Virus record (IMG/VR): IMGVR_UViG_3300010885_079891 | Span: 1 to 28,990 of that record | Strand: one strand, 5' to 3' | From: a virus | DNA length: 28,990 nucleotides | Shown: positions 1 through 28,990 of the stretch, one piece after another | Layout: each line of letters opens with the position of its first letter | Position numbering within the stretch: position 1 is the stretch's first letter | Notes under the pieces: model-generated | What the model saw: the letters and a program-made list of their open reading frames with translations, nothing else | What the model was told of the DNA's origin: nothing | Databases searched by the model: none | Made by a program: the position numbers and the translations under genes

Positions 1-2
1 AA

Positions 3-584
3 ATCGCCACCCAGCGCGGTCTCCTTCACCGCTGCACCATGACCGACGACGGGGTTTCCCGTCCGGCTTGGGCCATCACCGACTCCGCCCGCCGCTCCAT
101 CCAAGTCCGCCGCATGGATGGCCAGCCGTGGGCATGGAACAGCGCGAAGGCTTGGACTCTCGGCGGCAGCATCGCCGGTTGGCCCATAGGTGCCGCCGAC
201 ATCGGCGACCGTCGCCTCGTCCTCTTCTGTGAAGGAGGCCCGGACTTCCTTGCCGCGCACACCCTCGCATGGCTCGCCGACCGCGCCGCCTCGGTCGCCG
301 TCGTCTGCGTCCCCGGAGCCTCCGCCTCGCTTCACCCCGACGCCCTGCCGTTCTTCACCGGCCGCCACGTCCGCATCTTCGAGCACACCGACGACGCCGG
401 TTCCGATGCTGGCCAGCGCTGGGCATCCCAGCTCAAGCAGGCCGGGGCCACCGTGGACGGCTTCGCGCTCAACGCTCCCCACAAGGATCTCGCCGACCTC
501 CTCGCCGCCACCGACGCGGAATCCCTCAACTGCCCATCCGATATTTTCGAGGGCCTACCCAAGGAGGACTCGTCATGCCGGTGA
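3..584 (+). CDS. TOPRIM-domain primase, 5' partial
   Basis: The C-terminal part of a phage or plasmid-type DNA primase; the N-terminal part lies before the window. The frame is open to the window edge, and the residues before the first ATG (position 39) fit the same conserved block, ending in VRRMDGQPW, so that ATG is probably not the start. The TOPRIM signature is visible: a Glu in LVLFCEGGPDF and the acidic pair in HTDDAGSDAG, the usual metal-binding positions. KDLADLLA near the end is typical of primase-helicase C-termini. It overlaps the next gene, whose start lies ten bases before this stop. With that ATPase it probably forms a split primase-helicase for element replication. The family is clear; the exact subfamily is not. 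Confidence 0.85.
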   Translation: MATQRGLLHRCTMTDDGVSRPAWAITDSARRSIQVRRMDGQPWAWNSAKAWTLGGSIAGWPIGAADIGDRRLVLFCEGGPDFLAAHTLAWLADRAASVAVVCVPGASASLHPDALPFFTGRHVRIFEHTDDAGSDAGQRWASQLKQAGATVDGFALNAPHKDLADLLAATDAESLNCPSDIFEGLPKEDSSCR

Positions 585-1672
585 AATCCTACTCCGACAG
601 CCCTGCGCCCGACCCGGCCAGCGCATCACCAACCGCCGTTCCCGTCCCCGGCGAGACCACCGGCACACCCGCCGCCATCCCGTTTCCCGAGAAGCTGGTT
701 GCCCGCGTCGAGTCCACCCGCTTCGACCCGTCCAACCCGCCGCCCGTCGAACCGTGGGCGTTCAAACTCGCCGGGGTAGAGGTCGCGCACTCGGGCAATC
801 TCGTCACCATCGCTGCCGCCGTTAAGTCCGGTAAATCCTCCGTCATCTCCGCGATGATCGCTTCGATGATGGGCGCGGAGGGGCGGGATTACCTCGCCAT
901 CGACGGCAGCAATCCCGACGGCAAGGCCGTCCTCCACTACGACACCGAACAGAGCCGGGGCGACCATTACCACATGATGATGCGCGCGCTTCGCCGCGCC
1001 GATCTGCAAGCGCCGCCAAGGTGGTTTTCCAGCTATTCGCTCACCTTGCTCGACCCGGCCGAACGCCGCGCGGCCATCGGTGCGATGGCTCGTAAAGCCG
1101 CCGCCGCCGGGGGGCTTCACTCGCTCTTCATCGACGGTGTCGCCGACCTCGTGTTCGACGTGAACGACCTGGCCGAGGCCTGCGGTCTCGTCGCCGAGCT
1201 TCACCAGCTCGCCACCGAGACCGGCTGCGTGATCGTCACCGCCCTCCACCACAACCCCGGCGGGGAGAAGACGCGCGGCCACCTCGGCAGCCAGATCGAG
1301 CGCAAATCCGAATCCGTCCTCGTTCTCCGCAAGGACGGGGAGACCATCTCTATCTCCTGCAAACCCGCCCGCCGCCAGGAAGTCAGCGACGACAAGGCTC
1401 CTCGCTTTTCGTGGGATACGGAGGCCGGCATGCACCTGCTCACGCAGTCCAAGGCCACCACCGCCGAAGACCGTAAGCGCATCGAACTCGGCACCCTCGC
1501 CGATGAGGTTTTCGGCGATAAGCCGCGCCTGAAATGGGTCGAATTACGCGATGCCATCATGGCCGCGCGGGGTTGGGCCAAGAGCACCGGGGACAACAAG
1601 ATTGAGGCGATGCTTCAGGTCGGGGTCATAACCAAATGCCCGATGGGGTTTTACGAGAAAGGCCAGCCATGA
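575..1672 (+). CDS. RepA-like P-loop ATPase / helicase (AAA_25 type)
   Basis: A 365-residue ATPase of the RecA-like RepA/primase-partner type, probably the hexameric helicase acting with the preceding TOPRIM protein. The start at 575 is chosen because AAGGAGG lies seven bases upstream and the frame before it only shadows the primase. After a Pro/Ser-rich N-terminus the Walker A region reads AAAVKSGKSS, with Ala where the first Gly normally sits. A Walker B-like LFIDGVADLV follows, then VIVTALHHNPGGEKTRGHLG, the conserved sensor block of this family. The C-terminus looks like a small winged-helix segment. Its stop overlaps the start of the following small ORF in an ATGA arrangement. Confidence 0.85.
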   Translation: MPVKSYSDSPAPDPASASPTAVPVPGETTGTPAAIPFPEKLVARVESTRFDPSNPPPVEPWAFKLAGVEVAHSGNLVTIAAAVKSGKSSVISAMIASMMGAEGRDYLAIDGSNPDGKAVLHYDTEQSRGDHYHMMMRALRRADLQAPPRWFSSYSLTLLDPAERRAAIGAMARKAAAAGGLHSLFIDGVADLVFDVNDLAEACGLVAELHQLATETGCVIVTALHHNPGGEKTRGHLGSQIERKSESVLVLRKDGETISISCKPARRQEVSDDKAPRFSWDTEAGMHLLTQSKATTAEDRKRIELGTLADEVFGDKPRLKWVELRDAIMAARGWAKSTGDNKIEAMLQVGVITKCPMGFYEKGQP

Positions 1673-1830
1673 ACCCCAAACCCCAGATTCACCCCAATTT
1701 GGCCCCAAGTGGGGTTTGCCCAGCTCTGCTACCCCAAACCCCAACGCCCCTATATGTAGGGGCTGGGGTGGTGGGGTTGGGGTCGGAATCCTTTTCCAAC
1801 CCTTATCGGCGAAAGGAGGCGCAGCCATGA
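1669..1830 (+). CDS. Small ORF in C-tract repeats, translationally coupled
   Basis: A 53-codon ORF not resembling any family I know. Its start overlaps the ATPase stop as ATGA, and its stop overlaps the next gene's start as a second ATGA. This double coupling is the main argument that ribosomes read it. The product is rich in Pro, Gly, Leu and Val because the DNA is built of CCCC and GGGG tracts, so the peptide may only be a by-product of a DNA structure. The Shine-Dalgarno for the next gene (AAAGGAGG, about 1,813-1,820) lies inside it. Function unknown. Confidence 0.4.
   Translation: MNPKPQIHPNLAPSGVCPALLPQTPTPLYVGAGVVGLGSESFSNPYRRKEAQP
1674..1782. repeat. CCCC-tract array with G-quadruplex motif and hairpin
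   Basis: At least seven CCCC tracts occur between 1,674 and 1,750, several inside CCCCAAA or ACCCCAA units. They are followed by four GGGG runs at 1759-1762, 1765-1768, 1773-1776 and 1779-1782 with loops of two to four bases, a textbook four-tier G-quadruplex pattern on the plus strand. GCCCCTA (1746-1752) and TAGGGGC (1757-1763) form a stem with loop TATG, extendable with neighbouring tracts. The position directly behind the RepA-like ATPase suggests an origin or iteron-like region. It could also be a transcription-pausing structure. Confidence 0.6.
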
Positions 1831-2462
1831 AAACGCGTCTCTCTACCGCCGATCTCCAGACCGCACGGGATGCCGAATACGCCACCGCCTACCGCGATTG
1901 GCTCGCCACCCTCCCGCCCGAGGAACGCGCCCGCCTCTCCGCCCAAGGTCTCGGCGAACCCGACACCAAGCGCCACACCTCACAGCACGATGACGATACG
2001 GTCATGGAGTTGACCGAGTCGCCCGACATCCAGCCCGACGACCAGGTCGAGGAAGACGACGAACGCGCCTTCGCCGCCAAGCAAGCCGCCCAGTCCGCCA
2101 CCTCCGCCATTCCCACTACCGCCGCCGACTCCTCCCCATCACCAGGGGGCTATCTCGCGGCCGGGGACATCCTCGCCTCGTTCTGTGCCCGCATCCGCGC
2201 TCATCCCAATCCGCTCCTCGCCTTCGACGCCGCCTGTTTCGCCTCCGGCCTCATGGACATCGAGGGCTTGAGCGAGACCGCCCTCGCCAAACGCCACGGC
2301 GTCACCCGCGCCGCGTTCTCCCGCCTAGTCGTTTTATGGTCGCAGACCTTCGCCCTCCCGCCCTCGCGGGGGATGCGTTCAAAACGCGCCCGCCAGTCCT
2401 ATCGCAAGTCCCGCCTCAACCACCTCTCCAAACTCAAATCCACCGCCCACCATGTCCACTGA
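1827..2462 (+). CDS. Hypothetical element protein with HTH-like C-terminus
   Basis: A 211-residue protein of unknown function. The start at 1827 has a good ribosome binding site (AAAGGAGG) and overlaps the previous stop. The N-terminal third is helical and charged (DAEYATAYRDWLATLPPEER), the middle is acidic and low-complexity, and the last 75 residues contain GLSETALAKRHGVTRAAF, which has the spacing of a helix-turn-helix, followed by a very basic tail. This suggests DNA binding, perhaps a regulator or replication accessory factor. Its end overlaps the start of the DUF3102-like gene by 11 bases, so the four genes from the primase onward look like one operon. The HTH assignment is by eye. Confidence 0.7.
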   Translation: MKTRLSTADLQTARDAEYATAYRDWLATLPPEERARLSAQGLGEPDTKRHTSQHDDDTVMELTESPDIQPDDQVEEDDERAFAAKQAAQSATSAIPTTAADSSPSPGGYLAAGDILASFCARIRAHPNPLLAFDAACFASGLMDIEGLSETALAKRHGVTRAAFSRLVVLWSQTFALPPSRGMRSKRARQSYRKSRLNHLSKLKSTAHHVH

Positions 2463-2970
2463 TTCCGCCCTCTCCCTCAATCTCGCCCCTGAGATCAACG
2501 CCGCCTTCTCCGAGGCCAGCGCGACCGCCGCAGCTGCCACCCTCAACGCCCGCCAAGCCGTGGCCCGCGCCCTCGAATGCGGTCGCCTCCTCAATCTCCA
2601 AAAGGACGCCCTCCCGCATGGCACCTGGCAGGACTGGTTGGCCGCCAACTGTCCAGCCATCTCCGCCCCGACCGCTCGCCGCTACATGAAGCTCGCCAAG
2701 CACGCGCCCGACACCGTCCTCGATGACGCCGCCGGTCTCCGCCAAGCCTACATGGCCACGGGGGTATTGCCGGATTCGCCCCGTCAACGTCGCGAACCCG
2801 ACGCCAACACTCCCACGGTGAACTACGTTCGTGGCCTCGATCAATTCCGCCGCTGGTTCCACCAACGCATCGAAGAAGCGCCCTTGTCGAAATGGTCGCC
2901 CCAAGCCCGCCGTCTCCTCCGCAACGAACTCGCTTGGTTCAAGAAGCTCCACGACGACCTCGCCGCCTAA
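2452..2970 (+). CDS. DUF3102-like protein
   Basis: A 172-residue protein with the hallmark of DUF3102-type proteins found in phages and mobile elements: an Ala-rich helix, then about residues 40-85 with CGRLLNLQKDALPHGTWQ, DWLAANCP and APTARRYMKLA. The family is usually linked to replication or regulation, but its biochemistry is not settled. The C-terminal half (FRRWFHQRIEEAPLSKWSPQ onward) is helical and I do not recognise it. It is the last gene of the early block; the next confident gene starts about 1.6 kb downstream. The start overlaps the preceding gene, consistent with translational coupling. Confidence 0.8.
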   Translation: MSTDSALSLNLAPEINAAFSEASATAAAATLNARQAVARALECGRLLNLQKDALPHGTWQDWLAANCPAISAPTARRYMKLAKHAPDTVLDDAAGLRQAYMATGVLPDSPRQRREPDANTPTVNYVRGLDQFRRWFHQRIEEAPLSKWSPQARRLLRNELAWFKKLHDDLAA

Positions 2971-3232
2971 CAATGCCTGCGCTCACTCCGTTCGCTTGGC
3001 GCATCGCTCCCGCGCCTTCGCCGCTCCCCCCAACAACACGCCTCGCCGTCCTCCTTCGCCCGCTCCCGTTGGTCGCTACCCTCAACGCCTGCGGTCGCTC
3101 CGCTCCCTTGGCGAACGCCGCTAACGCGCTCCGTCGTCCCGTTCTTGGTAATTCGGTCGCAGACGGTGCCGCTCGGCCTCCCTCCATTCCGCTCCGCGCT
3201 ACCGTTCCGCCTACGGTGCGCCGACTCCGCCC

Positions 3233-3344
3233 AGTCGGGGGCCGCAACGCCCTTCGCCCCTGCCGTCGCGGATCTCGCCGAGCCGAGAACCGCGCCGTCT
3301 CGCTTCGCGAACGGGGCTGCGGTCGTCGCGGCTGATCCCCGACT
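3233..3344. repeat. Long imperfect inverted repeat
   Basis: AGTCGGGG followed by GCCGC (3233-3245) is mirrored by GCGGC, a TGAT bulge and CCCCGACT (3328-3344). Both arm segments are perfect complements, closing a GC-rich interior of about 80 bases. It lies in the apparently non-coding region upstream of the terminase genes. It could be a structured RNA, a protein-binding palindrome or chance in GC-rich DNA. Confidence 0.5.
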
Positions 3345-3893
3345 CGGCGTCGCCGTCGCCCCTTCGGCTCCACGTCCGCCCTCCGCTCCATTCCGGTCGC
3401 CCGACCGTCACCGACTGCTAGACTGTCCGGCTCACAAAGTCTCCCGCCCCATACCAACGCCAGCGCGTCGAGACAGCGTCACTCGATTCCGCGCCCGCCA
3501 AGGCGGGTGCTCACCGAGCGCCGCCGACTCGCCGGGCCACAACGACTCCGGCCCCCGCTCGCAAGGCTCGCTCGGTTCCGCCTCATGCGCCGGGGGCTTT
3601 GATGCTCGGGGCGGAAAAACGCCCCTCGAACAAGGTGTGCGGTTCGTTCGCAAAGCTCACTCACGACTCAACTCGAACGCGCGCCACTAATGCGGAAAGC
3701 CCTCCGCTCGCCACCGGGCAGGTCGCCCGCCCGCATAGCAGGCGATCCGGGTTCACCTCCGTCACGGCGAAGGCGCTGGCACTGCGGCAGCCCCCCGCGC
3801 TCGGGCTGCGTCGTGTCCCGCGTCCATCGTCCGAGTCATGTCGGTGAACCCTTCTCGTCCCGCTCTGCCGTCATGCGACCTGCTTTCCCCTCC

Positions 3894-3998
3894 GCGCACT
3901 ACTTACCTTATGCCCAAGATGCCCTCCTTCGGAGCGAGTCCGGCACCCTGTCAGGGCACCCGCCGGAGGCATTTTTGACATAAGGTGGAGTAGTGCGC
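3894..3998. repeat. 105-bp near-palindrome
   Basis: The left arm (GCGCACTACT, then ACCTTATG, then AAGATGCC) pairs with the right arm in the same order, with only a few mismatches, and the centre contains the tight hairpin CCCTGTCAGGG. The element is bounded by GCGCACTACT and AGTAGTGCGC. This is much longer than a normal terminator and has no T-run. It could be a MITE-like insertion, a structured RNA or a packaging or replication site. Confidence 0.65.
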
Positions 3999-4553
3999 TC
4001 GGGCCGGCGGCGAGCTTCGGGCGTCACCAGTCCGCGCGCGCGAACCAATTCCACTGCGGCTTCGCCGCGCCTCAACGAAGATTCTAGCGGCGCTTCGCGC
4101 AATGGATAGGTTCCCCCGCGCCCGCCCTGGCCGTCCGTTGTCGAAGCATTGTCCCCGATGCCACCTCGCTCACAAGCCATCGTCGGTTCTGCCGTCGCCA
4201 CGCGCCCCCATCGTTCTCTCGCTTCGCTCGTTCACTGGGGAGCTTCCCCCCGCCACCCAAGCAGGGCGGTGGCCCCGCCCGTCCCTGTCGGCCTAGCTTC
4301 GCTGGCCGACCGGCGGGCTTGCGCGCCTCTGGCGCGCCGCTTCGCCCTGTCACCCGCGCGCTCCGCGCAGAATCAGCGGGCGACGGGCTCCGCCTCCGTC
4401 GGGCCGGGCGCGCCGAGCCGCGCGTCGGCCCTCCTGCGCCTCGGCGGCGGCAAGAATGCCGCCCACTCGTTGCGGCGGGCTAACGCCCGCCGCTGCAACC
4501 TGCACCGTTCACGCGCGTTTTAAGCCATCGCCAAATCCGCCCCCGCGCGTGCG

Positions 4554-4575
4554 TTGACACCCCGCAACGGCGATG
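4554..4575 (+). promoter_or_regulatory. TTGACAC-N12-ATG motif, copy 1 (small terminase)
   Basis: TTGACACCCCGC followed by a CGGC-containing spacer and ATG. The 12-base core is identical to that at 8132, and the distance to the start codon is the same. TTGACA is too close to the start to be an ordinary -35 box for this ORF, so a translational or late-gene control role is possible. Function is inferred. Confidence 0.5.
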
Positions 4576-5100
4576 CCCATCGCCGTCCCGAAAGCCGACA
4601 AGGTCGGGCGCTGCTCCAAGTTCAGCCGCGCCCTGTTCGACCGCGTCCTCACGGCGATCCGTGACGGCGCGCCGTCCCTGAACGCCATCGAGACGCAAGG
4701 CATCGACCAATCCACGTTCTACCGGCACTTGCAGCGCCAGCCCGACCTTGTGCCGCTGCTCCAAGCCGCGCAGCTCGAACGCGACCGCGTGCGGAACGCG
4801 TCACGCATAGAGGAGGCCGAGCAGGAGTTGAAGCGGCGTGGCATCGACGGTTGGACGGAACCCGTTTTCGACGCGAAGGGCCAGATGTGCGGAGAGCGCC
4901 GCCGCTACTCCGACGCGTGTCTGATTTTCTTCCTCAAGGCGCATAAGCCCGATCTTTACCGCGACCAGCCCACCACCGTCGTCGCCACCCAGGTCAATAT
5001 CACGCCTGAGAAGGAAAAGGACATCATGCGCGAATGGCGTTCCCGCCTTGGTGCCTGCGAGCCTCCGGCCACCCCGGCACCGGTGCAACCCGCGCCATGA
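4573..5100 (+). CDS. terS: Terminase small subunit
   Basis: A 175-residue protein placed directly before the large terminase and overlapping it by four bases (ATGA). The first 70 residues resemble the HTH-containing small terminases: FSRALFDRVLTAIRDGAP, then IETQGIDQSTFYRHLQRQPD, a helix-turn-helix for DNA recognition, followed by a charged helix (QLERDRVRNASRIEEAEQEL) suited to oligomerisation. The middle region (YSDACLIFFLKAHKPDLYRD) is the usual linker segment in this family. It should bind the packaging site and load the large subunit. No Shine-Dalgarno is obvious, but the TTGACAC motif ends at its ATG. The short Pro-rich tail fits a subunit-contacting peptide. Confidence 0.85.
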   Translation: MPIAVPKADKVGRCSKFSRALFDRVLTAIRDGAPSLNAIETQGIDQSTFYRHLQRQPDLVPLLQAAQLERDRVRNASRIEEAEQELKRRGIDGWTEPVFDAKGQMCGERRRYSDACLIFFLKAHKPDLYRDQPTTVVATQVNITPEKEKDIMREWRSRLGACEPPATPAPVQPAP

Positions 5101-6494
5101 GTGCCGCCCGCAAGAAATCCGCCACGCCCGAGCGTCGTCTAGCGGTCACTCCGCTCGACCTGCTTTTGCCCTACCAACGCGCGTGGGTGCAGGACACCGC
5201 GCGTTTCAAAATCTGGCTCAAGTCCCGTCAGATCGGCGGTTCGCTCGCCGCCTCCTTCGAGGTTGTCGCCGACGCAATCGAGACCGGCGGCGACTGGGTG
5301 ATCTTGAGCGCGGGCGAACGGCAGGCGCTGGAGTTCATGGACAAGGTGAACCGCGCCGCGTCCATCTTTTGCGACGCCGTCAGCTACTCGTCCGGCCGCG
5401 AATACCGGCCCGAGATCCAGAAATCCCAACTGCGATTCCCCAACGGCGCTCGCGTCCTCGCACTCCCAGCCAATCCGTCCACGGCGCGCGGCTACTCCGC
5501 TAACCTCGTCCTTGATGAATTCGCGTTCCACGAGAACCCCGAGGAAATCTGGCGCGCGGTTTATCCGATCATTTCCAATCCGTTGCGCGGAGCACTAAAG
5601 CTCCGCGTCATCTCGACGCCCGCCGGTCGGAACAACAAATACTTCGACCTCTGGGAACACGCACCGGCGTTCTCTCGCCACAAGACCAGCGTTTACGACG
5701 CCGTCGCCCAAGGGCTCGCGCTCAACATCGACGAACTCCGCGCCAACCTCGCCGACCCCGACGGCTGGGCTCAGGAGTTCGAGTGTCAGTTCATGGAGCA
5801 CTCTTCACAGGTGTTCTCCGCCGAACTGGTCAAGGGCTGTGAATGCGAAGACGCCACCCTCGATCCGTCAGGGGATCTATTTTCGACGATCATCCGGCCG
5901 CGTCCGGCCTTGTTCGTCGGCATCGACGTTGGCCGCAAACGCGACCTCACCGTCGCCTGGACGCTTGAGCGAATCCACGGCGGCCAACTCGTCACCCGCG
6001 AGGTGCTCGTTCTCGACCGCGTGCCGTTCCCGCAGCAAGAGGCCATCCTCGCGCCGCGAGTCATGGCCGCCGCCTTCACCGCCATCGACGCGACTGGCAT
6101 CGGCGGCCCGGTGAGCGAACACCTCGCCGCCGCCTTGGATGAAACTCGCTTGGAGGGAGTCACCTTCACCGGCGACCGCAAACGCGAGTTGTTCGAGCGG
6201 CTCAAGAAATCCATGCAGGCTCGCACCGTCGCGCTGCCCGCCGCCGCCGTCATCCGCGACGACCTCGGCAGTATGCAGCGCATCGTCAGTCCCGGCGGCA
6301 CCATCCGCTACGCCGCCGCCCGCACCGCCGACGGCCACGCCGACCGCTCCACCGCGCTCGCGCTCGCTATCCATGCCGCCCAGCGCAACCCCGGCGCGGG
6401 CTGGGGAGCCTTCGCGTCAACTCGCGTTCCGACCGGCATGAACGCCCGCCATCGGCCCGCACTCACCCGCTTTCGCGGCGCGTGGGCGCGATGA
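5097..6494 (+). CDS. terL: Terminase large subunit, Mu gp28-like
   Basis: A 465-residue packaging motor and nuclease. The start at 5097 overlaps the small-subunit stop; an upstream in-frame ATG at 5034 only reads through the small subunit. The ATPase domain shows the adenine-contact PYQRAW (about 25-30), a Walker A variant KSRQIGGS (42-49), Walker B LVLDEF (Asp140, Glu141) and the coupling block ISTPAGRNNKYF. The RNase H-like nuclease shows Asp277 in GIDVGRKRDL, Asp331 in AIDATGIGG and Asp416 in HADRSTALAL, a plausible metal-binding triad. Length and motifs match Mu-type terminases and all catalytic positions look intact, so packaging activity is plausible. It directly precedes the portal gene. 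Confidence 0.93.
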   Translation: MSAARKKSATPERRLAVTPLDLLLPYQRAWVQDTARFKIWLKSRQIGGSLAASFEVVADAIETGGDWVILSAGERQALEFMDKVNRAASIFCDAVSYSSGREYRPEIQKSQLRFPNGARVLALPANPSTARGYSANLVLDEFAFHENPEEIWRAVYPIISNPLRGALKLRVISTPAGRNNKYFDLWEHAPAFSRHKTSVYDAVAQGLALNIDELRANLADPDGWAQEFECQFMEHSSQVFSAELVKGCECEDATLDPSGDLFSTIIRPRPALFVGIDVGRKRDLTVAWTLERIHGGQLVTREVLVLDRVPFPQQEAILAPRVMAAAFTAIDATGIGGPVSEHLAAALDETRLEGVTFTGDRKRELFERLKKSMQARTVALPAAAVIRDDLGSMQRIVSPGGTIRYAAARTADGHADRSTALALAIHAAQRNPGAGWGAFASTRVPTGMNARHRPALTRFRGAWAR

Positions 6495-6512
6495 CACGGA
6501 ACCCACGGCATG
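6491..6512 (+). promoter_or_regulatory. TGACAC-N12-ATG motif, copy 2 (portal)
   Basis: TGACAC begins at the large terminase stop codon and is followed, after a spacer ending in ACGGC, by the portal ATG. The distance to the start equals that in the copies at 4554 and 8132. The core outside TGACAC and CGGC differs, so this is the weakest member. Confidence 0.4.
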
Positions 6513-8135
6513 AGTGATTCACCGTCTCCCGCCAAACTAGCCGCGCCCGTCATTCGCCCCTCCGCTCGCGACTTCGAGCCGCAGCTTTTTGGACGCTGCC
6601 TTTCGCCCGATGCCGTCGGCGCATTGCTCGACGCCGGAGCCCGTGGCGACCTCGCCGCGCAGAGCGATCTTTTCAACCTGATGGAGGACACTTGGCCGCG
6701 CCTCCGCGCCAATCTCCAGAAGATCAAGAACGCCATCCGCAAGCTGCCCTTGAACGTGCAGCCCTTCACCCCGAAGAACGGAAAACCATCCGCGTCCGCA
6801 CAGGAAAAAGCCGCCTTCGTCGAATCCGCGCTCCACCTCCAACGCGGCTACGTGGACACCACGCGCGCCCCGCTCGGCTCCGGCGTTTACGAACTCATGG
6901 ACGCCGTCGCCCGTGGCCTCTCCGTCGTGGAGATCGACTGGGCCACCGATAGCACCGGCTACGTTGTCCCGGTCGGCTTTCGCCGCGTCCCGTCCCGTTA
7001 CCTCGGCATCGCCACCGACGGCACACTAGCACTCCGCCTCGATCCCGCCGCGCTCTCCACGCTCACGCCCTTCGCCAAACACCCCGGCAAATTCCTGACC
7101 GGCATTTTCCAATCCAAGTCCGGCGCACTCGGCGAGGCCGCGCAACTCCGCGCCCTCGCTCCGCTTTGGCTCGGTCACATGCTCGGTTGGGAATGGCTCG
7201 TTCAGAAGGCCGAACTTTTCGGCACGCCCTTGCGCTGGGCCAACTACCCGACGACCGCCACTCAGGCCGAAATCGACGCAATCACCGCCGCGCTGCGCAA
7301 CATGGGCACCGCCTCATGGGGTGCGTTTCCGCAGGGCACCAACCTGCAAATCCTGCAAGGCACCACGCCAGGCGTGTCCGGCCCCAACGACCCGAGCGAA
7401 CGGCTCATGGGAATCGCCGACCGCGCGTGCGACATCATGCTTCTCGGCCAGAACCTTTCCGTTGAACACAACGGCCAAGGCAGCCGCGCCGCCAGCGAGG
7501 TTCACCGCGAGGTCGAACTCGACCTCTACGAAACCTACGCTGAGTTCATCGTCGCGATCATCAACGACCAGCTCATCCCCCAATTGATCGCGCTCAACTG
7601 GGGCAGCGCCGAGGAAATCCCCTTTGTCGAAGTCGAGATCCCGCGCCCAGGTCGCGAGCAGGACATGGCCGCCCGCGACAAAACCCTCTTCGTCGAAATG
7701 GGTCTGCCGGTGTCGCTCCAATACCTCTACGAACGCCACAAAGTTCCGACACCCGACGCTGGCGAAGAACTCTTCAAACCCACCAAACCCGTCGCCCAGG
7801 GCGTGCCGCCGGAGCCTACACCCGACCCGGCCAAGGCCAAAGCCTGCGCGTGTGGTTGCGGCTCTCCCATCGACGCCACCAGCGAATCCTCTGCCGAACT
7901 AGGAGCCCGCCAAGCCGCCGCACAGGCCGCGTTCCCGCAGCAGGTAGCCGAGGCCAACGCCAACGACGAATACCTCGTTTGGGATGCGACGCTCGACAAC
8001 CGCACCACGCCCCTTTGCCAAGGCCGCCACGGTCGCCGCTGGGGTGACGGTTGGTTTTCGCCGCCGCCCGCGCACTACAACTGCCGCAGTGCTTTGATCC
8101 GCGTGCCCAAGGCCAGCTACCAGTCTCCCGATTGA
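6510..8135 (+). CDS. Portal protein, Mu gp29-like, fused to MuF-type domain
   Basis: A 541-residue portal of the DUF935/Mu gp29 type, forming the dodecameric DNA gate of the capsid. Residues about 60-440 carry the portal features: MDAVARGLSVVEIDW, PLRWANYP, a TTPGVSGPNDPSERLMGIAD block and NGQGSRAASEVHREVELD. A linker near 445 contains the odd CACGCG cluster. The last 45 residues (WDATLDNRTTPLCQGRHG, then PPPAHYNCRSAL) match the C-terminal motif of MuF/SPP1 gp7 minor head proteins, normally a separate gene. So portal and a shortened head-morphogenesis domain are joined in one chain. It sits between terminase and protease as expected. The portal call is firm; the role of the fused tail is inferred. 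Confidence 0.9.
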   Translation: MSDSPSPAKLAAPVIRPSARDFEPQLFGRCLSPDAVGALLDAGARGDLAAQSDLFNLMEDTWPRLRANLQKIKNAIRKLPLNVQPFTPKNGKPSASAQEKAAFVESALHLQRGYVDTTRAPLGSGVYELMDAVARGLSVVEIDWATDSTGYVVPVGFRRVPSRYLGIATDGTLALRLDPAALSTLTPFAKHPGKFLTGIFQSKSGALGEAAQLRALAPLWLGHMLGWEWLVQKAELFGTPLRWANYPTTATQAEIDAITAALRNMGTASWGAFPQGTNLQILQGTTPGVSGPNDPSERLMGIADRACDIMLLGQNLSVEHNGQGSRAASEVHREVELDLYETYAEFIVAIINDQLIPQLIALNWGSAEEIPFVEVEIPRPGREQDMAARDKTLFVEMGLPVSLQYLYERHKVPTPDAGEELFKPTKPVAQGVPPEPTPDPAKAKACACGCGSPIDATSESSAELGARQAAAQAAFPQQVAEANANDEYLVWDATLDNRTTPLCQGRHGRRWGDGWFSPPPAHYNCRSALIRVPKASYQSPD

Positions 8136-8153
8136 CACCCCGCCAGCGGCATG
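8132..8153 (+). promoter_or_regulatory. TTGACAC-N12-ATG motif, copy 3 (protease)
   Basis: TTGACACCCCGC then CAGCGGC and ATG; the TGA is also the portal stop codon. The 12-base core is identical to copy 1, nearly 3.6 kb upstream, and so is the spacing to the start. Confidence 0.5.
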
Positions 8154-9140
8154 ACCCAGCCGCTCCACGCCGCATTCTCCAACGCCCTCGCCGACGGCTC
8201 CGCGCTCCCGGCCGACATCCAATACATGCCGCCCGGTCGGCATCGCATCCGCGCCTCCCAGGGCGGCAAACCCGTGTCGGTTGAGGTCGCCGTCAGCGCC
8301 AGCACCGCCGCCGTGCTCCAAACCTTCCTCGCGGCGAAAATGACCGCCGCCGCCGAGGGCCGCGAGGATCGCCCCTTCTTCGATTTTAACCACGAAGACC
8401 GCGAGGCCTCCGCCTGGCCCACCGAGTTCTACTGGGCCGGTGACGATCCGCAGACCGGCGGCGTGCGCGCTCGCATCGAATGGTCGGACGCCGGCAAACG
8501 CGCCGTCGAGGGCCGCACCTTCCGCCGCTTTTCCCCGACCTTCCATCTCGACGCCTCCGGCCACGTCACCGGCTCCGAAATCAACATGGGCGGCCTCGTC
8601 AATCGCGCCGCCTTCAAGCGCATCGCGCCCCTGTTCGCCGCCGCCCCCGTTGACACCGCGCACGAGCAACCGCTCATGCAAACTCTCATCTCCACGCTCC
8701 GTTCGCTCTCGCTGGTCGAGGCGTCCGCCACCGAAGAGGCCGACCTCGTTTCGCAGGTCTCGCGCTCCGTCTCCGCCCTCAAGTCTCAGGTCTCCGACCT
8801 TCAGGCCTCGCTCGCCACTCAGGCCCGCCAGCGCGCCGAGTCCCTGGTTGATGCCGCCGTCCACGCCGGCCGACTCCCCGCCAAGGACACCGACGCACGC
8901 GGCTTCTGGGTCGATGCGCTCATCCGCGACGAAGCGAAGGCCGTGAAAGCGCTCGACGCCCTCGCGGTCAATCCGGTGCTCGCGCGACTCACTCCCGGCG
9001 GCGACCCCGCCGCCGACCCGTCCCACCTCATCACCCGGCAGGAGCAAAAGCTCGCCGCCGTCCGTGCCGCCAACCCCGGCGCGGATTTCCCCAGCATCTA
9101 CGCGAAAGCCAAGGCCGAGAGCCCCGAGCTGTTCCGCTGA
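8151..9140 (+). CDS. Prohead protease/scaffold, Mu gpI-like
   Basis: A 329-residue protein of the Mu-like prophage I protein family, which cleaves itself and the scaffold during head maturation. The N-terminal protease half contains the conserved FFDFNHEDREASAW (about 76-90), then GVRARIEWSDAGKRAVEG and FRRFSPTFHLD, and GGLVNRAAFKRIAPL, all hallmark blocks. From about residue 180 the chain changes to Ala/Ser/Gln-rich helical sequence with heptad-like spacing (VSRSVSALKSQVSDLQASL), fitting an internal scaffold as in Mu, where protease and scaffold share a reading frame. The C-terminus (SIYAKAKAESPELF) is also typical of the family. It is followed by the decoration and major capsid genes in the expected order. 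Confidence 0.88.
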   Translation: MTQPLHAAFSNALADGSALPADIQYMPPGRHRIRASQGGKPVSVEVAVSASTAAVLQTFLAAKMTAAAEGREDRPFFDFNHEDREASAWPTEFYWAGDDPQTGGVRARIEWSDAGKRAVEGRTFRRFSPTFHLDASGHVTGSEINMGGLVNRAAFKRIAPLFAAAPVDTAHEQPLMQTLISTLRSLSLVEASATEEADLVSQVSRSVSALKSQVSDLQASLATQARQRAESLVDAAVHAGRLPAKDTDARGFWVDALIRDEAKAVKALDALAVNPVLARLTPGGDPAADPSHLITRQEQKLAAVRAANPGADFPSIYAKAKAESPELFR

Positions 9141-9178
9141 ACCCGCCCCGCATCACCCACTTTTAACGCCCTCTTCCC

Positions 9179-9574
9179 ATGAAGACTTCTCTCGCCCGCA
9201 CCAACGCCATTCTCCCCTTCGAGGCCGCCGCCGACCTCACCGGCCACGTCGGCCGCTTCGTCATTCTCACCGCTGGCAAGGTCGCCCTTGTCAGCTCCGC
9301 CGCACAAAAACCCTTTGGCGTCCTCCTCACCGACGGCAAGGCTGGTGAAATCGTCACCGTCGCCGTCGGCGCGGGCGGTCTCGCCGGAGTGATCCGCGTG
9401 AAGCTCGCCGCCTCCGTCGGCTGGCCTGGCACCGACCTTCAACTCACCTCTGATGGCCGCGTTCAGACTGATGCCGGCTCCGGTGCCCGTATCGTCGTCG
9501 CCCAGGCCCTCGAATCCGGAGCCGTCGATGAACTCATCGAGGCCGTCCTCTTCCGTCCCGTAACGCTCACGTGA
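9179..9574 (+). CDS. Capsid decoration protein (DUF2190-like)
   Basis: A 131-residue protein between the protease and the major capsid gene, the usual place for a head-stabilising cement protein. The sequence is Gly/Val/Ala-rich with predicted beta strands, and blocks such as GRFVILTAGKVALVSSAAQ, PFGVLLTDGKAGEIVTVAVG and GARIVVAQALESG are what I expect of DUF2190-type proteins, a small beta-barrel family. It would bind the outside of expanded capsids. The assignment rests on context plus this pattern. A second function in head assembly cannot be excluded. Confidence 0.7.
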   Translation: MKTSLARTNAILPFEAAADLTGHVGRFVILTAGKVALVSSAAQKPFGVLLTDGKAGEIVTVAVGAGGLAGVIRVKLAASVGWPGTDLQLTSDGRVQTDAGSGARIVVAQALESGAVDELIEAVLFRPVTLT

Positions 9575-9620
9575 TCGTTTTCACCACGCCCAGCCAAATC
9601 GCCCTCCTTCCATTCCCGCC

Positions 9621-10523
9621 ATGTCTTCTTCCAAATACAACGTAACGCTGACCAACTACGCGCGCGGCCTCGCCCAGGACATCTCAGCCTCGCTCGCCAC
9701 CTTCCTCGCGCCGGAGGTCGTCGTTGCCGCCGCCACCGGCCAATACAAGAGCTTCGACGACAAGAACACCTTTCAGGTCATCGACACCTCCCGCGCCGTC
9801 GGCGGCCCCGCCAAGCGCCTTGAGTTCGCCGCCAGCGATCCCACCTACAACTGCCTCCCGCAGGCCCTCGAAATCGCCATAGACGACCACGAGCGCGACG
9901 AGGCCGGTCAGAGCGATCCTCTCCGTTTGGAGGAGGCCAAAACCCAGACCCTCGTCTCGTCCGCCATCACCTCCCACGAGGCCAAGGTCTTCGCCGCGCT
10001 CACCGCCCTCGCCGCAGCGACCAACATCACTCTCGCGAGCGAAGACCCTATCGTGAAGCTCGACGAGCAGATCGAGGCCCTCGCCACCGACACCGGGCGC
10101 ATGCCCAATCGCATGGTCATCGGCCTGCCCCTCTGGAACAAACTTCGCAACAACTCCAAAATCCTCGCCCGCTTCCCCGGCGCGGCCTCAGTCGGCGTGA
10201 CCATGTCGCAGTTCGCTTCGCTTCTCCTCAACCCGAGCATCGACATCCGTGTCGGCATTCTCGCCAAGGACACCGCCAAGCTCGGCACGGCCAAGGCCAA
10301 CGTGAACATCATCGGCCAGCAATTGGTGATCTTCCACGCCAGCCAGAGCCCCACGCTCTACGATCCCAGCTTCATGAAAACCTTCCGCCTCCGTCGCGGC
10401 GGCGTGGACGTGGTTCGCATGTATCGCGAAGACTCCGCCCGCTCCGACATCCTCGCCGTCGATTGGTCGGAGGACATCCGCGTCACCAGCTCCGTCTGCG
10501 CCCGCAAGGTCACCGGCAGCTAA
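9621..10523 (+). CDS. Major capsid protein
   Basis: A 300-residue protein in the canonical position after protease and decoration protein. It starts with an N-arm-like region (YARGLAQDISASLATFLAPE), followed by alternating strands and helices with SFDDKNTFQVIDTSRAVGGP, YNCLPQALEIAIDDHERDEA and MPNRMVIGLPLWNKLRNN, which resemble the P- and A-domain segments of HK97-fold capsids in Mu-like and related phages. The C-terminus (DILAVDWSEDIRVTSSVCAR) is the typical closing strand. Length is within the family range and there is no internal break. A strong terminator lies about 20 bases after the stop, so head-gene transcription probably drops here. The fold assignment is from pattern and context. 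Confidence 0.85.
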   Translation: MSSSKYNVTLTNYARGLAQDISASLATFLAPEVVVAAATGQYKSFDDKNTFQVIDTSRAVGGPAKRLEFAASDPTYNCLPQALEIAIDDHERDEAGQSDPLRLEEAKTQTLVSSAITSHEAKVFAALTALAAATNITLASEDPIVKLDEQIEALATDTGRMPNRMVIGLPLWNKLRNNSKILARFPGAASVGVTMSQFASLLLNPSIDIRVGILAKDTAKLGTAKANVNIIGQQLVIFHASQSPTLYDPSFMKTFRLRRGGVDVVRMYREDSARSDILAVDWSEDIRVTSSVCARKVTGS

Positions 10524-10542
10524 TCCCAAAACACGGGCACTC

Positions 10543-10576
10543 AAGGGCGGCCGGTCTCACGACCGCCGCCCTTTTT
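10543..10576 (+). terminator. Rho-independent terminator after capsid gene
   Basis: AAGGGCGGCCGGTC, loop TCAC, GACCGCCGCCC and five T. The GC stem has a single bulged C and starts about 20 bases after the capsid stop codon. Confidence 0.9.
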
Positions 10577-10596
10577 CATGCCCACCTTCTACCACC

Positions 10597-10791
10597 ATGC
10601 TCTCCACAATCCTCTCCGTCCTCCGAGACCCCGTGCCCTACCGGGGCGGTCTCGGCATCTTCGCCATCGTCACCCTCGAACGCCTCAACGCCTTCGTCGG
10701 ACTCCTGGTCGGCATCGCCACCCTCGTTTACCTCTGCCTTCGCATACGCCGCGAATACCTCAACCGCCACCGCCCGCCGTCCGGCGAATAA
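10597..10791 (+). CDS. Small membrane protein, holin-like
   Basis: A 64-residue protein with two hydrophobic stretches: GLGIFAIVTLERLNAFVGLL and VGIATLVYLCLRIRR, the second followed by a basic cytoplasmic-looking end (RREYLNRHR). Size, membrane segments and place after the head genes fit a holin or a small inner-membrane protein of phage elements. No endolysin gene is visible near it, so a lysis role is only one option. The start at 10,597 is preceded by CACC with no clear Shine-Dalgarno, as for most genes here. It lies between two terminators. Confidence 0.6.
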   Translation: MLSTILSVLRDPVPYRGGLGIFAIVTLERLNAFVGLLVGIATLVYLCLRIRREYLNRHRPPSGE

Positions 10792-10807
10792 CGGACTCAC
10801 GGCTCCA

Positions 10808-10830
10808 TTGACACCCACCCGCTGCGTATG
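10808..10830 (+). promoter_or_regulatory. TTGACAC-N13-ATG motif, copy 4
   Basis: TTGACACCC followed by ACCCGCTGCGT and ATG. The first nine bases match copies 1 and 3, and the spacing to the start codon is one base longer. Here the TGA is not the stop codon of a recognised gene, so stop-codon usage alone does not explain the motif. Confidence 0.45.
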
Positions 10831-11022
10831 AACGCAAAAACCATTCGCATCCTGTCCTTCCTCGGTAAGACCGCCGGTCTTGTCCTCACCGTCGCCGGCC
10901 CCTTCTCCGGCACGCCCATCGGCCTCACGGTCTTCGCCGTTTCGTCCTTCCTCAAAGACGCCGTGAACCGCTTCGGCGACATCGCCGACGACGGCAAACC
11001 CAACAATTCCTTCAAAACCTAA
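10828..11022 (+). CDS. Small hydrophobic protein of unknown function
   Basis: A 64-residue protein with a hydrophobic core: ILSFLGKTAGLVLTVAGPF and GLTVFAVSSFLKDAVNRFGD, enough for one or two membrane helices. The C-terminus is polar. I do not recognise the family. It follows the holin-like gene by 36 bases and ends before a strong hairpin terminator, so the two small membrane proteins may act together, for example as a two-component holin or a superinfection-exclusion pair. This is inference from position and hydrophobicity only. Confidence 0.5.
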   Translation: MNAKTIRILSFLGKTAGLVLTVAGPFSGTPIGLTVFAVSSFLKDAVNRFGDIADDGKPNNSFKT

Positions 11023-11048
11023 AAAACCGCCACGTTCCGTAACTGCCT

Positions 11049-11080
11049 AGCCCCGACCCATTAAATGGCCGGGGCTTTTT
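11049..11080 (+). terminator. Rho-independent terminator ending phage module
   Basis: AGCCCCG and CGGGGCT close a stem around CCATT-A-AATGG, followed by TTTTT. It separates the phage module from the defence cluster. Confidence 0.9.
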
Positions 11081-11118
11081 CTTGGCTATTATGCGCCCGA
11101 CTGCATTTGTTTTACACA

Positions 11119-11811
11119 ATGCCGTCTGACCTATCCGGCGCCGGTCACCGCGAACGCTTACGCTCCCGCTACTTCCAAGCCGGGCTTAGTGCTTTTGCGC
11201 CTCACGAAATCATCGAGCTTGCCCTCACCCTTGCTATCCCACGGGGGGACGTAAAGCCCTTGGCTAAAACGCTCTTGGTTCAATTCGGAAGTCTCCGTGG
11301 CATAATGCACGCCAGCTACGACGATCTGCTGGCGGTTTCGGGTGTCGGCCCCACCACCGTCTTTGCGCTCCACTTCATTCGAGACCTGATTCCGCAATAC
11401 CTTGCCGAGTCCCTTTCCCGCAACGCTACGCCCAATTCTCCAGAGGGTCTTCTCAAGGGTTTGTCTGATCTGTGGCGCGCCCGCCTGGGGCACGAAAAGA
11501 AAGAGGTCTTCGAGGTCGCCTTACTTTCCCCATCGTTCGCGCTTCTTCGCGTGGTCACCCATTCGCGAGGCACCGCTGATCAAACGGCGGTCTTTCCCTC
11601 CGAGGTCATGCGTGCAGCCCTCAAAGCCGACGCCTACGCCTTGGCCTTCGCCCACAACCATCCCAGCGGCGACCCATCTCCCTCGGACGCAGACAAACTT
11701 CTCACCCGGCAGTTGGTTTTGGCGGCGACCGCCTCACGGCTTCAGGTTGTTGACCATCTGATCATTACGCCGGACACCTTCTTTAGTTTCCGCAAGGAGG
11801 GCCTACTCTGA
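11119..11811 (+). CDS. radC: RadC-family JAMM/MPN protein
   Basis: A 230-residue RadC/YeeS-type protein. The start at 11,119 gives the usual N-terminus (GHRERLRSRYFQAG); an earlier in-frame ATG at 11,065 lies inside the terminator and is unlikely. The N-terminal domain ends in a helix-hairpin-helix (VSGVGPTTVFALHFIRDL), a DNA-binding motif. The JAMM metalloprotease-like domain carries a Glu in KKEVFEVALLS and the metal site HNHPSGDPSPSDAD with His179, His181 and Asp192. The biochemical role of RadC is not established, but such genes are common in mobile elements and defence islands. The stop overlaps the helicase start by one base (TGATG), arguing for joint function with it. Confidence 0.9.
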   Translation: MPSDLSGAGHRERLRSRYFQAGLSAFAPHEIIELALTLAIPRGDVKPLAKTLLVQFGSLRGIMHASYDDLLAVSGVGPTTVFALHFIRDLIPQYLAESLSRNATPNSPEGLLKGLSDLWRARLGHEKKEVFEVALLSPSFALLRVVTHSRGTADQTAVFPSEVMRAALKADAYALAFAHNHPSGDPSPSDADKLLTRQLVLAATASRLQVVDHLIITPDTFFSFRKEGLL

Positions 11812-14672
11812 TGATCGCGGGCCCGATTCTCTCCCACTTCCCTTCTCTGAATCCGGAGCAGCGTCGTATTGTCGAAACCACCGAGGGCCCCGTTTTGATC
11901 ATAGCGGGCCCCGGCTCCGGCAAAACATTCAGCCTCGTTCTTCGCACCCTAAACCTCCTTTCCCTCGGCAAGGCGAAGCCCTCCGAAATAGTCGTCTGCA
12001 CCTTTACCGAAAAGGCCGCGCTTGAACTGCGTGATCGCCTCAATGCGGGTGCGGCCAAGATCGGCTACACCGAAGACCTCACCGAGCTTCGTGTCGGCAC
12101 GATTCACGGTATTTGCCACGACATCCTTAACCGCCACCGCCATCACACCAAGCTGGGCAACAGCTTCCAGATTCTGGACGGGCTCACCCAGCAACTCTTC
12201 CTTTTTGAGCAGTTCGATACGGTCTTCGGGCCCCCGGTTAACGACCTCTTTTTAGGGAAATGGTCCACCAAGTGGACCGCGATTGAAGGCGCTATTTCTT
12301 TCTTCAACAAAATCACCGAGGAGCAGATCGACGCGACCCGCCTTCAATCTTCCCCGGATGCTTTTCTCTCCACGCTTGGCGGTGCCTACCTTCGCTACCG
12401 CCAAGCCCAATATGACCAGAACCGCATCGACTTCGCTGTTATCCAGTCCCTCGCGTTCGATGTCCTGTCATCCGATGCCATTGGCTCAAGAGTGTGTGCA
12501 GGCGTCCGTTACCTGATGGTCGATGAGTATCAGGACACCAACTACATTCAGGAGCGGCTCTTGCTCAAAATGGCCTCGGCCCATCTCAACGTCTGCGTGG
12601 TAGGTGACGAGGATCAGAGTCTCTATCGTTTTCGCGGTGCCACCGTGCGAAACATTCTTGAGTTCCCCAGGCACTTCCCGTCGGCCACCCAGATTCCGCT
12701 CACCACCAACTACCGCTCCCACAAGGCCATCATCTCCGCCTATGATCGCTGGATGGCTTCCGCAGACTGGTCTGGGCCCGGCATCCAGCGGTTTCGCTTC
12801 GACAAATCCATCCTCCCAAACTCCCCCGAGAGTCACCCCGACTATCCGGCGGTTTTCAGTATCTGGACTCAAGACCCTCGCGACGAAGCCGAGCGCTTCG
12901 CGTCCTTGGTCAAATTCCTCAAAGACAGCTCGATCATCGAGGACTACTCCCAGGTGGCTCTGCTTTTGCGGAGCGTTCAAACCCAACACAGCGGTCGGTT
13001 TACCGACGCCCTAAAGGCCCTCGGAATTCCCGCCTACTGTCCACGCGCTCGCGGCTTTTTTGAGAGCGAAGAAATCCAATGGATGATGGCCTGTTACGCG
13101 CTGATTTTCGGCTGGCATGGCGCCGGCCGAGGAGAGGTGAAGGGCCCGGCCTTAACCGAATTTGCAACCTACATAGATCGCGCCTTTGTCTCGCTCGCAG
13201 GGGCTGCGGGTGGCGGCGACTCACCGCTTTCCAAATTATTGCGCCAGTGGGTCGGACTCATCCAGGGGCTCAACATCGGCGAGTCCCTCGACCTTCGCAT
13301 CGCGGATTTCCTTTATCGGCTTCTCGCGGTGGAACCATTTGCGTCGGTCATGAAGGAAGAGAACCGCGCCCGTAGCCTCGCGATTCTCACCCAGCTCCTG
13401 AATTCCTTCCAGAGCTACTACCACTACACGATTATCACCCATAAGAACCGGGAGTGGATTCGGCGTCACCTTTTCAACAGCTTCTTTCGTTTGCTTCACG
13501 AAAGCGGCCTCAATGATTTCGAGGATCCCGATCAACCGCTTCCCAAGGGCCACGTCCAGATCCTGACCATCCACCAGTCCAAGGGCCTCGAATTTCCCGT
13601 GGTTGTCGTCGGCAGTCTCGATGCCAACATCAGCACCGGTAAGCAGGTGGATCAACTGCTGGGCCCCTTCTGCCAACGCCCTGTCCTCGAACCCATGAAT
13701 CGCATCACCGGTTTCGACCGGATGCGTCTTCACTACGTCGCCTTCTCGCGCGCCGCCAAGCTCCTCGTGCTCACCTGCGGCACGCAGCCGAAAGATCACT
13801 TTCGCGAAATTTGGGACGGCCTTCCCCAGTGGCCCCACATCCAGCGCGATCTGCTCATAGCCCAGCGTTTCGAGGGCAAAGACCGCCACCCCGTCAAAAA
13901 ACGTTTCTCCTTCACCGGCGACCTCCGCGTTTACGAGACCTGTCCGCGCCAGTATCAATACTACCGTTACTTTGATTTCACGCCGTCCCGCTCGGCGGTG
14001 ATTTTCTTCGGCCTCTTGGTTCACCAGTCCATTGAGGAAATTCATCGTCTCGTCCTGGACGGCCTCCTCGACCAGATTGACGACGCTCGCGTCCTCGACC
14101 TTTTCGAAAAAACCTACCGCTTCCTTTGCCTGAGCGACGTTCGCCCGACCGGCCCCGCCGCCAAGGAAAACGCCCTCAAACAAGTCCTGGACTACTTCCA
14201 CCAGAATCGGGACGCCATGCAGCGCGTCCGCGAGACTGAGGTGGATGTCTCCCTGGAGAAAGACGGCTACATCCTGACCGGCAAAGTCGATCTCCTCATG
14301 GGCTCCGACGGCAAGCTGGAGCTTCTCGACTTCAAAACCTCCGAACGTCCCGCTCCCGACGACCCCATTCTCGACGTTTACGAGAAGCAGCTCTGCACCT
14401 ACGCGCACATCCTGGAACAACGTTACGGCAAACGCCCCGAACGTCTACTCCTATACTGGACGGCGGAGGAGAAGAAGTCCGATGCCCTCATGGAGTTCGA
14501 CTACCATCCGCAACACGTGGAGGCCGCCGGTAAATCCTTCGACGAAGTCGTGGCCAAAATCCAAGACCGCGACTTCAACGTCGTCCGCCCTCCCGGCCGC
14601 AAGGTGTGCAAAGAGTGCGACCTGAAAGCCGTCTGCGCCCGAGACGGCCTCATTAAACCTTTCCCATCCTAA
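11811..14672 (+). CDS. UvrD-like SF1 helicase with Cas4/AddB-like nuclease
   Basis: A 953-residue helicase-nuclease. SF1A motifs occur in order: Q-motif LNPEQRRIV (13-21), Walker A AGPGSGKT (32-39), CTFTEKAALELRDRL, Walker B DEYQDT (238-243), VVGDEDQSLYRFRG (about 263-276), TTNYRSH (about 298-304), LTIHQSKGLEFPVVVVG (585-601) and YVAFSRA (about 642-648). The C-terminal PD-(D/E)XK domain has GKVDLL (Asp827) and LLDFKTS (Asp840, Lys842). Four cysteines, C711 in ETCPRQYQYY and C933, C936, C942 in CKECDLKAVC, match the iron-sulfur pattern of AddB and Cas4. It probably unwinds and cuts DNA ends. It overlaps radC by one base and precedes the GHKL gene by eight. Confidence 0.92.
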   Translation: MIAGPILSHFPSLNPEQRRIVETTEGPVLIIAGPGSGKTFSLVLRTLNLLSLGKAKPSEIVVCTFTEKAALELRDRLNAGAAKIGYTEDLTELRVGTIHGICHDILNRHRHHTKLGNSFQILDGLTQQLFLFEQFDTVFGPPVNDLFLGKWSTKWTAIEGAISFFNKITEEQIDATRLQSSPDAFLSTLGGAYLRYRQAQYDQNRIDFAVIQSLAFDVLSSDAIGSRVCAGVRYLMVDEYQDTNYIQERLLLKMASAHLNVCVVGDEDQSLYRFRGATVRNILEFPRHFPSATQIPLTTNYRSHKAIISAYDRWMASADWSGPGIQRFRFDKSILPNSPESHPDYPAVFSIWTQDPRDEAERFASLVKFLKDSSIIEDYSQVALLLRSVQTQHSGRFTDALKALGIPAYCPRARGFFESEEIQWMMACYALIFGWHGAGRGEVKGPALTEFATYIDRAFVSLAGAAGGGDSPLSKLLRQWVGLIQGLNIGESLDLRIADFLYRLLAVEPFASVMKEENRARSLAILTQLLNSFQSYYHYTIITHKNREWIRRHLFNSFFRLLHESGLNDFEDPDQPLPKGHVQILTIHQSKGLEFPVVVVGSLDANISTGKQVDQLLGPFCQRPVLEPMNRITGFDRMRLHYVAFSRAAKLLVLTCGTQPKDHFREIWDGLPQWPHIQRDLLIAQRFEGKDRHPVKKRFSFTGDLRVYETCPRQYQYYRYFDFTPSRSAVIFFGLLVHQSIEEIHRLVLDGLLDQIDDARVLDLFEKTYRFLCLSDVRPTGPAAKENALKQVLDYFHQNRDAMQRVRETEVDVSLEKDGYILTGKVDLLMGSDGKLELLDFKTSERPAPDDPILDVYEKQLCTYAHILEQRYGKRPERLLLYWTAEEKKSDALMEFDYHPQHVEAAGKSFDEVVAKIQDRDFNVVRPPGRKVCKECDLKAVCARDGLIKPFPS

Positions 14673-14680
14673 GCCTCTCC

Positions 14681-17600
14681 ATGCCGACCGATTACGAAAA
14701 AGTGCGTTCAGACAACCTTGTAAGCTACGGGACGGCTATCACCCGCTACGGCCCGATGCTGCTCGCGCAACGCTACGACAACCGTTCGCACTTCATTTTC
14801 GAGCTACTCCAAAACGCCGAGGATGCACTTCGCCGTCAGGTTCCGTATCCGCTCAACCGCGAAGTCAGCTTCCGCCTCGATTCCGATGCACTGGTTTTCT
14901 CCCACTTTGGAGCCACCTTCACACCTGAGGATGTCCGTTTTATCTGCGGTATCGGCGAAAGCACCGAAACGCACTCTAAACGCCTGACCGACATCGGTCG
15001 CTTTGGCATCGGCTTCAAATCCGTTTACGCTTTCACCGACCGCCCTGAAATCCACTCCGGCGACGAGCACTTCGCCATCGAGGATTACGTTCACCCCCGT
15101 GGCATCGCCCCGATAGTCACCCAGCCCGGCCAAACCGTATTCCGCTTCCCTTTTCGTGTCGGCGACGGAACCGCCCACTCGGAAGTCCACAACGGTCTAT
15201 CCACTCTTGAACTCAGCACCCTCATTTTCCTGCGCGAGATCGAGCAGGTGAGTTGGCATTCCGGAAAATCACAGGGCAACTACCTCCGAGACACTCAGCC
15301 CGAGCCAGAGGCACGCGATGGGCGCAGGGTAACCATCGTCAGCGAATCCGGCGCAGATGCCACCTACCTCGTTTTTGAGCGGCCGGTTTTTAGGCCCGGC
15401 CAACTCGACAAACCTGCCGGGCGTGTAGAAGTCGCCTATCACCTACTCAAGGATCATATCGAGCCCGTGGAAAGCGCGAAGCTTTCCGTTTTCTTCCCGA
15501 CCATAGTTCACACCCAGTTCGGTGCGATCCTCCAAGGCCCCTTCCGCACCACGCCGAGTCGCGACAACATTCCCCGCGACGACGCTTGGAACAAACACTT
15601 GGTCGCAGAGCTGGCCCAGCTCGTGCCCGATTCGATCCGTCAGCTAAAAGCCATCGGTAAACTCGACGCTCAAGCGCTCCATGCGCTTCCCATCCACAAG
15701 GAGCGTTTCGCCTCCGAGCCGCTTTTCTTACCGGTCTTCAACGCGGTTCGCTCGGCATTCGCCGCAGAGCCATTGATTCCCTGTCACGACGGCACTCACC
15801 GCCCCGCTCCCCAAGTCCGCTTAGGCCGCACCGTAGAGATTCGAACATTGTTTTCCCCTGAGCAGCTAGGGGAGCTGGATTCGACGCCCACGCCCCTGGC
15901 TTGGGTGATCGACGGCGTGACCCGCGACCGAACCCAGCAACTTCATAAATTTCTTAACTTGGAGTTAGGCATCCTCGACTTCGACGCGGCTGCCGTCCTC
16001 TCACGCCTCAAGGCCTCGTTTCTCCAATCCCAGCCCACTGATTGGCTCGCCCGTTTCTACGCATTCCTCGTCGAACAAGAAGGCGCTTTGCGCACCACCA
16101 ATCTTCTCTCCAAGCCTATCATCCGGCTTTCCGACGGCTCTCACGTCCCCCCTTTCGACAACAACAAGCCTCTCGCCTACCTTTCCGCTTCAGGCACCGA
16201 CTACCCGTCTGTTGATCCCGCTTTATGCGCCCACGAACCCGCACTCCGTTTTCTCAAGCGCATCGGCCTCACCGTTCCCGACGTCGTTGACGACGTCATC
16301 GACCACCTGCTTCCACGCTTCTCCAGCGCTTCCTATGCTCCTTCGGGCCCCGAATACAGCGAAGCCATCGCGCGCATACACACCGCTTCAGAAACGAACC
16401 TCTCCGATAAACGAAAACGACTCCTCGAAGCTCTACGAAACACGCCCTTCGTGTATGCGACCGACGCCACCGGTGCCCGCCGCCGTATTCGCCCTTCGGC
16501 GGCTTACATTCACACCGACCGCCTCGCTGGACTCTTCGCAGGTATCAAGGACATCTGGCTCATCGAGAAAGACACAGGAACCATCCCTAACGAAACTCAC
16601 CGCAAGCTGCTTCGCGCCTGCGGCGGCAACGAATACCTTCTTCCTATACCTGCCCCCTCTCGTTTCACAAATGCCGATCTTGCCGAGATGCGCGCGGCAG
16701 CGGGCTACTCCCCTATAACAGAGGAACTCAGCATCACTGATTATACCCTTCGCGACCTCGACAAGGTTCTTTCTCACCTATCAAACTTAGATCCCCACGA
16801 ACGCCAACACCGCGCCCTTCTTCTCTGGGATGCCCTCGCCGAAGTTGAAGCCAATCGCGGCAAGTCCTATTTCAGCGGAACGTATATCTGGTTTCATTAT
16901 TCACGGCGGTCTTGCGACTTCCCCGCCGCATTCGTCGAGCAACTCCGCAAGTCTCGGTGGGTGCCCAAGCCCGACGGCACCCTGGGCCTTCCTGCCGAGG
17001 TCGTGTTCGAGACACTCACGCCTCCCTGGCCTGCCCATCCCTTCCTCCTGTCGCTTCTTCCCTTCAAGCCACGCGCAGAGGTCGAACTCGCAAGATTGGC
17101 CGGCATTGATCCCGCCATTCTCGACCTCATCAAATCCCTCGGTATCACCAGCAGCAAACAGCTCTCCGATCTCCTCCATCTTCCTGCTCCCGAGCAACCC
17201 GCGCCAGCCCCCGAAGACCCACCCGCCACGCCCGCCTCTGCCATCGAAGCCCTGCTCGGCGGCGCACCCGATCCCACCGCACCGGTCGGCGGCTCCACCG
17301 GCGAATACGCTCCTGGCGCCGGCCGCCCCGGTGGCCCTGGCACCGGCGGCAGTGCGCCTAAGAACGTCTCCGGCACCGGCTCGCACTCGGGTTCAGGATC
17401 AGGCGGTGGCGGCGGCTCCGCTGGCGGGCATAGCGGCGGGGGTGGCGCAGGCCCCTCGCACGCCAACCCCGGCTCCTATCGTCCTGCCTTCCACACCTAC
17501 GTCGCCACCTCCCCCGACGACGAGCCGGCCGATCCCGAAGGCCTCGAACAGGCCGCCCGCATGCAGATCGAGCAGGACGCCATCGCCTACATCCTCACCC

Positions 17601-17926
17601 AAGAGACCAGCCTCCAAACCACCCCGCCCGGCAACCCCGGCTTCGACCTCTTCGAGGGTGAAGACATCGCCAGCCCCACCCGCTACGTCGAGGTGAAGTC
17701 CCGCAGCGGCTCGTGGTCGGGCCCCGTAGCCCTTTCTCGCGAGCAGTTCCTCAAAGCCCAGGTCGAGGGCGACCGCTACTGGCTCTACGTCGTCGAGCAC
17801 ACCCGCACACCCGCAGCCACCCGGCTCCACCGCATCCAGAACCCTGCCGGTAAGTCCCGCCACTTCACCTTCGACCCTGGCTGGTCTGAGCTCGCCGAAC
17901 CCGGCCCGCAGAATACCGGCATTTAA
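14681..17926 (+). CDS. GHKL (sacsin/Hsp90-like) ATPase with C-terminal DUF3883
   Basis: A 1081-residue protein. The N-terminus is an Hsp90/sacsin-like ATPase: FELLQNAEDA (Asn45, Asp48), SHFGATFTPEDV (about 74-85) and GRFGIGFKSVYAF (106-118). About residues 200-850 form a long region without motifs I know. Residues about 858-927 are a Gly/Ser/Pro-rich linker. The last 115 residues match DUF3883: NPGFDLFEGEDIA then RYVEVKSRSGSW (Glu1004, Lys1006), the PD-(D/E)XK-like core. This ATPase-plus-nuclease layout is recurrent in defence islands but poorly understood. At residue 76, Phe stands where I would expect Asn or Asp. It follows the helicase by eight bases; 42 bases separate it from the toxin-antitoxin pair. 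Confidence 0.88.
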   Translation: MPTDYEKVRSDNLVSYGTAITRYGPMLLAQRYDNRSHFIFELLQNAEDALRRQVPYPLNREVSFRLDSDALVFSHFGATFTPEDVRFICGIGESTETHSKRLTDIGRFGIGFKSVYAFTDRPEIHSGDEHFAIEDYVHPRGIAPIVTQPGQTVFRFPFRVGDGTAHSEVHNGLSTLELSTLIFLREIEQVSWHSGKSQGNYLRDTQPEPEARDGRRVTIVSESGADATYLVFERPVFRPGQLDKPAGRVEVAYHLLKDHIEPVESAKLSVFFPTIVHTQFGAILQGPFRTTPSRDNIPRDDAWNKHLVAELAQLVPDSIRQLKAIGKLDAQALHALPIHKERFASEPLFLPVFNAVRSAFAAEPLIPCHDGTHRPAPQVRLGRTVEIRTLFSPEQLGELDSTPTPLAWVIDGVTRDRTQQLHKFLNLELGILDFDAAAVLSRLKASFLQSQPTDWLARFYAFLVEQEGALRTTNLLSKPIIRLSDGSHVPPFDNNKPLAYLSASGTDYPSVDPALCAHEPALRFLKRIGLTVPDVVDDVIDHLLPRFSSASYAPSGPEYSEAIARIHTASETNLSDKRKRLLEALRNTPFVYATDATGARRRIRPSAAYIHTDRLAGLFAGIKDIWLIEKDTGTIPNETHRKLLRACGGNEYLLPIPAPSRFTNADLAEMRAAAGYSPITEELSITDYTLRDLDKVLSHLSNLDPHERQHRALLLWDALAEVEANRGKSYFSGTYIWFHYSRRSCDFPAAFVEQLRKSRWVPKPDGTLGLPAEVVFETLTPPWPAHPFLLSLLPFKPRAEVELARLAGIDPAILDLIKSLGITSSKQLSDLLHLPAPEQPAPAPEDPPATPASAIEALLGGAPDPTAPVGGSTGEYAPGAGRPGGPGTGGSAPKNVSGTGSHSGSGSGGGGGSAGGHSGGGGAGPSHANPGSYRPAFHTYVATSPDDEPADPEGLEQAARMQIEQDAIAYILTQETSLQTTPPGNPGFDLFEGEDIASPTRYVEVKSRSGSWSGPVALSREQFLKAQVEGDRYWLYVVEHTRTPAATRLHRIQNPAGKSRHFTFDPGWSELAEPGPQNTGI

Positions 17927-17929
17927 TTA

Positions 17930-17940
17930 ACCCTAAGGGT
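17930..17940. promoter_or_regulatory. Palindrome upstream of toxin gene, candidate operator
   Basis: ACCCTAAGGGT, a perfect palindrome around a central A, lies in the 42-base gap before the toxin start, followed by an AT-rich TAAATAG. HigA-type antitoxins usually bind such palindromes over their own promoter, so it is a candidate autoregulatory operator. Confidence 0.5.
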
Positions 17941-17968
17941 AAATAGTTCTTGCTACCACCCGACCCAC

Positions 17969-18304
17969 ATGGAAATCTCTTACTCCAACAAGAAACTCGC
18001 CAAGCTGCTCAACAGCCAAAAGGAGGTCTTGAGGACTTACGGGCACGATAACGGTAACCGCATCCTTGCGCGACTTACCCAGATCGCCGCCGCCGAGACC
18101 CTCGCCGACCTCGCCAAGCTGCCTCAGACCCGAGTCCATGAACACACCAACAACAACGACGAACAAATCTCGGTGGATGTGAAACATCCCTACCGGCTGA
18201 TGCTGGCCGCCGATCATCCTAAGACCCCGCGCAAACCCGACGGCGGGCTCGATTGGGCCAAGATCACCCGAGTAAGTATCCTGAGAATAGACGACCCCCA
18301 CTGA
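17969..18304 (+). CDS. higB: HigB-like toxin (RelE/ParE superfamily)
   Basis: A 111-residue protein of the HigB-like family in the RelE/ParE fold, usually ribosome-dependent mRNA interferases. Typical segments are visible: MEISYSNKKLAKLLNSQKEV at the start, GNRILARLTQIAAAETLADL, and the closing strand SVDVKHPYRLMLAADHP, which is diagnostic for this group. Such genes are sometimes misnamed killer suppression protein. The gene precedes its antitoxin, the inverted order typical of HigBA, with two bases between them. It is embedded in the defence cluster, so it may stabilise the island or act as an abortive-infection effector. Confidence 0.85.
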   Translation: MEISYSNKKLAKLLNSQKEVLRTYGHDNGNRILARLTQIAAAETLADLAKLPQTRVHEHTNNNDEQISVDVKHPYRLMLAADHPKTPRKPDGGLDWAKITRVSILRIDDPH

Positions 18305-18306
18305 CC

Positions 18307-19404
18307 ATGAGCACCAAACCCACCTACAAGCCCGACTTCGCCATCCACCCGGGCGAGACCCTGCTCGAAACACTCGACGCCCTCGGCATGACCCAGAAGG
18401 AACTCGCCGAACGCACCGGCCGCCCCCTCAAGACCATCAACGAGATCGTCCAAGGTAAGGCCGCCATCATCGCCGACACCGCCCTGCAGCTTGAGCGCGT
18501 CCTCGGCGTGCCCGCCACCTTCTGGAACAACGCCCAGCGCAACTACGAGGCCCAGCTCGCGCGCAACGCCGAGACCGAGGCCCTGCAACGCGACGTAGCC
18601 TGGTTGCAGGACTTCCCTCTGGCCCAGCTTCGCAAGCTCGGCTGGATTCCCAAGCTGTCCGATCCGGTCGAGCAGCTTCGCGCCGTCCTCGGCTTCTTCG
18701 GCGTCGCTGGAGTGGAGGAGTGGCGGCAGCTCTGGCAGCAGCCCGATGTCGCCTTTCGCAAATCCCGCGCCTTCGATGCCCGCCCCCAATCCGTCGCCGC
18801 CTGGCTCCGTGCCGGCGAACGCGAGGCCCAGCAGGTCGCCACCCAGCCCTTCGATAAGGAGAAGTTCACCGCCGCGCTCCACGAGATCCGTCGCCACACC
18901 ACTACCGGGCCCGAAACCTTCGAGCCCCTTATGAAGCGCCTTTGCGCCGAGGCAGGGGTCGCCTTGGTCTTCGTTCCCGAGGTCACGGGCACCCGCGCCT
19001 TTGGCGCTACCCGCTGGCTCACCCCGGAAAAGGCGATTCTTCAACTCAGCCTTCGCGGCAAGACCGACAATTTTCTTTGGTTCACCTTCTTCCACGAGGC
19101 CGCCCACATCCTCAAGCACGGCAAGCGCGATGTCTTTATCGAGTCGAGCGAGGGAACCGCTGATGCCGATACCCAGCGCAAGGAAGCCGAGGCGAACGCC
19201 TTCGCCGCCGATTTTCTAATCCCGCGCCCGGCCTACCGCGAACTCCTCACGCTCAAGCCGTTCACGATAGCCAAGGTCGAGCACTTTGCAGGACAACACG
19301 GTATCGCCCCCGGCATCGTTGTCGGCAGATTGCAGCACGATAAAATCATCCCCTTCACTCACCACAACGGCCTTAAGCGCCGCTTCCAATTCAATACTAA
19401 TTAA
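18307..19404 (+). CDS. higA: HigA-type HTH antitoxin fused to ImmA/IrrE peptidase
   Basis: A 365-residue fusion. Residues about 15-75 form a HigA-type helix-turn-helix (LDALGMTQKELAERTGRPL, TINEIVQGKAAI, LERVLGVPATFWNN). After a helical linker, the C-terminal half is an ImmA/IrrE-like zinc peptidase with HEAAHILKH (His263, Glu264, His267) and the downstream EAEANAFAADFLIP carrying the likely third ligand. Start 18,307 is two bases after the toxin stop; upstream in-frame sequence only shadows the toxin. ImmA proteins cleave partner repressors, so this antitoxin may be conditionally inactivated, or control its neighbours. Eight bases separate it from the methyltransferase gene. Fusions of this type are known; the proteolytic target is unknown. 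Confidence 0.88.
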   Translation: MSTKPTYKPDFAIHPGETLLETLDALGMTQKELAERTGRPLKTINEIVQGKAAIIADTALQLERVLGVPATFWNNAQRNYEAQLARNAETEALQRDVAWLQDFPLAQLRKLGWIPKLSDPVEQLRAVLGFFGVAGVEEWRQLWQQPDVAFRKSRAFDARPQSVAAWLRAGEREAQQVATQPFDKEKFTAALHEIRRHTTTGPETFEPLMKRLCAEAGVALVFVPEVTGTRAFGATRWLTPEKAILQLSLRGKTDNFLWFTFFHEAAHILKHGKRDVFIESSEGTADADTQRKEAEANAFAADFLIPRPAYRELLTLKPFTIAKVEHFAGQHGIAPGIVVGRLQHDKIIPFTHHNGLKRRFQFNTN

Positions 19405-19412
19405 AATCCCTC

Positions 19413-21299
19413 ATGGCTAAAATTGATGTCACCAAAACCGAGCTGGTCTGGCCCGGAAAATATAATGAGGATGGATCGCTGCGCGAGGTGCCTCGCGTAA
19501 ACCTTCCTTTTCAAGTCATTGAGCGGGTGAATGAAAGCCGCGCGACACGCGAAGCTCAAAAAAACGCTAATCTAACTCTGTTCGATTTTTATTCCGGCAA
19601 GGAAGGGGTAACATTTGAAGATGGATGGAGAAATAAGCTCATATGGGGCGACAACATTCTTGTAATGAGTTCCTTGCTAGAGAAATTTGCCGGTAAGGTT
19701 GATCTAATATATATCGACCCACCTTTTGCTACCGGCGCCGATTTTTCATTCAAAACGAGCATTGGGGACGGAGAGGATGAGATCCATAAAGAACAGAGTA
19801 TTATTGAGGAAAAGGCATATCGCGACACTTGGGGTAAAGGCCCCGGGAGCTTCATGCAGATGATTTACGACCGAATCAGTCTAATCAAAATGCTGATGAG
19901 CCCCACGGCCTCCCTGTATGTTCATTGTGATTGGCGTATGTCAGGTGTGATAAGATTAATTCTCGATGAAATCATGTCAGGAAACCATGTGAATGAAATT
20001 ATATGGTGCTATAGTATTGGGGGTAAAGGCACGGATCGTTTTGGACGGAAACATGATACTATCTTTTTATATTCAAAGGGCGAAGACCGCGTATTCAATG
20101 CTAAAGACCCACACGTTCTAATGCCCCGGAAACCCAACAGCCACATGAGGGCAAAGGTCGATGCCGATGGTAGAGAGTATCAAGAAAAGACAGATAAAAA
20201 GTCAGGGAAAGTCTATAGGTATTACGTAGATCAGGGGGCGATTCCCACAGATTACTGGACTGATATCGAGCAGTTAAATTGGGAAGCCGCTGAAAGGGTA
20301 GGATACGATACTCAAAAACCCGAGCGTTTACTAAGTAGAGTAATTGCCGCTTCCACAAATGAAGGGGGCTTGGTTTGTGATTTTTTCTGTGGATCGGGGA
20401 CAACGCTTGCAGTTGCAGAAAAGCTTGGGCGACGATGGATTGGTTGTGATTTAGGAAGATGGGCGATTCATACCACACGTAAACGCCTGCTTGAAATCGA
20501 AGGATGTAAACCCTTCGAGGTTCTCAATCTTGGGAAATACGAACGTCAATATTGGCAGGGATCCACACTGGGAAGTGGTCAAAGCAACGGGCAACTTCTC
20601 TATGAATATCTAGCATTTGTCCTGAAACTATATCAGTCACAGCCTCTTTCCGGCATGTCTCATATACATGGCAAAAAAGGCGCGGCGATGGTGCATATTG
20701 GTGCCATTGACTCCCCTGTTACAATTGATGAGGTTTCACTAGCCATAGAAGAATGCGTTAAAACCAAGCAGCCGGAGCTTCACGTTCTGGGATGGGAGTG
20801 GGAGATGGGATTAGCTGGCCCCAATAATGGCGTAAAGAAGGGGAGCCCCATGCACGATGTTGCTAAGCAAAAGGGCATCAAACTACTGCTGCTCCAGATT
20901 CCCCGCGAGGTCATGGAAAAACAAGCGGTTGATAAAGGTCACCTCACTTTCTTCGAACTCGCTTACCTCAACGTGGAAATCAATCAGGCTAAGAACCTCC
21001 ACGTCTCAATTACATTGAAAGACTTTGTAATCCCCAACACCGAACTCATCCCCGAAGAGGTGCGCGAAAAAGTGAAGAAGTGGAGTGACTATATCGACTA
21101 CTGGGCGGTGGATTGGGACTTTCAGAACGACAGTTTTATGCAGGGCTGGGTTACCTACCGCACTCGCAAAGATCGCTCCCTCGCCCTCGCCAGCGACGTT
21201 CATAAATACGAAAAGCCCGGCACTTACCGTGTCCTCGTCAAAGTGGTGGACATCTTTGGTAACGATACCTCTCAAGCCTATACCATCGAGGTAAAGTAA
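19413..21299 (+). CDS. mod: Type III-like adenine methyltransferase (Mod)
   Basis: A 628-residue beta-class N6-adenine methyltransferase. The catalytic motif IV, IDPPF (residues 102-105), precedes the SAM-binding motif DFFCGSGTT (323-331), the order of type III Mod proteins; the target-recognition region should lie between and after them. The C-terminal third (from about 480) includes KDFVIPNTELIPEEVREKVK and a closing beta-rich YRVLVKVVDIFGNDTSQAY. It would modify host DNA and, with the following gene, recognise the target site. Bases about 19,550-20,880 are clearly AT-richer than both flanks, suggesting recombinational replacement of the catalytic and recognition core. Both motifs are intact, so it is probably active. 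Confidence 0.9.
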   Translation: MAKIDVTKTELVWPGKYNEDGSLREVPRVNLPFQVIERVNESRATREAQKNANLTLFDFYSGKEGVTFEDGWRNKLIWGDNILVMSSLLEKFAGKVDLIYIDPPFATGADFSFKTSIGDGEDEIHKEQSIIEEKAYRDTWGKGPGSFMQMIYDRISLIKMLMSPTASLYVHCDWRMSGVIRLILDEIMSGNHVNEIIWCYSIGGKGTDRFGRKHDTIFLYSKGEDRVFNAKDPHVLMPRKPNSHMRAKVDADGREYQEKTDKKSGKVYRYYVDQGAIPTDYWTDIEQLNWEAAERVGYDTQKPERLLSRVIAASTNEGGLVCDFFCGSGTTLAVAEKLGRRWIGCDLGRWAIHTTRKRLLEIEGCKPFEVLNLGKYERQYWQGSTLGSGQSNGQLLYEYLAFVLKLYQSQPLSGMSHIHGKKGAAMVHIGAIDSPVTIDEVSLAIEECVKTKQPELHVLGWEWEMGLAGPNNGVKKGSPMHDVAKQKGIKLLLLQIPREVMEKQAVDKGHLTFFELAYLNVEINQAKNLHVSITLKDFVIPNTELIPEEVREKVKKWSDYIDYWAVDWDFQNDSFMQGWVTYRTRKDRSLALASDVHKYEKPGTYRVLVKVVDIFGNDTSQAYTIEVK

Positions 21300-21317
21300 C
21301 CACTCCCGCTCCTCGCT

Positions 21318-24239
21318 ATGCCCGCCCTTCCCGTTGTCCAGTATGATCAGGAACTGCCGGAAATCCCCAGCCGTTGCGCATGGGAGGTTCCGACTTACCA
21401 CCTCATAAAAACGCCCAAAGCGAAGGGGGGCTGGGCCATCGCGCCAGGCCGTCGCCCAAGTAAACTGCTGTTGATCGAAAAGCTCCGCGCCGCCGTCACC
21501 GCTTGGCGCAATCAGGGCTATCCCGGCGTCTCCGCCGTTTCTCGTCGCCTATTGCAGTATTGGTTTGAGGAAGACCATCAGGTCGCGGGTTTCCCCGTGC
21601 CATTCCGCTACCACTTCGGCCAGCGCGAAGCGGTAGAGACACTGATCTACGTCGTTGAGGTTTGCGGCCACCGGGATGCCATCCCCGCCATCCAGCAATT
21701 CGGCTCGGTTTACGGCACCGGCCTTTTTGAAGGCCAGGGCTACTCATTCCAGACGCTCACCGACGGCACCCGGCAGATACGCCGCTACGTGGCCGAGACC
21801 GATAGCGAGCAGACCCAAGACCTTTCGGCCAAGGATCTGCGTCGCCATGCCTTCAAGATGGCCACGGGCTCAGGCAAGACCTGGGTCATGGCCCTGAGCA
21901 TGGTTTGGTGCTACTACCGCCAACGCGAAGGCACAAGCGGGGTCGCCTCCGATCTCGGGCTCTCCACCAACTTCCTGATCGTTTCCCCTAACGTCATCGT
22001 TCACCAGCGCCTCGAACGCGATTTCGACGGCAACAAAATCTTCAATCAAATTCCCCTCGTTCCGCCCGAGTGGGGCAAGATGAACCTCAAAGTCATCAAG
22101 CGTGGCGACTTCACCGAGCCCGATGCGGGCGGAAACCTGTTCATCACCAATATCCATCAGCTCTACGAGGGCCGCGACCAGCCAGCCACTCCCTCCAACG
22201 CCATCGAAGCACTGCTCGGCACACCGGTCAAAAAAGACGGCGTCAACAAAGGCCGCTCCATGTTGGAGCGCATCAAATCCCTCAAAAACGTCGTCGTCCT
22301 CAACGACGAGGCCCACCACGTCCACGACAGCGACCTGGAGTGGCACCGCAGCCTCATGGCCATCCACAAGGCCCACTCCAAAGGCTTGGCCTTGTGGCTG
22401 GACTACTCCGCCACGCCCCAGCAGGGCGACTTGTTCTTCCCGTGGATCATCGTGGACTATCCCTTGGCTCAAGCGGTCGAGGATCGCATCGTCAAAGCCC
22501 CGGTCATCGTCCGGCAAACCAGCAAATCCAAAGCCCCGCCCCAAGATCCAGTCGGGGTAAACAAAGACAACGTCTGCGACAAATACGGCTACTGGATCCA
22601 GTCCGCCGTCGCCCGTTGGAAAGTGCATTGCGAGGCATACAAGCCGGTGAAGCTCAACCCCGTGCTCTTCATCATGGTCGAGCGCGCCAACTACGCTGAC
22701 GCCATCGGCCAGCACCTGATCGACACGCATGATTTCAAGGAAGAGCAAGTTCTCGTCATCCACACCGATACCTCCGGTGAAATCACCGCTGGCGACCTCG
22801 AAAAAGCCCGCATCGCCGCCAACGAGATCGACAAGCCCAACAACAAAATCCGGGCCATCGTCAGCGTGATGATCCTAAAGGAGGGCTGGGACGTCCGCAA
22901 CGTGACCGTCGTTCTCGGTCTTCGCCCCTTCGGCACCGCCATCCTTCCCCAGCAGGTAATCGGCCGCGGCCTCCGCCTCATGGATCGCACCGCCATCGGC
23001 CCCGACCGCACCCAGACTCTGGAAGTGCTCGGCACGCAAAACCTCCTCCAAACCCTCAAAGATAACCTGGAGAGCGAAGGCGTCGGCGTTGGCGACACCG
23101 GCACTCCGCCTGCGCCACCGATCACCATTGCGCCCACCAAAGAGCGTGCGGCCTACGACATTTGGATTCCCCTCACCAAGCCCTCGTTGATCCACAACAT
23201 CCAAAAACTCGCCGACGTGGATGTGCTCAAGATCGACAGCATCTTGGAAGACGCCGACCTCTCCGAAGTTTACCGCATCGAGCTGAAAATGGATTTTGGC
23301 ATCACCCAAACCCATGTCAGCATGGCGGTGGTTAACTTGGGCGCCAAACCCATCCACGAGACGCTCGCCTACCTCACCAACCGTGTCGCCGACATGGCCA
23401 AGCTCGGCGGCCGTTTCGCCGAACTTTACCCCTTGGTGAAAACCTACGTGGAGCACCGCTGCTTCGGTCGCACCGTATCGATAGATGCGGAGACCGACGA
23501 AGGTAAAAAAGTCGCCGAATACCTCACCCGCCAAGACATCCGGGAGGCCGTGGCCAAACGCCTCGCCCACCGCCTCGCCACCCTACTAGTGGACAAGCGT
23601 GCGCTGGAGTTCGAAAAGGCGAACTTCAAGCTAAGCGAAACCAAGCCCTTCACCTGGCGCCGCAACCTCAGCGCGGGCCCGCTCATCTGCAAAAAGACCG
23701 TCTTCAACTACGTCGCCACCTACAACGACTTTGAACGCCGCTTCGGGATTTTTCTCGATACGGCCAAAGACGTGAAGCGTTTCGCCGCGCTCGGCACCAC
23801 CGAACAAGGCGACTGCAACACCGCCTTCCGCGTGGACTACCTCAAACCCACCGGAGCAATCGGCTTCTATTACCCCGACTGGGTGGCGGTGCAGAAGACC
23901 GACGAAGGCGAAACCAATTGGATCATCGAGACCAAAGGTCGCGTCTTCGACACGGATCAAGTCAAAGCCAAGGACGATGCGATCACCGACTGGTGCGAAC
24001 GCATTGGCAAAGAAACCAACACCTCCTGGGCATACATTCGCATCAACCAATCCACGTTTGAAGGCAATGCGTGTGTCTATTTCTCGGAGCTGGTTCACAT
24101 CACCCAAGGCGGCTTGCTGGCCGCCTCATCCGACGCCGCAACGCCTGCCCCTCCTACTGCGGCTCCTCCCGCCAAAACCCCGCCAATCCCTCCGCCGGAT
24201 TTAGGCATACACACCGAGGACGAGATCCCTCTCGTCTAG
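21318..24239 (+). CDS. res: Type III restriction subunit (Res)
   Basis: A 973-residue SF2 ATPase-nuclease partner of Mod. Helicase motifs are present: Walker A MATGSGKTW (about 180-188), DEAH box NDEAHHVHD (Asp330), motif III DYSAT, and motif VI QQVIGRGLRL (about 543-552). The C-terminal nuclease shows YPDWVAV and IIETKGRVF (about 850-875), the PD-(D/E)XK core of Res proteins. The last 30 residues are Pro/Ala-rich. It starts 18 bases after mod, so the two are co-transcribed. Together they should cut DNA with unmodified inversely oriented sites. All key motifs look intact. A stem-loop lies at the stop codon. Confidence 0.92.
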   Translation: MPALPVVQYDQELPEIPSRCAWEVPTYHLIKTPKAKGGWAIAPGRRPSKLLLIEKLRAAVTAWRNQGYPGVSAVSRRLLQYWFEEDHQVAGFPVPFRYHFGQREAVETLIYVVEVCGHRDAIPAIQQFGSVYGTGLFEGQGYSFQTLTDGTRQIRRYVAETDSEQTQDLSAKDLRRHAFKMATGSGKTWVMALSMVWCYYRQREGTSGVASDLGLSTNFLIVSPNVIVHQRLERDFDGNKIFNQIPLVPPEWGKMNLKVIKRGDFTEPDAGGNLFITNIHQLYEGRDQPATPSNAIEALLGTPVKKDGVNKGRSMLERIKSLKNVVVLNDEAHHVHDSDLEWHRSLMAIHKAHSKGLALWLDYSATPQQGDLFFPWIIVDYPLAQAVEDRIVKAPVIVRQTSKSKAPPQDPVGVNKDNVCDKYGYWIQSAVARWKVHCEAYKPVKLNPVLFIMVERANYADAIGQHLIDTHDFKEEQVLVIHTDTSGEITAGDLEKARIAANEIDKPNNKIRAIVSVMILKEGWDVRNVTVVLGLRPFGTAILPQQVIGRGLRLMDRTAIGPDRTQTLEVLGTQNLLQTLKDNLESEGVGVGDTGTPPAPPITIAPTKERAAYDIWIPLTKPSLIHNIQKLADVDVLKIDSILEDADLSEVYRIELKMDFGITQTHVSMAVVNLGAKPIHETLAYLTNRVADMAKLGGRFAELYPLVKTYVEHRCFGRTVSIDAETDEGKKVAEYLTRQDIREAVAKRLAHRLATLLVDKRALEFEKANFKLSETKPFTWRRNLSAGPLICKKTVFNYVATYNDFERRFGIFLDTAKDVKRFAALGTTEQGDCNTAFRVDYLKPTGAIGFYYPDWVAVQKTDEGETNWIIETKGRVFDTDQVKAKDDAITDWCERIGKETNTSWAYIRINQSTFEGNACVYFSELVHITQGGLLAASSDAATPAPPTAAPPAKTPPIPPPDLGIHTEDEIPLV

Positions 24240-24271
24240 GGCTGCCGCCCCCTCGGCTCGTCCGGCAGCCC
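24239..24271 (+). terminator. Stem-loop at Res stop codon
   Basis: GGGCTGCCG and CGGCAGCCC pair over nine bases with a 15-base loop, starting at the last base of the stop codon. There is no T-run, so it may be an attenuator or mRNA-stabilising hairpin rather than a full terminator. Confidence 0.5.
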
Positions 24272-24318
24272 CAAAGTCCAAGACGCCATCCCGATCTGCC
24301 AGTCAAAGCGGCACAACT

Positions 24319-24777
24319 GTGCCCTCGATTAGCCAAATCGATCCGGACGCACTGCCCGGCGTCATCCGGCAGCTTTTCAGCGACGGCCAATCCCGCGACC
24401 GCGAAACAGCCCTTCGCGACCTGGCCGACGCACTGGGCTTCAAACGCCTCGGGCCGCTGATCAAGGAAACCCTCGCATCCAGCCTCCTCTCTGCCGCGCG
24501 CCGAGGTATCCTCAAAAACGAAGCGGGTGAACTCTCGTTGCTTTACCGAAGCATCGAGGACTACGACCGCAATTCCCTTAAATCTCAGTTCCTCGCTTCA
24601 CTAGGCCGCACTTGGACAGAGCGCGACGATGCCGCGCGCGCCTTCGCCCGATGGCTCGGTTTCACTCGCACCGGCCCCGCCATTCAAGAAACGGTGCGCT
24701 CCCTCATCAACGGCCTTATTCGAGAACGCCGACTCGAATCCGATTCAACCCAAATCCGTCGCGCCCCAAAAGGGTGA
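24319..24777 (+). CDS. Small protein with internally duplicated domain
   Basis: A 152-residue protein starting with GTG. The frame is open back to a stop at 24,202 but has no ATG, GTG or TTG before 24,319. Two copies of a motif lie 74 residues apart: LADALGFKRLGPLIKET (35-51) and FARWLGFTRTGPAIQET (109-125), each followed by a helix ending in Arg. The unit (LGF-x-R-x-GP-x-I) resembles small winged-helix modules I recall from the C-termini of large defence helicases and DUF3320-type proteins. A DNA-binding or adaptor role for Res or the next helicase is plausible. It sits 79 bases after res and 39 before the helicase gene. Function not known. Confidence 0.65.
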   Translation: MPSISQIDPDALPGVIRQLFSDGQSRDRETALRDLADALGFKRLGPLIKETLASSLLSAARRGILKNEAGELSLLYRSIEDYDRNSLKSQFLASLGRTWTERDDAARAFARWLGFTRTGPAIQETVRSLINGLIRERRLESDSTQIRRAPKG

Positions 24778-24816
24778 TAAGTTGGTCGAACCTGTTTAAT
24801 TTCCACTCATCTGCCA

Positions 24817-26778
24817 ATGCCCATTAACATCGTAGGAACCCCGGCTGGCGACGAGCGCGATGCTGCGGAGGCATTGTCACAAATACTCACCCCGCGTCTT
24901 CGAAAAGAGGATCGAATCACGATTGTGGTCGGCGCCCAATGCTTTGGGCAGAAGCGCAAGGACATCGACCTGATTCTTTTCGGCTCAATGGCCAAGGGTT
25001 TTATACTTAAGCCAGGCGAGAAGCCGGATGGTTTTGAAAAAAAGAACATATATCTAAATACATTCTGCATGGTAGTGGAACTAAAGAACCACCCCTCAAA
25101 TCGAGTGCGAATCCAAGGCACAAATGTGGACGTAGAGTATAAAGGAAAGTGGTCGAGTGCTACTGCGCAGGCGGACGAGCAGACTTATTCCGTTAGAGAT
25201 TACATCACCCGCCAGAATCTACACGCTCCTTTCATTCTAAACGCAGTTTGGCTTCGCAATCACCCGCGCCCTTCGGGCACTGGCTCAACCAATAATATAT
25301 TCTGGAGCGATCTTAACGCCACCGCGTTGATCAGGCTCTTGGCCGAGCTTCGACATGCGGATCTAGTTGAGCAGGCTCGCGAGAGACTCGACCTGAGCAT
25401 ATCCTGCTCTCGCCGCGATGATTTTGATCAAGTAGCCCAAGCATCCGAAATCTTCACCCGCTCGTTAGCCACAAGCCCGTTGGATCGTTCCAAAATGGAA
25501 CTGATCTGTAAACGCATTATCGACGGTCAGACTTATGCCACCGAAAAACTTGGCAAACAGATGCTGCTTTTCCGTGGCCAAGGTGGTTCAGGTAAAACGG
25601 TTCGTCTCCTTCAACTTGCAAAAAACCTATACGACGACCAGGGCACCCGAATACTCTTCCTGACATTTAACCGATCCCTAGTCGCGGATGTTCGGAGGCT
25701 ACTTGTCTTGATGCGGATCAGTGACAAACCGGATGATCGAACCATCGAAATCCGAACCTGTGATTCTTACTTTTTCAAGCTGCTCGACGCATTGGGTCTT
25801 CATACAGCTTCAGATCATGGAGCCCCCTTTCCGGCTGACTACGCGGCGAAAAAGCTAGATGCCCTCCAGCTCATTTCATCTATGAGCAGGGAAGAACTTT
25901 TACGGGACACCTTAGCGACAAATAACCCAGAACTTTTCTCTTGGGATTTCGTGATGATCGACGAGGCGCAGGACTGGCCCGATATTGATAAAAACCTTCT
26001 GTTTAAACTATTCGGGCACAACCTTCTGTTCGTCGCCGATGGTGTTGATCAGTTTGTCAGGGAAAACACGCGGTGCGACTGGACGAGCGGATTGGGAGTT
26101 ACCGAACGTCAGATCGTCCCACTTAGAAAATGCCTGCGCTTAAAAGCCAATTTATGTCGGTTCATCTCCGCGTTTGCCGATGAGATGAGCATCCCATGGA
26201 ATTTATCTGTTAACGACGACGTGCCTGGAGGCCGGGTTATCATAGTAAAAGGTGCCTACACTCAGGACATCCACGCTGAGGTGATGAAAACTCACCAAGC
26301 CAATCGCAATGAGCCAGTGGACAGCCTTTTCTGCGTCACGGCCTCACCTCAATTCGCCGGTAATTCGCTCGCGCAGAGGCTCGAATCGTGGGGCGAAAAA
26401 ACATGGGACGGCACAAACAAAGAGGTTCGCGACACCTACCCCACGGATACGAAGCAAATTCGAATTGTCCGGTATGAGTCCTGTCGTGGATTAGAGGGCT
26501 GGTCGGTTGTCTGCCTCGATGCGGAGCGTTTTTTTGGCCGTCAAGTAGAGCACGCGCCGCAGATCAAGCAGGGGGATTTGTTAATCTCAGAAAAAGAGGC
26601 GGCAAGCCATCACGCGGCGCGTTGGTTGATGATCGCGTTTACTCGCGCCATTGATACGCTGGTCATACAAGTCTCTGAAAGAAGCCAATTCACCGATCAG
26701 CTCCTCAAAATAGCCAAAGAGCACAAAGATTTCATCGAGGTGCTGGAGCCCACCCAACCCTCTGGTTCTATAGCCTGA
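24817..26778 (+). CDS. NERD-like nuclease fused to SF1 helicase
   Basis: A 653-residue nuclease-helicase. The N-terminal 110 residues contain a NERD/PD-(D/E)XK-like core: KDIDLILFG (Asp49, Asp51) and VVELKN (Glu88, Lys90). The SF1 helicase has Walker A GQGGSGKT (254-261), LFLTFNRSLVADVRRL, Walker B DEAQDW (382-387), LRKCLRLKANLCRF as a motif IV-like block, ESCRGLEGWSVVCLD as motif V and WLMIAFTRAIDTLVI as motif VI. Such proteins are common in defence islands and probably process invading DNA. It is the last gene of the same-strand defence run, 39 bases after the duplicated small protein. Its GC looks lower than the phage genes, suggesting separate acquisition. Confidence 0.85.
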   Translation: MPINIVGTPAGDERDAAEALSQILTPRLRKEDRITIVVGAQCFGQKRKDIDLILFGSMAKGFILKPGEKPDGFEKKNIYLNTFCMVVELKNHPSNRVRIQGTNVDVEYKGKWSSATAQADEQTYSVRDYITRQNLHAPFILNAVWLRNHPRPSGTGSTNNIFWSDLNATALIRLLAELRHADLVEQARERLDLSISCSRRDDFDQVAQASEIFTRSLATSPLDRSKMELICKRIIDGQTYATEKLGKQMLLFRGQGGSGKTVRLLQLAKNLYDDQGTRILFLTFNRSLVADVRRLLVLMRISDKPDDRTIEIRTCDSYFFKLLDALGLHTASDHGAPFPADYAAKKLDALQLISSMSREELLRDTLATNNPELFSWDFVMIDEAQDWPDIDKNLLFKLFGHNLLFVADGVDQFVRENTRCDWTSGLGVTERQIVPLRKCLRLKANLCRFISAFADEMSIPWNLSVNDDVPGGRVIIVKGAYTQDIHAEVMKTHQANRNEPVDSLFCVTASPQFAGNSLAQRLESWGEKTWDGTNKEVRDTYPTDTKQIRIVRYESCRGLEGWSVVCLDAERFFGRQVEHAPQIKQGDLLISEKEAASHHAARWLMIAFTRAIDTLVIQVSERSQFTDQLLKIAKEHKDFIEVLEPTQPSGSIA

Positions 26779-27093
26779 TGCTCGCCGTAGGCTCGAATTC
26801 TTCGTGCGTGGCCGTGCCCAGAGGGTGCCCTTAGGGTAGCACCTGCGACGGCTGGCGGGCTCCGCGCTGCGCACTCCGCCCGTCCACGCCTCTAGGTATT
26901 GCTCGCTGGCGGGCGCTGGCGGCTACGCCGTCCCGCGTCCCGTCCCGCTGCGCTCCACCTTGCGCAGCCGGTGCTTCCCGTCGGCATCCCTCGGGGGCGG
27001 CCGTTTTTTCGGTTTGGCCATCTGAGGGCTCCGCGTAGCGCGGCCCGCTACTCCCATCCGCGCCCTCGTTGGGGCGCACTCCTCCGACATCCC
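26779..27093 (+). other. 315-bp intergenic region after defence cluster
   Basis: No confident gene. GGTGC (26824-26828) and GCACC (26839-26843) form a weak hairpin soon after the helicase stop. The rest is GC-rich with GGC-type palindromes. A minus-strand ORF of 32 codons (27021 down to 26923) starts MAKPKK and is strongly basic; I cannot tell whether it is real. Upstream in-frame extension of the following gene reads Arg/Pro-rich sequence and is not believed. Confidence 0.5.
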
Positions 27094-27543
27094 ATGCGTG
27101 ACTCATTCCGTGATCCTACACCTCAGCCCGGCGACCAGATCCACCAGCCCGGCCACCCGTTTGACGGTTTCACCGTCATCAGCGTTTACACCCGCGCCCA
27201 GGCCATCGCCGACGGCGTCCTTGCCGACGCCTCCACCGGCGACCTCGCCGAGGTCTCCGCCCAGCACTTCCCCAGCGTTCACGTCGCCATGACGGCGGCG
27301 GTCTTCGCCCTCATCGAGCAGGCGGTCGCGAGTCCGAAGCACGCGAACGACTGCCGCGGCGTCTGGCATGACATCCTCTGGATGTCCCGCGTTTCTCCCG
27401 TGCAGGTCTGGCAGGGTGGGCGCCTCTTCCGCGTCATCATCACTGGCACCGGCCGCAAGCGCCTGCACACCTTGAAGGCCATTTCCCACCCCGACGAGAC
27501 CGGCCGCCCCTGTCTCACGATCATGCTCCCCGACGAGGATTGA
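27094..27543 (+). CDS. DUF6573 family protein
   Basis: A 149-residue protein of the DUF6573 family, common on plasmids and integrative elements and without known function. Diagnostic segments are DGFTVISVYTRAQAIADGVL (about 24-43), FPSVHVAMTAAVFALI, WHDILWMSR and the end LTIMLPDED. The start at 27,094 is chosen because the family motif begins soon after it and the upstream extension is low-complexity. It ends 14 bases before a terminator stem and converges on the broken minus-strand gene. It is probably accessory to the mobile element rather than part of the defence operon. Confidence 0.85.
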   Translation: MRDSFRDPTPQPGDQIHQPGHPFDGFTVISVYTRAQAIADGVLADASTGDLAEVSAQHFPSVHVAMTAAVFALIEQAVASPKHANDCRGVWHDILWMSRVSPVQVWQGGRLFRVIITGTGRKRLHTLKAISHPDETGRPCLTIMLPDED

Positions 27544-27557
27544 TCGACGCCAGCCAG

Positions 27558-27587
27558 CCCCGCCGCCACCCAGCGCGCGGGGTTTTT
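27558..27587 (+). terminator. Rho-independent terminator after DUF6573 gene
   Basis: CCCCGC and GCGGGG close a loop of 13 bases, followed by TTTTT. It lies between convergent genes. Confidence 0.8.
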
Positions 27588-27592
27588 CGTGC

Positions 27593-28354
27593 CTATTCGC
27601 TCGGCTTGATATCCTTGAGCGCCGCCGCAATCGCCTTCGCCATCGCGGCCGTGTCGCCCGTGGTGCCGAAGTGCTCCAATCGCTCGAACTGTGGATGATC
27701 CTTGATCGGTGCCGGCAGGCTCTCGCCCGTAGCTAATTCCAAAGCACCGACGAAACCGGCCATCATTTCATTCCACCGGCCGACCGTCGTCAGGAGTTTT
27801 TCCGCGTCGCGGTCATCCCAATAGCCGCCTTCGTCCAAGACCGATTTCAGCAGCCCCGCCGCCTTCGCCGCGTCCAAGGCCGCCGTGATCGTCAGATGAC
27901 ATTTCAAGAAGTGCTGTGAGCCCTGCGAGGACGCGTATTGCGTCTTGGCGAAACAGCTCGCTTGCCAGCCCTTGATTCCAGGACGGAGGCGATAAGGCCC
28001 AACCGTCGCGGTTTCCGGATACCGCGCCAGCAGGCACGTCATCGGCTCGCAGTCGTCACCGGGATAGGCCGTGAAGCCCACCACCTCGACCGGATCAATC
28101 GAAAGGTGCGGACTATCCTCATCCTTCGGATCGGCCTGAGCGTGGGTGCAGCCCTGGATGACGAACCAGCGGTCAGGCGCGGCGCGATCATTGAGCCGCC
28201 ATTCCAGATCCTTGCCGGAGAAATGCTGAATCTACGTGACCGTTTCAAACGGGAGATCGAGACACGCCTGACGCCACGCCGAGAGCTTCGCCGTGACCTC
28301 GGCGAGCGTCGCCGATTCCGGAGCGTTAGTTTTCCAATGGATCGTTAATCCCAT
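27593..28354 (-). pseudogene. Mobile-element protein interrupted by an amber codon
   Basis: A 254-codon frame on the minus strand starting at 28,354 (ATG) and ending with TAG at 27,593-27,595. It is one continuous protein-like frame except for an in-frame TAG at codon 41 (28,232-28,234). Before the stop it reads MGLTIHWKTNAPES through LPFETVT; after it IQHFSGKDLEWRL, RWFVIQGC, VVGFTAYPGDDCEP, CFAKTQYASSQ, FLKCHLTITAALDAAKAAG and DEGGYWDDRDAEKL. These blocks match a protein family I associate with Verrucomicrobiota and Planctomycetota elements; function unknown. TAG also ends res here, so recoding is not evident. Likely a recent nonsense mutation; readthrough or sequence error are alternatives. 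A GTG at 28,084 could allow a shortened product. Confidence 0.75.
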
Positions 28355-28416
28355 ACTAAGAAGAGACCGGAAGCGGTCGGGCTTGTCACTCCTTCACCCT
28401 GAAATCCGCCCCGTTT

Positions 28417-28438
28417 AGGTTGCCCAAAGGTTGCCAAA
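28417..28438. repeat. Tandem direct repeat AGGTTGCC-type
   Basis: AGGTTGCCCAA (28417-28427) is directly followed by AGGTTGCCAAA (28428-28438), ten of eleven positions identical. It lies about 115 bases inside the element end, a typical distance for integrase or excisionase arm-type sites. That role is inferred. Confidence 0.5.
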
Positions 28439-28510
28439 TCTTCTGTTTTTAGCTTCCCTTCGCTGCATTTACCTGCTCTTATAAGCACGTTCTAAACCAC
28501 TAACATTCAA

Positions 28511-28537
28511 CTAAGTCCGCGTTATTTAGGGACTTAG
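28511..28537. repeat. 8-bp inverted repeat near the element end
   Basis: CTAAGTCC (28511-28518) and GGACTTAG (28530-28537) are perfect complements separated by 11 bases, in an AT-richer stretch directly before the tRNA fragment. It may be a recombinase-associated site or a transcript end. The spacer is not typical of a terminator and there is no T-run. Confidence 0.45.
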
Positions 28538-28553
28538 CCAGTAACGGCGAATC

Positions 28554-28579
28554 GGGTTCGAATCCCCCCCTCTCCGCCA
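28554..28579 (+). other. tRNA-Ser 3'-end fragment, candidate attachment site
   Basis: The T-loop TTCGAAT (28557-28563), the acceptor 3' strand CCTCTCC, discriminator G and encoded CCA (28577-28579) are those of a tRNA-Ser. Upstream there is no D-arm, anticodon arm or matching GGAGAGG, so the rest of the tRNA is absent. The outer T-stem bases (28552-28553) do not pair, consistent with a hybrid junction in which the crossover lies at or left of 28,554. This is the expected look of an attachment site distal to the integrase. Confidence 0.8.
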
Positions 28580-28598
28580 TGTTTCGCGTGGCGAAACA
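28580..28598 (+). terminator. Hairpin after tRNA-Ser end
   Basis: TGTTTCGC-GTG-GCGAAACA, a perfect eight-base stem immediately after CCA. It is probably the native end of the tRNA transcript, though no T-run follows. Confidence 0.5.
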
Positions 28599-28866
28599 GG
28601 GCGGCGGACGCGAAGCGGAAATAAGCGCATAGCGCGCGAGGCGGGGATAAGGACGGCGCAGCAACGCCGGGGTAAAACCCCGAGCAAAGCCAATCCCTCC
28701 ATCTCCGTGGTTCAGTTTTAAGTGTTTCAGCTTTTCCACTTTCCGGTTTCCCCATCCCTCTCTCCCCCTTCGCCATGTATATTGGCCGTGAACGAGGATT
28801 TTTCACCCTGCGACCAGAAACAAGGCCAACGCTTGACCTCAGTGCGGAGTTTTCCGGGCGGAAGCA
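28599..28866. other. Chromosomal spacer beyond the element
   Basis: No gene is supported. A perfect six-base stem CGGGGT/ACCCCG with loop AAA lies at 28668-28682. Two minus-strand ORFs here are antisense to the tRNA-Ser end and are a well-known annotation artefact. Confidence 0.6.
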
Positions 28867-28990
28867 TCAGCCTTGGGCGGCGCCCGGGGTGGCGGGGCGA
28901 ATAAAGATCGGGGTGCTGGCAACCGGGATGCCGTCCAGCGAAAGATCGGCGGCGTGTTCGCCCATTCGGTCGAACTTCACCCCGCCCAGG
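28867..28990 (-). CDS. C-terminal end of an unidentified chromosomal protein
   Basis: On the minus strand the frame entering from the right edge reads 40 codons and stops at TGA (28,867-28,869). The peptide includes LGGVKFDRMGEHAADLSLDG and PVASTPIFIRP, a beta-rich pattern like a natural domain end, and codon use is normal for the GC-rich host. It slightly resembles the closing strands of small beta-sandwich proteins such as DUF6941, but this is a guess. Only the C-terminus is in the window. It probably belongs to the host chromosome beside the integration site. Confidence 0.55.
   Translation of the reverse strand, partial: LGGVKFDRMGEHAADLSLDGIPVASTPIFIRPATPGAAQG

Follow-up and report, generated by a model that had tools for sequence, protein, structure and literature searches.

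Capsid-forming PICI satellites (cf-PICIs) encode a terminase, portal, protease and capsid but no tail genes, with capsids that cluster apart from those of phages, and it is proposed that tails of a helper attach to their heads; head-tail adapter, closure and HNH genes are present too, the capsids compared being of PF05065 (available part of PMC13230959). They average 14 kb and are found primarily in Enterobacteriaceae, Lactobacilli, Enterococci and others, P4 and PICI satellites average 10 kb and 9.5 kb respectively, and PICMIs are helper-dependent chromosomal elements with anti-viral defence genes (as excerpted from PMC10803314). In the accessible text of a review, cf-PICIs could exceed their helpers in genome size yet do not (PMC11389934), and the Streptomyces satellite phages Mulch and Flayer are described as encoding encapsidation machinery without key replication genes (excerpt of PMC10690885). 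No study devoted to phage satellites of Verrucomicrobiota was found in a listing-level literature search.

The window analysed here is the whole 28,990 bp of IMG/VR record IMGVR_UViG_3300010885_079891, cut on its left side; its element would measure about 33.7 kb if the ME09 relative is a fair guide to the missing left part. We consider it probable (roughly 0.7) that the window is a member of an integrative, capsid-forming satellite family of Verrucomicrobiota that takes its tails from helpers. Gene families were assigned by profile search (Pfam, PHROG, PADLOC) and tRNAs by ARAGORN (Table 1). The terminase subunits, portal, protease, decoration and capsid genes listed in an earlier note on this DNA were all named by these searches, as was its RepA-like gene, an AAA_25/DnaB-like ATPase, but the gene that it had called a primase gave no Pfam or PHROG match and is known solely by its conservation within the family. 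The real start of TerL may lie about 60 bp further on, close to the terS end. Profile search of the window found no tail or connector family, in agreement with the note; its absence of lysis genes held in that no endolysin family was found, but is insecure given two small conserved hydrophobic proteins after the capsid gene. The first of these (cluster c6; Kyte-Doolittle maximum 2.24) also occurs in three contigs of a second lineage (57-63% over 35-37 aa) and is, at a guess, holin-like; the second gave a chance-level Pfam match alone (E 0.22). The defence genes, put at about 15 kb in the note, were found to occupy 15.7 kb (11065-26778) of mostly defence-type genes, with seven of the eight proteins scanned by PADLOC matched and the RadC match weak (E 0.0014). 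The tRNA-Ser end was real as a copy of the tRNA 3' end, attR, but not as a gene: ARAGORN found no tRNA genes in the window, and in its relatives the intact tRNA stands at the end opposite attR.

Table 1. Features of the window, with positions, strand and the match or conservation on which each assignment is based.
Feature	Position	Strand	Evidence
Conserved early gene, C-terminal part, cut by window edge	3..584	+	88% identical to ME09-relative gene (339 aa in ME09)
RepA/DnaB-like P-loop ATPase	575..1672	+	AAA_25 E 1.2e-9; phrog_243 DnaB-like helicase E 9e-9
Conserved core gene, cluster c9	1827..2462	+	13/17 elements compared (partial included); no Pfam match
DUF3102 protein	2452..2970	+	Pfam E 3.8e-6; 12/17 elements
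Conserved non-coding region, from DUF3102 gene to terS	2971..4572	+	
Domain with conserved, covarying secondary structure	3462..3683	+ (as listed; either strand may be transcribed)	covariation
Terminase small subunit (TerS)	4573..5100	+	phrog_4044 E 3.2e-19
Terminase large subunit (TerL)	5034..6494	+	Terminase_6N E 1e-19; Terminase_6C E 4e-5
Mu-type portal with Mu-F-like C-terminal domain	6510..8135	+	Portal_Mu E 2e-64; Phage_Mu_F E 1.3e-5 (under curated cut-off)
Head maturation protease, Mu I-like	8151..9140	+	Mu-like_Pro E 5.7e-15; phrog_328
Decoration/scaffold (cement) protein	9179..9574	+	phrog_673 E 5.5e-12; Phage_cement E 0.005 (under cut-off)
Major capsid protein	9621..10523	+	phrog_1005 E 3.3e-38
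64-aa one-TM protein, cluster c6, after capsid gene	10597..10791	+	14/17 elements
Second 64-aa hydrophobic protein	10828..11022	+	13 similar sequences within family
RadC/JAB protein	11065..11811	+	RadC E 2.8e-30
UvrD helicase + PD-(D/E)XK nuclease, GajB-like	11811..14672	+	Pfam, PADLOC profiles
Sacsin/NO VEIN-type protein, TmtA-like	14681..17926	+	SACS E 1.4e-15; TmtA E 4.7e-69
Small protein, TA-toxin family	17969..18304	+	phrog_3066 E 8.6e-8
HTH + M78 peptidase, PD-Lambda-2_B-like	18307..19404	+	Pfam, PADLOC profiles (scanned from 18253)
Type III DNA methyltransferase	19413..21299	+	E 3.6e-137
Type III restriction (ResIII) subunit	21318..24239	+	E 6.2e-12; REase_III E 3.5e-14
NERD+UvrD type helicase	24817..26778	+	C3a187 E 4.4e-11
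DUF6573 gene adjoining attR	27094..27543	+	Pfam E 1.1e-13 for 26899-27540; cluster c19
Conserved arm sequence next to att core, type TAAGTCCGYG...ACTTAG	28512..28537	+	
attR, copy of tRNA-Ser 3' end	28554..28579	+	

The Verrucomicrobiota host guessed in the earlier note was confirmed by the complete genome of Verrucomicrobia bacterium IMCC26134, presumably a cultured strain, which has two copies, both with uninterrupted head genes; a further five are in genome G225, and the element belongs to a family in Opitutaceae-related Verrucomicrobiota and is not a lone decayed prophage. Both ends were present in eight copies, each with an integrase by an intact tRNA-Ser or tRNA-Glu and, at the right end, a repeat of the 3' part of that tRNA (a 22-nt exact match in six, inexact in IMCC_A and G225_2), and the tRNA adjoined the integrase in all 10 elements with the left end in the sequence. 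An arm motif resembling that of the window precedes attR in IMCC_B, V30, G225_2, G225_4 and G225_5. The tyrosine-type integrases split by tRNA target (3 Glu, 7 Ser and 3 unassigned rows; SH-aLRT 99) and the five close copies in G225, which also holds two Mu-like copies, lie at five tRNAs; this suggests continued mobility. Complete elements measured 29.3-40.3 kb (n = 8; seven within 37.1-40.3 kb). Constant length was rejected as proof of headful packaging, with one element of 29.3 kb, the window's lower estimate and arms that do not compensate (left against right arm, r = -0.05). A search of viral contigs for att-arm patterns (excised circles, more right ends) returned one contig, already known, in one search and none in another.

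No recognisable tail gene occurs in the left parts of relatives, where the note had allowed for them; the genes there are for an integrase, a small HTH protein, recombination and replication. The complete element B of IMCC26134 has integrase (left arm; phrog_1, E 1.8e-23), primase, helicase, Sak4-like, exonuclease, RusA and polymerase families; among the matches listed for it (25 of 33 PHROG families) there was no tail, connector or lysis family and, in the left arm, no transposition family, and neither these nor the Pfam matches of the elements included an HNH family. A tandem neighbour of the G059 element was considered as a source of tails and set aside, as its genes look by eye like a conjugative type IV secretion system and it was read as a tandem ICE. 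Between the capsid gene and attR, the elements carry a slot (at least 15 kb in most copies) in which defence systems, including Ssp, type I and III RM and others, differ from copy to copy, the cargo turning over while the head genes persist. The DUF6573 gene at its end is found in six elements and is 97% identical to the element B copy.

Eighteen post-capsid families, profiled from 15 tailed relatives (Mu-like phages, not cf-PICIs), gave no match in 23 elements, some of them partial, and 65 matches in tailed controls, where nine of nine were positive (two of these being near-copies of training members). No head-tail adaptor family known from these relatives was among the matches in any of the 23 elements. 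Because neither a connector nor a tail gene could be recognised, the elements are short of genes for an infectious particle of their own, as a satellite is. Twelve of 18 elements had all six head genes uninterrupted (contig ends cut three of the others), and dN/dS over seven pairs was 0.02-0.20 for TerS and TerL, 0.06-0.37 for the portal and 0.07-0.27 for the capsid; judged by these ratios, the head genes are under purifying selection. In the capsid tree 28 head-only rows fell in a single group (98/97) standing apart from Mu-like tailed phages and also enclosing one unassigned fragment, the 3.9 kb L136/L211; because this fragment lies inside, an exclusive head-only clade was recovered in just 7% of bootstrap trees. 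A second, more distant head-only lineage was found (capsid 66-72%), so that the tail-less state is common to at least two lineages. Relatives' left parts without recognisable tail genes, a single capsid clade (with the one unassigned fragment inside), constrained head genes and the lack of tail families in 23 copies, some partial, together support the earlier reading of a satellite with a Mu-type head.

A decayed prophage, which the note had held to be the main alternative, is weakened by the same head-gene data. It is unlikely, in our judgement, that these elements are a prophage lineage that lost its tails to an insertion of defence cargo and is now inert, retained for the defence genes. The tail module of tailed Mu-like relatives does sit exactly at the cargo position, a sixth G225 copy, in tandem, has lost its head genes and the protease frame of V30 is split, but the uninterrupted head genes with low dN/dS, the recurrence of the tail-less state in at least two lineages, the five G225 copies at five tRNAs, the target-specific integrases and the change of cargo while head genes remain all argue otherwise. 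The suspicion that cargo had simply replaced the tails of a prophage is matched in position but not in mode of integration, the tailed relatives examined being Mu-like transposing phages.

Under the preferred reading of a tail-borrowing satellite, the element would respond to induction or to an infecting tailed phage by excising and replicating, and it would package its approximately 29-40 kb into its own head; a helper would supply the head-tail adaptor, the tail and probably lysis, and the chimeric particle would bring the defence cargo into a new cell. As no adaptor was recognised, docking on the helper tail would depend on the portal alone. We infer mobilisation by a helper from sequence comparison, and heads without a recognisable tail, together with interchangeable defence genes, may point to spread by borrowed tails. 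Mu-like tailed phages whose heads are related to those of the elements would be candidate helpers: two of these (G225_6 and G225_7) share a genome with five elements, and among eight host genomes candidates were found in G225 and G012 only. Their shared span is about 34-36 kb, and most elements (37-40 kb) are not smaller, which sets them apart from the satellites described so far. A search for Mu-like phages detected no such helper in IMCC26134, where the only Terminase_6 genes are those of its two elements, so a helper there would be an infecting phage or one of another type.

It is quite improbable that the heads need no tail, or use a delivery device encoded by the host, by another uptake route or in a use like that of gene transfer agents. 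The tail-assembly family phrog_778 matched in two of the eight host genomes (the G225 and G012 phages) and not in IMCC26134 and five others, which would fit such heads, as would the lack of the tailed relatives' adaptor families; these negatives are weak because phrog_778 likewise gave no match to the tailed phages in G146 and in contig G614 (L170). PhageMin_Tail (PF10145) had no match in the eight genomes and is uninformative, since it failed to detect even the G225 tailed phages. Against tailless delivery, a normal tailed-phage portal and terminase are retained, Mu-like tailed phages are present in G225 and G012, and we know of no precedent for infectious tailless particles with a Mu-type head. 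Equally improbable is that these are complete phages whose tail genes have diverged beyond recognition or are sited in another part of the host genome (a split genome): the conserved left-arm genes c9, c12, c15 and c57 lack a Pfam match, c12 gave a poor fold model (pLDDT 64; 0 PDB matches at E<=0.001) and the matches listed for element B cover 25 of its 33 PHROG families, but the unnamed core genes lie among the early genes on the integrase side and not after the capsid gene, the post-capsid families of tailed relatives went unmatched, and no slot gene above 500 aa is common to more than 4 of 17 elements, save a V39 restriction helicase linked at domain level to a left-arm helicase.

The non-coding region upstream of terS was 86-95% identical in DNA to eight relatives and about 65% identical to four G225 copies; its reading frames break between copies, and each of 13 sequences has at least two stops per frame in all six frames. 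In the structured domain within it, 98.0% of cells were paired and 9 of 43 pairs had changes on both sides (0/500 shuffles as high). An Rfam search of the window gave no match in this domain and one sub-threshold match outside the region. The non-coding DNA matched 45 of 252 other genomes (E<=0.001), mostly over short stretches, and in G116 the neighbouring genes do not resemble those of the family; dispersed repeats may therefore make up parts of the region. We regard it as evenly balanced whether the family is a separate, phage-sized kind of satellite, with captured Mu-type heads, self-replicating and self-packaging, with adaptor-free docking by the portal, an exchangeable bay of about 15 kb for whole defence systems in the room left by the lost tail, and a large structured RNA by the terminase genes.

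The tailed Mu-like phages (G225_6, G225_7, G146 and others) have the same head gene order as the elements, and their TerL, protease, decoration and capsid genes are homologous (capsid approximately 29-57% identical). The phages have MuA/MuB-type transposition genes (named in G225_6), and their capsid gene is followed by an adaptor and tail module, whereas the elements have tyrosine integrases at tRNAs and a defence slot. P4-like and PICI satellites carry defence genes and, to our knowledge, neither they nor PICMIs have a capsid of their own; all three are helper-dependent, as is proposed for the elements, which differ by their own capsid and their size. Mulch and Flayer share encapsidation of their own with the elements, but the elements keep replication genes and miss tail genes. 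The family suggests that whole defence systems (Ssp, type I/III RM and others) could travel directly between bacteria in virus heads. The elements resemble cf-PICIs in having their own capsid and packaging genes and no recognisable tail gene (for cf-PICIs, available part of PMC13230959). Unlike cf-PICIs, they occur in Verrucomicrobiota, are two to three times larger (mostly 37-40 kb, none near 14 kb), adaptor, closure and HNH genes were not found in them (the adaptor profiles being from Mu-like phages), and they have a large replication module, a defence slot, Terminase_6 and a Mu-type head (phrog_1005), the window capsid giving no match to PF05065 at E<=0.01. In the parts of the literature available, own-capsid satellites are described as small islands; the family here has another capsid type and a size equal to or above that of its tailed relatives.

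By profile search, the window, a single IMG/VR record of 28,990 bases without attached host genome, carried, all on the + strand, genes for a DnaB/RepA-like ATPase, DUF3102, TerS and TerL (Terminase_6), followed on the same strand by a Mu-type portal with a Mu-F-like C-terminus, a Mu-like protease, a decoration protein and a major capsid protein, each terminase and head gene claimed in the earlier note being named in this way. Two small hydrophobic proteins, possibly with a holin or other membrane function, are conserved 3' of the capsid gene, the first also being present in a second head-only lineage. The defence cargo that had been described there was confirmed as a slot of ~15.7 kb with mostly defence-type genes. 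The element ends on a DUF6573 gene and then a tRNA-Ser 3' end; the proposed tRNA-Ser end stood as regards this 3' end but not as a tRNA gene, as ARAGORN called none in the window, and the repeat is attR.

Features of the window with their positions
Feature	Position	Strand	Evidence
Structured domain	3462-3683 (222 nt), between DUF3102 gene and terS		covariation
First small hydrophobic protein	10597-10791		
Second small hydrophobic protein	10828-11022		
Cargo span (mixed set)	11,065-26,778	+	profile searches
RadC	first in cargo span	+	profile search
GajB-like UvrD/PD-(D/E)XK helicase-nuclease	within cargo span	+	profile search
TmtA-like sacsin/NO VEIN protein	within cargo span	+	profile search
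TA-toxin family protein	within cargo span	+	profile search
HTH-M78 protein, PD-Lambda-2_B-like	within cargo span	+	profile search
Type III methyltransferase and restriction subunit	within cargo span	+	profile search
Small gene, no assigned family	between type III restriction subunit and NERD/UvrD-type helicase		
NERD/UvrD-type helicase	last in cargo span	+	profile search

Portal and capsid searches for relatives in the same clade, a check that had been suggested, revealed the element to be one of a family. The portal matched 19 viral-contig loci (one, L020, at only 27% identity) and, among genomes, 7 loci. Two of the 7 lie in CP011265.1, the complete genome of Verrucomicrobia bacterium IMCC26134, which bears out the guess of a Verrucomicrobiota host. 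The capsid protein matched 38/252 genomes of this bacterium's family (E<=0.001), with the best match at least 80% identical in 11 (3 of these matches partial, one of them with a stop) and more distant in the remainder; at class level, 9/384 genomes matched at E<=1e-40, 3 of them at >=80%, all previously found. One genome, G225, holds seven capsid copies, five close and two at ~50% identity. The second head-only lineage (TerL 65-68% and capsid 66-72% identical) has an unchanged head gene order, with the small TM gene after the head genes in five contigs and an integrase next in three of the five. On a 33.9-kb contig of this lineage (L180-L181), TerL and portal matches each lie in separated pieces, with large inserts between head genes. 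Locus L021 (CAMCZZ010000007.1) is titled as an Akkermansia muciniphila MAG, a doubtful species label because its genome, G012, was placed in the same family as IMCC26134.

The claimed absence of tail and connector genes was upheld using 186 proteins encoded 3' of the capsid gene in 15 Mu-like tailed relatives. Profiles of 18 post-capsid families, each present in at least three tailed relatives, gave 0 matches at E<=0.01 in six-frame translations of 23 head-only elements (some partial), against 65 matches in 9/9 tailed controls, two of which (G225_7 and G121_2) closely duplicate members of the training set. When the post-capsid proteins were searched singly, one match only arose, to a 48-aa frame (E 8.5e-4), read as chance. 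PHROG annotation of tailed phage G225_6 identified proteins of MuA and MuB type, a tape measure, tail assembly proteins, a head-tail adaptor immediately 3' of the capsid gene, and a major tail protein, which makes a siphovirus type probable; the other tailed relatives were identified through homology and gene order. Two closely similar Mu-like phages in G225 (common span ~34-36 kb), one directly adjoining attR of copy 4, and one in G012 are candidate helpers. Among 8 head-only host genomes a tail-assembly family matched in G225 and G012 only (it also missed the G146 tailed phage), and a search of IMCC26134 for the Terminase_6 family found no gene beyond those of its two elements; the helper may therefore be an infecting phage.

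Decay of a prophage, offered earlier as the main alternative, found little favour in the head genes. All six were stop-free at >=90% coverage in 12/18 elements compared; G225_2 and G225_5 had a stop inside the TerL alignment, yet an uninterrupted 466-aa TerL frame, while V30 had a split protease and Ki3, G231 and G133 were truncated at contig ends. Over seven pairs, dN/dS was 0.02-0.18 for TerS, 0.07-0.20 for TerL, 0.06-0.37 for the portal, 0.06-0.25 for the protease, 0.07-0.27 for the capsid and 0.23-0.54 for the decoration protein. This suggested that head-only elements are not decayed prophages. In a 57-row capsid tree, where some outside fragments carry default labels and several head-only rows represent pieces of elements not seen whole, 28 head-only rows fell in one group (support 98/97) with 28 rows outside. 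The group also includes an unassigned 3.9-kb fragment from G366, and because this falls inside, an exclusive head-only clade appeared in only 7% of bootstrap trees. This fragment (L211, contig C134, 3,852 bp) has further genes downstream without assigned function and may represent a tailed member or an intermediate one.

The left end was present in ten elements (IMCC_A and IMCC_B, the two IMCC26134 copies A and B; V39; G225_1 to G225_5; ME09; G059), and in 10/10 an intact tRNA-Ser or tRNA-Glu directly preceded the integrase gene. Eight had a tRNA 3'-end copy at the far end, exact over 22 nt in six and inexact in IMCC_A and G225_2; the right end of ME09 lies beyond the contig edge, and the att pattern search gave none for G059, where another element adjoins. 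The eight two-ended elements measured 37.2, 37.1, 37.4, 29.3, 40.3, 39.4, 40.0 and 38.1 kb, and the five G225 copies occupy five different tRNA genes. The integrase tree, of 3 Glu, 7 Ser and 3 unassigned rows, divided along target lines (SH-aLRT 99), as would be expected of working enzymes. Complete element B encodes an integrase (phrog_1), an HTH protein, Sak4-like/AAA_24, DUF669, a helicase, primase/polymerase-type and exonuclease genes, RusA and DUF3102, the HTH protein and exonuclease being named from V39 homologues. Its scan, which left out head genes and TerS and had SspH cut at the locus boundary, matched 23 proteins to 33 PHROGs, with no tail, connector or lysis families among the 25 listed. 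In G059 (L098-L100, composite 40008-56588) the head-only element has behind it, in tandem, another element that encodes a related integrase as well as genes resembling, by eye, conjugative type IV secretion; satellites and ICEs may have integrase type and site in common. A sixth, tandem G225 copy behind copy 2 (contig C1 near 1,190,000-1,230,000; L081, L212, L213) kept integrase, replication genes and RNA domain, with head genes absent.

The capsid-attR slot varies between copies, other copies carrying different systems: element B has SspB, C, D, F, G, H and SspA/DndA, element A a PbeA/DrmD-like helicase together with HmaC, V39 type I RM, G225_3 a type I restriction subunit, and G225_5 type III RM plus other helicases. 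From a subset of twenty cargo proteins of relatives, 19 matched at E<=1e-10. Much cargo is common to G225_2 and G225_4, and that of G225_3 to V30; G+C was lower in cargo than backbone in 8/8 complete copies.

Upstream of terS, window 2971-4572 had no open frame conserved across 13 aligned elements and no matching Rfam family; at the DNA level it shares 86-95% identity with 8 relatives, exceeding the identity of the neighbouring c9 core protein in most. Within its structured domain, 13 distinct sequences kept 98.0% of pair cells where shuffles kept 92.9%, and 9/43 pairs changed on both sides against 4.4 in shuffles (0/500 as high), with a structure derived from the alignment on which it was scored, which favours it. 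For number of pair types, 8/500 shuffles were as high, and sliding the partners abolished the signal. Across 57 sources the model matched further copies (L213, L198, L085/L086); it gave no match in tailed loci or those of the second lineage, in G042, a diverged copy, or in L017, which is partial. This pattern marks a candidate new structured RNA, for which a late-operon leader or packaging-related role can be guessed.

A literature search with little reach into subscription papers and preprints turned up no account of elements like these from Verrucomicrobiota. The cf-PICIs are described as encoding capsid, portal, protease, head-tail adapter, closure, HNH and terminase, with PF05065 the family of the capsids compared (PMC13230959), as having a mean size of 14 kb and hosts in Enterobacteriaceae, Lactobacilli, Enterococci and others (PMC10803314), and, in a review, as not larger than their helpers (PMC11389934). 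Against these descriptions the head-only family differs in capsid family, adaptor/HNH genes and size, whereas its mode of working is probably alike.

Follow-up and report, generated by a model that had tools for sequence, protein, structure and literature searches.

The window analyzed here, 28,990 bases of the IMG/VR virus record IMGVR_UViG_3300010885_079891 (G000), carries a RadC- and GHKL-containing variant of the association between UvrD-Cas4 helicase-nucleases and type III restriction-modification (R-M) systems (Table 1). With a probability of roughly 0.6, the predicted proteins and their conservation point to an enlarged type III-like R-M system, in which RadC and the helicase-nuclease would be working parts of restriction. 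A sequence-only reading of the same DNA had proposed that radC, the helicase gene, and the GHKL gene form an undescribed three-gene defense system. The proposal that these genes belong together held, also outside this element, as did a very likely role in defense; the proposal of a self-contained system of three genes did not.

Table 1. Features of the window, with coordinates, strand, and the matches or limits on which each assignment is based.
Feature	Coordinates	Strand	Evidence and remarks
Head module: terminase small and large subunits, portal, protease, head protein, major capsid	4573–10523	+	PHROGs matches; upstream of cargo
Defense-cargo block between conserved flanks of virus-like element	11023–26776		Homology limits versus related elements
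Intrinsic terminator, end of head-gene operon	11049–11081	+	RNA fold -16.1 kcal/mol, z -3.5, then T run
radC, HhH + JAB/JAMM metalloprotein, operon-specific clade	11119–11811	+	Pfam RadC 105 bits
UvrD-Cas4: SF1 helicase + PD-(D/E)XK + 4-Cys iron-sulfur motif	11811–14672	+	Pfam UvrD 202, PDDEXK_1 (PF12705) 90, Cas4 23 bits
GHKL (sacsin-type) ATPase, Gly-rich linker, C-terminal NOV_C/DUF3883	14681–17926	+	Sacsin-type (SACS) 58 bits, NOV_C (= DUF3883) 34 bits; optional insert
HigB-like toxin candidate (inserted)	17969–18304	+	Pfam HigB-like 16.5 bits, below cut-off
HigA-type HTH + ImmA/IrrE peptidase (inserted)	18307–19404	+	NCBIfam antidote_HigA 61.5 bits, over cut-off; Peptidase_M78 35 bits
Type III-like Mod, beta-class N6/N4 methylase, 628 aa	19413–21299	+	PADLOC MTase_III 456.6 bits, full length
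Type III-like Res, SF2 helicase + PD...ExK endonuclease, 973 aa	21318–24239	+	ResIII 46 bits
Separate UvrD-type helicase gene, last of cargo, before conserved right flank	24817–26778	+	Weak UvrD/SLFN matches; PADLOC NERD+UvrD 40 bits

The gene layout in the window was as described earlier: radC and the helicase gene overlap by one base (stop TGA and start ATG at 11811), the GHKL gene starts 8 bases after the helicase stop, and a genuine terminator precedes all three. For radC, the ATG at 11119 was the preferred start, the longer reading frame from 11065 starting within the terminator. None of 200 shuffled sequences folded as well as the terminator hairpin, which contains a mismatch and an inner loop and is of a kind missed by a simple terminator scanner. 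Similar GC-rich hairpins were found at the same place in two related contigs (L293 and L296), and the terminator belongs to the end of the phage head operon rather than marking the three genes. The unit itself runs beyond the GHKL gene to position 24239, through an inserted HigBA-like pair and then Mod and Res, with gaps of 8 bases between the HigA-type gene and Mod and of 18 bases between Mod and Res. In L281, the RadC-helicase-GHKL-Mod-Res junctions consist of overlaps of 4 and 1 bases, followed by gaps of 4 and 2 bases. Because these junctions overlap or lie at most 4 bases apart, the five genes of L281 look like one transcription unit, from which the window differs by the HigBA insertion. 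The HigB-like reading frame was absent at this place in L274, L281, and L100. In L275 (4584–15324), a VapBC-like pair lies between Mod and Res and, by eye, an MNT/HEPN-like pair lies beside radC. Toxin-antitoxin modules, VapBC-like in L275 and HigBA in the window, have thus been inserted repeatedly into this operon type.

Relatives were collected by scanning genomes and viral contigs with alignments of the helicase, Res, and Mod, and sampled genomes with a Mod profile; a scan of the viral contigs with the single GHKL sequence yielded no relatives, and the three alignments did better. Loci with 48–61% helicase identity, designated class A, comprised the window, L020, L021, L022, L023, L024, L100, L251, L274, L275, L281, and L282. 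The order RadC-helicase-Mod-Res was found in L020 and L282 and, with Mod and Res separated by VapBC, in L275, while a DUF4062-like reading frame separated RadC-helicase from Mod in L021 and L022, the latter ending within Mod. L100 and L281 showed RadC-helicase-GHKL-Mod-Res, as did L274 as far as its contig extends, so that the three-gene order noted in the window recurs in all three, with a different GHKL subfamily in L100. L023 carried helicase-Mod-Res and L251 helicase-Mod, both without RadC. Res followed Mod in L020, L021, L023, L100, L275, L281, and L282. Loci with RadC-helicase-Mod-Res came from Planctomycetota, Bacteroidota, and Bacillota and from a further viral contig. In L021 (14345–16226), Mod was split into two overlapping reading frames, perhaps through a frameshift or an assembly error.

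Two sets of loci served as controls: 40 loci of the sister helicase clade (class B) and 22 plain Mod-Res loci (class C). RadC stood directly before the helicase in 9 of 12 class A loci versus 0 of 40 class B loci (Fisher p = 6e-8), a count that overstates the number of independent events, given the small number of class A loci and the close kinship of some (L274/L281; L022 and L282 from one genome). Mod and Res were present in 27 of the 40 class B flanks. Class C loci lacked GHKL and any helicase of this type, and a single, unrelated RadC was present among them. Chance adjacency of RadC was dropped as an explanation, both controls speaking against it. Distance matrices of RadC, helicase, Mod, and Res were correlated (r 0.82–0.985; Mantel p 0.0002–0.0022), with r 0.93 for RadC and helicase; this shows joint inheritance and not, by itself, joint function. 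Class A helicases formed one clade in a quick tree (SH-aLRT 99), and the class A grouping was weaker (86) in the Mod tree. Among 392 sampled Planctomycetota, the Mod profile detected 3 with class A, one of them the seed genome G001; one further case came from a class of 154, and none from 398 sampled Pseudomonadota. In Bacteroidota and Bacillota, it matched no genomes beyond the seeds G002 and G003 and the class C-like G786, results that are no measure of class A frequency.

Pfam searches bore out the earlier domain calls, namely a RadC JAB domain, UvrD with a PF12705 four-Cys nuclease, and a sacsin-type ATPase with NOV_C (DUF3883). In alignments of 10 and 6 sequences, the helicase motifs were invariant, as were the nuclease residues H738/E742, D827, and D840-K842 and the four cysteines C711, C933, C936, and C942, the latter in a Cas4/AddB-type arrangement. 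Plasmid searches (tblastn) returned full-length helicase relatives (33–37% identity), with genes for a methylase and a DEAD-box/TnsA-type endonuclease behind them, from Blastomonas, Phaeobacter, Nitrosomonas, Enterococcus, Vibrio, Priestia, and Tunicatimonas; two reading frames intervene in a relative on a Spirosoma plasmid. With GHKL and helicase queries, these plasmid searches showed the R-M neighborhood and no version with RadC. L192 (4325–13695) shows a further UvrD/type III-like arrangement that includes an ImmA-type regulator: a distant UvrD/4-Cys protein is followed by a methylase, Res, HTH, and ImmA/IrrE.

RadC proteins occur across bacteria and have a conserved metal site, with no agreed function and a repair role that is debated in the literature. 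The clade described here, moving and co-diverging with a type III-like R-M enzyme and a helicase-nuclease, places the family in a definite setting and would make phage restriction a phenotype open to selection. Residues H179, H181, and D192, the metal ligands, were invariant, and matches to the HhH region were weak and below cut-off. Nine operon RadCs grouped as one clade (support 97/97) to the exclusion of nine other RadCs. In addition to the operon copy, a diverged RadC is encoded in each of the genomes of L020, L021, and L022. Since RadC is missing from L023, L251, and L024 (the last being a helicase alone, cut by the contig end), it is not indispensable to the operon. RadC has been put forward as an enzyme that processes nucleic acids (PMC5512222), and a 2025 preprint refers to RadC/ArdB modules as antirestriction (PMC12458937). 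From CBASS/Bil-type JAB systems the window differs in that its JAB protein belongs to the RadC family; no match to their partners (E1/E2, CD-NTase, ubiquitin-like) was found for the cargo proteins scanned in Pfam, NCBIfam, and the PADLOC matches listed.

In the GHKL protein, the N-box, GxGxG, and the G-D...EVK signature of DUF3883 were invariant in the window, L274, L281, L104, and L106, and the last of these signatures also in L100. GHKL genes occupied the same slot in L274, L281, and L100, the last with a different subfamily, and were adjacent to the operon in 4 of 12 class A, 3 of 40 class B (there divergently upstream), and 0 of 22 class C loci. GHKL, whose adjacency is weaker than that of RadC, is thus a recurrent but optional insert of two subfamilies. 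In the viral and genomic contigs L033, L104, and L106, a window-type GHKL-DUF3883 gene lies divergently upstream of class B helicase-Mod-Res, so that the partner is kept and its orientation differs. The PADLOC TmtA models (PDLC03964-03972) matched the window protein in part (231 bits), as it is shorter (1081 aa versus the 1302–1655 positions of the best-matching models), whereas the L100 protein in this slot is a full-length TmtA (1429 bits). No paper describing TmtA was found in the literature search. AlphaFold models (mean pLDDT 44 for GHKL, 43 for its DUF3883 end) were too poor for use. In R-M operons, DUF3883 has been described as a new type of restriction-endonuclease domain (PMC3710099).

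Both R-M proteins showed the architecture of type III enzymes. In Mod, a beta-class methylase, DPPF (within 101–105) precedes FCGSG (325–329), the order of motif IV before motif I, and residues 176–300 were variable, with an identity of 0.2–0.4 versus about 0.6–0.8 elsewhere, as would be expected of the target-recognition region. Res combines an SF2 helicase with a C-terminal PD-(D/E)XK endonuclease; its GSGKT, DEAHH, IGRGLR, PD854, and E871-K873 were invariant in five sequences, except for G/A in GSGKT of L023. EcoP15I provided the best PDB match for each protein, the match of the Res profile being weak (22 bits), so that the window Res is only distantly like EcoP15I Res. In L100 (22067–22609), an EVE-domain-like reading frame, a possible modified-base reader, directly follows Res (by eye). 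In L249 (9671–11893), a class A-type Mod (63% identity) follows pentapeptide-like reading frames and is a phage orphan methylase, with no helicase or Res within 10 kb.

The sequence-only reading could match the gene set to no system known to it. Against this, Mod scored 457 bits with the PADLOC type III methylase, Mod and Res were most like EcoP15I, and the helicase family has been published: UvrD-Cas4 proteins of the pfam12705 branch beside type III Mod-Res are predicted defense genes (Hudaiberdiev et al., 2017; PMC5704561). With these, the window shares the helicase-nuclease architecture (SF1 UvrD with a pfam12705 4-Cys nuclease), the Mod and Res neighbors (19413–24239), and the predicted role in defense. 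The main text of that study contains no mention of RadC, GHKL, HSP90, JAB, or DUF3883, and from the common class B UvrD-Cas4 loci the window differs by its class A clade, its RadC, and a different Mod/Res pair. With type III R-M (EcoP15I) it has in common an adjacent beta-class Mod and SF2-helicase/endonuclease Res and the variable region of Mod; classical systems consist of these two genes, whereas this operon type adds RadC, a helicase-nuclease, and often a further insert ahead of Mod. GHKL ATPases have been described in type III-like R-M operons, with a proposed role in DNA looping (Iyer et al., 2008; PMC2292703). Those MORC/paraMORC operons likewise place GHKL beside type III-like SF2 helicases and methylases, but the window GHKL is sacsin-like with DUF3883 and is accompanied by RadC and an SF1 helicase-nuclease; a MORC-type label was dropped.

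Other family labels were also rejected. GHKL-Shedu (VcSduA), in which GHKL plus PD-(D/E)XK is active (PMC12137116), resembles the window protein in that a GHKL ATPase domain precedes a PD-(D/E)XK-type nuclease at the C terminus, but its nuclease end is DUF4263, whereas that of the window is NOV_C/DUF3883, and it is not described in such an R-M operon. A UvrD-family helicase is shared with Gabija; among the PADLOC matches listed for the 8 cargo proteins there was no GajA, and GajB-type matches were to UvrD helicases only, the GajB models (up to 177 bits) covering just the helicase part of the window protein and not its Cas4-type nuclease end. Hallmarks of BREX, DISARM, Druantia, and Zorya (PglZ, DrmA/DrmB, DruE, ZorA) were absent from the 8 cargo proteins in Pfam, NCBIfam, and the PADLOC matches listed. 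Literature queries (TmtA, BPTD_3080, RadC with R-M, DUF3883 with UvrD) returned nothing on this gene set, and no description of the RadC/GHKL-DUF3883 form was found; most subscription papers lay outside the search, so absence is not proven.

The most likely function, judged from the predicted domains, would be restriction followed by processive degradation of unmethylated phage DNA. Mod would methylate one short, lineage-specific site and thereby mark self DNA. On meeting unmethylated phage sites, Mod-Res would engage and Res, by analogy with EcoP15I-type enzymes, would move and cut with ATP. UvrD-Cas4 could then load on the cut or nicked DNA, unwind it, and degrade it in the fashion of RecB/AddAB. 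RadC, with its HhH DNA-binding region and intact JAMM metal site, may be a dedicated subunit that recognizes or trims DNA ends or branched intermediates where the helicase-nuclease works. GHKL-DUF3883 could act as an optional ATP-gated clamp-nuclease regulating or reinforcing the response, and HigBA may have entered the operon as an addiction or back-up module. The locus would in this way suggest an extension of restriction from one cut to degradation of the whole genome. A more specific proposal, in which RadC is a dedicated catalytic, DNA-end- or branch-processing JAMM subunit of an R-M-coupled helicase-nuclease gated by GHKL-DUF3883 and the assembly represents a restriction class of several subunits separate from type III, is put forward tentatively.

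Alternatively, the locus might be an ordinary type III-like R-M system with UvrD-Cas4 as accessory, on which RadC and GHKL hitch-hike without part in restriction. UvrD-Cas4 is indeed known with Mod/Res and without RadC (PMC5704561), no class B locus and not every class A locus has RadC, GHKL is optional, and RadC genes are common in mobile elements. That the operon RadCs nevertheless form a distinct clade, are coupled to the helicase by overlaps, co-diverge with it, and keep their metal ligands makes passive carriage rather unlikely. It appears less probable still that RadC and UvrD-Cas4 constitute a self-repair arm, mending restriction breaks in host or element DNA instead of attacking phage. 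A RecB/AddB-like recombination role has been suggested for UvrD-Cas4 (PMC5704561), and UvrD/PcrA and AddA were among the best PDB matches, but host genomes have a RadC of their own, the operon RadC is not kept in all class A loci, and no recombinase gene is linked.

A stand-alone three-gene system that merely neighbors an R-M system, as first proposed, can claim the recurrence of its gene order in L274, L281, and L100. However, each trio found leads directly into Mod and, on contigs that reach far enough, also into Res; Mod/Res accompany the helicase in the absence of GHKL in L020, L023, L275, and L282; and the sister helicase clade has Mod and Res in 27 of 40 flanks. Such a system was already disfavored and is regarded as very improbable. 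The enlarged type III-like R-M system is the reading preferred here.

The cargo sits in a capsid-encoding element that is seemingly tail-less and appears to exchange defense genes at a single site. Its main genes (11119–26778) are all on the + strand. The block is bounded at 11023–26776, because homology with related elements stops at 11020–11024 (contigs that reach the slot lose homology at or before it) and resumes at 26777–27034, with 84% identity to L315, part of the G1599 element. Capsid proteins at least 91% identical to that of the window over full length were found in 8 viral contigs (L286-L293), and 85–90% identical ones in L294-L296; all of L286-L296 showed DNA homology to the head module. 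At the same slot, L289 carries type I R-M and a GmrSD-type gene, L293 and L295 carry type I R-M, and L296 carries type III R-M and Mrr. The window cargo thus occupies a slot in which close relatives carry other R-M or anti-phage systems.

The G1599 element starts beside tRNA-Glu with a tyrosine integrase. Helicase/primase-like genes and the head module, together with an integrase in relatives, were observed across the element (window 1–11022; L286-L296, L314-L320). No tail gene cluster was seen in the element pieces read, of which part of the reading frames was scanned, and one metallo-hydrolase-like reading frame has a tail-annotated PHROG match. From this gene content, the element may be a capsid-forming satellite that integrates at tRNA-Glu and swaps defense cargo at one site. 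No Rfam families were found in the window. The last cargo gene, encoding a UvrD-type helicase (24817–26778), had no BLAST match in other class A loci; it lies outside the conserved unit and is probably a second, separate defense gene.
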